DNA of 64,000 nt from Lachnospiraceae bacterium OF09-6 (lineage in GTDB: Bacteria; Bacillota; Clostridia; Lachnospirales; Lachnospiraceae). The notes under the pieces were generated by a model that ran no database searches, had not been told where the DNA came from, and saw nothing but the letters and a program-made list of their open reading frames with translations. Shown one piece after another: positions 1 to 64,000 of this stretch. The DNA lies in NCBI GenBank assembly GCA_003435055.1, contig QUMM01000003.1:144321-208320 (forward strand). Reading direction: 5' to 3'. The position numbers were made by a program, and so were the translations under genes. How positions within the stretch are numbered: the stretch's first letter is position 1; every line of letters starts with the position of its first letter.

Positions 1-50
1 TTGGTCAGCATATTTCCGACTTTTCCATCCCCCGCTATAATTATCTTCAC
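1..50 (-). CDS. trkA: TrkA-like potassium uptake regulator, N-terminus only
   Basis: Only the first 16 codons lie in the window; the gene runs off the left edge. They read MKIIIAGDGKVGNMLT, the first beta strand and glycine-rich dinucleotide-binding loop (GDGKVG) typical of TrkA, the cytosolic NAD-binding subunit of Trk potassium uptake. I start it at a GTG (50-48) because GGAGG lies 8 bases upstream. An in-frame ATG at 65 would put that ribosome site inside the coding region. Other Rossmann-type RCK proteins begin similarly, so the family is likely but the exact gene is not certain. Confidence 0.6.
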   Translation of the reverse strand, partial: MKIIIAGDGKVGNMLT

Positions 51-189
51 AGGTTTTTCCTCCATAAATTCGTCGATCTTATTATCATAACCGCTTTGAG
101 CCACAGACAGCTCCGAATAGTTCCATTTTATCATATATCCGTATTAATTCAACTGATACCGAAACATTCAGATAGTAACATACTTTCTA

Positions 190-230
190 AAATAAAACAA
201 GGGAATTCTGTGTCTACAGAATTCCCATAT
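190..230 (-). terminator. Terminator of the metal-ATPase unit
   Basis: The 11-bp arms at 201-211 and 216-226 (GGGAATTCTGT and its complement) enclose a 4-base loop. Read on the minus strand, the stem is followed by TTGTTTTATTTT. It lies just past the stop of the P-type ATPase, so it ends that transcript before the trkA-like gene. Confidence 0.75.
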
Positions 231-266
231 TTTTATCCGAATTTATATCATTTTCTACATAGAAGC

Positions 267-2348
267 TTACAGAAGCTTTCTCATGCTTCCCAGGCTGATC
301 AGCAAAGTAGACGTGTTATGCATCAAAGCTGATGTGGTCGGCTGAATAATACCAAACACACCCAGAGCGATCAGGGTAGAATTAATTCCTACTATGCTGC
401 GATAGTTCTTGCGGATACGTCTCATCAGCTGGTCACTGATCTGCTTCAATATCAATATCTGATAGAGATCATCTGCGCTGATGGTAATATCTGCAATCTC
501 TCTTGCAAGTTCAGCACCATCACTGATGGCAATTCCCGCATCCGATGCAGACAGTGCCGGAGAATCATTGATACCGTCTCCGGTCATGATCACTTTGCGT
601 CCTGCTGCCTTTTCTTTCTCGACAAATTTTGCCTTATCTCCTGGCAGTACCTCTGCATAGAACTCATCGATTCCCACTTTTTCTGCAATCGCTTTTGCCG
701 TGTGCTCATTATCTCCAGTCATCATCACTACTTTGGAAATGCCCGCCTTTTTCAGCTCGCGAATCACATCTGCCGCTTCCGGTCTCAGCGGATCCTCAAT
801 ACAGATCACCGCTGACAGTTTTCCTTCGATCGCCATATACAGATGTGAGTATTCCTGAGGAAGGTTCTCCAGAATCTCTCTTTTGTCTTCCGGAATCACA
901 GTCTTCTCATCTTCAAATACAAAATGATAGCTTCCAATGATGACTTTCTTATCCTCCACTGAAGAGGAAATACCATGCGCTACCACATACTCTACCCTGG
1001 AATGCATCTCTTCATGCTCCAGACCTCTTTCCTTTGCCGCATGTACCACAGCTTTTGCCATAGAATGTGGGAAGTGTTCTTCCAGACATGCTGCGATACG
1101 CAACAATTCGCCTTCACTTCTGCCATCAAAAGATACTACTTTTACAACAGTCGGCTTTGCCTTCGTCAGGGTGCCGGTCTTATCAAATACGATCGTATCT
1201 GCCTCTGCAACTGCCTCCAGGAACTTACCGCCCTTTACCGTAATATGGTGGGTTCCCGCTTCATGAATGGCATATAATACCGAAATCGGCATGGCCATCT
1301 TCAGTGCGCAGGAGAAATCTACCATCAGTACGGATAAGGTCCTGGTCACGTTACGGGTCAGCAGATACGTCAATGCGGTACCTCCTAAGGTCCACGGAAC
1401 CAGACGGTCTGCCAGATGCTCTGCCTTACTCTCCAGTCCGGACTTCAGCTTCTCAGACTCTTCGATCATCTTCACAACCTGTTCATAACGGCTTCCACCG
1501 CCAGTCGCTGTGACCTGAATGGTCAATTCGCCTTCTTCCAGAACCGTTCCGGCAAACACACCGGCTCCGCTGCTCTTGCGGACTGCTACTGATTCACCGG
1601 TCAGAGATGCCTGGTTTACCATACCTTCTCCTTCTGTCACGGTACCATCAAACGGAATGACATTGCCCATGTGTACCACGATTCTGTCACCCTTCTGAAT
1701 CTTGCTGCTGTCTGTCAGGACTTCTGTCTCATCCTGTTTCATCCAGACTTTTTCCACATGAAGGGACATACTTCTTGCCAGATCACCGACAGACTTCTTG
1801 TGGGTCCATTCTTCCAGTATTCCACCGATGCCCAGCAGGAACATTACGGAGCCTGCCGTCGCATAGTCACCACGTATGACAGACACTCCGATTGCTGTAC
1901 CATCCAGTACCGGCACTTCAATCTTACGGTTACACAGACACTTTAATCCTTTTACTACATACGGGATTGCAGCTACCGTATTATAGCAGGCATTCAGAGG
2001 CGCAGGAAGGAACCACTTTCTTGCATAATGAAATGCAACCTTCCATACCAGCTTATCCTGATATTCAGCATTTAACGCTCTGCCCGAATTCTGAATAAAA
2101 TGCTCTGGCACCTCCACATCTTCATAATGGAAAGTCTGAAGCTTCTTCAGCATATCCTGACGGTCTGCCTTTTCGCCACTGTAATAAACTGTCACATCAC
2201 AGGTCTGGTCATTTACCTTCACCTGATTCACACAGGAAAGCTCTGTCAGAAAGTATTGCAGCGTATCTGCCTGCACATAGCTCATGCGATATACAGACAT
2301 ATGCATACGAATACGTCTTTTTGATTCGTTTTTAATCTGAAACTTCAC
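267..2348 (-). CDS. Heavy-metal-translocating P1B-type ATPase
   Basis: A 693-residue membrane pump predicted to export a metal ion using ATP. In order: an N-terminal HMA-like alpha/beta fold (about 12-75) without the usual CxxC, transmembrane helices, the actuator with TGES (250-253), the TM4 motif, the phosphorylation motif DKTGTLT (D389) and the hinge motif TGDGINDSPAL. The usual TM4 CPC/CPx is replaced by S346-C347-A348-L349-K350, so the ion is probably not the ordinary Cu+ or Zn2+/Cd2+ set; I cannot name it. The start is a GTG 13 bases after the DUF6110 gene, with only a weak upstream ribosome site, which suggests translational coupling. The two genes form one unit. Confidence 0.88.
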   Translation of the reverse strand: MKFQIKNESKRRIRMHMSVYRMSYVQADTLQYFLTELSCVNQVKVNDQTCDVTVYYSGEKADRQDMLKKLQTFHYEDVEVPEHFIQNSGRALNAEYQDKLVWKVAFHYARKWFLPAPLNACYNTVAAIPYVVKGLKCLCNRKIEVPVLDGTAIGVSVIRGDYATAGSVMFLLGIGGILEEWTHKKSVGDLARSMSLHVEKVWMKQDETEVLTDSSKIQKGDRIVVHMGNVIPFDGTVTEGEGMVNQASLTGESVAVRKSSGAGVFAGTVLEEGELTIQVTATGGGSRYEQVVKMIEESEKLKSGLESKAEHLADRLVPWTLGGTALTYLLTRNVTRTLSVLMVDFSCALKMAMPISVLYAIHEAGTHHITVKGGKFLEAVAEADTIVFDKTGTLTKAKPTVVKVVSFDGRSEGELLRIAACLEEHFPHSMAKAVVHAAKERGLEHEEMHSRVEYVVAHGISSSVEDKKVIIGSYHFVFEDEKTVIPEDKREILENLPQEYSHLYMAIEGKLSAVICIEDPLRPEAADVIRELKKAGISKVVMMTGDNEHTAKAIAEKVGIDEFYAEVLPGDKAKFVEKEKAAGRKVIMTGDGINDSPALSASDAGIAISDGAELAREIADITISADDLYQILILKQISDQLMRRIRKNYRSIVGINSTLIALGVFGIIQPTTSALMHNTSTLLISLGSMRKLL

Positions 2349-2361
2349 TTATGACCGCCCC

Positions 2362-2676
2362 TTATTCTGCTGTCTCTTCTGCAGTTTCTTCTACTTCTTT
2401 GAAGTCTTCGTCTTCGAAAGCCTGTTCTTCTGCCTTCTGAGCACGTTCTTCGTTAATGTCTTTTGCACCTTCCAGAATGTCTTCACAGTTTTCCTGAACG
2501 AGATTCACAGTCTTCATCACACATTCTTTTGCACGAAGAACGGCTGCTGTACACTGTGTATATACTTTCTTTGCGTCATCACTTGCCAGAACCTTTACAC
2601 CTGCTGTTCCAAAGACAACTCCACCTGCGAAAGTTCCCACTTTTTTCCAGTCTACATTTTTGAATACGTTTTTCAT
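2362..2676 (-). CDS. DUF6110-type small protein, partner of the metal ATPase
   Basis: A 104-residue protein. Its N-terminus has a short hydrophobic glycine-rich segment (about 13-30) that could insert in the membrane. A helical middle with two cysteines follows (QCTAAVLRAKEC, about 42-53), then a strongly acidic tail of E/D residues. Proteins of this kind commonly precede P1B ATPases in Clostridia and are listed as DUF6110; no function is established that I know of. It is the first gene of the unit and has a good AGGAGG site. The acidic tail and cysteines would suit a metal-binding or accessory role, but that is inference. Confidence 0.6.
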   Translation of the reverse strand: MKNVFKNVDWKKVGTFAGGVVFGTAGVKVLASDDAKKVYTQCTAAVLRAKECVMKTVNLVQENCEDILEGAKDINEERAQKAEEQAFEDEDFKEVEETAEETAE

Positions 2677-2706
2677 GATTACTTCCTCCTCGTAAAATAA
2701 TTTCCA

Positions 2707-2765
2707 TTAGCTTGTGCTAACTTTTTATTCATTGCTATTCTACTTCATGCCTCTTTTTTTGTCAA
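2707..2765 (-). promoter_or_regulatory. Promoter and palindrome controlling the metal-ATPase unit
   Basis: A sigma-A type promoter reads TTGACA (2760-2765), a 17-base spacer and TAGAAT (2737-2742) on the minus strand. About 16 bases downstream of the -10 is the palindrome TTAGC-ACAA-GCTAA (2707-2720), placed where a repressor would block initiation or early elongation. The half-sites resemble those of DtxR/MntR-like metal repressors, which would suit the gene it controls. The regulator is not in this window. Confidence 0.6.
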
Positions 2766-2811
2766 TTTGAAACCTGTAAAAATCCCTATATTTCACGGGA
2801 AAAACACATTT

Positions 2812-3957
2812 TTATTCTTCTGCTTTTCCCATCTGGTCATAACGTTCCAGGAAGTTATGACGAACTCCTCCTGTTTTGTATTCCACTACGGTATCCAGAT
2901 TCACATTCTCTACGCTCTTGAAAATATTGCCTTCTACAAATGGATTTTTCTGTTTTAAGGTACGGATCAACTCTTTAATCTCCACACGCTTGGAACGGTT
3001 TTCTTCATTATTACATGTGGTGCAGGTGTCAGTAAACTTGCAGGCACACTGAATAAAATGCAGATCATTGTAATCCCTCCAGGATTTGATATCATCCTCC
3101 CGGATCAGATATAACGGCCGGATCAACTCCATGCCTTCAAAATTCGTACTGTGAAGCTTCGGCATCATAGTCTGTACCTGACCACCATAAAGCATTCCCA
3201 TCAAAATGGTTTCAATCACATCATCATAATGGTGTCCCAGCGCAATCTTGTTACATCCCAGTTCTTTTGCATAGGCATACAAATGTCCACGGCGCATTCT
3301 GGCACAGAGATAACAAGGCGAATTCTCTATTTCATACACTGCATCAAAAATGTTGGATTCAAAGAATGTCACCGGGATATTCAGTCTGCGTGCATTCTCT
3401 TCTATAATATGCCTGTTTGCCTCATTATATCCAGGGTCCATGACCAGATACTTTACCTCGAATTCAAACTTATTGTGGCGCTTCAGTTCCTGAAACAACT
3501 TGGCCATCAGCATGGAATCTTTCCCACCGGAAATACACACTGCGATCTTATCTCCCGGTTTCACCAGTTCATAGGTATTAATCGCGCGGCAGAATTTAGA
3601 CCAGATTCTTTTCTTGTAGGTCTTTCGCAGACTCTGCTCCACATTTTTGGCAAAATCTGCCTCTTCCTGGCGCTTCATATAATCCATCAGCCAGGCAATA
3701 TAGCCACCTTCCAGACTTTCTGCATCCAATCCTTTTTCGCATAATTCTGCAGCAAGATCAATACTGTTTCTCCCTCTGGAACAGCAAATAATCAGTTTCT
3801 TTGTCTTATCTGTCTGTTCACTGGATGAGATCTCCTCGCCTGGAATCGCCGTGGCACCCGGAATGGCACCATGGGCGATTTCACTTTCGCTTCGGATATC
3901 GATCAGCTGATAAGTGTCCGGATTCATATTTCTTAACTCTTCTACTGTAATGCTCAT
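2812..3957 (-). CDS. Rhodanese-PP-loop fusion, TtcA/TilS-like tRNA thiolation enzyme
   Basis: A 381-residue cytosolic enzyme joining a rhodanese domain (about 1-95) to an adenylating N-type PP-loop domain. The rhodanese active-site loop is C59-S-R-G-R, suitable for carrying a persulfide. The ATP loop is SGGKDS (143-148). The cysteine pair C215/C218 and the later cluster CAC-TDTC-TTC resemble the iron-sulfur and zinc sites of TtcA-family tRNA 2-thiolation enzymes. A likely role is ATP-dependent thiolation of a tRNA base with sulfur delivered by the fused rhodanese; the target base cannot be read. It follows degV by 18 bases and shares its promoter. Confidence 0.78.
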   Translation of the reverse strand: MSITVEELRNMNPDTYQLIDIRSESEIAHGAIPGATAIPGEEISSSEQTDKTKKLIICCSRGRNSIDLAAELCEKGLDAESLEGGYIAWLMDYMKRQEEADFAKNVEQSLRKTYKKRIWSKFCRAINTYELVKPGDKIAVCISGGKDSMLMAKLFQELKRHNKFEFEVKYLVMDPGYNEANRHIIEENARRLNIPVTFFESNIFDAVYEIENSPCYLCARMRRGHLYAYAKELGCNKIALGHHYDDVIETILMGMLYGGQVQTMMPKLHSTNFEGMELIRPLYLIREDDIKSWRDYNDLHFIQCACKFTDTCTTCNNEENRSKRVEIKELIRTLKQKNPFVEGNIFKSVENVNLDTVVEYKTGGVRHNFLERYDQMGKAEE

Positions 3958-3975
3958 CCTCTTCTCCTTTTCGTC

Positions 3976-4863
3976 CTACCGGGTGATCCGCTTCGGTCTG
4001 CAGGAACATCCGATTCCTAAACCTCCCGGTCCGATATGACAGCTGACGCCCAGTGACAGCTTATCATACAACACGGTCATTTCCGGGAATGCCTTCTTGA
4101 TATCTTCCAGCCATTTTTCACTTTCTTCCGCAGTGGCGCTGGTCGCTGCCAGCAGATATACTTCCCCTTGCTGCACTTCTTCTTTGAATTTTGTAGCAAA
4201 TTCCTGTTTCATGGCATCAATCATGACTTTCTTTGCCTGTACAAATCCACGACATTTTTTATAAGTATCCAGAGTCCCCACATCGAACTGCAGGACTGGT
4301 TTGATATTCAATACACTGCCAAGTGCTGCTGTGGCACGGGAAATTCTTCCCCCTCTTTTTAAGTACTCCAGATCCTGTACACCAATATAGATGGTATTCT
4401 TTGCGCGTGCTTCCTCCAGCATCTGCCTGATCTGCGCTGTCGTATACCCTTCTTCGATCAACTCCAGCGCATCCAGCACGGATCGGTGCTGGGTAGCTGA
4501 TACCCGGCCATTGTCTACCACAAATACTCTTCCTGCATAAGGTTCTTCCTGTGCCAGCATCTGTGCGGTCTGACAGGACCCACTGAGAGCACTGCTTAAT
4601 GGAATGTATAGAATCTGCTCATGTTCCTTCAGTGCTTTCTCCCATATCTTCATAACCTCTTCCGGACCAGGCTGTGAGGTACTTACATGACTTCCTGCTT
4701 TCATTTTTTCAAAAAATTCTTCTCTTGCCAAATTAATATCTTCATAATAACAGGTATTATCAATATAAAATGGCATCGGCAATACATAGATGCCCAGTTT
4801 TTCTGCCTCTTTCTGTGTGATACTGCTGTGACTGTCTGTCACCACTCCAATTGTACTGTTCAT
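3976..4863 (-). CDS. DegV family fatty-acid-binding protein
   Basis: A 295-residue protein starting with the family signature VVTDSHSS. It also has the S-T-S-Q-P-G-P loop that contacts the lipid carboxylate, and the YLKRGGRIS segment of DegV proteins. These proteins bind one fatty acid; in Firmicutes relatives (FakB) hand it to the FakA kinase for phospholipid synthesis. No fakA lies nearby. The C-terminus ends in an unusual CSCRPKR tail after GPGGLGIG. It has its own promoter (4911-4940) and is co-transcribed with the rhodanese-PP-loop gene. Confidence 0.88.
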   Translation of the reverse strand: MNSTIGVVTDSHSSITQKEAEKLGIYVLPMPFYIDNTCYYEDINLAREEFFEKMKAGSHVSTSQPGPEEVMKIWEKALKEHEQILYIPLSSALSGSCQTAQMLAQEEPYAGRVFVVDNGRVSATQHRSVLDALELIEEGYTTAQIRQMLEEARAKNTIYIGVQDLEYLKRGGRISRATAALGSVLNIKPVLQFDVGTLDTYKKCRGFVQAKKVMIDAMKQEFATKFKEEVQQGEVYLLAATSATAEESEKWLEDIKKAFPEMTVLYDKLSLGVSCHIGPGGLGIGCSCRPKRITR

Positions 4864-4910
4864 TTTTCCTCCTGATTCAAGAACATTACCTGATTTGTGT
4901 CTAAATAAGT

Positions 4911-4940
4911 ACTATAGCATAATTTCTGTAAACGTGTCAA
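4911..4940 (-). promoter_or_regulatory. Promoter of degV and the rhodanese-PP-loop gene
   Basis: TTGACA (4935-4940), an 18-base spacer and TATAGT (4911-4916) on the minus strand. The -35 box overlaps the T-run of the preceding larE terminator, so one transcript stops where the next begins. Confidence 0.7.
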
Positions 4941-4966
4941 AAAATAGTGCCCATTGCAGGCACTAT
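4936..4966 (-). terminator. Terminator of tcdA-larE
   Basis: The 8-bp arms 4944-4951 and 4959-4966 (ATAGTGCC and complement) around a 7-base loop are followed on the minus strand by a run of six T. It lies directly after the larE stop. Confidence 0.75.
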
Positions 4967-4975
4967 CTTGTTCCG

Positions 4976-5794
4976 TTATTTTTTGATGTCCAGAGTCTCA
5001 TTCATACTTCCGGTACGATATCCCATCAGATCCAGAGTCACATAAGTAAAACCATAGGATTTTAATTCTCTCGTGATCTTTTCTCTTGTCTCCGGCTGCA
5101 TGAGTTTGTCAAATTCAGCTGGATCAATCTCAATCCTTGCCATCATACCATGAATGCGCACTCTTACCTGATGGAATCCCAGATCCAGCAAGAGCTGTTC
5201 TGCTTTATCTACCATTCCCAGCTTTTCTTCTGTGATCGTCTCCCCATATACGAATCTGGAAGACAGACAGGCAAATGACTGTTTTTCCCAGGTCGGAAGT
5301 CCCAGCTTCTTCGATAAAAGCCGAATCTCATTCTTGTTCAGATTGCAATGACGAAGTGGACTCTTCACTTCCAGTTCTGACACTGCCTGAAGACCTGGAC
5401 GATAGTCTCCATTGTCATCCATATTGGATCCCTCTATGATATTCTCTATGCCCTGTTCTGCTGCCAGCTTTTTGATCTTTTCAAACAGCTCTTTCTTGCA
5501 AAGATAGCATCGATTCTTCGGATTCTGTGCAAATCCTTCGATCTCCAGTTCTTCTGACTTGCAGATAAAATGACGAATGCCCTCTTTTTCACAGAATGCA
5601 ATGGCCTCTTTTAATTCTCTCTGTGGAAAGGAGCAGGACTGTGCTGTCACTGCAATGATCTGATCCCCTAATGCTTCTTTTGCTGCTTTTAATAAAAAGG
5701 TAGAATCTACCCCGCTGGAAAATGCCACTGCTACAGAATTCAGACTGCGCAGATACTCCAGCAACGCTTCATACTTTTCTTCTAACTGTCCCAT
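4976..5794 (-). CDS. larE: LarE-type ATP-dependent sulfur transferase
   Basis: A 272-residue PP-loop enzyme with SGVDS (27-31). LarE adenylates a pyridinium dicarboxylate mononucleotide and inserts sulfur to make the nickel-pincer cofactor. Three cysteines match the conserved set: C96 and C99 in NRCYLCK, and C176 in FACLSSR. C176 corresponds to the sacrificial Cys176 of the Lactobacillus plantarum enzyme. The three together fit the class that may use an iron-sulfur cluster and so need not be consumed. I start at 5794 (MGQLEEK) because AGGAGG lies 8 bases upstream; the longer frame from 5815 has no ribosome site. It follows tcdA by 26 bases. No larA, larB or larC is in the window. Confidence 0.85.
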   Translation of the reverse strand: MGQLEEKYEALLEYLRSLNSVAVAFSSGVDSTFLLKAAKEALGDQIIAVTAQSCSFPQRELKEAIAFCEKEGIRHFICKSEELEIEGFAQNPKNRCYLCKKELFEKIKKLAAEQGIENIIEGSNMDDNGDYRPGLQAVSELEVKSPLRHCNLNKNEIRLLSKKLGLPTWEKQSFACLSSRFVYGETITEEKLGMVDKAEQLLLDLGFHQVRVRIHGMMARIEIDPAEFDKLMQPETREKITRELKSYGFTYVTLDLMGYRTGSMNETLDIKK

Positions 5795-5820
5795 GTGACT
5801 GTCCTCCTGTACCAAATATC

Positions 5821-6579
5821 TTATTTGTTTACAGACAGGTCTTTTACGACCTCTCCGGCTATAATCAATCCAACTACAGACGGCACAAAGGCCACGCTTC
5901 CCGGAATGTCCCGCCTCTCAGTGCACTTATGCTTAGCCCCCGGCGGACAGATACAGTGTGTACGGCAGCTAACGGACATATCTTCGATTGGTCTTGTCGG
6001 CTGTTCTTCGGAATATACTACTTTCAGCTTCTTTACCCCACGCTTTTTCAATTCCCGGCGCATTACCTTTGCCAGTGGACATACCTTGGTCTTATAGATA
6101 TCCGCCACCTGGAACTTGCTGGCATCCAGCTTGTTCCCGGCACCCATGCTGCTGATGATCGGAATGTTCATCTCCTGCGCTTTCATAACTAATGAGATCT
6201 TTGCCGTAACAGTATCTACTGCATCCACAATATAATCATACTCTTCAAACGGAAATTCCTCTGCATTTTCCGGAAGAAAGAAACATTTGTGCACTCTTAC
6301 ATCTACTTTTGGGTTAATCTCCAGCATACGTTCCTTCATCACATCGACCTTATACTGGCCTACCGTTTTTCTTGTAGCAATGATCTGACGGTTCAGGTTG
6401 GTCAGACATACCTTATCATCATCGATCAGGTCAAAGGCTCCCACACCGGTACGAACCAACGCCTCACAAACATATCCGCCCACGCCGCCGATGCCAAATA
6501 CTGCCACACGGCTGTTTGCCAACTTATCCATGGCTTCTTTTCCCAATAACAATTCTGTTCTTGAAAACTGTGTTAACAT
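5821..6579 (-). CDS. tcdA: tRNA threonylcarbamoyladenosine dehydratase
   Basis: A 252-residue E1-like (ThiF/HesA fold) enzyme that uses ATP to cyclise t6A37 of tRNA to ct6A. It has the nucleotide loop GIGGVGG (about 31-37), the DDDKV-TNLNRQ adenylation segment, and the YIVDAVDT and SSMGAG motifs of the TcdA/CsdL branch. A basic, cysteine-containing C-terminal stretch (CICPPGAKHKC) fits tRNA binding. It is the first gene of the tcdA-larE unit. With the PP-loop genes downstream it makes a small RNA-modification and sulfur neighbourhood. Confidence 0.9.
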   Translation of the reverse strand: MLTQFSRTELLLGKEAMDKLANSRVAVFGIGGVGGYVCEALVRTGVGAFDLIDDDKVCLTNLNRQIIATRKTVGQYKVDVMKERMLEINPKVDVRVHKCFFLPENAEEFPFEEYDYIVDAVDTVTAKISLVMKAQEMNIPIISSMGAGNKLDASKFQVADIYKTKVCPLAKVMRRELKKRGVKKLKVVYSEEQPTRPIEDMSVSCRTHCICPPGAKHKCTERRDIPGSVAFVPSVVGLIIAGEVVKDLSVNK

Positions 6580-6601
6580 TCTATAACTCCTATCTTAACT
6601 G

Positions 6602-6632
6602 AAAACAAAGCGGATGGTATCCATCCGCTTGT
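6602..6632 (-). terminator. Terminator of the lacto-N-biose operon
   Basis: The 10-bp perfect arms 6608-6617 and 6621-6630 (AAGCGGATGG) around a 3-base loop sit between the GH112 stop and tcdA. A short TGTTTT follows on the minus strand. Confidence 0.7.
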
Positions 6633-6711
6633 TTTATGACTACCTACTTTTTCAATAGGCTAATTGTACTATGCAGTTTTCATTCTGTCAATGTGGTTTC
6701 TGCCTAAACTG

Positions 6712-8874
6712 TCAGATTTGATACCACTTTATCTCATTTGCTTCCATATGCAGTTCAAAGCTGCTGCCATCGCCCTTGTATACTACGGTATCCTGTGGTT
6801 CGTAGGTATTGTTGACTACACAGAATTTTCCATTCTTGACGTAAGCATGTACTTCCACATTGTAGTTAGTGGAGTACCAGCAATGCAGTTCTTCTTCTGC
6901 CGATGCGGACCACAGTACCGCACGGTACAGGATTCGGCTGTTCTTGAAGCTGTATGGAAGTCCGCTGATGTAAACACCACGGCCTTTTCCGAAAGTCTTT
7001 ACAGCCATCTGCACTTCCTGGTTGTTCTGAATCAGGATCTTTGTCTCTGGCAGTGCGAAGATGTTCTTCTTGCCTTCTCCAAAGTTTACTTTTCCCTCAC
7101 TGTCAGCCAGAATGAAGTGGTCTCTGTGTTCATCCCAGTTGTACTTATCTGTATTCAGATTGAATCCACGTTCTTCTTCTACACCCAGGATATCATCTAA
7201 CTGGAAGAATTTGCCCTGCCACTGGTGGGCTGCCGGTTCTCCTACACCAATAAAGCCACCGCCATGATATACAAACTCTTTTACAGCTGTAATAACTGTC
7301 TCATCGATCCAGTTTTCGCCACCACTCTGGGCTGTATCAGCATCCCCTACATTGATGACCACATCAAAGTCCTTTAACAGATCTGGATTAGCCTTGATAT
7401 CATCGAAACTGATGAAGGCCACATCAAACGGTGCCCCACTTAATGCTTCAATGATGCCAAAGTAAGAATAGTTCTGCTTGTAGTAAATCGCATGATGCAC
7501 CATATGATTGCCCCATGAACGCATCTTTCCCCAGCAGTTCAAGACTGCCACACGTTTTACGCAATATGGGGTCGTTCCCTGAATGTTATCGTACAGGGTA
7601 CGGAATTCCTGGCAGACGCTCCTGATATATTCTACAAAATCCGGGAACTGAAGAGCCAGTTTCAGATATCCGCCGTATCCGATTCTCTGGATTGGGCTAC
7701 GCAGGATAGCTCTTCTGGCGGTTACCCAGTTCTCCTTTGCTTCTTTCACCGGATTTCCACCTTCGCAGAAGGTATCCGGGAAGAAATATGGCAGGAATCT
7801 TCCTTCCGTATATCTTACGCCCTTGATATCGCTGAACAGTCGCAGCGTGGCACCGTTTCCTACACTTCCAACTACTGCATCCAGACCGATGGAGACAAAT
7901 TCATCCATAAATGGTTCCATACCGATCCAGTGGTCGCCCATGAACATCATGGCTTCTTTTCCATATTCGTGTACAATATCCACCATCTCTTTGGCAAGCT
8001 TTGCCACTTCTCTTCTCTGGAAATTCTGAAAATCTTTAAATTCTTTTGACGGAATCCGATAAGTATTATTCATGTAGCCCTGATCAATGATATATTCCGG
8101 GCGGAACGGATACCCCACTTCTTTTTCAAACTGTTCCAGAATATAAGGGCTGACCGATGCAGAATATCCGAACCAGTCTACATATTTTTCTCTGGCCAGT
8201 TCATCAAAGATCAGAGTGAACTGATGGAAAAAAGTAGTAAAACGAATCACATCTACATACTCGTGAGTATCCAGGAAGTGACGCAGTTTTTCCATACAAT
8301 GTGCTTTTGTTTTTGGCTGACGCACATCAAAAGTAATCTGCGGTTCTATATCCTTCCAGTCATTAACTACCGCATTATACATGTTGACCGGATCCCACAT
8401 GATATAAGCCAAAAAGCTGACGGTATATTCATGGAACCGTTTTACCGGATGGATAACCACATCTCCGCTTTCTTTTTCGTAAGACCATCCACTTACCGGA
8501 ACCACTTCTCCGGTAGTACGGTCGATTACCTCCCACCATCTCTGAATATCATCCCGGTCATTAACTTTCAGCATGTCCGGATACAGATGATCCATCAAAT
8601 GAATCTTCAGGGTATCTTCCGTTGCGGTATGAAAAGCTGACATAATATACATCTGCTGCACTTCATCCGGATTGGCCTTCGCCCATTCATTATCTTTTCT
8701 GGTCGTACAATAAGTCGCATAGACCTTTGCTCCGGTATTCTTTAATTCCTGTGGAAATTCTGTACCATCACAGTCACGGAGTGCATCTGCTCCCCATTCA
8801 TCCATGATCTCCAGTGTCTGTGGCACCACGTCCAGGTCTGTCGGTATGGTTACACGGCCCTTGTTCTGTTCCAT
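6712..8874 (-). CDS. lnpA: GH112 lacto-N-biose / galacto-N-biose phosphorylase
   Basis: A 720-residue cytosolic enzyme that phosphorolyses Gal-beta-1,3-GlcNAc (or -GalNAc) to galactose-1-phosphate and free N-acetylhexosamine. The full-length GH112 arrangement is visible: a TIM-barrel part with the FMGDHWIGMEP segment, whose D314 aligns with the general acid Asp313 known in the Bifidobacterium enzyme. A glutamine-amidotransferase-like domain (GDADTAQSGGENW, GGGFIGVGEPAA) and a C-terminal beta domain follow. It is the last gene of the importer operon. Its substrate is exactly what a lacto-N-biosidase would release, which ties it to the GH136-like pair upstream. Confidence 0.95.
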   Translation of the reverse strand: MEQNKGRVTIPTDLDVVPQTLEIMDEWGADALRDCDGTEFPQELKNTGAKVYATYCTTRKDNEWAKANPDEVQQMYIMSAFHTATEDTLKIHLMDHLYPDMLKVNDRDDIQRWWEVIDRTTGEVVPVSGWSYEKESGDVVIHPVKRFHEYTVSFLAYIMWDPVNMYNAVVNDWKDIEPQITFDVRQPKTKAHCMEKLRHFLDTHEYVDVIRFTTFFHQFTLIFDELAREKYVDWFGYSASVSPYILEQFEKEVGYPFRPEYIIDQGYMNNTYRIPSKEFKDFQNFQRREVAKLAKEMVDIVHEYGKEAMMFMGDHWIGMEPFMDEFVSIGLDAVVGSVGNGATLRLFSDIKGVRYTEGRFLPYFFPDTFCEGGNPVKEAKENWVTARRAILRSPIQRIGYGGYLKLALQFPDFVEYIRSVCQEFRTLYDNIQGTTPYCVKRVAVLNCWGKMRSWGNHMVHHAIYYKQNYSYFGIIEALSGAPFDVAFISFDDIKANPDLLKDFDVVINVGDADTAQSGGENWIDETVITAVKEFVYHGGGFIGVGEPAAHQWQGKFFQLDDILGVEEERGFNLNTDKYNWDEHRDHFILADSEGKVNFGEGKKNIFALPETKILIQNNQEVQMAVKTFGKGRGVYISGLPYSFKNSRILYRAVLWSASAEEELHCWYSTNYNVEVHAYVKNGKFCVVNNTYEPQDTVVYKGDGSSFELHMEANEIKWYQI

Positions 8875-8892
8875 TCTTTTTTGTCCTCCGTT

Positions 8893-10185
8893 TTATTTTT
8901 CTATTATTACAATCTGATTTTTCTCCAGTGTTACGCTGCCATCACTCATCTGATTTCTCAGAAGCGGCACGCTGCGGCGCATCAAAAAGATATTCTCTGC
9001 CACACAGGCATCCGGATTGCCGGAAGGACTTAAGATTCCTCCCAGATCATCCTCACTTACATTCTTCCGAAATGTATTGTGGATGGCTTCTTCCAGACAG
9101 AACATGACGCATCCTCCTTCATTCTGCCTGCTGTAGTTGTATTCATATACCGTACCGTCTCCGGAATCGGCATCGTAAGCCATGCCATCCTGATTCAGCT
9201 TCATATCCCGCACAGAATTGTAACGGAACAGGGCATCCTTACATTTCCATGGCCAGATGCCTGCTGCCACCTTTCCCATCCGTTCTCCCGGATATCGATA
9301 ATAGTAGTCATTCATCTCACAGGCACAGGAATCTGCACTGTTATGCTCTGTCCGCGGACGCAGGGCATACATCGGTGTAATGGCATCGCCTCCGGCTTCT
9401 TTTACATAATTGTTGCGCAGCACAATGTTCTCATGTCCATATCTGGTAAACAGTTCCTCTGCCAGTTCGGTACCCGCAAACCGTTCATGCTGATAGGTGT
9501 AGCCCACGGCAATGCCCCAGCGGCTGACTCTCCAGACGGAACAATCTTCTATCATTACACCGTCATAGCGTGCTACACCGGTTTTAGCTTCATCCTCCGG
9601 CTGGAATGCAGTCATATAAATACCACCGTTGTTCATATGCTTATTGTATACATTGCCATTCACATCATGAATCATCAGATTGCTCAGGTGAATATCATGC
9701 AGTGTTCCTCGATTTTGTGCCACCACCGCTACCCCTGTACGGTCTATTTTATCAGGGGCACAGTATTGCTCCAGCTCTTTTTCACTATCCTGATTGGTGA
9801 TTTCCAGATCATGGATCCAGATGTACTCCGCATCATAAAGCAAAATAGCTGATGACACCTCTCCCCGATAGATATGCACCGGAGAATCCAAGGGGCCACC
9901 GTAATCCTGGTACCATCTTCCAGTACCGTTGGCATGAATCTTCGGCAGACAGCCTTCTCCATATGGCCCAACCTCTATTGGTGCATCCTTCATCCCTGAC
10001 TGCCGGATATGAAGATACTGATCTTCAAATACGGATCCCCTTTCCAGCAGGATCTTATCTCCTGGCTGCAGCCCACACTTCTGAAGTGGCTCCAGAGTGG
10101 CAAAAGGAGTCAGCTCGCTTTTCCCGTCATTCTGGTCATTTCCCTTTTCTGAGCTGACGTAATATGTCCTTAATTCCATCTTCAT
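8893..10185 (-). CDS. Right-handed beta-helix protein, probable GH136-like lacto-N-biosidase catalytic subunit
   Basis: A 430-residue protein opening with YYVSSEKGNDQNDG, the usual entry of right-handed parallel beta-helix enzymes, followed by many N-x-x-I/V coil turns. The segment QDGMAYDADSGDG places D333 and D340 seven residues apart. The two catalytic aspartates reported for the GH136 lacto-N-biosidase LnbX (Asp411 and Asp418) have the same spacing. There is no signal peptide or membrane segment, so it should act in the cytosol. It overlaps the preceding 152-residue gene by 50 bases. The position between an oligosaccharide importer and GH112 supports splitting of lacto-N-tetraose to lacto-N-biose and lactose. 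GH136 assignment is inference; another beta-helix glycosidase remains possible. Confidence 0.62.
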   Translation of the reverse strand: MKMELRTYYVSSEKGNDQNDGKSELTPFATLEPLQKCGLQPGDKILLERGSVFEDQYLHIRQSGMKDAPIEVGPYGEGCLPKIHANGTGRWYQDYGGPLDSPVHIYRGEVSSAILLYDAEYIWIHDLEITNQDSEKELEQYCAPDKIDRTGVAVVAQNRGTLHDIHLSNLMIHDVNGNVYNKHMNNGGIYMTAFQPEDEAKTGVARYDGVMIEDCSVWRVSRWGIAVGYTYQHERFAGTELAEELFTRYGHENIVLRNNYVKEAGGDAITPMYALRPRTEHNSADSCACEMNDYYYRYPGERMGKVAAGIWPWKCKDALFRYNSVRDMKLNQDGMAYDADSGDGTVYEYNYSRQNEGGCVMFCLEEAIHNTFRKNVSEDDLGGILSPSGNPDACVAENIFLMRRSVPLLRNQMSDGSVTLEKNQIVIIEK

Positions 10186-10594
10186 AGTCCTTCTCCCGAA
10201 TTTTCTTTCGAATGATTAGTTCCACATCTTCGTAAACAAATGCATCCCCCTGATAACGGGTAAACAAATCTGCATGCTCCTCATAGAACTGTCTGGTTTC
10301 CTCCCGGCTGATCGGCCGGAACACCTGGCGGTTGGTGATCTTCTCACTTTCTGATACATAGTCCAGACGGAATCCGGTCAGTTCCTGCTGCAGATAGGCA
10401 ATGGGATTGTATTCCACCGGTCCATACAGGATCTCTCCACGCTCCAGAGTTTCCCGGCGTTTCCGGTTCTCTTCCTGCCGACGCTGCTCCACATCTGTCA
10501 GAAGACAATTGTCAACCAATCCAAGCTTCTGTGCAAACAGCAGACTGGCCATAGCATAGTCTCGTTCGTTTTTTTCCAGAAAATCAAATGTCAT
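10136..10594 (-). CDS. Small helical protein, candidate GH136 chaperone/accessory subunit
   Basis: A 152-residue, mostly helical, charge-rich protein with no signal peptide. I do not recognise a named domain with certainty. Segments such as REETRQFYEEHADLF resemble a SurA/PpiC-type chaperone helix. In GH136 enzymes the catalytic beta-helix needs a helical partner, either a separate gene (LnbY) or a fused N-terminal domain as in Eubacterium ramulus. This gene sits exactly where that partner would be: its start overlaps the permease stop in TAATG, and its 3' end overlaps the beta-helix gene by 50 bases. The role is therefore inferred from context. Confidence 0.5.
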   Translation of the reverse strand: MTFDFLEKNERDYAMASLLFAQKLGLVDNCLLTDVEQRRQEENRKRRETLERGEILYGPVEYNPIAYLQQELTGFRLDYVSESEKITNRQVFRPISREETRQFYEEHADLFTRYQGDAFVYEDVELIIRKKIREKDYEDGIKDILRQLRKGK

Positions 10595-11415
10595 TATTTC
10601 ACCGCCCCTGTCAGTCCATTGGAAAAGCTCTTCTGCAGGCAGAAGAAAATCACTGCTGTCGGTAAAGTACAGATCAGAACACCCAGCATCAGCATACCGT
10701 AATCTACACTGTAACCACTCTTTAAATTGGCAACCAGCATCGGCATCGTGATGGATTCATTGTTCTGCAGGATAACCTTTGGCCAGAGATAATTGTTCCA
10801 TGCATTCATAAAAGTCACTGTCATAGCCGCACCATAAGTGGACTTCATCACCGGAATATACATGCGGAAGAAAATGGAGATTTCGCTCATTCCTTCCAGC
10901 CGGCTGGCTTCAATAATATCCACCGGGAAAGACCGGGATGCCTGCCGGAACAGCATAATCATAAATGGAGTGGAGATAGACGGCAGTACCAGAGCCATCC
11001 AGCTGTTTACCAGCCCCATCTTAGAAAACATGGTAAATAACGGGATCATCAGTGCCACAAACGGCAGCATCATAGCCAGCAAAAGAATGCTCATCAATAA
11101 GTCTTTTCCTTTGTCATGATAGATCTCAAATCCGTATCCTGCGATGGAACAGATCAAAAGGGTCAGAATGGTAATGATAATCGCATTTCGAAACGAGTTG
11201 AACATCGCCAGTCCCAGGTTCTGATTGGTGGTCAGGCTCTTAAAATTCTCCATCAGATAGGTTCCCGGAATCAAACGGCCACGGACGATATCAATACTTT
11301 TGTTGGTTGCTCCCGAGATCATGTAATACAGTGGGAACACAGATAACAGGCTGGCAATCGTCAGCACGATATAAGAAATTGCATTTTTCCATTTGTTACT
11401 AGTCACGGCTGTCAC
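10594..11415 (-). CDS. Carbohydrate ABC transporter permease, MalG type
   Basis: A 273-residue membrane protein with six predicted helices and the EAA loop EASRLEGMSEISIFFRMYIP that contacts the ATPase. It pairs with the MalF-type permease upstream (17-base overlap) and the binding protein at 12.4-13.7 kb. No ATPase gene lies in the operon; such importers usually borrow a shared MsmX-type ATPase. The substrate is probably a lacto-N-biose or lacto-N-tetraose type sugar, judged from the enzymes that follow. Confidence 0.88.
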   Translation of the reverse strand: MTAVTSNKWKNAISYIVLTIASLLSVFPLYYMISGATNKSIDIVRGRLIPGTYLMENFKSLTTNQNLGLAMFNSFRNAIIITILTLLICSIAGYGFEIYHDKGKDLLMSILLLAMMLPFVALMIPLFTMFSKMGLVNSWMALVLPSISTPFMIMLFRQASRSFPVDIIEASRLEGMSEISIFFRMYIPVMKSTYGAAMTVTFMNAWNNYLWPKVILQNNESITMPMLVANLKSGYSVDYGMLMLGVLICTLPTAVIFFCLQKSFSNGLTGAVK

Positions 11416-12286
11416 CTACTTTCATCTGAATTGCAGACAGAACGGCCACACATACCAGAATGAATACGGACAGTGCTGCTGCGTAGTTAAACTTCGGTGT
11501 CTCCACAAAGGAGATATTGAAAATATAATGAGCCAGAGTCATGGTAGACTTTCCTGGTCCTCCGGCTGTCAGGTTCACAGACTCATCAAAGAGCTGCAGG
11601 GTTCCTGATGTGGACATAATCGCGGTCAGCAGAATGGTTGGCTTCAGCAGCGGTACAGTCATCTTGAAAAACTGCTGGATGCCATTGGCTCCGTCGATTC
11701 TGGCTGCCTCATAAATAGAGCTGTCAATGTTCTGTAGTCCGGACAGGTAAAATACCATGTTATATCCAGTCCATCTCCAGATCAGGGCAATGATGATAAC
11801 GAATCTGGCTGCCCATGCATTCTGGAACCAGTCCACCGGCTGCATACCGATATGAGTAAGCAGTACATTGACAAATCCGTCTCCTGCAAACAGAGATTTA
11901 AAAATCATAGAATAGGATACCAGGGATGTGGCGCACGGTAAGAAGATCATCGTACGGAACAGTCCTTTGAATTTCAAATCCCTGTTATTTAACAGCTGTG
12001 CCAGAATCAGCGCCAGCAGCAGCATAATCGGTACCTGAATCACAAAATAAAATACGGTATTAAACAGACACTGACGGAAGGTCTTGTCTTTTAAGATACG
12101 GGTGTAGTTGCTGATCCCTGTCCAGCTCTGGGCTGCTCCCATGCCTTTGTGAAAGGACAGGAGAATGGCCTGAATCATTGGATAGAAACAGAACACAAAG
12201 ATCAGAAGAGAGGCAGGAATGAGAAATGCCCATCCGATCAGATTATGTCTCTTCTGAAGACTCATTTTTTTATTTTTTGGTTCCAT
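11399..12286 (-). CDS. Carbohydrate ABC transporter permease, MalF type
   Basis: A 295-residue permease. After a charged N-terminus (KNKKMSLQKRH) it has six predicted helices and the EAA-type loop YEAARIDGANGIQQFFKMTVP. Its 3' end overlaps the MalG-type permease. It lies downstream of the binding protein and is separated from it by a stable hairpin (12306-12342), which would let the binding protein be made in excess. Confidence 0.88.
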   Translation of the reverse strand: MEPKNKKMSLQKRHNLIGWAFLIPASLLIFVFCFYPMIQAILLSFHKGMGAAQSWTGISNYTRILKDKTFRQCLFNTVFYFVIQVPIMLLLALILAQLLNNRDLKFKGLFRTMIFLPCATSLVSYSMIFKSLFAGDGFVNVLLTHIGMQPVDWFQNAWAARFVIIIALIWRWTGYNMVFYLSGLQNIDSSIYEAARIDGANGIQQFFKMTVPLLKPTILLTAIMSTSGTLQLFDESVNLTAGGPGKSTMTLAHYIFNISFVETPKFNYAAALSVFILVCVAVLSAIQMKVGDSRD

Positions 12287-12305
12287 ATAGTTCCTCCTAA
12301 ATGAA

Positions 12306-12342
12306 GCCGCTGCAAAAACATTTTTTTGTATTTTGCAGCGGC
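12306..12342 (-). promoter_or_regulatory. Intercistronic hairpin between binding protein and permeases
   Basis: The 12-bp arms GCCGCTGCAAAA (12306-12317) and their complement (12331-12342) form a stable stem. No clear T-run follows on the minus strand. It more likely protects the upstream mRNA or partly attenuates than fully terminates. Confidence 0.6.
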
Positions 12343-12409
12343 CCCTGATTATCTCTTTGTAACTGCTTAGTTCCTTTCCCTCATGATCTGAACAGTTACC
12401 ATTTTTTCA

Positions 12410-13689
12410 TTAACCTTCAATATTAAACTCTACAGTATCCTGTGCATTCTGGAGTTCTTCTGTGATGTCTGCACCGTTCTGTACTACGTTCGTTACTACG
12501 TCTGTCAGGCACTTCTGATATCTGAATAGTAAGCGCCACAGTCAAATGCAGGAACCTGGCTTGCGAAATCTACGATGTCTGCGTATACCTTCTGTCCGCC
12601 GTAGAAGTCTGATGCTTCCTGGTATACACTGGATTCTGCTGCCGGAAGGTAGCTTGCGATTGCGCCTGCATTTACCAGTAAATCATCATACAGATCTACA
12701 TCTGCACCAAATGTGGATTTCAGGAAATCAAATGCCAGATCTGTGTTCTCGCAGTTGGAAGATACTGCCCAGCTTGCTCCACCGCAGTTTGCGTAGTTGG
12801 TTGCTCCTTCTACGTCATCCAGTGCAGGCATGTTTACAATCGTCCAGTTACCAGACTGATCTTCTGCTGCCTGAATAGAAGACATGATCCAGCATCCGTT
12901 GATTACACCAGCTGCATCTCCGTTGTTCATGGATGCAATGTACTGATCCCAGTCTGTGTACTCTGTCATGTATCCTTCATTTACCAGAGTTGCGTATACG
13001 TCAACAGCCTGTGCCAGTACTTCGTTGTCAGCGATCTTTACTTCACCATCTACGATTGGAGAAGCACCTGCGGACTGAAGCATTTCCAGAACCAACTCGG
13101 ATCCGCCGGAAGTGGTCAGCATTGGTGTATCTGTTTTTTCTTTTACAGTCTTAGCCAGTTCCATGAACTGTGACCATGTGATGTCTTTGAAATCATCTGT
13201 GGTCAGTCCTGCTTCTTCTACGATATCAGAACGGATCGCCATGATGGTTGCACCATTATCAAATGGAACACCGTAGTTCTTTCCATCTACAGTAGAGTCT
13301 GCCAGCTTACCAGCTGAGAACGTTGAGAAATCAATTCCTGAATCTGTCAGGTCTGTGAATACATCCGGGAAACTGGTAACATCTTTATGATAAGAGTAAT
13401 CCTGCATCAGGAAAATATCCGGCAGTGTGCTGTAATCTCCAGATGTAGCAGCTGTGATCAGCTTGGTCTCGATATCAGAATATACATTTTCCTGGATATC
13501 CAGCTTGAAGTTTGGATGATCCTTCTGATATTCTGCTTCTGCCTGTTTCATAGCGTAGATGTTGAAGTTCGGATCCCAGCACCATACAGTTAAGGTTTCA
13601 TCGTTGCTTTCAGCAGCAACTGGTACAGCTGCGATCATGCTTCCAACTACAGTAGCTGCCAGGATTGCACTTACTAATTTTTTCTTCAT
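12410..13689 (-). CDS. Sugar ABC transporter substrate-binding protein, frameshifted near its end
   Basis: An extracellular sugar-binding protein of the SBP_bac_1/8 type. It starts at 13689 (MKKKLVSAIL) with AAGGAGG 7 bases upstream; the longer frame from 13809 lacks a site. The signal peptide ends in AVPVAAES without the lipobox cysteine usual for Gram-positive binding proteins. The open frame stops at 12505. The next frame continues with LTDVVTNVVQNGADITEELQ and so on to a stop at 12410, the normal C-terminal helix of this family. One extra C in the GG/CC pair at 12508-12509 would restore 426 residues. This may be a sequencing indel rather than a broken gene. Confidence 0.85.
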
Positions 13690-14018
13690 TTTGTATCCTC
13701 CTTGAAAATCTTTTTCACGTTTTTGATCTGTCTTAAGCATACGTTGTTTTTCTATGTATTTCAATTCCCATTTTGCTTTGTTTTTTAGATATCTTGCGTT
13801 TACGTTCATTTTCCTGTATTATGGAAATATACTGATACACAGAAAACAGGCTCGCTTATTTTTTAGGAAAATTTGCTTTATTTTTTCAAATTGTTTGAAT
13901 TGTTTTAGAGAAAAGGCACACTTTGTCCAGACTAACTTCTATACATTGATTTTGTAACATCATTTTTATCAAAACAAAATAGCTAATATTTTCCAGTTTT
14001 TTACACAAAGGAGAATTC
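13690..14018 (-). promoter_or_regulatory. Divergent control region between the sugar operon and its AraC regulator
   Basis: This 329-base AT-rich region separates the binding protein (minus) from the AraC gene (plus) and must hold both promoters and the regulator's sites. I could not pick a single convincing -35/-10 pair. The plus-strand start has AAAGGAG at the expected distance. No other gene is supported here. Confidence 0.45.
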
Positions 14019-14855
14019 ATGAGTACCAGATCCATTCGATTTTCCTCCCAACAGCAGGCTGCCACGGATGCAGTTCTGCTCAGCGCCTCTTCCTCCCGCT
14101 ATGAGGGAGACTGGCCAAGCATCCGCCATTCCCATGCTTTCACCGAACTGTTCTACGTACAAGATGGTCAGGGGGATTTCCTGATTGAAGATGAATACTA
14201 TCCCATTGCCAAAGACGACCTGGTGATCATCAATCCCCAGATTCTCCATACGGAGCTATCCAAAGGACAGCCACCCTTAAATTATCTGACCCTTGGTATT
14301 GACGGTGTGGGCTTTTCTTTTCGTGATCATCAGGATTTTCAGATTCTGAACTGCCGTGGGCGGGATGCCAACCTGCTCTTTTATTTCCAGACACTGTTCC
14401 GGGAACTTGACAAAAAAGAGGAAGGCTACGATATCATCTGCCGACATATGCTGGAGATCCTGATGCTCCAGCTGCGGCGTATCACAGATTCTGCTTTTGA
14501 ACTGATGCCTTCCCAGCACCCCAGCCGGGAATGTGCTTCCGTCAAACGCTATCTGGATTCCAACTACAGCGAGAATATTACTCTGGATCTGCTGGCAGAA
14601 CTCAGCCATCTGAACAAGTATTATCTCAGCCATGAATTTACAAAATATTATGGCATCTCACCGATTAACTATCTGAATCGCAAGCGGATCGAGGTATGCA
14701 AGGATCTGCTGGAAAACAGTGACTATGATATCTCGGACATTGCTCATCTTACCGGCTTTTCCTCTCAGAGCTACCTGTCCCAGAGTTTTCGGAAGTACTG
14801 CCAGATGACTGCCGGGAACTACCGGAAGCTTGTGAAGAAAAGGCAAAAAATTTAA
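14019..14855 (+). CDS. AraC family regulator of the sugar operon
   Basis: A 278-residue transcription factor. The N-terminal half is a cupin-like sensor (IRHSHAFTELFYVQDGQGDF, then IINPQILHTE). The C-terminal third is the double helix-turn-helix with LDLLAELSHLNKYYLSHEF and DISDIAHLTGFSSQSYLSQSF. It is divergent to the importer/phosphorylase operon and shares its 329-base upstream region, so it most likely senses a sugar and activates that operon. An AAAGGAG site lies 5 bases before the ATG. Confidence 0.88.
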   Translation: MSTRSIRFSSQQQAATDAVLLSASSSRYEGDWPSIRHSHAFTELFYVQDGQGDFLIEDEYYPIAKDDLVIINPQILHTELSKGQPPLNYLTLGIDGVGFSFRDHQDFQILNCRGRDANLLFYFQTLFRELDKKEEGYDIICRHMLEILMLQLRRITDSAFELMPSQHPSRECASVKRYLDSNYSENITLDLLAELSHLNKYYLSHEFTKYYGISPINYLNRKRIEVCKDLLENSDYDISDIAHLTGFSSQSYLSQSFRKYCQMTAGNYRKLVKKRQKI

Positions 14856-14881
14856 ACCTTTTTTCTTTATCGAAAGAAAAA

Positions 14882-14926
14882 GCGGGTATCGAATTTCGTC
14901 AGGCTCTGACTGTTTTCGATATCCGC
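14882..14926. terminator. Bidirectional hairpin between convergent araC-like and panE-like genes
   Basis: Arms 14882-14893 and 14915-14926 (GCGGGTATCGAA with one G-U pair) enclose a smaller GTCAG/CTGAC stem. It sits between two convergent genes, which fits a shared terminator. Confidence 0.6.
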
Positions 14927-14944
14927 TCCTCTTCTCTGCACCCT

Positions 14945-15865
14945 TTATTCATTCAGGTAAATTTCTTCTTTTGCTTTCATCAGCAGATACAAAGTCTCGG
15001 TTGCCGGAACCGGGATCTGTTTTTTCTCTGCCATTTGCAAAAGTGTACCTGCCAGATATTCGTTTTCTGTTCTTCTGTGATGAAGCACATCCTCTAGCAT
15101 AGAAGTCTTCTTGGCCCCTTTGTAGCTGACATAATACTGAATGATGTCTTCGATATCTTCTTCAAAAAGTGGAATTTCTTTGGCCTGTGCCACCTTCACG
15201 AATTCCCGCATACTTTTTCGGCAGATGGTCTGCAATTCTTCGTAAGTCCGAAACTTACTGTAGTCTGCTCCGGTGAGGGCAGTCACTGAGTTGCCTGCCA
15301 CATTCAGCATCCATTTTTTCCACACCATTTTGTCGATGTCTGCTTCTACTACCACATCCAGTCCACTGCTGTGCATCAGTCGGTAGACATGCTGCACAAT
15401 ATCATCTCCGGAATAAGAAGAAGCCCCAATGTGGGTCACTCCCGCATTGGTGAACAGCAGATTTTCTCCATCCATAATCGTGTTCGGTCCCTGAATGTAG
15501 CCCTTCAGCACAATATTTTCCGGGAACGCCTCACAGAATCTCTGAAATGCGTAGATTCCATTCTGCAGAGGCAGCAAAATCGTACCAGGCACAATCACCG
15601 GACGCAAGTCCTCTATCGCAGATTCAATATCATAATTCTTTACACAGATAATCGCAAGCGAAGGTTTTTCCTCCAACTCCTCAGCCGTCGAGATAATCTT
15701 CGGGGAAAAAGCTGTTCCGTTTACCCAGTAGTGCTTCTTCTCCATCTTCTGTCGACGATGGCCTGTTGCCACCAGGGCAAACCGGTCTCCATAACACTGA
15801 TTCATATGCCAGGCAATGGGAATTCCGATTGCCCCAAAGCCAATAAGTACAATTTGTTCTTTCAT
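14945..15865 (-). CDS. Ketopantoate reductase family protein (PanE/ApbA)
   Basis: A 306-residue NADPH-dependent reductase. The nucleotide loop is GFGAIG near the start, then VKNYD and LPLQNGI of the family, and a helical C-terminal dimer domain with K-K-W-x-L-N-V-A-G-N. I start at 15865 (MKEQIVL), which has GAGG upstream inside the end of the symporter gene 5 bases away; the frame from 15889 overlaps that gene more. It may reduce 2-dehydropantoate or another 2-keto acid. No other pantothenate gene is nearby, so the substrate is open. Confidence 0.8.
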   Translation of the reverse strand: MKEQIVLIGFGAIGIPIAWHMNQCYGDRFALVATGHRRQKMEKKHYWVNGTAFSPKIISTAEELEEKPSLAIICVKNYDIESAIEDLRPVIVPGTILLPLQNGIYAFQRFCEAFPENIVLKGYIQGPNTIMDGENLLFTNAGVTHIGASSYSGDDIVQHVYRLMHSSGLDVVVEADIDKMVWKKWMLNVAGNSVTALTGADYSKFRTYEELQTICRKSMREFVKVAQAKEIPLFEEDIEDIIQYYVSYKGAKKTSMLEDVLHHRRTENEYLAGTLLQMAEKKQIPVPATETLYLLMKAKEEIYLNE

Positions 15866-15869
15866 GAAA

Positions 15870-17261
15870 TTATTCCTCACCAGTTGCAAAATAATCTTTT
15901 ACCAGTTTCACCACTGTTCCGGAAAGCAGGAACAGAGCAATCAGGTTCGGGATCGCCATCAGACCGTTAAATGTCTCAGCAATACTCCACATCAGCCCTA
16001 GGTTGGCCGTTGCTCCAAGAATCGCTACCAGCGAATAAGCCACCATAAATGGCTTGATCACTTTTTCTGAAAACAGGAACTCGATGCATCTTGCTCCATA
16101 CAGTCCCCAGCCAAGAATGGTGGAGAATGCAAAACAACACATCGCTACTGCCGTAAAGATAGATACCCAGTCTCCGTACACAGATGTGAATCCCTGAATC
16201 GTCAGTTCTGCTCCAGCTGCCGCACCGTAATTCACTGGTACCTGGCTGCATAAAATAACCAGTGCTGTTAATGTACAGATTACAATGGTGTCTGCAAATA
16301 CTTCAAAGATACCGAACATGCCCTGTTTTACCGGTTTTCTGGTATCTGCACAGGCATGAGCGATGGAGCCTGTACCAAGACCTGCTTCATTGGAAAAGAT
16401 ACCGCGGGACACACCCTTTTTCATACTCATGAACATGCTTCCGACCACGCCTCCTGTCACTGCAGATGGCTGGAATGCACCTCGTATAATGGACACAAAA
16501 ACTGCCGGAAGTACCCTGATATTCATCAATACCACTCCCAGAGCCAGTACAATGTATAACAATGCCATAAACGGCACCAGCTTTTCTGTTACCTGGCCAA
16601 TTCGTTTGATTCCACCAAGCAGGATCATTCCTACCAGTACCGTGATTACAATACCAATGATCAGATTAGATGTAGATACTGCTCCTTCTGAAATTACATG
16701 ATAATTCAGTAATGCAGAGTTGATCGCTGTTGTAATGGTATTGACCTGTGTGGCATTGCCAGTTCCGAATACCGTCAGCACACCAAATGCTGCAAACAGA
16801 TAGGCCAGCCATATCCCTTTTTCTCCCAGTCCATTTTTGATGTAGTACATTGGACCGCCCACCAGATCTCCGTTGGTATTTTTCTCACGGAAATGCACCG
16901 CCAATGTCACTTCCGCGAACTTGGTACACATACCAAGGAGTGCTGAAATCCACATCCAGAACACTGCTCCCGGACCGCCGATGGCGATTGCGCCTGCCAC
17001 ACCGGCAATATTACCGGTTCCAACCGTTGCCGCCAGTGCAGTGCAGACCGCCTGAAATGGAGTCAGGGCTCCATCTGAAGCATTTCTTTTCCGAAACATT
17101 CTTCCTATAGTTGTCTTAATAGCATACGGGAACTTCCGGATCTGCAAAAAATGAGTTCTGATACTTAAATACAACCCAACACCGAAGATGCACAGCATTG
17201 CCGGAACACCCCAGATAAAATTATTTACCACACTGTTTATATTTTCTATTATCTCCATCAT
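15870..17261 (-). CDS. Sodium:alanine symporter family (AGCS)
   Basis: A 463-residue integral membrane protein with about 10-11 helices and the AGCS signatures: ATVGTGNIAGVAGAIAIGGP, the GPMYYI loop, GIFSNEAGLG and an aromatic-rich end. It imports alanine or glycine with Na+. It lies 4 bases upstream of the PanE-like gene with which it probably forms a two-gene unit. Confidence 0.92.
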   Translation of the reverse strand: MMEIIENINSVVNNFIWGVPAMLCIFGVGLYLSIRTHFLQIRKFPYAIKTTIGRMFRKRNASDGALTPFQAVCTALAATVGTGNIAGVAGAIAIGGPGAVFWMWISALLGMCTKFAEVTLAVHFREKNTNGDLVGGPMYYIKNGLGEKGIWLAYLFAAFGVLTVFGTGNATQVNTITTAINSALLNYHVISEGAVSTSNLIIGIVITVLVGMILLGGIKRIGQVTEKLVPFMALLYIVLALGVVLMNIRVLPAVFVSIIRGAFQPSAVTGGVVGSMFMSMKKGVSRGIFSNEAGLGTGSIAHACADTRKPVKQGMFGIFEVFADTIVICTLTALVILCSQVPVNYGAAAGAELTIQGFTSVYGDWVSIFTAVAMCCFAFSTILGWGLYGARCIEFLFSEKVIKPFMVAYSLVAILGATANLGLMWSIAETFNGLMAIPNLIALFLLSGTVVKLVKDYFATGEE

Positions 17262-17405
17262 ACACTCTGTTCTCTTTCTTTTTTATTTCTGCTTATTCTA
17301 TTGCAATCTTAAAACGACAGATCTGCGCTAATGGTCCTGATCGCCGATTCTATGCCTTATAAATTCACAATATTCTTTTATTTTAAGTCATTATTGCTTA
17401 TAATG

Positions 17406-17448
17406 CAAGAAAGAGTCGCCAGTTGGATTTCTCCTTTCCTGCCGACTC
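17406..17448 (-). terminator. Probable terminator after the dehydrogenase-peptidase unit
   Basis: GAGTCG (17413-17418) pairs with CGACTC (17443-17448), with further pairing inside. On the minus strand TTTCTT follows. It lies in the 236-base gap before the symporter. Confidence 0.5.
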
Positions 17449-17497
17449 CGTTGTTTTGTTCTTATCGTATTGTTCCTGATCATGCGGTTCAGGTGTA

Positions 17498-18187
17498 CTA
17501 TGTCAGATACCTTCTCCCATTCTCTTTCAACCACTTTCTTCTGATCTGATAATCCGGTAATACCTTTTCGACTTCTGCCCAGAACAGCCTGGAATGGTTC
17601 ATCTGCTTCCTGTGACAGAGTTCGTGCACCACAACATAATCCAGAATCTCATCTGGCATCTCAGCCAGATGGCAGTTGAAGTTCAGATTTCCTGCCTGAC
17701 TGCAGCTTCCCCAGCGAGTCTTCTGATTGCGGATCGTGATCCTGCCGTAAGTGACTTCCATCTGTCGGGCAAAGTATGCTGCTCTTACCAGAATCACTTT
17801 TCTTGCAGTCTCTGTAAGCTTCCGAATTTCTTCTTCCGTCAGAGGTGATCGCTGCGAGTATCTATCATCCTGTTCCTGCTTCTGACGTAACAGCTCCATC
17901 TTCTCCAGATGAAGCTGTATCCAATCTTCTTTCTCTGTGACAAACTTCATGATTCGATTCTGCGTCATACGCTGCGGTGCCCGTACCTTGATCTGAAGAT
18001 CCCTGTTGATCTCAATGGCAATACTTTTTCGGTTACTGCGAATCAGAGTGATATCGTAATCTTTATATGCTACTTTTTTGCTTTCTAATCTGCTCTTCAT
18101 ATTTCGTCTCTTGATTGTACCGTCCTCATTTTTCTTTCTGGCCGTATTCGTCAGATCCAATTCAACAAAATCGCCTTTTGTACACAT
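17498..18187 (-). CDS. YgjP/DUF45-type zinc metallopeptidase
   Basis: A predicted cytosolic metallopeptidase of the YgjP-like (DUF45, M48-related) family. The zinc site is VVHELCH (HExxH), followed by N-H-S-x-x-F-W; earlier is T-R-W-G-S-C, the other family hallmark. The open frame starts at 18289, inside the dehydrogenase gene, so I use the in-frame ATG at 18187. An ATG at 18100 would still leave the whole domain and is also possible. The start is therefore uncertain. No substrate is known to me. Confidence 0.78.
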   Translation of the reverse strand: MCTKGDFVELDLTNTARKKNEDGTIKRRNMKSRLESKKVAYKDYDITLIRSNRKSIAIEINRDLQIKVRAPQRMTQNRIMKFVTEKEDWIQLHLEKMELLRQKQEQDDRYSQRSPLTEEEIRKLTETARKVILVRAAYFARQMEVTYGRITIRNQKTRWGSCSQAGNLNFNCHLAEMPDEILDYVVVHELCHRKQMNHSRLFWAEVEKVLPDYQIRRKWLKENGRRYLT

Positions 18188-18215
18188 CCAGACTTCCCTG
18201 TCAATGAATTTTCTT

Positions 18216-19325
18216 TTATTTTTCAAATAAGAAATGATATGGCAGATGGTATTTATCACGGATCTCGATAAATTCTTTCTGTACTGCATCCCCTACTGGT
18301 ACTCCCTTGTCCTTGCGTTCCTGCCATACCAGCCATTCTTTCTCACCTGCTGTGTAGATCCGCTCCTGCCCCGGTGCTTTCTTGGATGCGCGTAATGCAC
18401 GACAAATATCTCCGGCCGTCTTACGGAAAGTATTTTCTCCCATGAAAAAGTCTGGATTAATAACAAAGAAGAAATGTCCCAGATGATACATGGAGCGACT
18501 GCCATCTGCATTCAGTCCGGTCAGCGCTTTCATAAACGGGCCACCCGTCAGTGCTGCAGAAAGAATCTCTACTACCGCTGCATAACCATAGCCTTTAAAT
18601 CCACACATTTCATCACCGATGCCACCAAGAGGTGCCAGTGCTGCGGTTCCATCTACCAAAGCTTTCAAGATCTCATCGGAATCCGTCATAGCCTCTCCTT
18701 TTTCAGATACTACCATACCAGCCGGTGTATCCTTTCCTTCTCTTGCATAATATTCGATCTTTCCACGCTGTACGATCGAAGTTGCACAGTCCAGACAGAA
18801 TGGGAATTCTTCATCTGTAGGAAACGCAAAGGTCAGTGGATTGGTTCCCATCATATTTTCCACGCCAAAAGTTGGTGCAATAGATGGTCTGGCATTAGTT
18901 CCGGTGATTCCCAGCAGGCCTTCCTTGCTGGCCATGGTAGCCCAGTAACCGGCAATCCCATAATGAGTAGAATTGCAGATGCTTCCGCCAGCCATTCCAT
19001 AAGTCTTCGCTTTCTCAATCAGCATCTCCATCATCTTGTGACTGGCTACCATCCCCATACCATCATGCGCATCCATCACAACAGTTGTCGGAGTCTCTTT
19101 CAGAATCTCGATCTCAGTTACGGGCTTTAAAGTTCCGTTAAGAATACGATCCATGTAGATCGGTTTAAATCGGTTGCAGCCATGGCTCTCAATCCCGCGT
19201 CGGTCACTTTCCATCAATACATCTGCACAGATTCTGGCATCTGCTTCCGGCACACCCACAGCCTGAAAAGCATCCACCATAAAATGTTCCACCATATCCC
19301 AACTGATATATGGTCTTGTCTCCAT
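18216..19325 (-). CDS. Ldh family (malate/lactate/ureidoglycolate-type) oxidoreductase
   Basis: A 369-residue NAD(P)-dependent enzyme of the type II malate/L-lactate dehydrogenase fold, which includes YjmC/AllD/DlgD. Seen are the SDRRGIESHG motif with its catalytic His, the NSTHYGIAGYW segment, NPLTFAFPT and the GGIGDEMCGFKGYG loop. The substrate cannot be read; members reduce or oxidise 2-hydroxy acids or 2,3-diketogulonate-like acids. GGAGG lies 8 bases upstream of the ATG. The peptidase gene follows 28 bases after. Confidence 0.88.
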   Translation of the reverse strand: METRPYISWDMVEHFMVDAFQAVGVPEADARICADVLMESDRRGIESHGCNRFKPIYMDRILNGTLKPVTEIEILKETPTTVVMDAHDGMGMVASHKMMEMLIEKAKTYGMAGGSICNSTHYGIAGYWATMASKEGLLGITGTNARPSIAPTFGVENMMGTNPLTFAFPTDEEFPFCLDCATSIVQRGKIEYYAREGKDTPAGMVVSEKGEAMTDSDEILKALVDGTAALAPLGGIGDEMCGFKGYGYAAVVEILSAALTGGPFMKALTGLNADGSRSMYHLGHFFFVINPDFFMGENTFRKTAGDICRALRASKKAPGQERIYTAGEKEWLVWQERKDKGVPVGDAVQKEFIEIRDKYHLPYHFLFEK

Positions 19326-19491
19326 CGTAAAATCCTCCCGTTATGTTATTCATCGTATATCATTTTCTGCATGTTCCCTGGTAAATTTTCTGGTCATGGT
19401 CCTAATGTTCCAGAAATATACAAGTCTCTTTCAGTATAACATACTTATCCTGCTGATGGGAAATAGAATCTCGAACCAATCTCTTCCACCT

Positions 19492-19651
19492 AACAGAAAA
19501 ACCCCGGAAACCTTGCGGTTCCGGGGCATCTTACGCTACAGTACGATACACACGAAGTGTATACTAAAATATATAATTATTATCTGTCAATCAGTGATTA
19601 CTCGATGATAGAAGCAACACGGCCTAATCCTACAGTACGTCCACCTTCACG
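19492..19651 (-). repeat. Left att repeat: displaced copy of the tuf 3' end and terminator
   Basis: This 160-base segment matches 25213-25371 except for one extra A in the terminator stem and two substitutions. It contains the last 14 or so codons of tuf (coding [13 protein letters not shown] and the stop), the downstream spacer and the terminator hairpin, but no tuf body. One substitution changes a Ser codon to Leu, consistent with a non-coding relic. The last 25 bases (19627-19651) are identical to 25347-25371 and probably contain the crossover core. Confidence 0.85.
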
Positions 19652-19883
19652 TTTGTGAGGTTCTTAAAAACTCATTATTTTCTATGATTTTCGTGTCTAT
19701 ATTGTCCTGTATTGTGGATTTTCCAGGCTATATTCCTATTCTCTTCATTTTTTAGTATCAAAATGGTATCACAGCCAGATTTTCATGAGCTGTCAACTTT
19801 CCGGTTGCAGATTCCTATCCTGACTGTTATAAGCAAAACATGGGTGCTATCATAACGGTAGGCGGTTAGTCCTTCAGCAGAGG

Positions 19884-19916
19884 GTTGCAGAGTGCCAGTG
19901 GCACTCGTTTTGCAAC
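19884..19916 (+). other. Strong hairpin upstream of the small membrane peptide
   Basis: GTTGC (19884-19888) pairs with GCAAC (19912-19916). Inside, GAGTGCC (19890-19896) pairs with GGCACTC (19900-19906). It lies about 80 bases before the peptide's start and may be part of a structured 5' leader. Confidence 0.5.
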
Positions 19917-19997
19917 GACCGAAGTGAAACGGAGACCTGTGACCCTCTGATTACATAGAAACTCGAAAGAAAATCCACTGGAAAGGAGGGCTAAGCC

Positions 19998-20096
19998 ATG
20001 AGTATTGTTGATTTTATAGCAGTAGTGAGCTTCGGCTTAACCTGCTTTGGTCTTGGATATACCTTTGGCAAGGATAATACTAAACCACAAAAATAG
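19998..20096 (+). CDS. 32-residue hydrophobic peptide
   Basis: It starts at an ATG with a strong AAAGGAGG 8 bases upstream. The product begins MSIVDFIAVVSFGLTCFGLG, one membrane-spanning helix, and ends in a polar, lysine-containing tail. Size and layout resemble the 'holin-like toxin' peptides of Firmicutes type I toxin-antitoxin loci, but I see no proven antisense RNA. Its stop is followed at once by a terminator, so it is a single-gene transcript. Confidence 0.6.
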   Translation: MSIVDFIAVVSFGLTCFGLGYTFGKDNTKPQK

Positions 20097-20130
20097 CCGC
20101 CCTGGTCTGGTAAACTAAGCGGCAATTTTT
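20096..20130 (+). terminator. Terminator of the 32-residue peptide gene
   Basis: GCCGC (20096-20100) and GCGGC (20119-20123) flank an 18-base loop, followed by AATTTTT. The left arm begins at the last base of the stop codon. Confidence 0.6.
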
Positions 20131-20209
20131 GTCAAAACATATATCGGACTAACCGTCTATCGGTAGCACTTTTTTTCTATAATCATATTAGCACGCATGT
20201 GCAGAAATG

Positions 20210-20317
20210 TCAAAAAATTTTTATTCTACTTTTTGAAGTTTTGACATATCCAATCCATGCCGGATCATCATCAGAATATCCCATTTTTAATTCTATGTAC
20301 ATTAAATTGTTAATCAT
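20210..20317 (-). CDS. Truncated small protein fragment
   Basis: A 35-codon frame with AGGAG about 9 bases upstream, beginning MINNLMYIELKMGYSDDDPA. This looks like the N-terminus of a longer small protein found on gut Firmicutes mobile elements, cut short here after TSKSRIKIF. I do not know its function. It follows the kinase gene on the same strand. Confidence 0.4.
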   Translation of the reverse strand: MINNLMYIELKMGYSDDDPAWIGYVKTSKSRIKIF

Positions 20318-20390
20318 TCTTATTCTCTCCTGATTCCAAATTTTGCAACATCTCAACAAACTGGAAGCTGTAAACCTGATTGTTCCTAAA

Positions 20391-21550
20391 TTAACTGTGG
20401 CATACCATTGATAAACATATGCCATGCCTGTCATTTTTCGCACTAAGTTTCCATCCGTGCATTTCAACGATTTCTTTTGAGAGGGCAAGCCCTATTCCGC
20501 TGCTTCCGTTTTGTCCCGTATGAAAACGTTCAAACATATGGGAAAAATCCTCTGTGCTAAGTTCTCCTCCATCGTTCCAGATGGAAAGGACTTGATTTTT
20601 CCACGATATTTCGATTTGACTACACGCATATTTTACGGAATTAGTTATCAGGTTAGCAACAGCGTGTTCCAGCTTCTCCGGGTCTCCGTTGACATATCCT
20701 TCGTCCAGTTCTAACGATACTGAAAGGTTTCGCCTGTTCACAATTCCTTCAAGCGGCATCAAAATATCTTGAACCAGTGATGCCATTTCTATTGGTTCAC
20801 ACTTTAATGGTTCCGTACCGCTTTCCATTTTTGATAAATACAGGATATCCTCAATAAGTTTACTCATACGCTCCGTCTGAGACACTATCATTCTGCCCGC
20901 TTGAGAATAATCGGTAATGACTCCCATTTCAATCTCCTCCGCATATCCGCAAATTGCCATAAGCGGGGTTTTTAATTCGTGAGATGTATTTTCAAAAAAG
21001 GTCTTCTGAGCTTTGTCATTTTGTTCAAGTTTTTCCCGAGAAAATATCCAATGGCAGCACCGAGAGCGGCAATGACAAAAGCATCCAGCAAAACACCAAA
21101 ACTGATTTCTTTTACGAGTTCTGGTTCGCCGGTAACATCCACATAAGCAAGTAATCTCTCATTGCTGTCTTCGTAATACTCTGTTCTGGCTTTCATATAA
21201 TAAGTTGCTTCGTCAATTTTTGCCCTTTGCATTTCATCAGACGGGTGTGTTTCATACCAGTCAATAAGTTTCTTCTCTTTGGGTGTCAGAATCTGATATA
21301 TGTCATCCCTGTTTTCTGAATCTGCCCCCATATATACAAGTGAGGCATAATATAAAGAGCCCGTATCATTTTCAGATTCGTAATTCAAATATTCGTCTGA
21401 ATCCAAAGTAAAAGTGTTTTTAATTGCATTCTCAGCTCTCAGCTCTATTTTTTTATTAAAAACTATGTTCAGAATCAGCAGGCTCAAAAGCATGGCTGCC
21501 ATAACGGCGGAACCTGTAAGTGTGGCAATTTTATAACGTGTCTTATTCAT
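20391..21550 (-). pseudogene. Sensor histidine kinase, split by one frameshift
   Basis: Membrane sensor kinase of the two-component system. The N-terminal frame (ending at 20972) starts at 21550 (MNKTRYKIATL), overlapping the regulator stop by 8 bases. It has one helix, an extracellular sensor of about 120 residues and a second helix. The C-terminal frame holds dimerisation and ATPase domains: FFENTSHELKTPLMAICGYAEE with the phospho-acceptor His, N-box NLITNSVKYA, and GSSGIGLALSKEI. The two join with no lost residue if the T5 run at 21030-21034 is lengthened by one base, giving 386 residues. The change is a real pseudogene or a homopolymer sequencing error. Confidence 0.8.
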
Positions 21551-22232
21551 TACAATCCTCCAGTTTATAGCCATAGCCCCAGACAGCACTAATGCGAACT
21601 TTGCTGCCTGCGGTCTTCATTTTCTGCCTGACTCTTCTTACTGTCTCATCGACAACTCTGGTTTCTATCTCCGTAGAATCTATTCCCCATACTTTGTCGA
21701 GAATTTCATTCCGGGGGATTGCCGTTCCACCATGTTCCATAAGACATCCCAGAAGCGAAAATTCTGTCATAGTCAGACCAATATCATGCTCTTTCACAAT
21801 GGCATTATGCTTCTCCCATGAAAAACACACATCACCAAAGGAAATATCTGCCTTTACAGGTATATTCATTTCAACTCTTCGGAACAACGCATTTACCCGG
21901 ACAACAAGAAGTGACGGCGAAAATGGCTTAATCAGATAGTCATCCCCTCCATACATAAATCCCTTCATATGGTCAGACTCTGAATCCTTTGCCGTCAAAA
22001 TAATAATAGGAACTGATGATATTGTCCTTAGCTTTTTACATATGGAAAGACCGTCTGAACCCGGCATCATAATATCAAGAATAACAAGATCACAGGGCTT
22101 CTCCTGAAAAGCAGAAAAGAGTGTATCACCATTCTTGTATGCTGTTACCTCATATCCGGCATTGGATAAAAATTCTGTGAGTATTTCTCGTATATCCTGT
22201 TCATCATCTGCCAAATAGATTTTTTTTGCCAT
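21543..22232 (-). CDS. OmpR/PhoB-type response regulator
   Basis: A 229-residue regulator. The receiver domain has acidic pair D9-D10, phospho-acceptor D53 in LVILDIMMPGSDG, T-A-K after the fourth strand, and K102 in LIKPF. A winged-helix DNA-binding domain follows (LTMTEFSLLGCLMEHGG to VWGYGYKLE). Its stop overlaps the kinase start, so they are one unit. The likeliest nearby target is the exported repeat protein just upstream (22318-23118), but that is inferred. Confidence 0.92.
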   Translation of the reverse strand: MAKKIYLADDEQDIREILTEFLSNAGYEVTAYKNGDTLFSAFQEKPCDLVILDIMMPGSDGLSICKKLRTISSVPIIILTAKDSESDHMKGFMYGGDDYLIKPFSPSLLVVRVNALFRRVEMNIPVKADISFGDVCFSWEKHNAIVKEHDIGLTMTEFSLLGCLMEHGGTAIPRNEILDKVWGIDSTEIETRVVDETVRRVRQKMKTAGSKVRISAVWGYGYKLEDCNE

Positions 22233-22317
22233 ATCTTTAATCCCACATGAGGGGAGTCCCTCAGAAATTCTGTGAGATTCCCCATATTATATCTTTCAAA
22301 ATCAGTATATCTGTATT

Positions 22318-23118
22318 TTAGTTCCACTCTGCTTTCGCTTCAAGAGCGATTGCCTGTGCCTCCAAAGCATCAATCTCATCTGAATACTTCGCATAGCGAG
22401 AAGCAAATTCCTCTTCAGAGAGGTTATCAGAGCCGTTATAAATATTTTCATAGACTGCATCAATTTTATTGTAAATACTGTTAAGCTGATTGACTTCATC
22501 TTCGCTCAAATTTCCATAGTATCCCTCATACCAACCCGCTTTCTTTTCAAGCGTTTCAATCTGTGCGTTCAGTGATGTAATCTCGTCATCATACTTTGCA
22601 TAGCGGGCTTCGATCTCATCGTCTGAAAGATCATCGTCCGTCCACACTTCCGCATCAATTTCTTCGATTCTTTCATATGCTTTCTGAAGCTGCTCTGCTT
22701 CCTCTGCGGTGAGCTTGCCTGTATCGTACAGAGCATTATACTCATCCTCGGAATATTCATATTCCTCGTTGTCGATCCACCCGGCTTTTTTATCAAGCTC
22801 CTCAAGGCGATCCATGAGGGTATCGGTTTCATCCTGATACTGATCGTATCTGGCATAGATATCTTCATCAGAAAGACCATCTGCATCTTTCATTACCTCT
22901 TTGTCGATAGCGTCAAGTCGGTCATAAATGGAGTTAAACTCTTCAATCTCCTTCTGAGTGAGAGAACCATAATCTACATTTGTTTGTGTTACCTCTGATG
23001 TAGTCACTGTCTCCTCCTGTGTCTCCTTCTGGGCAGCCATGGCAGGAATACCTGCGGATGTAGTCATTGTTGCTGCAAGTGCTATTACCATTCCTCTTTT
23101 GAATAATCTGTTCATCAT
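22318..23118 (-). CDS. Exported acidic protein with three helical repeats
   Basis: A 266-residue protein that I do not recognise. It starts at 23118, where AGGAGG is 7 bases upstream; the frame from 23235 has no site. A signal peptide ends in GIPAMAA|QKE. The mature part is three tandem repeats of about 70-80 residues, rich in Asp, Glu and Tyr. Each runs L-(T/S)-x-(K/E)-E ... Y-x-(K/R)-(I/L) ... (Y/W)-x(4-7)-L-S-(D/E)-(D/E) ... R-Y-x-x-Y-x-(D/E)-(D/E/T), then a heptad-like helix ending in K-A-(G/E)-W. No cysteines, no anchor motif. It probably folds as helical hairpins outside the cell. The next genes are the two-component system, which may sense or control it. Confidence 0.75.
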   Translation of the reverse strand: MMNRLFKRGMVIALAATMTTSAGIPAMAAQKETQEETVTTSEVTQTNVDYGSLTQKEIEEFNSIYDRLDAIDKEVMKDADGLSDEDIYARYDQYQDETDTLMDRLEELDKKAGWIDNEEYEYSEDEYNALYDTGKLTAEEAEQLQKAYERIEEIDAEVWTDDDLSDDEIEARYAKYDDEITSLNAQIETLEKKAGWYEGYYGNLSEDEVNQLNSIYNKIDAVYENIYNGSDNLSEEEFASRYAKYSDEIDALEAQAIALEAKAEWN

Positions 23119-23416
23119 TTTAGTTCCTCCTGATTTTTTATTTACCGGTTGTTCGGTATGGCTAAAGTATAGCTCAGGCAAATGTAAAAATATCCTTAGA
23201 ACAGTCATGAAAATGTCAAGAAAGTGTAACAGCACAAGATTTCCTATAAACCATATTTACTCTCGCCTCTTAAGGGTTACAATCTTTTTTCAAATACCCA
23301 CAATTTTTTCTAAATCTGCAATTCCGATTTACTTTCACCTTATTTTACCATAGTGCTTTCTAAAGTGCTATTCTAATATATACAAAAGTGTAAAAAAGCG
23401 ATCTCTTCTCTCACAC
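23119..23416 (-). promoter_or_regulatory. Upstream region of the exported repeat protein
   Basis: A TATACT -10-like box lies near 23165 on the minus strand but has no good -35 at 17 bases, as is usual for activator-dependent promoters. Upstream are two TT(G/T)ACATTT motifs about 32 bases apart (three helical turns), a plausible binding layout for an OmpR-type regulator. No gene is seen in these 298 bases. Confidence 0.35.
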
Positions 23417-23791
23417 TCACACATATACCATGTTTTTCAATATAATCTCTTCTGCACTAACTTTTATATTATTCATTAACCCAACCCACTTCATCTGATC
23501 CTGTACCTTTAATTCTTCAGTTACACCCTTTTTTTCTTCCATCTGTTTCATAAGCATTTCCACCTGCTCTCTGGCTTCCTGATCTGTCTGGTTCAGATGT
23601 TCATTCAGTTTTCCAGTCAATAACAGATACTGATACCTTGCTGATCTGTGTTCTTTTAAGAACTGCTTTCGTAACATTCCATATTTTCCATATGTCGGTT
23701 CTGCTTCGTTCAAAACCAGATCCGGCAAATAGTAATCTCCATGCAACGTATAACTCATTCCGTTTTTCTCATCATAAATCTGTTTTTTCAT
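23417..23791 (-). CDS. tnpV: TnpV family transposon protein
   Basis: A 124-residue protein matching the TnpV proteins of Clostridium transposons and integrative elements: LHGDYYLPDL near the start, the LRKQFLKEHR-xxxYxxLLxxGKL core and a helical end with MKWVGLMNNI. Its role in transposition is unclear. It sits between the truncated integrase and the exported repeat protein and marks the segment as mobile DNA. Confidence 0.75.
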   Translation of the reverse strand: MKKQIYDEKNGMSYTLHGDYYLPDLVLNEAEPTYGKYGMLRKQFLKEHRSARYQYLLLTGKLNEHLNQTDQEAREQVEMLMKQMEEKKGVTEELKVQDQMKWVGLMNNIKVSAEEIILKNMVYV

Positions 23792-23848
23792 AACATTAAA
23801 TCTCCAATCCTCTATATTTTGTTTTGTTCTCTTTATGCTGTTGATTTT

Positions 23849-24121
23849 CTATCTGCCTCTTTTGAGTAGCCCATCTCTTTTATTCTTGATACTCCTGTCC
23901 TTCAATGACTGAACCTTGTCTCGGAAGTAGACTTCTACAAACTCTCCCATTGTCATATCCATGTCTTCTTTCGCTGTTCTTTTATACTCCGCTTCAAAAT
24001 TTAATGCTTCTTTCTTAGTGCGAAATCCTCTTTTTACTTTTCGCTTTTTGGCTCCTGTCCAGTCCTCATAATAAAATGAAATATACCAGGTTCCTCTTTC
24101 TTCATCTTTGTACGCTGCCAT
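23849..24121 (-). pseudogene. Truncated tyrosine integrase (arm-binding N-terminus)
   Basis: 90 codons. MAAYKDEERGTWYISFYYED with KKRKVKRGFRTKKEAL is the three-stranded arm-DNA-binding domain of ICE/phage integrases. The start of the core-binding domain follows (MTMGEFVEVYF, LKDRSIKNKR). The match stops there and a short unrelated tail ends the frame; the catalytic domain with the R-H-R-Y residues is absent. GGGGGAG lies 5 bases before the ATG. A deletion between integrase and tnpV is the simplest reading. Confidence 0.78.
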
Positions 24122-24132
24122 ACTTTCTCCCC

Positions 24133-24327
24133 CTACATTGCACTCTGGGAATATCCATAAAATTTCTTTTCCCAGAATGCCCTCGGAATCTTACCTGCAA
24201 CGGTCACATATCCCTGATCTGCAAGCTCTTTGTTCAGTTTGCGAAGCAGCTTGTAAGAATATCCAAGTGAAATCCCCATGCTCTCTGCAACTTCTTCCGC
24301 TGTAATCATATAGTTCTGTCTCTGCAT
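24133..24327 (-). CDS. Excisionase-like DNA-binding protein
   Basis: A 64-residue protein with a winged-helix/MerR-like helix-turn-helix (MITAEEVAESMGISLGYSYK) followed by LRKLNKELADQGYVTVAGKIPRAFWEKKF. This is typical of the small Xis-like proteins just upstream of integrase in Firmicutes elements. AAGGAGG is 7 bases upstream and the integrase starts 11 bases after its stop. It probably bent att DNA for excision. Confidence 0.75.
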   Translation of the reverse strand: MQRQNYMITAEEVAESMGISLGYSYKLLRKLNKELADQGYVTVAGKIPRAFWEKKFYGYSQSAM

Positions 24328-24486
24328 ATCATTTCCTCCTTATCTATAATTATCATTTTTACTGATACTATATCATTTTAAATAATCATTTTCAATAATT
24401 TTTATCTGTATGAATGATATTTTTCTATATTGTTGATTTTTATCATTTGTGATATACTGTTCTTAGCTTTTAAGGAGGTGGATAAT
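24328..24486. promoter_or_regulatory. Divergent operator region of the XRE regulator and excisionase
   Basis: A very AT-rich stretch with repeated (T)ATCATTT words, several direct and one inverted (AATGATAT), as expected for repressor sites. The XRE promoter reads TTGTTG (24430-24435), a 17-base spacer and TATACT (24453-24458); one ATCATTT lies inside the spacer, suggesting autoregulation. Confidence 0.55.
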
Positions 24487-25101
24487 ATGCAGGAATCATC
24501 TATTTCAGAAAAAATAAAAGAGCTACGAACTGATCTGAAGATGAATCAAAAAAACTTTTCCGCAGCTATTGGTATACGTCAGTCAACTTTATCCAGTTAT
24601 GAAAATGGTGTGGTTACTCCCTCCAATGATGTGTTATTGACTATTGCTCAGAAATTTCATGTCTCACTGGACTGGTTATTTGGATTATCTGAAAATAAAG
24701 TACAGATTTCTACTCTCAGCGATATTCTTTGGGTTTTACTGCAGATGAATGAATCCAATGAACTCCGGTATGAACTGGATATAAATAATAAACTTCCCGG
24801 TGATATAGAAACAGAAACACAGAAATGGTATGCCGGACTTCGCTTTTATGGAAATGATCCGGAACATTCTTTAAACGCAGATATGTGTAATTTTCTTGCT
24901 GATCTGCAGGAGAACAGAGAAAGCCTGGAATCTTATTTCACAGGCAAAGATATGTTTGATATGTGGAAAAAGCAGACGTTGGAATACTACACTTCCAAAC
25001 CTGTCACCCATAAAGAAATTGAAGAACTGGATTTTGAGACACGAATCCGTAAACGAGATGAACTTTTAACACAGAAATTTTCCAATAACGAACAGAAATA
25101 G
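24487..25101 (+). CDS. XRE family repressor of the element
   Basis: A 204-residue protein with a Cro/C1-type helix-turn-helix at the N-terminus (IKELRTDLKMNQKNFSAAIG, then RQSTLSSYENG) and LDWLFGLSE at its end. The C-terminal 130 residues are not recognised. I start at 24487 because AGGAGG is 8 bases upstream; the frame from 24430 begins inside the promoter. It is divergent from the excisionase-integrase pair and probably represses it. Confidence 0.85.
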   Translation: MQESSISEKIKELRTDLKMNQKNFSAAIGIRQSTLSSYENGVVTPSNDVLLTIAQKFHVSLDWLFGLSENKVQISTLSDILWVLLQMNESNELRYELDINNKLPGDIETETQKWYAGLRFYGNDPEHSLNADMCNFLADLQENRESLESYFTGKDMFDMWKKQTLEYYTSKPVTHKEIEELDFETRIRKRDELLTQKFSNNEQK

Positions 25102-25116
25102 TATCATAACCGTATC

Positions 25117-25168
25117 ACAGGCAGATATGCGAAGGTTTTCTTTTTCTTCCCATACCTGCCTGTTTTTA
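25117..25168 (+). terminator. Terminator after the XRE gene
   Basis: CAGGCA (25118-25123) pairs with TGCCTG (25157-25162), followed by TTTTTAAT. The loop is long. Confidence 0.45.
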
Positions 25169-25212
25169 ATTTATTCGCTATTCTTTACAGCCTTATTTTA
25201 ATCTTTTTACTC

Positions 25213-25371
25213 AACAGAAAAACCCCGGAACCTTGCGGTTCCGGGGCATCTTACGCTACAGTACGATACACACGAAGTGTATACTAAAATATATAATTAT
25301 AATCTGTCAATCAGTGATTACTCGATGATAGAAGCAACACGGCCTGATCCTACAGTACGTCCACCTTCACG
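25213..25371 (-). repeat. Right att repeat: functional tuf 3' end
   Basis: The near-identical partner of 19492-19651, joined to the intact tuf gene. In a restore-the-target integration this copy would have been brought in by the element, with the original end pushed 5.7 kb away. Its last 25 bases equal those of the left copy. Confidence 0.85.
25215..25246 (-). terminator. tuf terminator
   Basis: The 10-bp perfect arms CCCCGGAACC (25223-25232) and complement (25237-25246) around TTGC are followed on the minus strand by TTTTTC. The displaced copy at 19499-19530 has a one-base bulge. Confidence 0.85.
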
Positions 25372-26505
25372 GATAGCGAAAGTAAGACCCTGTTCCATAG
25401 CGATTGGGTGGATCAGTTCGATAGTCATTTCTACGTTATCACCAGGCATGCACATCTCTGTTCCTTCTGGAAGAGTGATCAGACCTGTTACGTCAGTTGT
25501 TCTGAAGTAGAACTGTGGACGATAGTTGTTGAAGAATGGAGTATGACGTCCACCTTCATCTTTTGTCAGAACGTAAACCTGAGCTGTGAACTTTGTATGG
25601 CATGTAACTGTACCTGGTTTAGCAAGTACCTGTCCACGCTGGATATCTGTTCTCTGAACACCACGAAGAAGAGCACCGATGTTATCACCAGCCTGAGCTT
25701 CATCAAGGAGTTTACGGAACATTTCTACACCAGTTACAACTACTTTACGAGTTTCTTCTTTGATACCAACGATTTCAACTTCGTCAGATACATGAAGAAC
25801 ACCACGTTCTACTCTACCAGTTGCAACAGTACCACGACCTGTGATAGAGAAAACGTCCTCTACAGGCATCAGGAATGGCTGATCTGTAGCACGCTGTGGA
25901 TCTGGGATGTATTCATCGATTGTGTTCATCAGTTCCATGATCTTGTCTCCCCATGGTCCCATTGGATCCTGCAGAGCCATCAGAGCGGAACCTTTGATGA
26001 TTGGGCAATCTGTGAATTCATATTCTTCCAGCTGTTCTGTGATTTCCATTTCAACGAGTTCAAGAAGTTCTTCATCGTCTACCATATCACATTTGTTCAT
26101 GAATACTACGATGTAAGGTACACCTACCTGACGGGACAGAAGGATATGTTCCTTTGTCTGAGCCATAACACCATCAGTAGCAGCTACAACCAGGATAGCA
26201 CCATCCATCTGAGCAGCACCTGTGATCATGTTCTTAACGTAGTCAGCATGACCTGGGCAGTCAACGTGTGCGTAATGTCTCTTTTCTGTTTCGTATTCTA
26301 CGTGAGCTGTAGAAATTGTGATACCACGTTCTCTTTCTTCTGGAGCTTTATCAATGTTTTCGAAATCTGTAGCTGTGTTACCAGCAACTCTTTCAGACAG
26401 AACTTTTGTGATAGCTGCTGTTAAAGTTGTTTTACCATGGTCAACGTGTCCGATGGTACCGATATTACAATGTGGTTTGGTTCTCTCAAATTTAGCCTTT
26501 GCCAT
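25318..26505 (-). CDS. tuf: Elongation factor Tu
   Basis: A 395-residue GTPase that brings aminoacyl-tRNA to the ribosome. Domain 1 has [10 protein letters not shown], the [12 protein letters not shown] switch and NKCDMVD. Domains 2 and 3 follow ([25 protein letters not shown] [13 protein letters not shown]) to the end [14 protein letters not shown]. It is last in the str cluster, with its own promoter and a strong terminator. The 3' end serves as the element's integration site. An AAGGAGG site precedes the ATG. Confidence 0.98.
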
Positions 26506-26570
26506 TGTGATTTTCCTCCTTAAAACTATACGCTTTATGCGATTATGATTGTTATAAAATATAACAGGCT

Positions 26571-26606
26571 ATCTAAGATTATATTTCAAATCTTAGATAT
26601 TTTCAA
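26571..26606 (-). promoter_or_regulatory. tuf promoter overlapped by an inverted repeat
   Basis: TTGAAA (26601-26606), a 17-base spacer and TATAAT (26578-26583) on the minus strand. The inverted repeat ATCTAAGATT (26571-26580) / complement (26589-26598) covers the spacer and -10, a possible operator or a chance palindrome. Confidence 0.65.
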
Positions 26607-26629
26607 GCCCATTTTTATTTAATTCTTTC

Positions 26630-28747
26630 TTATTTAGCCTTTGCGCTCAGTACTTTTTCCTGTACAGACTTTGGAACTGGCTCGTATTTTTCGAAGAACA
26701 TTGAGTAGTTACCACGTCCCTGTGTCTTAGAACGAAGGTCTGTAGAATAACCGAACATTTCAGCAAGAGGTACGTATCCACGAACGATCTTTCCGCCGCC
26801 GATATCATCCATACCTTCGATACGTCCACGACGAGAGTTGATATCACCGATAACATCTCCCATGTATTCTTCCGGCATAGTTACTTCAACCTTCATGATC
26901 GGCTCAAGTAAGATTGCTCCGCCCTTCTTCATAGCGTCCTTGAATGCCATAGAACCGGCAATGTGGAATGCCATTTCAGAAGAGTCAACTTCATGGTAAG
27001 ATCCGTCGTATACGTTAGCGTGTACACCCAGTACAGGGAATCCGCCAAGGATACCAGACTGTGCAGCTTCTTCAATACCTTCTCCTACAGCTGGGATGTA
27101 TTCCTTAGGAATCGCACCACCAACTACAGTAGACTCAAACTTGAAGGTTTCTTCGCCGTTTGGATCCATAGGTGTGAAGATAACTTTACAGTGACCATAC
27201 TGTCCACGTCCACCGGACTGTTTTGCATACTTGCTGTCAACATTAACTTCTTTTGTAAAGGTCTCTTTGTAAGCAACCTGAGGTGCACCTACATTAGCCT
27301 CTACCTTAAATTCACGAAGCAGACGGTCAACGATGATTTCCAAGTGAAGTTCACCCATACCAGCGATGATAGTCTGACCTGTTTCCTGATCAGTATGAGC
27401 ACGGAATGTTGGGTCTTCTTCTGCAAGTTTTGCAAGTGCTTCACCCATCTTGCCCTGACCAGCTTTTGTCTTAGGCTCGATAGCCAGCTCGATAACTGGT
27501 TCTGGGAATTCCATAGATTCCAGAATTACCGGATGCTGTTCATCACAGATGGTATCACCTGTCGTTGTGTTCTTGAAACCAACTGCAGCAGCGATATCTC
27601 CGGAGTAAACCTTATCCAGCTCAGCTCTCTTGTTAGCGTGCATCTGAAGAATACGTCCCACACGTTCCTTTTTGCCCTTTGTTGCATTCAGTACGTAAGA
27701 ACCAGAATTCATAGTACCTGAGTAAACACGGAAGAATGCCAGTTTACCAACAAATGGGTCAGCCATGATCTTGAATGCCAGAGCGGAGAATGGTTCTTCA
27801 TCAGAAGAATGTCTTTCCACTTCATTTCCTTCCATATCCACACCCTTGATAGACGGGATGTCGATAGGAGATGGCATAAAGTCGATAATAGCATCCAGAA
27901 GCTTCTGAACACCTTTGTTACGGTAAGCTGTACCACAGCAAACCGGAACTGCTGTACATTCGCAGGTACCTTTTCTCAGAACCTTCTTCAGGGCTTCAAC
28001 GGATGGTTCTTCACCTTCCAGATATTCCATCATCAGATCGTCATCCAGTTCGCAGATCTTTTCAACCAGCTCTGTATGATACAGTTCTGCATCTTCCTGC
28101 ATATCTTCTGGGATGTCAACGATAGAAATATCTTCACCCTTTTCATCATTATAAATATATGCTTTCATTTCGAACAGGTCGATGATTCCTTTGAATTCAT
28201 CTTCCTTACCGATTGGCAGCTGAAGAACGATTGCGTTCTTACCAAGTCTTGTTCTGATCTGGTCTACAGCACCATAGAAGTTAGCACCAAGGATATCCAT
28301 CTTGTTGATGAATGCCATACGTGGTACATTGTAGGTATCAGCCTGACGCCATACGTTTTCTGACTGAGGCTCAACACCACCCTTTGCACAGAAGACGCCG
28401 ACAGCGCCATCCAGTACACGAAGGGAACGTTCTACTTCTACTGTAAAGTCAACGTGTCCTGGAGTATCAATGATGTTGATACGATGTTCCAGAGCACCTG
28501 GCTGAGGCTTACAGTTTTCCTGATGTGTCCAGTGACAAGTTGTAGCTGCTGAAGTAATTGTGATACCTCTTTCCTGTTCCTGCTCCATCCAGTCCATGGT
28601 TGCAGTACCTTCATGAGTATCACCGATTTTATAGTTAACACCAGTGTAATACAGGATACGCTCTGTCAGTGTGGTCTTACCAGCATCGATATGAGCCATA
28701 ATACCAATATTTCTGGTTCTCTCCAACGGATATTCTCTTCCAGCCAA
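26630..28747 (-). CDS. fusA: Elongation factor G
   Basis: A 705-residue translocase GTPase, full length. [19 protein letters not shown] (P-loop), the DTPGHVDF switch, NKMDILGA and all five domains through [14 protein letters not shown] near the end are present. It follows rpsG by 15 bases in the str operon. Confidence 0.98.
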
Positions 28748-28762
28748 GGTAAATTCCTCCTA

Positions 28763-29263
<501 letters not shown>

Positions 29264-29425
29264 TCATCGGTACTCACATGTGTCGTTCTAATGTGTTCGT
29301 GCTCGAAAGCTTCTATTTAAACCTGCAACCACCTGGTAATAGAACCCCGGCACTAATACTAGTTCTGTTTGTGATACGAATTATTTTACTAATTTATATT
29401 ACTAACTAAAATCGATATCTAAGAA

Positions 29426-29848
29426 TTATTTCTTAGCGTCTTTTGGTCTCTTTGCTCCGTATTTGGAACGAGCCTGTCTTCTCTTAGCAACACCTGCTGT
29501 ATCCAGTGTACCACGGATGATGTGGTATCTTGTACCTGGTAAGTCTTTTACTCTACCACCACGGATAAGAACTACGCTATGCTCCTGCAGATTGTGTCCT
29601 TCACCTGGAATGTAGCTTGTTACTTCGATGTTGTTTGACAGACGAACTCTGGCGATCTTTCTAAGAGCTGAGTTAGGCTTCTTAGGTGTAGCTGTCTTAA
29701 CAGCTGTACAAACTCCTCTTTTCTGTGGAGCAGATGTATCAGTGCTTTTCTTCTTCAGGGAGTTAAAGCCTTTCTGAAGAGCTGGAGCAGTAGATTTTTT
29801 GGTTGTTGTCTGTCTGCCTTTTCTTACTAACTGATTAAATGTTGGCAT
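29426..29848 (-). CDS. rpsL: 30S ribosomal protein S12
   Basis: A 140-residue decoding-centre protein. [13 protein letters not shown], the K-P-N-S-A-L-R-K loop (site of streptomycin-resistance changes) and the [10 protein letters not shown] segment are present. The start at 29848 has AGGAGG 8 bases upstream; the frame from 29902 adds 18 codons with no site. First gene of the str operon. The 192 bases to rpsG hold no gene. Confidence 0.98.
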
Positions 29849-29961
29849 TCTTTTTACCTCCTGTGTTATTCCCCCATTGGGGTGTGGTTGCCGGCTATTC
29901 ATTCTTGAATAATTCCGTATGTGCGCACTTCTACCTTGATTGTTTTGTCACGCACGGTTAA

Positions 29962-29990
29962 ATTATAGTAAGTTCGTTTCTGTCTGTCAA
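29962..29990 (-). promoter_or_regulatory. str operon promoter
   Basis: A consensus promoter: TTGACA (29985-29990), 17-base spacer, TATAAT (29962-29967) on the minus strand, about 114 bases before rpsL. A perfect match at both boxes fits very strong expression. Confidence 0.9.
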
Positions 29991-30080
29991 GAACTTTCTT
30001 ATTATTTTCTAAAAACAATAGACTTATTTTTCTTCCCATGGTATCATAAGGGACAAATTTAAAAATAAAGGAGTGTTTTT

Positions 30081-31018
30081 ATGATCCGAACTTTATTAAA
30101 ACCCCTTTCTTTCATTCCTGCCATTTTACTGATGGTGATGATCTATCAGTTCTCTGCTCAGCCTGCTGATGTCTCTTCGCAGCTGAGTTATAAAGTCAGT
30201 TATAAGATTGTCGAGACTGCGGACAATATTTTTGAAACGAACCTGGATTATTGGCAGATGGATAACTGGGCTGTGAGAATCAATGGTGTCACCCGTAAAT
30301 TGGCTCATATGACAGAATATTTTGCTCTTGCTGTTGCCGTATCCTTTCCATTATATGTATATGGAGTGCATGGTATCTGGCTGATGCTTCTGGCCGGCAT
30401 CATCTGTGTGGGATTTGCTGCCGGGGATGAGTACCATCAATCTTTTATAGCCGGGCGTGGTCCTTCCGTAAGAGATGTAGGAATCGACAGCTTTGGTGTT
30501 TTCTGGGGAATCATTCTGGTACGAATCATTGGATGGACCGGAAGAAAGACTATTTTCCGCCCCCGTAAGAAAAAAGTAAAGGTTAAGAAAGTTAAGCAGT
30601 ATAACAAAAACTATCAATATAACAACTTTGAAGATGAGGATGATCTTCCTCCTTATCAGCCGGGCGGTGCATATCCACCTTATCAGGGACAGCCTCCGTA
30701 TTCAGAATGGCCTCCTTATCAGCAGCAACCGTATCCGGGACAACCTCCGTATCCAGAGCAGCCTCCGTATCCGAATCAACCGCCTTACCAGCAGCAGCCG
30801 TATCCGAATCAGGTCCTTATGAACCGATGCCTGATACCGATGAAATTCATGATCATGACGAGTTTGATTCCGATGTACATTCAGACCACCATAAGGAACC
30901 TTTCTTTATGAAGAGTGCCTACGATGGAAAGCCAAAGGCTTATGATCCCAAAGATCCTTTTCAGGATTGGATGGATGATTATTTTCCAGAAGATGATGAA
31001 CATCCTGCTTCTAAATAG
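30081..31018 (+). CDS. VanZ-like membrane protein with Pro/Tyr/Gln repeat tail, frameshifted
   Basis: The first ~165 residues are a VanZ-like domain: MIYQFSAQPADVSSQLS, R-K-L-A-H-M-T-E-Y-F, and DEYHQSF-x-GR with membrane helices. A lysine-rich patch (RKKKVKVKKVKQ) and a PPYQ/PYPxQPPY repeat follow. The frame from 30081 then runs out of phase to 30911. The other frame continues with GPYEPMPDTDEIHDHDEFDS and so on to 31018. One more G at 30812-30813 would give 312 residues with an acidic end. VanZ relatives affect glycopeptide tolerance or lipid-linked functions; the role here is unknown. It sits antisense between rpsL and rpoC. Confidence 0.78.
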
Positions 31019-31022
31019 TTGT

Positions 31023-31068
31023 TTTAAAAAAATGAGCCATTCACATATGTGAACAGCTCATTTTTTTA
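31023..31068. terminator. Bidirectional terminator between vanZ-like gene and rpoC
   Basis: AAAAAATGAGC pairs with GCTCATTTTTT, with an inner TTCAC/GTGAA stem. Each strand ends in a T-run. It separates convergent genes. Confidence 0.85.
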
Positions 31069-31086
31069 TCTTTGATTATCCGAATC

Positions 31087-34000
31087 TTATTCTTCTGTTT
31101 CAGTAGCTTCTTCCACTTCTGCAGTTTCTTCTGAAATATCTTCTGTTACTTCTTCTGCAGCAGCATCAGCAGCCATATCTTCTACTTCATCGTAATCCAT
31201 CTCGTCATCAAAAAGAATGTCATCATCTTCGGTTTCATCCTGCATATATTCGGTATTCAGATGAACATTGCGGTATCTCTTCATACCGGTACCAGCCGGG
31301 ATCAGCTTACCGATGATTACGTTTTCTTTCATACCAATCAGTGGATCGATCTTACCCTTGATCGCTGCTTCTGTCAATACCTTAGTGGTTTCCTGGAAGG
31401 ATGCAGCTGACAGGAAGGAGTTAGTAGCCAGGGATGCTTTTGTAATACCAAGCATTACCTGTTTTCCTTCTGCAGGCTCTTTGCCTTCTTCGATCATCTT
31501 TTCATTGGTATCTTCAAAGTCAAGAATGTCAACCTGTGTTCCCGGAAGGAAATCAGTATCTCCAGCTTCCTCAACTCTGATCTTCTGCAGCATCTGACGT
31601 ACAATCACTTCGATATGTTTATCGTTGATTTCTACACCCTGCAGACGGTATACACGCTGTACTTCCTGGATCATGTAATCCTGTACGGCACGCACACCCT
31701 TGATTCTTAAAATATCATGTGGATTTACGCTACCTTCGGTCAGTTCATCACCGGCTCCCAGCTCTACGCCATCCAGAACTTTAATTCTGGAACCATACGG
31801 GATCAGGTAAGTCTTAGACTCTCCTGTTTCCTGATTGGTCACGATAATTTCACGTTTCTTCTTCGTATCACGGATCTCAACTTTACCGGCGATCTCAGTG
31901 ATGATTGCAAGACCCTTTGGTTTTCTCGCTTCAAAAAGCTCCTCAACTCGAGGAAGACCCTGTGTAATATCTCCACCAGCCACACCACCGGTATGGAAGG
32001 TACGCATGGTCAGCTGTGTACCAGGTTCACCGATAGACTGTGCTGCAATGATACCTACGGATTCACCTACCTGTACCGGTTCACCGGTTGCCAGGTTGGC
32101 ACCATAACATTTTGCGCAGACACCGATATGTGACTTACAGGTCAGCACAGTACGGATCTTAATCTTTTCAAATGGCTTGCCTTCTGCATCTACACCTTCG
32201 GACATGATCTTTGCAGCACGCTTCGGTGTGATCATATGGTTAGCCTTTACAATCACTTCACCATTCTTATCACAGATCGTCTCACAGGAGAATCTTCCTG
32301 TGATACGTTCCTGAAGGCTTTCGATCTCTTCTTTACCATCACGAAGTGCCTGTACATACATACCAGGTGCTTCCTTACCTTCACAGCAGTCTGTCTCACG
32401 AATGATCAGGTGCTGTGATACGTCTACCAGACGTCTGGTCAGGTAACCAGAGTCAGCGGTACGAAGAGCTGTATCGGACAGACCTTTACGAGCTCCATGA
32501 GCAGACATGAAGTATTCCAGTACGTCCAGACCTTCACGGAAGTTGGACTTAATAGGAAGTTCGATGGTGTGACCGGTTGTATCGGCCATCAGTCCTCGCA
32601 TACCTGCCAGCTGTTTGATCTGCTTATCAGAACCACGGGCTCCTGAGTCAGCCATCATGTAGATGTTGTTGTACTTATCCAGACCATCCAGCAGAGCTTT
32701 GGTCAGAATATCATCGGTATTCTTCCAGGTCTCAACAACTTCTTTATAACGTTCTTCTTCTGTGATCAGACCACGTTTGTAGTTTCTTGTGATCTTATCT
32801 ACAGTATCCTGAGCCTCAGCTATCAGCTGTGGTTTCTGTGGTGGCACAGTCATATCGGAAATGGATACGGTCATGGCCGCTCTGGTAGAATATTTGTAAC
32901 CCATGGACTTGATATCATCCAGCACTTCTGCTGTCTTGGTAGCTCCATGTGTATTGATAACTTTCTGAAGGATCTGTTTCAGACCTTTCTTACCTACATG
33001 GAAATCAACTTCCAGGGCAAGATCATTGTCATGATTGCTTCGATCTACAAATCCAAGGTCCTGAGGAAGGATCTCGTTAAAGATAAATCGTCCCAGTGTA
33101 GAGCTGACTGTTCCTGTCTTCTCTGTTCCGTCCGGCATTGTCTTAGTAACACGAACGTGAATCTTTGTCTGAAGAGTAATTACCTGGTTCTCATATGCAA
33201 GGATTGCTTCGTTGACACTCTTGAAGAACTTACCTTCTCCCTTTGCTCCAGGTCTTTCCTGTGTCAGATAGTAAATACCAAGGACCATATCCTGTGAAGG
33301 AACGGCTACAGGGCCGCCATCAGACGGCTTCAGAAGGTTGTTCGGTGAAAGAAGCAGGAAACGGCACTCTGCCTGTGCTTCTACGGACAGCGGAAGATGA
33401 ACCGCCATCTGGTCACCATCGAAGTCGGCGTTGAACGCGGTACAAACCAGTGGATGCAGCTTAATCGCTTTTCCCTGCACCAGAATCGGTTCAAATGCCT
33501 GAATACCAAGTCTGTGCAGTGTAGGAGCACGGTTCAGCATGACCGGATGCTCTTTAATAACCTGTTCCAGGACATCCCATACCTGCGGTTCCAGTCTCTC
33601 AACCATCTTCTTGGCATTCTTAATATTGTGAGAAGTACCGTTTGCCACCAGTTCTTTCATAACGAAAGGCTTGAACAGCTCAATCGCCATCTCCTGTGGC
33701 AGACCGCACTGGTAAATCTTCAGTTCAGGACCAACAACGATAACGGAACGCCCGGAATAGTCAACTCGTTTTCCGAGCAGGTTCTGACGGAAACGTCCTG
33801 ATTTACCCTTTAACATATCCGACAGGGACTTCAGTGGTCTGTTACCCGGTCCAGTTACCGGACGTCCTCTACGTCCGTTATCAATCAGAGCATCCACAGA
33901 TTCCTGCAGCATTCTCTTTTCGTTACGAACGATGATATCTGGTGCGCCCAGCTCTAACAGTCTTTTCAGACGGTTGTTACGGTTGATAATACGACGATAC

Positions 34001-34794
34001 AGATCATTTAAGTCAGATGTGGCAAAACGTCCACCATCCAGCTGTACCATCGGACGGATATCTGGCGGGATAACCGGAATGACAGTCATGATCATCCACT
34101 CTGGTTTATTTCCAGATTCACGGAATGCTTCTACGACTTCCAGTCTCTTTACGATACGGGCACGCTTCTGGCCTGATGATTCAGCCAGAGCAGCCTGTAA
34201 TTCTGCAGATTCCTTGTCCATATCAATTGCTTCCAGAAGCTCTTTGATGGCTTCTGCACCCATGCCAACACGGAATGTGTCTCCATAGGCTTCTCTTGCT
34301 TCCTGATATTCTTTTTCTGTCAGCACCTGCTTATACATCAGGTTAGTATCACCGGCATCCAGTACAATGTAGTTCGCAAAGTACAGAACTTTTTCCAGTA
34401 CACGCGGTGATAAGTCCAACATCAGCCCCATTCTGGAAGGGATACCCTTGAAATACCAGATATGAGAAACTGGTGCAGCCAGTTCAATATGACCCATACG
34501 CTCTCTACGAACGCTGGATTTGGTAACTTCTACACCACAGCGATCGCAGACAACACCTTTATAACGGATTTTCTTATATTTACCACAGTGGCACTCCCAG
34601 TCCTTGCTAGGTCCGAAAATACGTTCACAGAAAAGTCCGTCTTTTTCCGGTTTCAGTGTTCTGTAGTTAATGGTTTCCGGTTTCTTTACTTCTCCATGGG
34701 ACCACTCTCTGATTTTCTCAGGAGATGCCAGGCCAATCTTGATCGCATCAAACGAAATTGGCTGATAAACTTCTTTATTTGTTACTTCTGCCAT
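31087..34794 (-). CDS. rpoC: RNA polymerase subunit beta'
   Basis: A 1235-residue catalytic subunit. It has the zinc-binding [20 protein letters not shown] region, the active-site [12 protein letters not shown] with its three Mg-binding aspartates, the bridge/trigger region ([20 protein letters not shown]) and an acidic tail of D/E. It starts 14 bases after the rpoB stop. No large lineage insertion is seen in it. Confidence 0.98.
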
Positions 34795-34808
34795 GAATGG
34801 TTCCCTCC

Positions 34809-37800
34809 CTATTCTACATCGTCATCGAAGCTGTCATCCACATCAACGGTTTCTTCATCTTCGGACTCCTGTACATCTACAAGTTCATCACCGGAGAATT
34901 CCTGCTGGCTGAATCCATAGCTGCCAAAGGAATTTTCCTCACGCTTATAGCCTCTGTCTCCTTCAATGACGGAACGGATATCTGTTTCACCATAATCAAC
35001 AGTTTCCATAATCTCAACTTCCTGCTGGTTCTCACCAAGAACTTTCACATCCAGACCAAGAGCCTGAAGTTCTTTCAGCATAACCTTAAAGGATTCTGGA
35101 ATACCCGGTTCAGGAATATTCTCACCCTTAATGATTGCTTCATATGTCTTCACACGACCAACAACGTCATCAGATTTTACTGTCAGGATTTCCTGCAGTG
35201 TGTAAGATGCTCCGTATGCTTCCAGAGCCCAAACTTCCATCTCTCCGAAACGCTGTCCACCGAACTGAGCTTTACCACCCAGAGGCTGCTGTGTTACCAG
35301 TGAGTAAGGACCCGTAGAACGTGCATGGATCTTATCATCAACCAGGTGATGCAGCTTCAGATAATGCATGTGTCCAATGGTTACAGGACTGTCAAAGAAC
35401 TCACCTGTTCTACCATCACGAAGTCTTACCTTACCGTCTCTGGACAGTGGCACACCCTTCCACAGTTCTCTGTGATCTCTGTTCTCATACAGATAATCCA
35501 GAACTTCCGGAAGCAGCTCTTCGCCATGTTTTGCTTTAAATTCATCCCATTCCAGATTGACATAATCGTTTGCCAGATCCAGAGTGTCCATGATATCAAT
35601 TTCGTTTGCACCGTCAAATACCGGAGTAGAAATGTTAAATCCAAGGGCTTTTGCCGCAAGACTCAAATGAATCTCCAGCACCTGTCCGATATTCATACGA
35701 GAAGGCACACCCAGAGGATTCAGCACGATATCCAGTGGACGTCCGTTTGGCAGGAATGGCATATCTTCTACTGGTAATACACGGGAAACGACACCCTTGT
35801 TACCATGACGTCCGGCCATCTTATCACCAACGGAAATCTTTCTCTTCTGTGCAATATAGATTCTGACTGCCTGATTTACTCCAGGTGCCAGTTCATCTCC
35901 ATTTTCTCTTGTGAATACTTTTGCATCTACAACAATACCATATTCACCATGAGGTACTTTCAGAGAAGTATCTCTTACTTCACGTGCTTTTTCACCGAAA
36001 ATTGCACGAAGCAGTCTCTCTTCTGCTGTCAGTTCTGTCTCTCCCTTAGGAGTTACTTTACCAACCAGGATATCACCGGCACGAACTTCCGCACCGATAC
36101 GGATGATACCTCTTTCATCCAGATCCTTTAATGCGTCATCACCCACACCAGGAACGTCTCTTGTGATCTCTTCCGGTCCCAGCTTGGTATCACGGGCTTC
36201 TGCCTCGTATTCTTCAATATGAACAGATGTGTATACGTCGTTCATAACCAGTCTTTCACTTAACAGAACCGCATCCTCGTAGTTATAACCTTCCCATGTC
36301 ATGAAACCGATCAGTGGGTTCTTACCAAGAGCGATCTCACCATTGGAAGTAGAAGGTCCGTCTGCAATAACCTGTCCTTCTGCTACACGATTGCCTTTGA
36401 ATACGATTGGCTTCTGGTTGTAGCAGTTGCTCTGGTTGCTTCGCAGGAACTTGGTCAGATGATATTCATCCTTCTGTCCGTCATCTGTTCGAATAACAAT
36501 ATCTTTAGATGTAACAGTCTCTACTACACCTGCACGTTTTGCTACCACGCAGACACCTGAGTCAACCGCTGCCTTTGTCTCCATACCAGTACCTACTACA
36601 GGAGCTTCAGTAGTCAGAAGAGGTACGGCCTGACGCTGCATGTTAGATCCCATCAGCGCACGGTTCGCATCGTCGTTCTGCAGGAAAGGAATGAGGGCTG
36701 TAGCTACGGAGAACACCATCTTAGGAGATACATCCATGTAATCAAACATGCTTCGTTCGTATTCCTGTGTCTCTTCTCTGTAACGACCAGATACATTCTT
36801 ACGAACGAAATGTCCGTCTGCATCCAGCTGCTCATTCGCCTGTGCTACATGATAATTATCCTCTTCATCAGCGGTCATGTAGACTACTTCGTCTGTAACA
36901 CGCGGGTTCTTAGGATCTGTCTTGTCAATCTTACGGTATGGTGCCTCAACGAAACCATACTGGTTAATTCTTGCATAGCATGCAAGAGAGTTGATCAGAC
37001 CGATATTCGGTCCTTCAGGAGTCTCGATAGGGCACATTCTTCCATAGTGGGAATAATGTACGTCTCGAACCTCGAATCCTGCTCTGTCTCGTGACAGACC
37101 ACCAGGTCCCAGTGCGGACAGACGTCTCTTGTGAGTCAGCTCACCAAGAGGGTTGTTCTGATCCATGAACTGTGACAGCTGGGAAGATCCGAAGAATTCT
37201 TTCACTGCTGCAGTTACCGGCTTGATATTGATCAGGGACTGTGGGGAAATACCTTCCAGATCCTGTGTGGTCATTCTTTCACGAACCACTCTCTCCAGTC
37301 TGGACAGACCGATACGGTACTGATTCTGAAGCAGCTCACCTACCGCGCGAATACGTCTGTTACCCAGGTGGTCAATATCATCATCATTTCCAATGCCATA
37401 TTCCAGATGCATATTGTAATTAATAGAAGCAAAGATATCTTCTTTTGTAATATGCTTTGGAATCAGGTCATGAATATCTCTCTTAATTGCATCTTTGATA
37501 TCATCCAGGCTTTCATTTTCTTCCAGTATAGAAGCCAGCACCGGATAATATACTAATTCTGTCACGCCAAGGCTTCTTGCTTCATCCTCATCAATATCTA
37601 CCCATTTGGTGATATCTACCATCATGCTGGACAGAACTTTTTCATTGCGTTCTTCTGTCTGAATCCAGACAAATGGAACTGCCGCATTCTGAATATCATC
37701 AGCCAGTTCGCGTGTTAACTTTGTTCCTGCTTCTGCCAGGACTTCACCTGTAGAAGGATCCACTACATCCTCTGCCAGTACATGTCCTGCAATACGGTTA

Positions 37801-38657
37801 CGAAGCATCAGCTTTTTGTTGAATTTATAACGTCCGACTTTTGCAAGATCGTATCTTCTCGGGTCAAAGAACATTGCTGTAATCAGGCTCTCTGCGCTCT
37901 CTACTGCTAATGGTTCACCTGGGCGAATCTTCTTGTACAGTTCCAGAAGACCTTCTTTGTAGTTCGTAGAAACGTCCTTGGTCAATGTCGCAAGAATCTT
38001 TGGTTCCTCACCAAATAATTCCAGGATCTCAGCATTCGTGCTGACACCAAGGGCACGAATCAATACGGTAATCGGTACTTTTCTGGTTCTATCTACACGA
38101 ACATAAAATACGTCATTGGAGTCTGTCTCATATTCCAGCCATGCACCACGGTTTGGAATCACGGTAGAAGAAAACAGTCTCTTACCAAGCTTGTCATGTG
38201 CAATTGCGTAATAAATACCCGGAGAACGAACCAGCTGGCTTACGATAACACGTTCTGCACCGTTAATAACGAACGTACCTGTAGCTGTCATCAGTGGAAG
38301 ATCTCCCATGAATATTTCATGTTCATTGATTTCATCAGTCTCTCTGTTGTGCAGTCTGACCTTAACTTTCAAAGGAGCTGCATAAGTAGCATCGCGCTCT
38401 TTGCACTCTTCGATTGAGTATTTGACATCATCTTCGCAAAGCTTGAAATCTACAAATTCCAGGCTGAGCTTTTCGCTGTAATCACGAATTGGTGAGATAT
38501 CATCAAACACTTCATTGAGGCCTTCGTCCAAAAACCACTGGTATGAGTCCTTCTGAACCTCGATCAGGTTCGGCATCTCAAGAACCTCTTTCTGTCTTGA
38601 GTAACTCATTCGGAAACTGTTGCCGTTTGTGATAGGACGTATCCTGTTTTTCTCCAT
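34809..38657 (-). CDS. rpoB: RNA polymerase subunit beta
   Basis: A 1282-residue subunit. The rifampicin pocket [33 protein letters not shown] is normal at the usual resistance positions (Q, D, H, S). The C-terminal [19 protein letters not shown] region and an acidic tail are present. I start at 38657 (MEKNRIRP); the open frame from 38801 adds 48 codons that overlap the promoter. Wild-type rifampicin residues suggest sensitivity, which is inference. Confidence 0.97.
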
Positions 38658-38788
38658 ATGACGTTTCACCCCTGTCTTTTTATATAAATGTGCTGGTGTG
38701 CTCTTGCTCTTTTTCATACAAATACACCAAGTTTCTTTTTGGGTATACTTCACCCAAACGCATACTCTCGCACAATAATGCAACCTAT

Positions 38789-38817
38789 ACTGTATCACCA
38801 ATTTTCAAGGTTGTCAA
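38789..38817 (-). promoter_or_regulatory. rpoBC promoter
   Basis: TTGACA (38812-38817), 17-base spacer, TACAGT (38789-38794) on the minus strand, about 130 bases before rpoB. It makes rpoBC a transcript separate from rplJL in this genome. Confidence 0.75.
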
Positions 38818-38856
38818 ATGGTTTTTGAAATTTGCTGCAGATTCCATTCCATTTCT

Positions 38857-39921
38857 TTACATATCCAGTTTCATGTCGCCATATTTGATCCAGCCTTTTT
38901 TTCTCATGTATTCGGAGATAGCCAGGGTGATGAGTGCCGGGAGAATGATCTGGATCAGCAGTATCTTGATCAGGACGATGGTTCCAGATTCTGCAGGTAC
39001 CATCGTCTGCCAGGTCATGATCTGTCCTACCAGTCCGGCTGTTCCCATGCCGGATCCGGTGGCATTGCCTGTCATCTTGAAGATCATGGTTCCAACCGGT
39101 CCTAAGATGGTGCTTGAGAGAATGGCCGGGAGCCAGATCACAGGCTTACGGACAATATTGGGTACCTGAAGCATGGAAGTTCCGATTCCCTGCGCTACCA
39201 GACCACCGATTTTATTTTCACGATATGAAGCCACTGCAAATCCTACCATATTACAGCAGCATCCAACGGTAGCTGCCCCGGCCGCCAGACCGGACAGGTT
39301 CAGAATAATACCAAGTGCTGCTGAACTGATCGGAAGAGTCAGGATCATCCCCATCAGAACCGATACCACGATACCCATCAAAAATGGCTGCTGCTCTACG
39401 CCCCAGTTGATCATTGCGCCAAGGCTTGTCATGATTCTTGACACGCCCGGTCCCACCAGAAGACCAACCAATGAACCGGTTCCAATGGTCACAATCGGTG
39501 TTACCAGAATATCCACTTTCGTCTTGCCTGCTACCAGATGCCCGCATTCAATTCCAATGTAGGCAGCCAAAAACGCTCCAAGTGGTTCTCCCGGTCCTGC
39601 AAATACCATCGTTCCATCCACAAGAACCGTACCGGCCAGCAGCTTGCTGGCAAATGCGCCCACCATACCGGCTGTCGCCGCAGATACCACTACCAGATAG
39701 CTTTCTTTAAACTTCGCAGCCACACCCACGCCGATACCGGCACCGGTCAGTGCTGCCGCAACTTTCCCTACCGCAAAGATCATATCGCCTCTCGGGCCAC
39801 CGATCAGTGTACCGATCTGCTGAATAATTGTGCCTATGATCAGTGTGGCGAACAGCCCCTGTGCCATGCCGCTCAGACCGTCAATAAAAATGTGATCCAG
39901 TAAATCCTTGATTTTCTTCAT
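38857..39921 (-). CDS. PTS transporter subunit IIC (PTS_EIIC_2 type)
   Basis: A 354-residue membrane protein with about 9-10 helices of the stand-alone EIIC_2 family: DHIFIDGLSGMAQGLF, IGGPRGDMIFAVG, GIECGHLVAGKTKVDI and SSAALGI. No EIIA/EIIB gene lies nearby, and this family is often not tied to a PTS operon; the substrate is unknown. I start at 39921, where AGGAGG is 8 bases upstream. It sits between deoD and rpoB on the same strand. Confidence 0.8.
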   Translation of the reverse strand: MKKIKDLLDHIFIDGLSGMAQGLFATLIIGTIIQQIGTLIGGPRGDMIFAVGKVAAALTGAGIGVGVAAKFKESYLVVVSAATAGMVGAFASKLLAGTVLVDGTMVFAGPGEPLGAFLAAYIGIECGHLVAGKTKVDILVTPIVTIGTGSLVGLLVGPGVSRIMTSLGAMINWGVEQQPFLMGIVVSVLMGMILTLPISSAALGIILNLSGLAAGAATVGCCCNMVGFAVASYRENKIGGLVAQGIGTSMLQVPNIVRKPVIWLPAILSSTILGPVGTMIFKMTGNATGSGMGTAGLVGQIMTWQTMVPAESGTIVLIKILLIQIILPALITLAISEYMRKKGWIKYGDMKLDM

Positions 39922-40090
39922 GTTCTCTCCCTCCTGCGTTCTCACGTGTCTTGTCACCTGTCATGTTATTAGGTATCATACCGTAACATATAAATAAAAT
40001 CAAGCAAATAAGTCTTACATTTTCTATGCATCGTCACGCAAAATGCCTTGCAGGGCTTTTCTGTGGACAGTAACCATACTTTATAACGCA

Positions 40091-40118
40091 CAAAAATCAT
40101 GCCGAAGCATGATTTTTG
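40091..40118 (-). terminator. Terminator after deoD
   Basis: The 12-bp arms CAAAAATCATGC (40091-40102) and complement (40107-40118) around CGAA sit just past the deoD stop. The AT-rich ends give T-runs on both strands. Confidence 0.75.
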
Positions 40119-40138
40119 TACGATATATTTTTTTCTGT

Positions 40139-40845
40139 TTAAAGTCTGATGGCAGTCTCTAATGCAACTTTCATCATATTAGTGAACTTGTTCTGTCGTT
40201 CTTCTGCAGTAGTTGCTTCGCCCGTTACAATAGAATCAGATACTGTAAAGATGCCAAGGGCTCTTACTCCCACTCTCGCTGCTTCGCAGTAAAGTGCATA
40301 ACTTTCCATTTCAATACCAAGCACTCCCATCTTTGCCCACTGCTTCCATTCTGGTGTCTCAGTATAGAAAACATCACTAGACAGGATGTTTCCCACAATG
40401 TACGGGAATCCTTCTGCTTCTGCCATCTCCTGTGCCGTTTTCAGCAGGGTAAAATCAGCAATCGCACTAAATGTTCCAGGCAGGTTGTACTGATGTGCAT
40501 AATTACTGTCTGTACATGCGCCCTGTGCCATCAGAATGGTTCCGAGTCTGGCATTTTCCTGTGTTGCTCCACAGATCCTACACGAATCAGATTTTTCACT
40601 CCGTAAAACTGAATCAGTTCATGGCTGTAAATGCCAATAGACGGCATACCCATTCCAGTTCCCATGACAGATACTTTCTTTCCTTTATATGTTCCGGTGT
40701 ATCCAAACATATTACGCACTGTATTAAACTGCACTGGATTTTCTAAAAATGTCTCTGCGATCACTTTTGCACGAAGCGGATCTCCCGGTAATAAAATCGT
40801 TTCTGCTATATCGCCTATATTGGCCGCGTTGTGTGGTGTTGCCAT
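40139..40845 (-). CDS. deoD: DeoD-type purine nucleoside phosphorylase, split by one base
   Basis: This enzyme splits purine (deoxy)nucleosides with phosphate to base and (deoxy)ribose-1-phosphate. Two frames, 40531-40845 and 40139-40531, carry the two halves: [27 protein letters not shown] and [11 protein letters not shown], then [31 protein letters not shown] and VSDSIVTGE with the catalytic Asp. At the joint the sequence leaves phase after LIRVGS. The next frame supplies [14 protein letters not shown], which is exactly the family sequence. One missing base at about 40571-40576 would restore 235 residues. A homopolymer error is more likely than loss of this core gene. Confidence 0.9.
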
Positions 40846-40970
40846 AATTTATTCCTCCTGTATAAACGTTTAGTTCAGACTTTTGCCCTGTATCATATAT
40901 ACTATATCATATACAAATACTGTTCGCCTACTCTTTCACTTAAATTTTATAATTGAATAAACAGCCATAT

Positions 40971-41762
40971 CTATTTATCTATCTTTTCCATCACATAATC
41001 CAGCCATTCCAGGCACAGCGGCATCCAGCGTGCAATATGCATATCTGGTTTTCGGTTCTTCTCCAGTTCCTGTACTTCTTCCGTAGCCAGGGACAGACCA
41101 TGTATTCCATCCGGGAACAGATGATATTCCACCGGAATCTTATGCTTTGCCAGTTCGGTCAGCAACAACAGTGAATTTTCCACCGGAACTGCATCATCCG
41201 CAAAGGTTCCCCACAGAAATACCGGTACACAGCTTTCATCCACCTGTTTTTCCAGACTGTACGCCTCCTGCGCCTGCCGCTCCTCTCCTGCCAGCCTCAC
41301 AAAGCTGCTGCGGTGTGCATATGCACCAGATGAGATCACCGGATAGCACAGAATCATTCCATCTGGACGGTGTTTCTGCAGATTCTCTCCTTTTTCAAAA
41401 TATTCCGGACGGTTCCACATCACCCCCAGGCTTCCTGCCAGATGCCCGCCTGCTGAAAATCCACAGGTATAAATATGTTTTCCTTCCATCTGATATTTTT
41501 GTGCATTATCTCTTAACCAGCATACTGCATCTGCCAGTTGCTGAAGCGGTACATTTTTCAGCACCGGAGCTTTTACTTCATACCAGAGCACAACAGCCAG
41601 ATAACCACCTGCCACAAACTGTTCCGCCACCGGCCCCGCCTCACGTTCACACAGATTCTCATATCCTCCTCCCGGACAGATCACTACTGCAGCCTTTGGT
41701 GCTTGCTTCGGCTGGTAAATATCTATGCAGGCACCATTTTTGTCTATTATTCGTTTCTCCAT
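40971..41762 (-). CDS. Alpha/beta-hydrolase esterase
   Basis: A 263-residue serine hydrolase of the BD-FAE/acetyl-esterase type. The oxyanion motif is CPGGGYENL, the nucleophile elbow GFSAGGHLAGSL, an acid residue in TFADDAVP and the His in PDGIHGLSL. No signal peptide, so it acts in the cytosol, perhaps deacetylating or de-esterifying imported glycans or xenobiotics. It lies between rplL and deoD with no obvious link to either. Confidence 0.85.
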   Translation of the reverse strand: MEKRIIDKNGACIDIYQPKQAPKAAVVICPGGGYENLCEREAGPVAEQFVAGGYLAVVLWYEVKAPVLKNVPLQQLADAVCWLRDNAQKYQMEGKHIYTCGFSAGGHLAGSLGVMWNRPEYFEKGENLQKHRPDGMILCYPVISSGAYAHRSSFVRLAGEERQAQEAYSLEKQVDESCVPVFLWGTFADDAVPVENSLLLLTELAKHKIPVEYHLFPDGIHGLSLATEEVQELEKNRKPDMHIARWMPLCLEWLDYVMEKIDK

Positions 41763-41849
41763 TCCAGATTATCCCCCATTTTCACTTTTTGGCCTTCTTG
41801 TTGCCAGATATCGTTATCTTGCAACTACCATATTTTACCATAAAAGAGC

Positions 41850-41883
41850 ATAAAAAAACCACAACATGTTCCATGCTGTGGTT
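41850..41883 (-). terminator. rplJL terminator
   Basis: AACCACA-ACATG pairs with CATG-C-TGTGGTT around TTC and is followed on the minus strand by TTTTTTT, 33 bases past rplL. Confidence 0.85.
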
Positions 41884-41915
41884 CCTGTAAATTACATTGC
41901 TTTTGTTTGCTCAAA

Positions 41916-42290
41916 TTATTTAAGAGTAACTTTAGCGCCTTCTGCTTCCAGTTTTGTCTTAAGTTCTTCAGCTTCAGCTTTAGAAGCGCCTTCTTTAACA
42001 ACCTTAGGAGCGCCATCTACAACTTCTTTAGCTTCTTTCAGTCCAAGACCTGTTGCTTCACGAACAACTTTGATAACTTTAACTTTGTTTGGTCCAACTT
42101 CTGTCAGTTCTACGTCGAACTCATCTTTTTCTTCTGCTGCTTCAGCGCCTGCTCCTGCTGCTGCTACTACAACACCTGCTGCTGCAGATACACCAAATTC
42201 TTCTTCACATGCTTTTACTAAATCATTTAACTCTAATACTGTAAGCTCTTTGATAGCTTCAATAAATTCAGCTGTTGTTAATTTTGCCAT
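41916..42290 (-). CDS. rplL: 50S ribosomal protein L7/L12
   Basis: A 124-residue stalk protein: N-terminal dimer helices ([24 protein letters not shown]), an Ala/Gly/Val hinge ([16 protein letters not shown]) and the factor-binding domain ending in [15 protein letters not shown] start at 42290, with GGAGG 8 bases upstream. It is co-transcribed with rplJ. Confidence 0.98.
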
Positions 42291-42406
42291 TTTATTTTCC
42301 TCCATTTTTTGATTTATTCGTTTTTGCTTCGCCAGTCATGCTGCCAGCGAGATTCGTTTAAAATAATCAGGCTGCCCATTGGGCATCTGACTGTGCCGTA
42401 TTCGAC

Positions 42407-42895
42407 TTAAGCCTCTTTGGACTCTGCGATCTGGCTGATAACACGTGCAAAGTTTGCGATTGGAGACTGAATGCTTCCAAGCAGTTTGCCAAGCAGTTCT
42501 TCTCTTGATGGAACGTCTTTCAGTGCCTGAATAGCCTTCTCATCATAGTAGCCGCCTTCAACAACACCAGCAACCAGCTTCAGTGCCGGAACTGTCTTTG
42601 CATGTTTTGCAAGAATACGGATAGGAGCTGTAGCATCAGTCTTGCTGATTGCGATAGCGTTAGGTCCTTCCAGATTCTCAGAAAGTGGTTCGCAGTCTGT
42701 ACCCTTGAATGCAAAGTTCATCATTGTGTTCTTGTAAACTTTGTAAACAACACCAGCTTCTCTCATCTCTTTACGAAGAGCTGTATCCTGCTCTACAGTA
42801 ATTCCGCTGTAAGTAACCAGAACAACAGACTGTGCGTCTTTGATATGCTCGCTGATTTCTTCAACGATCGGTTTCTTCTGTTCTACTTTTGCCAT
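42407..42895 (-). CDS. rplJ: 50S ribosomal protein L10
   Basis: A 162-residue base of the L7/L12 stalk and the autoregulator that binds its own leader. It starts at 42895 (MAKVEQKKPIVEEI) with AAGGAGG 10 bases upstream; the frame from 42991 reads through the leader. VVLVTYSGITVEQDTALRKEMREAG and the C-terminal helix for L12 dimers are present. rplK and rplA, usually just upstream, are absent here. Confidence 0.97.
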   Translation of the reverse strand: MAKVEQKKPIVEEISEHIKDAQSVVLVTYSGITVEQDTALRKEMREAGVVYKVYKNTMMNFAFKGTDCEPLSENLEGPNAIAISKTDATAPIRILAKHAKTVPALKLVAGVVEGGYYDEKAIQALKDVPSREELLGKLLGSIQSPIANFARVISQIAESKEA

Positions 42896-43068
42896 GAATG
42901 GTGCACCTCCTTTATAGTTTGTGTACCGCCGCATGAATTCCGGAAAAATAAAAATCTCTCTATACTGCGTACAGAGAGATTCATAAATCATTCCAATAAG
43001 AAATTCTTTACTCCTCGGCAGGCGGTTTCATCCTTATGCCTTGCGGCACCTGCTGTCTTCGGCAGTTC
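42896..43068 (-). ncRNA. L10 leader RNA with an attenuator hairpin
   Basis: From the probable start site the leader carries the L10-binding fold: GACAGCAGGTGCC, a GCAAGGC hairpin, then CCGCCTGCCGAGGAG (about 43060-43010), matching the Bacillota L10 leader family. A perfect 8-bp hairpin (42954-42961 with 42973-42980) followed on the minus strand by TTTTATTTTT lies between it and rplJ and would stop transcription. L10 binding would favour it when L10 is in excess. Confidence 0.85.
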
Positions 43069-43074
43069 TTTTTG

Positions 43075-43103
43075 AAGATAACACACATTACCGTGTGTGT
43101 CAA
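43075..43103 (-). promoter_or_regulatory. rplJL promoter
   Basis: TTGACA (43098-43103), 17-base spacer, TATCTT (43075-43080) on the minus strand. The start site would fall near 43068, right at the first L10-leader helix. Confidence 0.85.
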
Positions 43104-43115
43104 CTACTTTTTATC

Positions 43116-43261
43116 CTAAAATCCGATTTTTTTCAGGATTTCTTCTTTCAATGCCGAATCCATCTCTTCGTTCACGGAATTGGACATATCCAGATTCTCT
43201 ACAATATGATTCTCCTTTGTTTGATTTTCTCCTGTATAGATCATATCTTTTTTTCTGTCAA
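43116..43261 (-). CDS. Possible small gene upstream of rplJL with its own promoter
   Basis: A promoter TTGACA (43256-43261), 17-base spacer, TATACA (43233-43238) precedes a short frame ending at 43116. An ATG at 43244 gives 42 codons, but it lies inside the promoter. AAAGGAG sits further in, before an in-frame ATT codon, which would give 29 residues ending ALKEEILKKIGF. Either it is a small peptide with an odd start or the promoter simply adds to rplJL expression. Confidence 0.3.
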
Positions 43262-43274
43262 TATCTGTAACTAA

Positions 43275-43308
43275 TCAGGGCGGCTGAAATAAATCAGCTG
43301 CCCTGATG
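43275..43308 (-). terminator. Hairpin after the giant exported protein gene
   Basis: ATCAGGGCGGCTGA pairs with TCAGCTGCCCTGAT (one G-U pair) around AATAAA, 19 bases past the stop. No strong T-run follows, so it is a likely but not certain terminator. Confidence 0.55.
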
Positions 43309-43326
43309 TCACTATCTTATTGCTTT

Positions 43327-46300
43327 TTATTTCATAACTTTTACTTTGACTTTTACTGTCTTCTTTCCAGCTTTTACCGTAATCACTGCTTTTCCAGCTT
43401 TCTTTGCGGTAATGACGCCCTTTCTGGATATTGTGGCAATCTTCTTATTAGAAGTCTTGTAGGTCACCTTATCCTTGGATGTAATCGGGGAAATCAGTGC
43501 CATCAGTGTTCTCTTACCTTTCACCTTTAAGGTTACGTTTCTTTCAGAAACAGTAATCTTTGATGTCGCTACTTTCTTTTTCTGAACTGTAATTGTTACG
43601 GTTCTGGATGTTCCAGATGCAAAATTCAGAGTAATCTTTACCTTTCCGGCCTTCACACCTTTCACATTTCCCTTGTTATCCACTGTCGCAATCTTCTTGT
43701 TCGCGCTGGTTGCAGATGCAATGGAATCGCCTTGTGCCATGTTTGTTACAATCTTGCTTAAGGCTACCTTCTGTTTGATCTGCAAAGGAAGTTTTGAGGT
43801 AGTCAGTTTCACATTACTGATGAGTTTCGCCACTTCTGCATTTTCTGCATAGCCGCATACACTACAGGTTCGCGTCTTCACACCTGCTGCCAGCGCAGTC
43901 GGATGAACCGTTTCTACATAACCGCCCATCGCATGTGCTACTTTTTCAAGTACTTGATTGGCAACGGTTGTCTCTATGTTTCCTGCCTGATCTGCAAATA
44001 CCTTGCCGCAGGTACCACAAGTCCAGTAGCCTCTGGTTCCTTCCGACACACAGGTAGCCGCCCTTGCATGGGTCTGGTTCAGCCGATGTCCTGCTGCCGG
44101 AATATTCATTGCTTCTGGTGTGGTTGGCTGTGCAGCCGCCACATCTGCAAATATCTGATGGCAGGTAGTACAGGTCCAGTAAGCATGATTACCGGCAGTA
44201 GTACAGGAAGCTGCTTTTGCCTGGGTAGCAGTAAGTGTATGTCCGATTGCCGGAATCACCAGTTTTTCCAGTGTTGTCTCCGTCTGTGCTGATTCATCTG
44301 CAAAAACTTTACCGCAAGCCTCGCATGTCCAGTATACCTGATTTCCATTTTCCAGACAGGTCGCTTTTCTTGCTTCCGTCTTTGCCAGCCTGTGTTCTGC
44401 AATATCCAGCACCTTCACAACCTGTGTTTCTTCACAGTTCTTACAGATCTTAAATACCATTCCTTTTTCCATACAGGTGGCTGTTTTTGTCTGCTCTCCG
44501 CCCCAGTCATGGGATGGCTCACCCGTTGTCATTTTTTTGGTAATTCCGCAGACACTACACTTCTGCTGCTCCACCTGGAAGCAGTTTACACTTTCTGGCT
44601 CGACACTGCCATCCTTCACAAATGTATGTTCATTCGTCTTTGGAATCGTTCTGGTCTCCTTTTCTGTGCATCCTGCATGCTTACAGCTTCTTGCTTTTTC
44701 GCCGTCCTCTTTACAGGTTGCCTGCTTGGTAACTGTCCATTCACTGTATTCATGTCCCAGTGCCTCGACAGATCTGGCTGTACCAGTCACTTTACAGATT
44801 TCACATACCTGTTGTTCCTTTCCAGCTTTTTTACAGGTTGCTGTCTCGCCTGGCACTGCTACCCATTTATATTTGTGACCAGTCGCCGGAATGGTCTCCT
44901 GACGTGTCTCTGTGCATCCATTGTGGCTGCAACTATAAGTCTGACTTCCATTCGCTGTACAAGTTGCCGGTGTCGTTTCACCTTTTACTGTATAGTCATG
45001 TCCCAATGACTCCAGCGTTCTTACCTGTACTTCCTTACCACAAACCTTACAATTTGCAGTCACTTTTCCAGGTTCTGTACAGGTTGCCGATATCGTATTT
45101 TCCTTTGCTCCCTGTATATCATGCTTTCCATCTATACATTCCCCCTGTACGATACGAAGACCTGTAAAGTTTCTGGTAGTAAAGGTGATAGCGCCATCCA
45201 CATTCCGCTTAAATGCTACTTCTTCTGTTGCTCTCGTCGTTGCAGATACTCTGACCAGCTTATAGTCTGTCTGTGTGAACAGATCTGCCAGCTTCAAGGT
45301 AAATACCACCGGTGATTCTACAGACGTATACTCTTTTAACTCTCCATTTGGCTGCAATACCTTTAATGCAATAGAAAGATCCTGATATTTCTTCACAATT
45401 CCTGCAATCTCCTCACTTTCTATTTCACCGGCATTAATGGATATCTCATTTTTTGCTGACTTTGTATCTTCCTCAACACGATCCGCCAGAGAATTCATAT
45501 CTGCTGTCTGATCCATCATCAACATCGGTTGCATCTTTTCTTCTGTCTGTGTTTCCGTAACTGACACAAGAGCAAGTGTGCCTCCGACCACTGTTGCATC
45601 GTCGCACATATTTCCTGTTATCTGAGGTGCATCTACTGTAATCGGCATATTGCGTTCCACTCCCGCAATCTGTTCAGATGTCACCAATTCCTCATCCACG
45701 TGTCCCATTACTCCCAGAACATCTTCGAAGTCCGTTCCATCTGGTCCATAATCAGGTCCATACTCACCATAACCGCCGATAAAGTCAAGGTATCCTGCCT
45801 GGCGTTTACTTGGTATAACTCGAATAATATCTATTCCACCGCACCGATAACAGGTTCTGAATTCTTCACCGTTTTCATCCAACGTGGAGTCTATTGTAAT
45901 GGTATCTTTACTCCAGTCATGCTCCAGCGCTGACTGCACCTTAAACTGCTTTCTTCCACAGGATTTGCATTCATAGGTCAGCAGACCATCTTCTTCGCAG
46001 GTTGCAGCCTGTGTAACCGTCAAATCCATCCTGTGACCTGTTTTTTCTGTCTCCGTCGTTTCAACAGTTCCACATTTTTCACAGCGTCGTTCCTGAATTC
46101 CATTTTCTGTACAGGATGCTTCTCGAATCACCGTTGCTTCCCCATAGCTATGTCCGGTTGCCGGAATACTTTCCACGCTGTTTTCTTTTATTGCACCACA
46201 TGCAGAACAATGCGTACTCTTCTGACCGTCTATGGTACAGGTTGCTTCCTGATCGATGGTCTTTGTTGCTTTCCAGACATGATCTGTTCGGGCAATTGTC

Positions 46301-49300
46301 TGCGTAGATCCTGGTTTAACAGCTGAGCAATTCTGACAGCGAATATCCTGCATTCCTTCTGCTTCACAGGTAGCTTCTTTTTCTACGGTTGGTTCCGAAT
46401 TCCAGGTATGTGATACAGTTGGCAATACACTGATCCTTTTTGCCTGGCAGCCTGCATTCTGGCAACGATAACGAATCAATCCCTGATCCACACAGGTCGG
46501 TTCCACTATGTAGTCCCAGTATCCTTCATCCAGTCCAAATATATGACCGATTGCCGGAATGGAAGTAAAACTATCTGCTTTCACCTGATGACAAATTGTA
46601 CAAATCAGCTGGCTATGTCCGGCAGTTGTACAGGTTGGTGCTGTTTTCTGCTCCACATAATCATGTGCTGTCATTGGAATCACTTCTGTCAGTGCTTTTG
46701 CTTTGCAGCGTGTACAGATCTTGGAGCGACTTCCTTCCCTTGTACAGCTTGCCGGTTCATCGACTGTCCACTCTACATTTGTCAGATCATGACCACGAGC
46801 CGGCATCACTTTTGTTTCTGTATAACGGTTTCCATCCTTACAAATCGTACAATTCTGATAGGTACAAGTCCTCTGCTGTAATCCGTCAGTGGTACAGTCA
46901 GCTTCTGTCACAGTTTTCCATTCACCCATCTGATGTGCTGTCATCGGGATAGCTGTACGGCTGTTTTTCTTTTCTTCCCCACACACTTTACAGATGAGTG
47001 CCTGAACACCTTCTTCTGTCGCAGTCGCCGCTTTTATCATTCGGCTCTCCCAGCTATGATCTGTCAGATCCAGTTCTTTTGTTTCTTTTTCACTGCATCC
47101 AGTATTGCTGCAAGTTCTCTCTGCTATACCTTTTTTCTTGCAGGTGGAAGGTGTGATCGTATTCCATTCGCCAAATGTATGACCCGAAGCTGCTATTAGT
47201 GTGTAATCTTTTACAGCATCACATCTTATACATTTCTGCTGGATATAACCATTCTCTGTACAGGTTGCCTCTTTGCGATCTGGCTTATACTCATGTCCCA
47301 GCATTGGTTTCTGCCCGGATATTGTTCCCTTACACCGGTTACAGATCTGTATATACCTTCCGTTCGTGGTACAATCTGCTTCCTGCGTATAAATCTTTTC
47401 ACGCAAGTCATGTCCCAGTGCCTTGATAACTTCATAATCTTCTACCGCTCCGCACCTCTTACATTTCTGCCGGGTATATCCGTCTTCCGTACAGGTTGCC
47501 TCTCTTGAGTCCTCTTCATACTGATGCCCTGTCATATTTACAATTGACAGGAATACATATCCGCATCTTTTACATGTCTGTGTCATCTCACCAGAGGTGG
47601 TACAGGTGGCTTGTTTCACCGTTACCCATTCACCATAGTCATGCTCCAATGCAGGAATGCTCTTATAACTGCCTGTCCTTATCTCATTACAATTGCTGCA
47701 TCTTTCCTGCCCATAACCAGAATCTTCACAGGTTGCCTCTTTTCGCTCCGTCACATAATTATGACCAAGTGATGGAACCTCTGCCGTCTCCGACATATCA
47801 CAGCCTTCATTTTGGCAACTTCTCCGCATAGAACCAGGCTGCTCACAAGTGGCAGCTTTTACTTCTTTCCAGTCTCCAAATTTGTGGCCTGTTGCAGGAA
47901 TCATCCGCTGTTTTAACGTTGTTTCCTTCTGTGCATCTGCATCTGCAAATACCAGCTTACATCTCTCACAGGTCCAGTATTCCTGATTTCCTGTTTCTGT
48001 ACAGGTCGCTGCTTTTGCTTCTGTCCTGTTCAGTTTATGGCCTGCCGGAAGTACTTCTGATCTGGTTTCCGTACAGCCTTCCATCGTACAGTGATACTGT
48101 TTTTCACCAGTTGTGGTACAGGTTGGTTCTGTTACTACTTCACCATCATCCCATGTATGAGTATGTGCCTGTATGGTTTCATCCAGATCTACAATATCAT
48201 TGATTCGGATCACTTCGGTATTATTCTGTTCATCCGTTTCTTCTGCATCGCAGGTGATCGTTACCAGGATACTGACATCAGACAGATTTTTATCAACCAG
48301 GAAGCTTACATCTCTTTCATCGCCTCCCGCCAGATCTGGCAGGGCTCCTTCATAGAGAAGTTCTTTACTCTCCAGGTTTTCTGCTTTCAGACCCATACCG
48401 CCACTGGATACAATTCCTCTGTTTTCCAGCCCGATCAGCAATTTTGCACCTTCTGCTGTGGTTCCCATGTAAGAGCCATAGGTGATCGCCACATCTCGCA
48501 TCTGGCCGCCAATATCAGTCGCATTATCTTCCATGTTCACATCTTCTAAGGCGCTGTCAGCTGGTAATACTACCAGATAGTAAGTATTTCCATTGTATGC
48601 TTCCGGCACTTTCCAGATAATGGTTCCATTCAGACCATTTTTCACTGTGGCCTCTGCTATCGGAGCACTGCCATCTTCCTTCTCTGATATCACAGCTTTC
48701 ACTCCGGTTACTGCTCCCGTTCCCACATTGGCTGCTTTAAAGTCTGTGCGCATTTCTGCGCCTGCATAAAGCACTCCATCTGTACTGCTTTCCATCAGTT
48801 TCAGATCCGTTCCTAAAGGAATGGATTTGGATTTCAATTCATACCGCACACCATTTTCGGTAATCGCCTGCTGATATACCAGCAATATCATACCATTTTC
48901 CACTACAATCTGAGGTGCCGCACACAGTCCAGCCTGCTCTACTGCTTCAAATGGTTCTGTCCATCTTACGCCATCCTGAGATACTGCCATATAAATAGAT
49001 CCATCGTATTTGCTTTCTGACCAAGCCAGCATGATTCCTTTTTCTCCATATGCTGTCGCTGTAAAAGATTCTACATCTTCCAGTGAATCGCTGCATACGA
49101 TCTGCTGAATCTTCCCGTTTGCTGCGCAAAGTATCTTTCTGTCGCTGATATAATACAGCTTTCCTTTAATATATTTCGGATCATATACAGTATCAGAAGA
49201 ACTGATCGTCTCTGCCTTTTTCCATCTGTTTCCATCATAAGCGCTGTAAAAAATCTCTTTTCCGCCTTGATGATTCCGGATATTGGCAGTGAGCAGATAG

Positions 49301-52300
49301 CTTCCATCGGCTTCTTCCAGTGCAAGCTCGGAGATCAGATAACCAGGTACCTGAATTTCGCCCTGACCAGATACCACTTCGCCCTTTCTGTATACAAAGT
49401 GTAAGGTATCCGGCTTCTCTACTGTTGCAGTTTCTGCACCTGCTGCATTTTCTACCCATACGCTCAGACCACTCTCTCCATTGCCTGCCCAAACTGGTTT
49501 GCTGACAAGTTTTCCATTTGACGCAATTTCCTGAGTTGTCCAGGCATCCGTTGCCGGATCATAATATGCCTGGCAGACAGTCATCTTATCATAGAGTGCA
49601 TCTGCAATCTGTTCCTCTGTATAAGTTCCACTCATATCTCCGAGGCGCTCCTTCAGCTTTGTCCAGATCAGGCTTGCACCGTTCTCTGTCTTCGTCAGCT
49701 TCGGAGACATTTCTATGGTTCCATCTGTTGAAATCCTCTTTGGTGTTGTCCAGGAGCCATCCACTTTTCTGGTGTAATAGATACCAACCGGATTATCTTT
49801 ATCCTCGGTATAATTTACAAATACCATTAAAGTTGTTCCATCTGCCAGAGGCACCACCTGTGGCTGAACATCATAGTAGACACCCTGCGCAAGTATTCCT
49901 GGTTTTCCTTCTGTTTCCTCCGTCTTTCCAATCCATTGGCTGTCAGCCGGAGCAGAATCCAGAACATATCCTCCTGCATTTTCCTGTGCCGCTTCTGCCA
50001 CAGCCAGAATCGCTGCCTCATCTGACAGCACACTATATTCCTGGTCAGATAATTCATGCGACGTTGTTCCGGAATCTGCAAACAGTTCATAGTTCTCATT
50101 TAACCATGCTCCTCCGTTCTGGAAACACAGTAAATGGCTTTCCCAACCAACTTCTACTGTTGACAACATCTTCATATATGGCATAAAGCCCATTTTCAGG
50201 CCAACCTTGAAATATGCGCCAAGAGAAGCGAGTTCCTTCATTCCTACCATTCCACCTGCGGAACCTTTTACCTTACCTTCTATGGTTCCACTCTTTAATG
50301 CGAAAGAATCTGACAGTTCTTCCAGGAACTGATCTCCTACTTCTGTTTTGCATAACTGCAGGTCCAGTTCTCCGTTTCCTTCAAAGCCAACTTCCGCATA
50401 GGCAAGTTTCCACTCACCTTTTGCCAGAGGAACACTCACATTTCCTTCCAGTATAATATCAACCGCCACATCCCATACATTTTTTATCGTATTATAGGTA
50501 AAGGTCAGCTGAATTTTAATATCACCGGAAAGTGATGTTCGTTCCGGTTTTCCGTCCTTATCATTGCTAATCGCATAAAATCCAGACTGTTTCTTCGCCT
50601 TTCCCTGTTTCAGTGCATAAGCAATGGTTACTTTTCCTGAAGTATCGTAGCTTGCGGTGACCGGAAATTCTTTCTCATTTTCCACTTCAAAGTCATACTG
50701 ATGAAGCAGCTTCAGTAAAGTATCCTCTTTCTCATCATCAGAAGAATCTTTCGTTCCGCTTCCAATGTTGACCTTGGTATCTTTTCCCTTCTTGCTAAAC
50801 AGTACTTTTACTACATCACTTCCCTTTAAGGACCATTCTTTTCCATCTGTAGCCTGATTCAGGTCATAAGTAAAGCTATTCAGGAAATTCGGGCGTTCAA
50901 TTACCAGAAAATGAGCATCTTGGTATGGCACCTGGTAAATCTGGCCATCAGCGGTTTTCACTTTCATTCCAAAGTACAGTTTTTCTCCGGCATCCATATC
51001 ATTCATATCCAGAAGGAATGTATTACTGGTAAACTCACCTTCTTTTACCACTTTATCTTTGTTGGAAATGCGATATGTATAATTCTGAAATTCTTCTCCA
51101 TCTACAATCTCCTTATCCAAGGTGAATGTAACCTTTCCAGATGCAGTACCCTTTGGAATAATGGTGATATTTCCAAGCGAATTGGAGCTAAGACTGCAGG
51201 ACAGATTCTTAATAAAAGAATGTCCCAGTCCATCATCCTTATACAGATAATAGGTTTTCTCTGTCTGTTCGCCTACTGTTACAATATCTTCCAACGGATA
51301 ATACCCTTCAGCAGTAATACGGATGGTATTTTTTCCTGTCGGAACTGCTTTACCAAAGATATCCACCTTTCCTTCTTTGCCCGTAACTGCACTGGTATTT
51401 CCAACTGTTACCGTTGCACCAGATATATTCGCATATCCTCCGTCTTCTTTTTCAACCTGCACACACACGGTCAAATTGCCGGTTGTCGCTGTCTTGCCTC
51501 TGACCACGACCGATACAATCTTCCTTGCTCTGCTGCTGTAAAAGCCGATATCATACGCTTTGTAGTTTGTCTTTGTATTTCCATCTGCTGCGCCATCTGA
51601 TATTCCAGGCAGCCAGTCCGTAATCTCGTATCCTTTCACGATACATGTACCATTTTCATCTGTAGTGACTTTCTTTACATGGCTGTTGCCAGGTTTGTCA
51701 TCTCGCATGAGATAGCCATCCCGAATGGTCACTTCCATAGAAGTCGGAACATCTTTTCCATACTCATCCTGACGATAAGTCTTAATCATCAGATCCGGTA
51801 TTTCTGCTTTGAACACTCCGTTTTTCTGCAGATCCAATAATTTTACTTCTTCGCCCACTTCCCCTGTTTCACTGTCATATTCATAGACTTCTATCTTATC
51901 TGGGGATATGGTTAACGGTTCTACCGTCTTCATCGTAAAGTTTACGTCAACTCCGGAAAGCTGTTCTGTAATCTGATTTACCAGATAGAATGTAGTATCT
52001 TCCGCCCCGATCAGTTCTTCCCAGTCGTCCCGGTCAATGATGTAATCGTACCAGAGTTCTTCTCCCGTCTCCAGTACTTCACGGCTGGTATTCACAGTAC
52101 TTGGTCCTGATGCCTTCCAGGATTTTACCAGCTGTACTTTATCCAGCTTCAGATTCGGACAATATACCGGATTCTCATCTTCATTTCGAATACCTACTCG
52201 AATGGCACCATCGGTGTAATTCAAAATAGCACTTTCTGTGATAATGTCCACCCAGATGTTTTCTCCGCCTCGTACCTTAAACGGCTCTTTTACTTTAAAG

Positions 52301-54681
52301 GACGCATGGATACTTGCTCCAAAATCTCTCAGTGTACCGGAGAAATCTGCACCTACTTCATACTCACCTGCTTCATCACCACGCAGAATCCAGTGTGCAG
52401 ATGCACTCTTTCCACCCTGAATTGTTCCCATGGAAACTTCAGGACTGGCAGTTGTATAATTGGAATCCATTAACGTCAGTCCGGAAGGTACCTTTAAGGT
52501 TGCCTTACAGTTATCTACATAGAATGCAGAATCTGCCTGATTCAAAACCGTGAGTTCCACATCAAAGAAGTCCTTCAGCCAGCTTCCTTCTCCAGGGATT
52601 TCCAGCACGGCAATCATCGGCTCTTTGATCGTCATCTGACTGCCATCACCACCAGAACCGCCACTGCCTCCGCCGGAATAATTCCAGTAACCATCGAAAT
52701 CCGGAATAGGAATCGGCACCGGTTTGATAATCCGGTCATCTACTTTATATTCTTCATCTTCCCAATGCCACTGGCCACCACTATAGGTACCTTCCACCGG
52801 GATTTCTTCTCCTTTGTAATACAGCGTCGTTTTAAACTTGAAGACATTCTGATTGGCTTCCTCGTCCAGCTTGATTCCAGCTGCCTTGATTTCCTCCAGC
52901 GTCATACGTCTCACCGTCAGATCACCAACAATCATATCTTTTTTCACCAGAGTAAGAGCAACCTCTGTTGTCTGCTTTTCCGTAATCTGCACTTCCTTTT
53001 TAACCGGAAGATAGCCGTCCTTATATGCTCCAATTGGATACATGCCTTTCGTTGCCGTAAGTTCTGCATAGCCATCACTGTTGGTATTGATCATTCTCAT
53101 CTGTTCTGAGCCAAGATCAAAGTAGACTCCGGCGTCCGGTACTGCCGCTCCATTTTCATCATGTACTCTGACACGCACGAATCCTGTACTGTCTTTGTCG
53201 TAAATCGTTACATTCATCTGTACAGTTGCCGTATTTTCAGCTGCATCTGCAACCGTAAGTGTTACCTCAAAGGTTCCGGCCGTCTCATAAGTGTGAACCG
53301 CTTCCATCGTGTCTGCCGTAGATCCATCACCAAAATCCCACTTGTAGGAAACGATTCCTGTATCGTCATAAGATGACGCTGCGGAAAATGTCATTTCTAC
53401 GCCAAGTTCGCCTCTGGAATTAGCTGATATATAGGCATATGGATCTGTCGTATCCACCACCTGAATCAATGGTGCTGTAATCATCACTTCGTTACTGTCC
53501 GCAGAGTTGCCATATTTGTCTATAGATCTGACAAAGTAAATATAACCTGTCAGAGACTGTACCGTCGTATCTTCAAATGTATACTGTTCCTTATCTTCCG
53601 CCGACTTCTGTAATACACAGATGCTGTTATCCTTTGTCTCACCGGCAGATCTTCGATACAGATAGAACCCGGCCAGATCCTCTTCCTGTCCGCTTGTCCA
53701 AGTCAGTTCGATAGCGCTCTGGTCTTCTTTTACTGTTGCTGTCAGATCAGATGTTTCTGGTGCCACATCATCGATGGTATAGGTTCTGGTTACTTCTTCA
53801 CTGATATTTCCAGACACATCCACGCATACAGCCTTCAGATAAAACTGTTTCTCTGCTCCCAGGTTGATCTTGTCCCAGTCAACATTGATCGGATATACTC
53901 CATTTTGTGCATTTACGCTGATATCAGAAATCGTCTGCCAGTTTGCCCCGTCGGTACTGTAAGATGCCCGCAGGACTTCTACCTCATTATTGTCTTCCAC
54001 TAATGCCCTGATCTGGCTCCTGATCCCAATCCTGCCACTTGCCGGTGCAATACTGTGAATCACCGGTTTCTCAGTATCTGCCGGAATGGTGACTTCTAAA
54101 GATTCACTGTCTTCACTGATATTGCCTGCCAGGTCAGTCACACGAATGCGATATGCATATCTCTGACTGAATTCTACATTTCGATCCACATAACTTAACG
54201 CAGTGTAATCCGAAACAAGGATTTCTTCTTTTCCGGTATCCAGACTGGTTCGTACCACCTGATATCCGGCAAGATCTTCTTCCTCGCCACGTTTCCAGGA
54301 TAGCATTACTTTTTTGCCTTTTGGTTCTGCCGCTTTCAGTCCCTGCGGTGCTGCCGGAGCAGTGCGGTCTATCACATATTCCACAAAAGGTGCTGTCTGC
54401 GTACTGTTTCCCTCATTGCCATACAAGTCTGTCGGAATGGCACGTACAAAAACAGATCCTTCTTCTAACGTATCCGTGTCCAGTGTATAGGATACTACGA
54501 TTGTGGTTCCACTCTTCTGCACTTCCAGACTGGCAAGCTCTGTCCATGCTGACTTATCCCTGGAAGTTTGAATCAACAGCGCATCGACTCCTGTATCATC
54601 TGATACCGTAAACTGCATCGAAATTGTGCCTTTACATCTCATTGCTTCCGGCGAAATATCAGAGATCACCGGTGCTGTCAT
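43327..54681 (-). CDS. Giant exported protein, segment 5: FN3/PKD, propeller, Cys/His repeats, Big_2 end
   Basis: A 3784-codon frame. Residues 1-410 are alternating Ig-like and FN3 domains (DLAGYQVVRTS, DLAGFYLYRRS). 410-495 is PKD (YKWDFGDGSTAD, VHTYETAGTFEVTLTV), and 500-580 CNA-B-like. About 1620-1990 is a propeller-like region with SQDGVRWTEP-type turns, then two CARDB-like domains. About 2170-2950 and 3190-3610 hold 29 repeats of H-x(9-17)-(T/S)-C-x(8)-C-x2-4-C; copies 10, 19 and 29 lack the first Cys. The end has two Big_2-like domains (SANKKIATVDNKGNVKGVKAG; TSNKKIATISRKGVITAKKAG). The apparent start is only the point after the frameshift. Confidence 0.9.
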   Translation of the reverse strand: MTAPVISDISPEAMRCKGTISMQFTVSDDTGVDALLIQTSRDKSAWTELASLEVQKSGTTIVVSYTLDTDTLEEGSVFVRAIPTDLYGNEGNSTQTAPFVEYVIDRTAPAAPQGLKAAEPKGKKVMLSWKRGEEEDLAGYQVVRTSLDTGKEEILVSDYTALSYVDRNVEFSQRYAYRIRVTDLAGNISEDSESLEVTIPADTEKPVIHSIAPASGRIGIRSQIRALVEDNNEVEVLRASYSTDGANWQTISDISVNAQNGVYPINVDWDKINLGAEKQFYLKAVCVDVSGNISEEVTRTYTIDDVAPETSDLTATVKEDQSAIELTWTSGQEEDLAGFYLYRRSAGETKDNSICVLQKSAEDKEQYTFEDTTVQSLTGYIYFVRSIDKYGNSADSNEVMITAPLIQVVDTTDPYAYISANSRGELGVEMTFSAASSYDDTGIVSYKWDFGDGSTADTMEAVHTYETAGTFEVTLTVADAAENTATVQMNVTIYDKDSTGFVRVRVHDENGAAVPDAGVYFDLGSEQMRMINTNSDGYAELTATKGMYPIGAYKDGYLPVKKEVQITEKQTTEVALTLVKKDMIVGDLTVRRMTLEEIKAAGIKLDEEANQNVFKFKTTLYYKGEEIPVEGTYSGGQWHWEDEEYKVDDRIIKPVPIPIPDFDGYWNYSGGGSGGSGGDGSQMTIKEPMIAVLEIPGEGSWLKDFFDVELTVLNQADSAFYVDNCKATLKVPSGLTLMDSNYTTASPEVSMGTIQGGKSASAHWILRGDEAGEYEVGADFSGTLRDFGASIHASFKVKEPFKVRGGENIWVDIITESAILNYTDGAIRVGIRNEDENPVYCPNLKLDKVQLVKSWKASGPSTVNTSREVLETGEELWYDYIIDRDDWEELIGAEDTTFYLVNQITEQLSGVDVNFTMKTVEPLTISPDKIEVYEYDSETGEVGEEVKLLDLQKNGVFKAEIPDLMIKTYRQDEYGKDVPTSMEVTIRDGYLMRDDKPGNSHVKKVTTDENGTCIVKGYEITDWLPGISDGAADGNTKTNYKAYDIGFYSSRARKIVSVVVRGKTATTGNLTVCVQVEKEDGGYANISGATVTVGNTSAVTGKEGKVDIFGKAVPTGKNTIRITAEGYYPLEDIVTVGEQTEKTYYLYKDDGLGHSFIKNLSCSLSSNSLGNITIIPKGTASGKVTFTLDKEIVDGEEFQNYTYRISNKDKVVKEGEFTSNTFLLDMNDMDAGEKLYFGMKVKTADGQIYQVPYQDAHFLVIERPNFLNSFTYDLNQATDGKEWSLKGSDVVKVLFSKKGKDTKVNIGSGTKDSSDDEKEDTLLKLLHQYDFEVENEKEFPVTASYDTSGKVTIAYALKQGKAKKQSGFYAISNDKDGKPERTSLSGDIKIQLTFTYNTIKNVWDVAVDIILEGNVSVPLAKGEWKLAYAEVGFEGNGELDLQLCKTEVGDQFLEELSDSFALKSGTIEGKVKGSAGGMVGMKELASLGAYFKVGLKMGFMPYMKMLSTVEVGWESHLLCFQNGGAWLNENYELFADSGTTSHELSDQEYSVLSDEAAILAVAEAAQENAGGYVLDSAPADSQWIGKTEETEGKPGILAQGVYYDVQPQVVPLADGTTLMVFVNYTEDKDNPVGIYYTRKVDGSWTTPKRISTDGTIEMSPKLTKTENGASLIWTKLKERLGDMSGTYTEEQIADALYDKMTVCQAYYDPATDAWTTQEIASNGKLVSKPVWAGNGESGLSVWVENAAGAETATVEKPDTLHFVYRKGEVVSGQGEIQVPGYLISELALEEADGSYLLTANIRNHQGGKEIFYSAYDGNRWKKAETISSSDTVYDPKYIKGKLYYISDRKILCAANGKIQQIVCSDSLEDVESFTATAYGEKGIMLAWSESKYDGSIYMAVSQDGVRWTEPFEAVEQAGLCAAPQIVVENGMILLVYQQAITENGVRYELKSKSIPLGTDLKLMESSTDGVLYAGAEMRTDFKAANVGTGAVTGVKAVISEKEDGSAPIAEATVKNGLNGTIIWKVPEAYNGNTYYLVVLPADSALEDVNMEDNATDIGGQMRDVAITYGSYMGTTAEGAKLLIGLENRGIVSSGGMGLKAENLESKELLYEGALPDLAGGDERDVSFLVDKNLSDVSILVTITCDAEETDEQNNTEVIRINDIVDLDETIQAHTHTWDDGEVVTEPTCTTTGEKQYHCTMEGCTETRSEVLPAGHKLNRTEAKAATCTETGNQEYWTCERCKLVFADADAQKETTLKQRMIPATGHKFGDWKEVKAATCEQPGSMRRSCQNEGCDMSETAEVPSLGHNYVTERKEATCEDSGYGQERCSNCNEIRTGSYKSIPALEHDYGEWVTVKQATCTTSGEMTQTCKRCGYVFLSIVNMTGHQYEEDSREATCTEDGYTRQKCKRCGAVEDYEVIKALGHDLREKIYTQEADCTTNGRYIQICNRCKGTISGQKPMLGHEYKPDRKEATCTENGYIQQKCIRCDAVKDYTLIAASGHTFGEWNTITPSTCKKKGIAERTCSNTGCSEKETKELDLTDHSWESRMIKAATATEEGVQALICKVCGEEKKNSRTAIPMTAHQMGEWKTVTEADCTTDGLQQRTCTYQNCTICKDGNRYTETKVMPARGHDLTNVEWTVDEPASCTREGSRSKICTRCKAKALTEVIPMTAHDYVEQKTAPTCTTAGHSQLICTICHQVKADSFTSIPAIGHIFGLDEGYWDYIVEPTCVDQGLIRYRCQNAGCQAKRISVLPTVSHTWNSEPTVEKEATCEAEGMQDIRCQNCSAVKPGSTQTIARTDHVWKATKTIDQEATCTIDGQKSTHCSACGAIKENSVESIPATGHSYGEATVIREASCTENGIQERRCEKCGTVETTETEKTGHRMDLTVTQAATCEEDGLLTYECKSCGRKQFKVQSALEHDWSKDTITIDSTLDENGEEFRTCYRCGGIDIIRVIPSKRQAGYLDFIGGYGEYGPDYGPDGTDFEDVLGVMGHVDEELVTSEQIAGVERNMPITVDAPQITGNMCDDATVVGGTLALVSVTETQTEEKMQPMLMMDQTADMNSLADRVEEDTKSAKNEISINAGEIESEEIAGIVKKYQDLSIALKVLQPNGELKEYTSVESPVVFTLKLADLFTQTDYKLVRVSATTRATEEVAFKRNVDGAITFTTRNFTGLRIVQGECIDGKHDIQGAKENTISATCTEPGKVTANCKVCGKEVQVRTLESLGHDYTVKGETTPATCTANGSQTYSCSHNGCTETRQETIPATGHKYKWVAVPGETATCKKAGKEQQVCEICKVTGTARSVEALGHEYSEWTVTKQATCKEDGEKARSCKHAGCTEKETRTIPKTNEHTFVKDGSVEPESVNCFQVEQQKCSVCGITKKMTTGEPSHDWGGEQTKTATCMEKGMVFKICKNCEETQVVKVLDIAEHRLAKTEARKATCLENGNQVYWTCEACGKVFADESAQTETTLEKLVIPAIGHTLTATQAKAASCTTAGNHAYWTCTTCHQIFADVAAAQPTTPEAMNIPAAGHRLNQTHARAATCVSEGTRGYWTCGTCGKVFADQAGNIETTVANQVLEKVAHAMGGYVETVHPTALAAGVKTRTCSVCGYAENAEVAKLISNVKLTTSKLPLQIKQKVALSKIVTNMAQGDSIASATSANKKIATVDNKGNVKGVKAGKVKITLNFASGTSRTVTITVQKKKVATSKITVSERNVTLKVKGKRTLMALISPITSKDKVTYKTSNKKIATISRKGVITAKKAGKAVITVKAGKKTVKVKVKVMK

Positions 54682-54749
54682 ATCCTTTGTTGTAGATGCC
54701 TCGATCGGATCCGACTCGGTTCCCCGGTTTCCATATACATCGTAAGCTA

Positions 54750-56324
54750 CTACGCGATATGTAACTTTTGTTTCCGGAGAAAGGCCGGAAATATTAACTC
54801 CAAGAGTACTGTCTGCTCTCTGTATTGCGGTCCAGCTCCATCTTCCTGCTGCTGTTCTATCTGGAAATAGCCAAAATCCTCATCTGGCACATCAGCCCAT
54901 GATAAGGTAATGTTCGTAGAAGTAGCAGAATATGCCAGTCCGGTCACTTTTTCCGGTCCCTGGTTATCAATGGTATACTCATATACAGCTGTGCTGTAAG
55001 CACTATTTCCATAGATATCTTCCGCCAGGAATCGTACCTTAATCACTGCTTCCTTCCAGATGGTTGTATCCAGTGAAAATGTTCCTGCATTTCCTGCAAT
55101 CACCTGATCCAGAGTTTCCCAGTTTAATTCCTCTTCACTGACTGCCCATTCCATTTTAATGGATTTCACTGCCGTATCATCACTGGCAGCTACTGCAAAT
55201 TCTTTCACACCATTTAATACACTGTGATTTTCCGGCGAAACACGCTCAATCTCCGGTACCGCACTATCTGGTATATAACTGATATCATCTTGTTCAATTA
55301 CAAAACTATGCTTTTCTTCATTTCCAGAGTTGCTCCAGAGTCCATCTGCATGTTCCAGCAGATAGATTCCTTCTCCATTCGGCACCTCAGCAAATCCGGA
55401 ATAAGAAAATTCCTCTCTGGTTATCCATTTCCACTGACTGCCGTCTCGGAATCCGCCAATCCAGCAATCCGTAACAGCGGCTTCCTCCATAAGCTGTCTG
55501 ATATAGGTACTTTCTGCCGCAGTCGTAACGGTTGCCAGATGTCCACCGGATTCCTGCGCTTTTGCAACGGCCTCTGTCCAGGTAATCGCTTCCGAAACTA
55601 TTGTGTAAGTATGGCCTTTCTTTGGAAGGATCTTTGTGCTGTTTTCCTGTACTGCTTCACAATTTTTGCAGACAATCGCTGTCGTTCCTTCTTTATCTTC
55701 CGTTGGCTCTTCCAGTACTTTTTCTTCCCACTGATGTCCTATAGCAGGAAGAATCTGATCCTCTGCCGTTGTTTCCGTATTGCCAGCTTCATCTGAAAAA
55801 ATCTTGCCACACCGATTACAGATCCAATAAGCGTTATGACCATCCTCCATACAGGTAGGTGTTACCTCTTCTATCTTCGTCATATCATGACCGAGAGCTG
55901 CTGTCACCTGATTCTTGGCAGTCGTCTCTGTGCTTCCGGTTACATCTGTATAACTCTTGCCACACCGATTACAGGTCCAATACGGATCCAGGCCTGGCTC
56001 CGTACAGGTTGCCCCATACCCTTCCGTCTCCGTCATATCATGTCCAAGTACCGGAAGTTCTTCTGTCTCTGTATACCTTGTCCCATCTTTACAATATACA
56101 CAGTATTCATTGATGCAGCTCCTGCTTTTTTCTCCTGCTTCTGTACAGGTTGCTTCTGCCGTAACACTCCATTCACCCATCTTGTGGCCGGTCATTGGAA
56201 TCGGCTTACGACTTCCTTCTTTTTCCTCCTTACATCTGGAACAAATCTCTGCCTGCATACCATCTTCGGTATCTGTAGCTGCCTGCAGCACTACAGTTTC
56301 CCAGTCATGCCCCCAATGGTTCAC
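54750..56324 (-). CDS. Giant exported protein, segment 4: Cys/His repeats and C-type-lectin-like domain
   Basis: A 524-codon frame. It begins in a Cys/His repeat (GHDWETVVLQAATDTEDG) and has four more. A C-type-lectin-like domain follows (SEAITWTEAVAKAQESGGHL, CWIGGFRDGSQWKWI, then W-S-N-S-G-N-E), which could bind glycan or protein. Ig-like and FN3 domains come next. The last 27 codons are out of phase: after QEDGA the neighbouring frame gives SWTAIQRADSTLGVNISG and runs into segment 5. One missing base near 54837 explains it. Confidence 0.85.
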   Translation of the reverse strand: MNHWGHDWETVVLQAATDTEDGMQAEICSRCKEEKEGSRKPIPMTGHKMGEWSVTAEATCTEAGEKSRSCINEYCVYCKDGTRYTETEELPVLGHDMTETEGYGATCTEPGLDPYWTCNRCGKSYTDVTGSTETTAKNQVTAALGHDMTKIEEVTPTCMEDGHNAYWICNRCGKIFSDEAGNTETTAEDQILPAIGHQWEEKVLEEPTEDKEGTTAIVCKNCEAVQENSTKILPKKGHTYTIVSEAITWTEAVAKAQESGGHLATVTTAAESTYIRQLMEEAAVTDCWIGGFRDGSQWKWITREEFSYSGFAEVPNGEGIYLLEHADGLWSNSGNEEKHSFVIEQDDISYIPDSAVPEIERVSPENHSVLNGVKEFAVAASDDTAVKSIKMEWAVSEEELNWETLDQVIAGNAGTFSLDTTIWKEAVIKVRFLAEDIYGNSAYSTAVYEYTIDNQGPEKVTGLAYSATSTNITLSWADVPDEDFGYFQIEQQQEDGAGPQYREQTVLLELIFPAFLRKQKLHIA

Positions 56325-56826
56325 GTATGATCATATCCATGGTTGTCGGTATAAAAGTAGTCTCCATCAAATCAAATGCACCCTTACATAACGGGCAATA
56401 CCAGTAAGACCAATTCCCAGCCTCTGTACAGGTTGGTTCTTTTTCTTCTATCCGTTCCATCTCTCTGAAATCATGCCCAAGAGACGGAAGTACACATGCT
56501 TCTACGGTTGTTTCTACTGTCCCATCTGCATCTGCAAATACCTTTCCACAAACTTCGCAGATCCAATAGCCTTTTGTTCCATCTTCGATACAGGTTGCTT
56601 CCTTTGCCTTTGTTTCTGTCAGTTTATGTCCCAGTGCCGGAATCTCCTCATAACTTCCTTCCAGCAATTCTCCACATACACTGCACTTTTTCTGAGTATA
56701 TCCTTTTTCCTCACAGGTAGCTTCTTTTCTGTCCACTACATAATTATGAACATGTTCGCCTGGCTCTTCCGCTTTTTGTACCGTTACCGTATGATCCTCT
56801 TTCTCCTCATAGTTATGAAATGTCAC
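56305..56826 (-). CDS. Giant exported protein, segment 3: first Cys/His repeats
   Basis: A 173-codon frame containing three Cys/His repeats, e.g. HNYVVDRKEATCEEKGYTQ then KCSVCG. It reads to IIREPLG and then leaves phase in a run of five C at 56310-56314; with four, IIREPLGHDWETVVL continues straight into segment 4. Its apparent start, MTFHNYEEKED, is the continuation of segment 2 (TLEADKTYNVTFHNY). Confidence 0.82.
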   Translation of the reverse strand: MTFHNYEEKEDHTVTVQKAEEPGEHVHNYVVDRKEATCEEKGYTQKKCSVCGELLEGSYEEIPALGHKLTETKAKEATCIEDGTKGYWICEVCGKVFADADGTVETTVEACVLPSLGHDFREMERIEEKEPTCTEAGNWSYWYCPLCKGAFDLMETTFIPTTMDMIIREPLGA

Positions 56827-59060
56827 ATTATAAGTTTTATCTGCTTCCAGCGTATAATATCCATGCTGCGGAAAAAGAGCCTCTGTGTTTCACTGTCATA
56901 GACTTCAGCAAACATATTTTGCTCTGTTCCGGTTATACAAAACTGATAGCTGCCTTTTTCTGACGGTGTGAAAGAATACATTCCAAAGTTTTCTCCAGCC
57001 TTGATAACCACAGCTTTTTCCAGTTCCAGTATGCCGGTATAATCCCAGGCTTTTACCGGAAGATCCACAAAAGCACGATACTGGTTGCATTCCACTTCTA
57101 CACGAAATGTATCCGTGTTTATCCATGAACCTTCTCGCTGTAAAGACATTCCACTGTAACGTTCCTTTTCCTCATCCATCAGAAGCTCTGTACTTCCGTC
57201 TGAATAAGTTACTTCTGTTTTTAACCAACGGTAATCCAACAATCCTATCCCGGCATAAGCTGCCAGATCTTCTGGTACCTCTACAATTTTCAGACCTGCC
57301 ACATTCTTCTTTATTTTCGAAATGGAAAGCGTATAGGGAATCACAGGATCTCCTCTGTTTTCTGCCACATTAAAATAATAGGTTCTTCCTCTCTGCAGCT
57401 TTACCGTTGTCCTGTTTACATAGGTAGCATTTTCATCAAAGCTGTTCCCATTCGAAAAAGACGCATTTTCTATAAAGCTTCCAAAGTACACACCGAATCC
57501 CTGTGCTGTTGTCTGAAACACATAATTTCCTGTTTCTTCCGGAACAAACTTAAAGTAGGCAGGTGCAGATGCCTGCACTTCTTTCTCTGCAGTCACTTCT
57601 GTTGCACAGTCTTCCACAGCTCTGATTGGAAACCGGCCTTCTGTCACACCTTTTTCCTCTGTGCGCACAGACACATTCAGATCACATTCCCCGTTCGTTT
57701 CCAATTCTACTTTTTCTACTTTAATATCATAAAATCTATTTCCATAATCATCTGATTTATCCGTTACTGTTCCATTTGAATCACAAAAAAGAGGCACCAT
57801 CCCTGTTGTATCATCTGTATAAGTAACATATAGATACAATTGTCCAATGTACTGCCACATGGAATCTCCATGCACGTAATCAAGTTCCGAACAAATCTCT
57901 ACATTCTGAATGGTCTTTTTTACAGGTTCTTCGATCTCTGTGCCTGCTTTTACAATACAGAACTGATAATCTGTGGCATGTTCCGCCATCACCACATATC
58001 TTGTTCCGGCTTCTGCGTCTATGATATTTCCCAAATTGCTAAGCTGATTATCCAGATTCTCATAGAATGTAATATTCGCATAGTCTGTCCCCTGATATTT
58101 TACGGTATATGTTCCAGCTTCTTTCGGAATAAAAGTATAAAAATATCTTCCGCTTCTGCCAGTCACCTCCACATTCTGATCTGTGGTAATCTCCGTCATC
58201 GCAGCAACATCTGGTTTTACCACTTTTACTGTCGCAGAGGTAATGCTATCTTCTTTCATCACTTTTTTCAGAATCTGTGAGGAAAGACTGTTTTCATTCC
58301 AACTATCCATACCAGCACGAGATACTTCCGGAATAACTGTATAGGTTCCTGTCGGACAGATTTGATTCATATACCAGGCATTCCCCTGTGTATCCCTGAT
58401 TTTATATTGGAATCGGTTTCCATAACCGTCTTCTTCCATGTACTGTATCCATCTTCTGCTTCCGTCGGTATACGTTACATCAATTGCCAGATTCTGCCTG
58501 TTCCATGTATCCGGTCCCGAAAGCAGGTCGTCTCCATCATATATCACAGACATACTGGTCGGTAATACAGCCTTCTTTACGGACACCATCAGACTGGTCA
58601 CATCCGAATCCAGATCTGCTACTGCATAATACGTTCCGGCTGGCAGTGCCGCATATTCCGTATACGTATTTCCGTTTGCGGTTATTTCTACTTCATTTTC
58701 CTTTGTATCATATACTTTCAGATTTTCAAAAGAAACGTTTGCACTCAGCTGATAGATCCATTCATCCGCAACGGTAAACTGATAACGCATAGTATGCGTT
58801 TTATCTATATCTATCTTCTGTTCCCGGTTCTCTGTTACCACCTGCTTCGCATACTCTGCCAGCGAAACAACCTGGAACCTGCCTACTTCCACAGTCTTTT
58901 CTTCTCCATAGCGAATCTGATAAGTATAGGCACCGCTCTTTTCTAACCTATCCACCGGATCGCCTGTTTCATTTATGACTTCGCCTGTTATTTCACTTTC
59001 GTACTTTTCTCCTTTATAAAAAACGTCATGACTATCGTCTTCACAGGTGATTTTTAGCAA
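56823..59060 (-). CDS. Giant exported protein, segment 2: PPC-like beta-sandwich repeats
   Basis: A 745-codon frame of repeating beta-sandwich units. Each has a 'YSDG/YTDG' strand with Y-G-N-R/W and a PPC-like half (YFKFVPEETGNYVFQTTAQG; YYFNVAENRGDP). Such domains commonly bind polysaccharide or act as spacers; the role is not known here. The end runs out of phase after AEVYDSETQRLFF; one extra C at 56870 gives PQHGYYTLEADKTYNVTFHN and joins segment 3. The TTG at its head is not a real start. Confidence 0.82.
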   Translation of the reverse strand: MLKITCEDDSHDVFYKGEKYESEITGEVINETGDPVDRLEKSGAYTYQIRYGEEKTVEVGRFQVVSLAEYAKQVVTENREQKIDIDKTHTMRYQFTVADEWIYQLSANVSFENLKVYDTKENEVEITANGNTYTEYAALPAGTYYAVADLDSDVTSLMVSVKKAVLPTSMSVIYDGDDLLSGPDTWNRQNLAIDVTYTDGSRRWIQYMEEDGYGNRFQYKIRDTQGNAWYMNQICPTGTYTVIPEVSRAGMDSWNENSLSSQILKKVMKEDSITSATVKVVKPDVAAMTEITTDQNVEVTGRSGRYFYTFIPKEAGTYTVKYQGTDYANITFYENLDNQLSNLGNIIDAEAGTRYVVMAEHATDYQFCIVKAGTEIEEPVKKTIQNVEICSELDYVHGDSMWQYIGQLYLYVTYTDDTTGMVPLFCDSNGTVTDKSDDYGNRFYDIKVEKVELETNGECDLNVSVRTEEKGVTEGRFPIRAVEDCATEVTAEKEVQASAPAYFKFVPEETGNYVFQTTAQGFGVYFGSFIENASFSNGNSFDENATYVNRTTVKLQRGRTYYFNVAENRGDPVIPYTLSISKIKKNVAGLKIVEVPEDLAAYAGIGLLDYRWLKTEVTYSDGSTELLMDEEKERYSGMSLQREGSWINTDTFRVEVECNQYRAFVDLPVKAWDYTGILELEKAVVIKAGENFGMYSFTPSEKGSYQFCITGTEQNMFAEVYDSETQRLFFRSMDIIRWKQIKLIM

Positions 59061-61372
59061 ATATCCGGATCCGGAATATCGCTTCCTGTCCGGTAAACTG
59101 TTTTCAGATTATGCTCCACTACTTCCAGCGATTTTACATTTTTATATTCGGTAAGATAAACCTGATAATCTCCTGTTTCTCCTGTACTGCGTAATCTTGT
59201 TTTCAGGTAATAGGTCTTTCTAGCCTGCAATGTCATCTGTATAGAGAAATTGCCTTCTTCTGTATCATTCTTGCTGTCTGCTAATTTTGTGCCGATTTCA
59301 TCATACAGCTCCCCATACGTATCACAGTATCCATAAGACTGTAGCTGCACGGTTTGATCTTTTTCTGGTGTGTAACTAAACCATTGCGCTATTTTGTCTT
59401 CATCAAGAGAAACCGCATACTTCTTATCTGGTCGCATTCTCGTTACACTTACTGCACCGCCGTGAAATGGTGTAGGCTCCTCTTCGTTTATCTGTATAAC
59501 GTAAGTATCCTCTATCTGTGAATCCGCCTGACACTGAATATGAACCGTATATTTTCCCTGTGACAGTTTTTCCCACATATCATATCGCTGGCCGTCTTTT
59601 CCTTCCACATACGCATAGATTCCATTTCCATTGCCATCGATATTGTCCCATCTACCAATTTCCGTAAATTCTTCTGATTCACCATTACTGTAACGAAATT
59701 CTATCTTTTGTAACCGTATATGGTTCTGAGATACTCCGGCATAAAACTCTGTTTTACCCGGCGTTACCTTGATCGCTTTTATACTTCTGATCTTTTTTAT
59801 TTCTGTTTTCCACACGAAATCTGTTCCATCTGATGGATAAGGACCACGAAATCCAATATAATAGGTATTTCCTCCTGTAGCCGAAAATGTACCATTCGTT
59901 GTGTACATAAGTTCTTTGTCACTTGTGTAGATGTTCAGATTATTATATTTATCAATCTTATAAGTGCCTGTCTCATCCGGAGTAAACCGATACCAGTTAT
60001 GGAAATGTTCTGAATCCATACTGGTAATCTCATTTTCTCCAAGGCTCAGTGTCGGTAATTCTACCTTTGCAGCTTCTCTCAAATGGTAGATATCATCACT
60101 GACTCCGATTTCTTCCCCATCTACCTGAAAAGATACTGCATAATCCCCATCTTCTAAGTTTACATCCTGACTGTAAGTTTCAGAATCATTTTTTCTTTTT
60201 AAGCTTGCCGAAATTGCATTTCCCGTTTCATCTATATAGGTATTATCATCTGGCCATTTTATCGTTTTGCTCTCTCTGTCCGGATAATGGATCGTAATCT
60301 GTGTACCGGCTATGATATGAAAATCCATTCCGTTCAGATATACTTCTTTCTCCGGTATGATATCTGTCACCGACGCGATTTCTCCATGCACCTGTGCCAG
60401 TTCTGTGGTCCAGTCATTACCCCAAAATCCGGTTGTTTCATTCTTTGCCGATCCCTGAAATCCAAGATAATAGGTTACTCCCGTAGTCGTCTGAAAACTT
60501 CCATGAGAATACCCTGCTTCTTCTATCCCGGACTCTGTCTTTTGGAATACAGAAAAGCTGGTGCTTGTTCTGAAATAGTACTTTCCTGTCTCTGGAGCAA
60601 CAAACTGATACCATTGCTTTTCAAGCTCTCCGCTGTGAATCGTCACAGGTCCTACTTTCAGTACCGGTATCTCTGCATCCTCCAAATTTACCACATGATA
60701 AGCTACCTCCGTCTGGAACTCTTTTCCATTTATCTTACAGATCATATACCAGGTGCCTGCTGACATAGGCGTCATCTCTGTATCCTGCTTGGTCTCACCT
60801 GTCTCTTCATTTTTTAAATAAAACGGAATCGTATTGCCATATCGGTCTGTGAACTTATCATTTCCAACCTCACAATTTTCTGTAACACCATCAGAATATG
60901 TTACAGACAGTTTGGTATTAAAGGCGATTCCACAACCGTCCAATTCACTGATAAACTGTTCTTTTTCCGAAGTTCCGGTAATCCTGGTAATCGTTACCGT
61001 TTCTGCTGATTCACTGGAAGATTCCTCTCCTCCGGCCGACGTATCCGATCCGGCTGCATCTACTGAGCTATTCTCCGATTCTTCATCCGTTTCTCCTCCA
61101 ACGATCTGTTCCCCTTCACTTTCAGAATCATCCATCTGTACCAGCGTTTCTGTATCTTCCGGTTCCTCCTCTGGTTCTGACATTGCTGTTTCTGCCAGCG
61201 ATGTCTGCTCCTTCACATCTGCCTTTGTTTCTTCTGCTGCGTGATCATGTGTTTCTTCACTCAGTACGCCTGTCACATCTGCCGCTGACACCAGCACACT
61301 ACTGTCAATGCTGGTAAATGCCATAGAAAATGACAAAAGCAGAGCTACTCTCTGCCGCAAACTTTTTCTCAT
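59054..61372 (-). CDS. Giant exported protein, segment 1: signal peptide, acidic linker, PPC-like domains
   Basis: The true N-terminus, 772 codons. I start at 61372 (MRKSLRQRVALLLSFSMAF), where GGGAGGAG lies 7 bases upstream, rather than at 61438. A signal peptide ends near VLVSAAD. About 110 residues rich in E, S and D follow, then four or so PPC-like beta-sandwiches (WYQFVAPETGKYYFRTSTS; WYRFTPDETGTYKIDKYNN; WFSYTPEKDQTVQLQSYG). The frame leaves phase at SDIPDPD near 59061; the next frame continues with LLKITCEDD, so the gene does not end here. Confidence 0.85.
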   Translation of the reverse strand: MRKSLRQRVALLLSFSMAFTSIDSSVLVSAADVTGVLSEETHDHAAEETKADVKEQTSLAETAMSEPEEEPEDTETLVQMDDSESEGEQIVGGETDEESENSSVDAAGSDTSAGGEESSSESAETVTITRITGTSEKEQFISELDGCGIAFNTKLSVTYSDGVTENCEVGNDKFTDRYGNTIPFYLKNEETGETKQDTEMTPMSAGTWYMICKINGKEFQTEVAYHVVNLEDAEIPVLKVGPVTIHSGELEKQWYQFVAPETGKYYFRTSTSFSVFQKTESGIEEAGYSHGSFQTTTGVTYYLGFQGSAKNETTGFWGNDWTTELAQVHGEIASVTDIIPEKEVYLNGMDFHIIAGTQITIHYPDRESKTIKWPDDNTYIDETGNAISASLKRKNDSETYSQDVNLEDGDYAVSFQVDGEEIGVSDDIYHLREAAKVELPTLSLGENEITSMDSEHFHNWYRFTPDETGTYKIDKYNNLNIYTSDKELMYTTNGTFSATGGNTYYIGFRGPYPSDGTDFVWKTEIKKIRSIKAIKVTPGKTEFYAGVSQNHIRLQKIEFRYSNGESEEFTEIGRWDNIDGNGNGIYAYVEGKDGQRYDMWEKLSQGKYTVHIQCQADSQIEDTYVIQINEEEPTPFHGGAVSVTRMRPDKKYAVSLDEDKIAQWFSYTPEKDQTVQLQSYGYCDTYGELYDEIGTKLADSKNDTEEGNFSIQMTLQARKTYYLKTRLRSTGETGDYQVYLTEYKNVKSLEVVEHNLKTVYRTGSDIPDPDIC

Positions 61373-61552
61373 GCTATTTCTCCTCCCTCGTTTCTGTATT
61401 ATTATATTTTTAGACGATAAGACATACTTTCTTTCCATTTTGTCATTTTTTATCCGTCACAATATACAATTATATAACAAAATGTTAACTTGAATTGTTC
61501 ACCATGTCAATCTGCACAAGAAAACTTTTTTTGTATTTTATATATACAAGAA

Positions 61553-61574
61553 CGGGGCAGCTTTCGCTGCCCCG
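61553..61574 (-). terminator. Hairpin after feoA
   Basis: CGGGGCAGC (61553-61561) and GCTGCCCCG (61566-61574) around TTTC, 8 bases past the feoA stop. The T content after the stem on the minus strand is modest. Confidence 0.65.
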
Positions 61575-61581
61575 CTACTGG

Positions 61582-61794
61582 TTATACTTTGATTCGATCT
61601 GCAATATCTTTGCTTACTGCAAACTGTCTTCCCGCCGCCGATACGATCATATTCCCACAAAAATTCTGGATTACTTTTATCGTACTTCCTTCTTCAATAT
61701 GACCTTCTCTCAGGAAGTTCAATATCTCCGGCGCTCCAAACATCCATTTTATGGTACAGGCATTGCCTGAAGCCTGTGCTGATAAGTTCTGCAT
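61582..61794 (-). CDS. feoA: FeoA-like small SH3-fold protein
   Basis: A 70-residue protein of the FeoA type: LREGHIEEGSTIKVIQNFCG in the middle and VSAAGRQFAVSKDIADRIKV at the end, the SH3-like barrel of ferrous-iron uptake proteins. FeoA helps FeoB, but no feoB is near, so it may be one of the stand-alone copies common in Clostridia. AGGAGG is 7 bases upstream. It lies alone between the giant gene and a surface-protein remnant. Confidence 0.75.
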   Translation of the reverse strand: MQNLSAQASGNACTIKWMFGAPEILNFLREGHIEEGSTIKVIQNFCGNMIVSAAGRQFAVSKDIADRIKV

Positions 61795-61956
61795 ATCCCA
61801 ACCTCCTGTCTGTCTTTTGCTGTCTGTTATCCCCCGTTTTCTACGATTTTACGCCTCACTTTGCGTGTTAGTCAATAAAATACATTTTTAGGGAATTCTA
61901 GTCTTTGCAAGGCATTTCTGTCTGAAGATAGACTGGGAAAATGGATATCCTTTTCT

Positions 61957-62467
61957 TTATTTTGTAACTTTTACTGTCTTACTTCCGGATTTTACTGTAA
62001 TAGTTGCGGTAACAGGTGTCACAAATGGTGCAAGCTTCGTGGACTTCTTAACCTTTAAAGTAATGTTCTTGCACTTCCAAAATCTGTAGCTGTTGTTACC
62101 ACTTTATCCAGCTTAGCCTGTGGTCCTACTAATATGTAAACATTCTTATAAGCATCCTCAGTTTCTACATAACAGCGACAAATTACAATTTCATCTGAAT
62201 CTAACGTAAATGAATAAGTAGAATCATGTGCATCCAGTTCATCGTCTTCTCCTACAACCCAGCTATAGTCAATGTAACCATTCGCATCCTTATATGCCTG
62301 GTCTACTATTGCATCTACAGATAATGTAACCTTATCTCCTTTATTTGCTGCAACTTTTTCTACTGCAAATACTTTCAGATTAGATTTTGCTGATACTACG
62401 CTACTCTGCTCTGGATGTACACGATAATAAAATGTATATTCATCATATCCGTCCGTCACATAGCAAT
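61957..62467 (-). pseudogene. C-terminal remnant of a second surface protein
   Basis: The open part (62055-62459) reads FQYCYVTDGYDEYTFYYRVH (from just upstream), then an Ig-like domain (SAKSNLKVFAVEKVAANKGD, DYSWVVGEDDELDAHDS). It goes out of phase at 62066-62067. The next frame gives KNITLKVKKSTKLAPF and VKSGSKTVKVTK to a stop at 61957, resembling the giant protein's C-terminus. Its 5' side is cut by the IS1182-like remnant. One base is missing at the joint. I read it as the tail of another exported Ig-like protein. Confidence 0.6.
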
Positions 62468-62954
62468 ACTGGAAGTTGTTGCTGATAAAAGATATCAGTC
62501 GGAAACAGATATGGCAAACTGTCTAGAACACGGTATTATCCCACATGTCATTCCCAATGGAGGGCAGGATACCTATGAACTGACAATGAAATATCAGGAA
62601 AAGGAAACATATCCTTCCAGACTGAAATCCCCATTCCAGTCTGAAGAAGAGATGCTTGCCAAAGCAATGGATGGATATTTTGTCAGGGATCCGGAAAGGG
62701 ACCTGGTAATTTGCCCGGCAGGGATTTATTCGGTACATAAATAAAATGGCACAGGGCAGTTATTACTTTTTACTGCGTGGGAATCAGAAAGCGCAGGGAG
62801 AGTTTGCCTTTTTTCACTGGGTTACAACATACAGCGTATGATAAATAGCCTTGAATTTGAAAATATGATAAATCAGATAGAAGCAATGGCTCATTTTGGT
62901 ATAATATCTATCTTTTTTGAACCTCGGTCTATTCAACTTGAAATTTATTATTAA
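62468..62954 (+). mobile_element. IS1182-like transposase remnant
   Basis: On the plus strand EVVADKRYQSETDMANCLEH and GIIPHVIPNGGQDTYEL match the central region of IS1182-family DDE transposases. After the stop at 62744 a shifted frame gives the family's C-terminus (LGYNIQRMINSLEFENMINQ) up to about 62954. The N-terminal half is missing and the frame is broken, so it is inactive. Its left edge coincides with the loss of the neighbouring surface-protein gene. Confidence 0.7.
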
Positions 62955-62991
62955 AAAAACAGACAGGCTATCCGATGTTATCGGACAGCCT
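62954..62991 (-). terminator. Terminator of the prepilin gene
   Basis: AGGCT-A-TCCGAT pairs with ATCGGA-C-AGCCT around GTT, and on the minus strand TGTTTTTTT follows. It lies 10 bases past the prepilin stop. Confidence 0.85.
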
Positions 62992-63000
62992 GCCTAATGG

Positions 63001-63441
63001 CTACTCAAGAGTCAGTGCACAGGTATCTATATGTTTTTCCCCGTCTGTTACACACTCATTACAATAATAAGATATCTGGTACCCATTCTCATGACCTGTC
63101 TTTGTAACGGCAAAATATCCATCTTTCATTTTCACTTTCTGCCCGTTTAGAAAATCGATCTCTGTACGCTTCCAATTATTATCTGTGTACGCATCTGGCA
63201 CTTTATCGTTATACTGCCCAGTTGCTATAAAGTCCGCCTGTATCTCCGCATAATATGCTCTCAGGTTCGCCCAGTCTGTCGCTACCCGTGCTTTGTGTAG
63301 CTGTGAGCTAAATATAGGAATAGAAATTGCAACAAGGACGGCAATTATCGCCACCACAATCAGTAATTCTGCCAACGTAAATCCACTATTTCCTCTTTCT
63401 CTATGTTCTCGATTTCTAAAATTATCAATCTTGTTCTTCAC
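63001..63441 (-). CDS. Type IV prepilin-like protein
   Basis: A 146-residue precursor with the class III signal: a basic leader (KNKIDNFRNREHRERGNSG), cleavage before F21, then FTLAELLIVVAIIAVLVAIS with Glu at +5. A pilin-type helix (FSSQLHKARVATDWANLRAYY) and a small C-terminal domain with CNEC and C follow. I start at a GTG (63441) with GGAG 8 bases upstream; the frame from 63567 adds 42 hydrophilic codons unlike any prepilin leader. No assembly ATPase, peptidase or platform gene is nearby. Confidence 0.82.
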   Translation of the reverse strand: MKNKIDNFRNREHRERGNSGFTLAELLIVVAIIAVLVAISIPIFSSQLHKARVATDWANLRAYYAEIQADFIATGQYNDKVPDAYTDNNWKRTEIDFLNGQKVKMKDGYFAVTKTGHENGYQISYYCNECVTDGEKHIDTCALTLE

Positions 63442-63567
63442 TCTCTCATCTCCATTCTTACCTATAATACACTCTGGATTTTTATTGCAAATTCGCAATC
63501 TTACAATTTGTTTGTCCTGTTTTTCAGTTTCACTATGCACAATTCCGAGATAGCACTTGACGGCCAT

Positions 63568-63745
63568 ATATCATGTGGCCAAGTCAAATTTGTTCCCGAA
63601 AAAATAAAAGCAAATTATTTCCGTGGTAACATCACAACCAGAAATGCAAATTATCCTACATTATATACCAGCATATCATATAATTTCAAGTAGCATCTGC
63701 CCTTAAATAGTTGCTTATATAATAAGTTGTTTACTACATATTTTA
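63568..63745. other. AT-rich gap without recognised genes
   Basis: Between the prepilin and the promoter of the last gene. I see no frame with a ribosome site and no clear RNA structure here. Confidence 0.4.
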
Positions 63746-63774
63746 TTGACATCTATCTGTTTATTTGTTATATT
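63746..63774 (+). promoter_or_regulatory. Promoter of the Rpn-like gene
   Basis: TTGACA (63746-63751), 17-base spacer, TATATT (63769-63774), about 130 bases before the ATG at 63907. Confidence 0.75.
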
Positions 63775-63906
63775 AGCATTACATATCTGGAAAACTTCTA
63801 AACCATTCGGTTAACTGATTCCTTATATGCCAAATATGACGGAAGCAGCACCGATAGCAGTCTTTCCAGAGCTCCTTTCGTCATTATTATAAAGAAAGGA
63901 GTATAC

Positions 63907-64000
63907 ATGAACCAAAAGAAACTCAAAGACCTGAATCTGATGGATGATTTTCTCTTTCAAGCTGTCATGACCTATCCTGATATTGGAGAGTTGTTCGCCC
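63907..64000 (+). CDS. Rpn family recombination-promoting nuclease / PD-(D/E)XK transposase-like, N-terminus
   Basis: 31 codons before the window ends: MNQKKLKDLNLMDDFLFQAV and MTYPDIGELF. The L-M-D-D-F-L-F start followed by a short helix is typical of Rpn/PD-(D/E)XK nuclease family proteins, which are abundant in gut Firmicutes. AAAGGAG is 5 bases upstream. The catalytic residues lie beyond the window. Confidence 0.65.
   Translation, partial: MNQKKLKDLNLMDDFLFQAVMTYPDIGELFA

Follow-up and report, generated by a model that had tools for sequence, protein, structure and literature searches.

A giant exported protein of a Lachnospiraceae bacterium with 37 Cys/His repeats whose putative metal sites may span repeat junctions

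We identified a giant gene in a 64,000-nucleotide stretch of DNA (the window) from Lachnospiraceae bacterium OF09-6. It probably encodes a single exported protein in which neighboring Cys/His repeats share metal sites that staple them into rods, and these rods space displayed binding domains; we consider this explanation as a whole to be likely. What is new here is sequence evidence that the sites span the junctions between repeats.

One giant gene in five open frames

The gene occupies positions 43327-61438 of the minus strand and is present as five open reading frames, numbered here in order from the 5' end of the gene:

59054-61438, minus strand, frame 1
56823-59060, minus strand, frame 2
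56305-56826, minus strand, frame 3
54750-56324, minus strand, frame 4
43327-54681, minus strand, frame 5

Each frame was compared with relatives separately, as an unjoined piece. In P0004, an uninterrupted protein of 6,015 residues, the best matches of the five frames were colinear (residues 1-771, 772-1501, 1517-1688, 1688-2180 and 2232-6015), and P0001 shows the same order as far as the array region. The head differs from that of the window protein in P0002, P0003 and P0005. All five relatives are uninterrupted and share 89-99% identity with the window protein in the non-repeat region. Because the frames run in order along uninterrupted relatives, they are best read as one giant exported protein, as an earlier note on this DNA had claimed; the length of 6,015 residues given there is that of P0004.

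Elsewhere in the window, a purine phosphorylase (40139-40845) is also split and is a single frame in L005, which suggests that the breaks in the giant gene are probably sequence errors. It is rather unlikely that the five frames are genuine, reflecting either a decaying pseudogene or pieces that are translated separately. Such a reading would fit the clustering of all four breaks within ~4.4 kb of the gene, the other 13.7 kb having none, as well as apparent gene remnants seen by eye just upstream (62055-62459); however, both the closely related uninterrupted proteins and the split phosphorylase argue against it.

Domain architecture, export and mosaic alleles

Features of the protein, in order from its N-terminus, were as follows:

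61277..61372, minus strand, N-terminal signal peptide region (read by eye; similar N-terminus in P0001, P0003, P0004 and P0005)
56877..60997, minus strand, head of repeated modules, each with an Ig-like part and a PPC-like beta sandwich, mostly corresponding to variable block A (six modules aligned; crosses frame breaks, pieces treated apart)
55599..56748, minus strand, array 1, 8 Cys/His repeats, HxH doublet first, last unit without Cys1 (repeat pattern and profile; crosses a frame break, pieces analyzed separately)
55299..55586, minus strand, C-type lectin-like domain (Lectin_C, Pfam PF00059, E 4.8e-6, 27.7 bits versus a cut-off of 22.6)
53209..53445, minus strand, PKD domain (Pfam PF18911, E 1.6e-17)
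52948..53178, minus strand, carboxypeptidase regulatory-like domain (Pfam PF13620, E 3.8e-10)
45811..48159, minus strand, array 2, 19 Cys/His repeats within variable block B, HxH doublet first, last unit without Cys1 and without a following His (pattern and profile)
43834..45123, minus strand, array 3, 10 Cys/His repeats, C-x4-H first, last unit without Cys1 and without a following His (pattern and profile, one unit by eye)
43339..43563, minus strand, C-terminal Big_2 domain, the better of two matched stretches (Pfam PF02368, E 9.6e-11)

A Sec-type signal sequence was recognized by eye at start 61372 and is common to four of the five relatives, the start of P0002 lying further in than the others; this agrees with the earlier description of the protein as exported. 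No LPxTG-like sortase motif was found near the C-terminus; the window protein and all five relatives end in Big_2 and lack such a motif, and a loose LPxTG-like motif was present within the last 60 residues of only 4 of 117 repeat proteins. No anchor motif was found, and the notion of a surface stalk is based on the domain types together with the signal sequence.

The six head modules show 19-30% identity to the first module in the alignment. A module modeled with AF2 (pLDDT 79) had a PPC domain (5sv5, E 9.4e-4) as its best Foldseek match. Weak Foldseek matches of the module to toxin domains resemble generic beta sandwiches, and we do not take them as a sign of function. Comparison of five alleles identified two blocks, A (most of the head) and B (containing array 2), which recombined independently, so that at the sequence level the alleles of the giant protein are mosaic.

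The repeat unit

The cysteine spacing proposed in the earlier note, C-x(8)-C, had no match in the five window pieces; the true spacing is C-x(9-10)-C. A pattern of C-x(8-10)-C-x(2-5)-C gave 31 matches in these pieces, 29 of them with an upstream His, compared to means of 0.002-0.81 per piece in a shuffle control (500 shuffles). A profile built from the 31 matches detected 36 units (3+5+28), and one further degenerate unit was seen by eye in array 3 (~44512-44613). The unit itself is thereby defined, and the count of 37 repeats in the earlier note is confirmed, distributed over three arrays of 8, 19 and 10. The note is inexact in giving every repeat one His and three Cys, because 6 of the 37 units lack a regularly placed first Cys (Cys1); the other 31 have three regularly spaced Cys residues.

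An AF2 model of three window units (pLDDT 94) has nine strands, three per unit. Such a three-stranded up-and-down meander would place the His/CxxC and Cys1 at opposite ends of each unit. A Foldseek search of the PDB with the repeat model gave no match at E <= 0.001, which is no proof of a new fold. In the five window pieces, no Pfam or NCBIfam model reached its cut-off over the repeats. Short stretches of one relative, P0081, did score above cut-off with a plant BAP model and a few zinc-finger models, which we take as cross-matches. PHROGs gave weak matches only (best E 1.8e-4). A literature search by title and abstract, outside which most subscription papers fell, returned nothing on this repeat apart from papers on an IgA protease.

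Sites that appear to span repeat junctions

Junctions were examined in 6,244 units from the window protein and listed relatives, with P0001-P0005 excluded as near copies. First and last units were redefined strictly, because looser criteria had admitted units that did not truly begin or end an array (under the looser criteria, 153/240 last units had Cys1). The repeat proteins are related and were chosen by similarity to the array in the window, and thus the counts below are not independent events. Strict last units (32 units from 29 proteins) retained Cys1 in 1/32 cases, versus 5,325/5,875 internal units, and a following His in 1/32, versus 5,795/5,875. In contrast, the leading His and C3 were both kept in 32/32 (the CxxC pair being preserved), as were other conserved positions, Gly in 32/32 and Thr/Ser in 30/31. 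All 7 last units in held-out loci likewise had no Cys1 and had the leading His and C3; a first held-out set of 41 units had no last units among them.

Internal units that lack Cys1 follow a related rule. After a Cys1-less unit, the next unit has a CxxH..C knuckle, with one additional ligand residue, at 248 of 460 junctions, versus 0 of 4,914 otherwise. The association is not positive at lags -2, -1, 0, +2 or +3, and the knuckle never occurs within the Cys1-less repeat itself (0/619); this rule came from scanning and was not prespecified. Any of four substitutes was present at 336/460 Cys1-less junctions, compared to 64/4,914 junctions with Cys1. None of the four was found at 124/460, of which 19 had an aligned Cys with other spacing. 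HxH after Cys1-less units came from only 11 proteins and was also present at 58/4,914 junctions that have Cys1. In the window, the junction table contains two internal Cys1-less units, each followed by a Cx4CxxC knuckle, the only two in the table. The held-out Cys1-less junctions, too few (n=4) to assess CxxH..C, included 0/4 with this knuckle and 2/4 with no substitute. At the other end of the arrays, a Cys or His within 5 residues before the leading His was found in 21/59 first units versus 322/5,353; 38/59 had no such substitute, and 18 of these 38 had a Glu two residues before the leading His. A His three residues before C2, a guess from the IgA protease alignment, was tried as a Cys1 substitute and rejected, as it showed the opposite trend (1/460 versus 96/4,914).

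This junction rule, established as a pattern among sequences, suggests that a single site is made up of Cys1 from repeat i, the linking His and, from repeat i+1, the CxxC. The earlier assumption that each repeat has its own complete site is therefore not sustained by the last units and the CxxH..C rule: each site appears to draw its ligands from two neighboring repeats.

In the proposed mechanism, the repeat would be a three-stranded beta unit of ~40 residues, with a leading His and CxxC pair at one end and, at the other, Cys1 together with the leading His of the following unit. Since ligands would lie at both unit ends, neighboring units would share one metal site, with Cys1 supplied by unit i, both Cys of the CxxC by unit i+1, and the linking His as the remaining ligand. 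A metal, most likely zinc, would staple neighboring units into a stiff rod. The three rods would then act as spacers between the recombining N-terminal Ig/PPC head, the C-type lectin-like domain, the PKD/carboxypeptidase-regulatory-like middle and the C-terminal Big_2 domains, their most likely role being to hold binding domains out at a distance from the cell surface. We infer zinc, rigidity, rod length and an adhesin role; a stalk or adhesin role is plausible, and the metal, anchor and ligand are putative.

Alternative explanations for the Cys/His residues

Were the repeats independent beads, each folded round its own complete site (Cys1, CxxC and one His), last repeats would not be expected to drop Cys1 and the following His yet keep the leading His and CxxC, nor would the CxxH..C substitute appear in the next repeat and never in the same one; the predicted meander also puts Cys1 and CxxC at opposite ends, and we regard this arrangement as very unlikely. 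Even less probable is a metal-free extracellular rod stiffened covalently by disulfides. Export of the protein and the conservation of at least two cysteines in most units would suit it, but the number of Cys per repeat is odd and Cys and His interchange at the site, which is impossible for a disulfide. In addition, in the part of PMC12237041 considered here, the IgA protease with this repeat has 24 cysteines with no disulfides observed or predicted, and reductant was needed for its monodispersity. Because of this interchange and the protease, we favor a metal-binding set, in line with the earlier reading of a zinc-type Cys3His set rather than disulfides.

If the shared sites hold metal, iron or another soft metal with a redox or metal-storage role is a further candidate. 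The CxxC-G knuckles are rubredoxin-like, and a weak match to Pfam RUBY_RBDX was detected below cut-off (E 0.004). However, three Cys and one His are a usual structural zinc set. Moreover, the sites of the IgA protease were tentatively assigned as zinc by geometry, from prediction (PMC12237041, in part). We therefore consider iron or another soft metal improbable and retain shared, most likely zinc, sites as the preferred reading.

Comparison with known systems

Searching the PDB with the repeat profile identified the Thomasclavelia ramosa IgA protease (IgAse; 9qa6_A, E 2.8e-21, three stretches), the PDB entry 9QA6 of PMC12237041. According to the part of that paper considered here, the predicted zinc-binding domain (ZBD) regions of IgAse consist of three-stranded subdomains with predicted metal sites at subdomain interfaces, described as zinc sites with 2His2Cys or 3Cys1His ligands; the refined cryo-EM model stops at residue 876, and the repeat region is modeled, not solved. 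The earlier note knew no named function for the repeat; the module already has a name, ZBD1/ZBD2, and in the same part of that account it is assigned no function. ZBD1/ZBD2 and the window arrays are the same repeat by sequence, both extracellular tandems of three-stranded units, with interface metal sites predicted in IgAse. They differ in that IgAse has 2-3 units per domain beside a protease, whereas the window protein has 37 units in three arrays, and the ligand-swapping rule across junctions described here is absent from that part of the IgAse account (PMC12237041). No protease was detected among the Pfam matches of the window protein.

The zinc ribbon (TFIIS / RNA polymerase A12-type) is another near known system. 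The G5-E rods of staphylococcal SasG / Aap are not known to be held together by a Cys/His site at each junction, and the window pieces had no G5 Pfam match. Calcium-stabilized giant adhesins with RTX or Ig repeats have a metal-stiffened repeat stalk with binding domains, as proposed here; however, their calcium is held by acidic residues, in contrast to the Cys/His ligands of the window protein.

Distribution

The repeat block matched at least 7,532 proteins (2,081-6,622 residues), yet this common repeat has no Pfam or NCBIfam family model. The repeat was detected in 181 of the 297 genomes sampled from a single order, and Clostridia commonly carry it; P0020 contained 120 units. A scan of genome contigs with the non-repeat stretch of the giant found no relative. 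A genome scan with a neighboring transporter yielded, among the best 80 of 329 relatives, only matches at or below 85% identity, and 18 of these transporter-selected genomes had no match to the non-repeat stretch. Of 397 family genomes sampled more widely, 34 matched it, mostly over a short part, and phage DNA contained no near match to the non-repeat part.

Implications

The junction rule predicts one metal per junction and that loss of Cys1 would leave the site of the next repeat empty. More tentatively, these proteins may represent a widespread, unnamed extracellular architecture of anaerobic Clostridia, with rods reaching ~120 units, each metal ion stapling one repeat to its neighbor, employed in settings with few oxidative disulfides, and with array and head cassettes swapped between strains. 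If so, luminal zinc would govern rod stiffness, and thus how far the displayed domains extend, and the proteins would be sensitive to zinc withholding by the host. If zinc holds the rods, its availability in the gut would be a mechanical input for the surface proteins of many commensals.

Organization of the giant gene and its surroundings

The giant exported protein is encoded in the window by five ORFs. The regions discussed here are:

6712-13809, GH112 galacto-N-biose/lacto-N-biose phosphorylase beside apparent sugar ABC transporter genes (by eye)
40139-40531 and 40531-40845, purine nucleoside phosphorylase in two pieces (Pfam halves)
43327-61438, minus strand, five ORFs of the giant gene
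61582-61794, small FeoA-domain protein, immediately upstream of the giant gene
62055-62800, apparent remnants upstream of the giant gene (by eye)
63001-63567, protein with a Pfam N_methyl match (type IV pilin-like), also upstream of the giant gene

Five near relatives (P0001-P0005; 5,985-6,345 aa) were uninterrupted and 89-99% identical to the window over the non-repeat region searched. In a piece-by-piece comparison, the five ORFs were colinear with P0001 and P0004, with gaps of no more than 51 residues from one best match to the next; the head of P0002, P0003 and P0005 differed from the window pieces. Because uninterrupted public proteins match the ORFs in consecutive order, the giant protein is the product of one gene in the species, as the earlier note had proposed, and intact copies of this gene exist. 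The four frame breaks in this record all lie within approximately 54.7-59.1 kb. Sequence error is the simpler reading of these breaks, since the purine nucleoside phosphorylase is also split in the window and reads as a single open frame in L005, a related locus.

The giant gene adjoins rplJ (L10). At the corresponding place, other ORFs were present in L005 and L009, the two related loci in which it is clear (a third, L010, was masked). The best 80 of 329 loci related to the neighbouring transporter were mostly from Lachnospiraceae or unplaced Clostridia, with identities of ≤85%. The remnants at 62055-62800 comprised one piece that looks like the C-terminal portion of a different surface protein, with no Pfam match, and a transposase-like fragment. 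Elsewhere in the window, the GH112 phosphorylase shared 92% identity with an unnamed protein and 90% with a protein named as Blautia wexlerae (among the best 120 of 7,980 matches), and its region is in keeping with host glycan use. The host is accordingly classed as a Blautia-like member of the Lachnospiraceae.

The repeat and its fold

A profile search detected 36 units in the window and one more was recognized by eye, in arrays of 8, 19 and 10 units. The previously reported count of 37 repeats therefore stands, except that only 31 have all three Cys residues at the expected spacing, which is C-x(8-10)-C-x(2-5)-C (<1 expected per piece) and not C-x(8)-C as first described. Relatives had three arrays of 7-8, 19-20 and 9 units, counted with a simpler pattern than the window profile, and the median repeat spacing across relatives was 40 residues.

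No Pfam or NCBIfam model scored above cut-off over the repeat in the window. A PDB profile search gave one clear match, the Thomasclavelia ramosa IgA protease (9qa6, E 2.8e-21), a structure entry of PMC12237041; the lower matches shown were mostly C2H2 zinc fingers, which have a CxxC-G knuckle in common with the repeat. The passages of PMC12402451 consulted do not treat the repeat. AlphaFold2 modelled three window units, from 11 in-register rows, as nine strands, three per unit (pLDDT 94, pTM 0.60), and fold searches returned weak matches only.

A proposed metal site divided between neighbouring repeats

We designated the leading His of each unit H0, its Cys residues C1, C2 and C3, and the His opening the next unit H1. 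Profile matches in 134 proteins plus the window pieces numbered 6,431, and 6,244 units were kept after removal of P0001-P0005 (near copies), protein-end units, duplicates and units without C2. Strict last units, defined by the absence of Cys in residues 9-100 after C2, numbered 32 from 29 proteins (26 non-redundant). C1 and H1 were each present in 1/32, in one and the same unit, and H0 and C3 in 32/32; among internal units, C1 was found in 5,325/5,875 and H1 in 5,795/5,875. The remaining conserved positions were also retained in last units, which argues against general decay.

Substitution across the junction pointed the same way. Among 5,374 adjacent pairs, a CxxH..C knuckle, found by scanning positions and not chosen beforehand, occurred in the next unit in 248/460 cases when the preceding C1 was missing versus 0/4,914 when it was present; it followed a C1-less unit in 78 proteins and in 136/136 non-redundant pairs. 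Only at lag +1 was the association positive (same unit, 0/619); there was none at lag +2, and it was negative at lags -2, -1 and +3. When CxxH..C, Cx4CxxC, HxH and Cx(2-4)H were pooled, 336/460 C1-less junctions contained a substitute versus 64/4,914 with C1. In first units, where no C1 precedes, a Cys or His stood no more than five residues ahead of H0 in 21/59 cases versus 322/5,353 otherwise. Since these three tests (array ends, cross-junction substitution and array starts) agree and the topology is a meander, the predicted site would consist of C1 of unit i, H1 of i (that is, H0 of i+1), and C2 and C3 of i+1. Running counter to this rule, 124/460 C1-less junctions had no substitute, and neither did 38/59 first units of relatives (P0001-P0005 left out) with respect to Cys or His; in 18 of these 38, a Glu two residues before H0 is perhaps an alternative, weaker ligand.

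The window itself fits the rule. Its arrays start with HxH, HxH and Cx4H, and its three last units lack C1 (3/3) and mostly H1 (2/3). In its junction table, which omits the frame-break junction and a degenerate unit, two internal units lack C1, and each is followed by Cx4CxxC, the only two such knuckles in the table.

Held-out loci (L093-L156, still relatives of the rule set) yielded 61 ORFs in 60/64 loci, with 327 distinct junctions and seven strict last units. In the latter, C1 was missing in 7/7, H0 and C3 were kept in 7/7, and a His fell within the H1 range in 1/7. HxH occurred at 2/4 C1-less junctions and CxxH..C at none of these four; a substitute occurred at 0/323 junctions with C1. A screen of 129 held-out ORFs flagged one, in L094, as having sequence in common with the rule set, and this ORF was left in; the ORFs of the seven last units showed no such overlap. 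Titles and abstracts of the open-licence literature searched contained no description of this junction rule.

Mosaic alleles

Alignment of P0001-P0005 revealed two divergent blocks with sharp bounds: block A in the head (approximately P0004 residues 440-1580), which includes a long difference in length, and block B, from array 2 into array 3 (approximately 4425-5760). Inside a block, the two forms shared ~25-65% identity over their aligned parts; identity between the blocks was 85-100% among P0001-P0004 and 79-96% for P0005. All four combinations were present: A1/Ba (P0004), A1/Bb (P0001), A2/Ba (P0002) and A2/Bb (P0003, P0005), indicating, at the protein level in these five proteins, that the blocks have recombined independently. 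The window allele is A1/Ba by piece identity.

Distribution and possible role

A repeat-block search detected at least 7,532 proteins of 2,081-6,622 aa among 7,997 candidates scored (120 listed). One relative, P0020 (6,379 residues), had a single array of approximately 120 repeats (residues 1293-6110). With a one-unit profile, the repeat was found in 108/341 genomes sampled from the class; a three-unit profile, which differs in sensitivity, found it in 14/299 sampled from the phylum and in 9/58 and 181/297 of two orders, the second chosen because a strong match was already there. Two phage records of human faecal origin, both unannotated, also encode stretches ~35% identical to three window repeats: MT835476.1 (97657-98007) and MT836450.1 (3999-4274).

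The N-terminal region of the giant protein consists of successive modules; a model of one of them (pLDDT 79) matched the PPC domain 5sv5 (E 9.4e-4). Pfam domains included C-type lectin, PKD, carboxypeptidase-regulatory-like and Big_2, and the giant protein had no sortase motif. Three subdomains of the IgA protease span ~110 Å in the prediction described in PMC12237041; at this rise, the lengths of the three window arrays (8, 19 and 10 units) would come to about 29, 70 and 37 nm. The repeat, its relation to the IgA protease domains and the junction covariation are firm; the sites likely hold structural zinc, and the giant protein likely serves as a spacer rod for binding domains.
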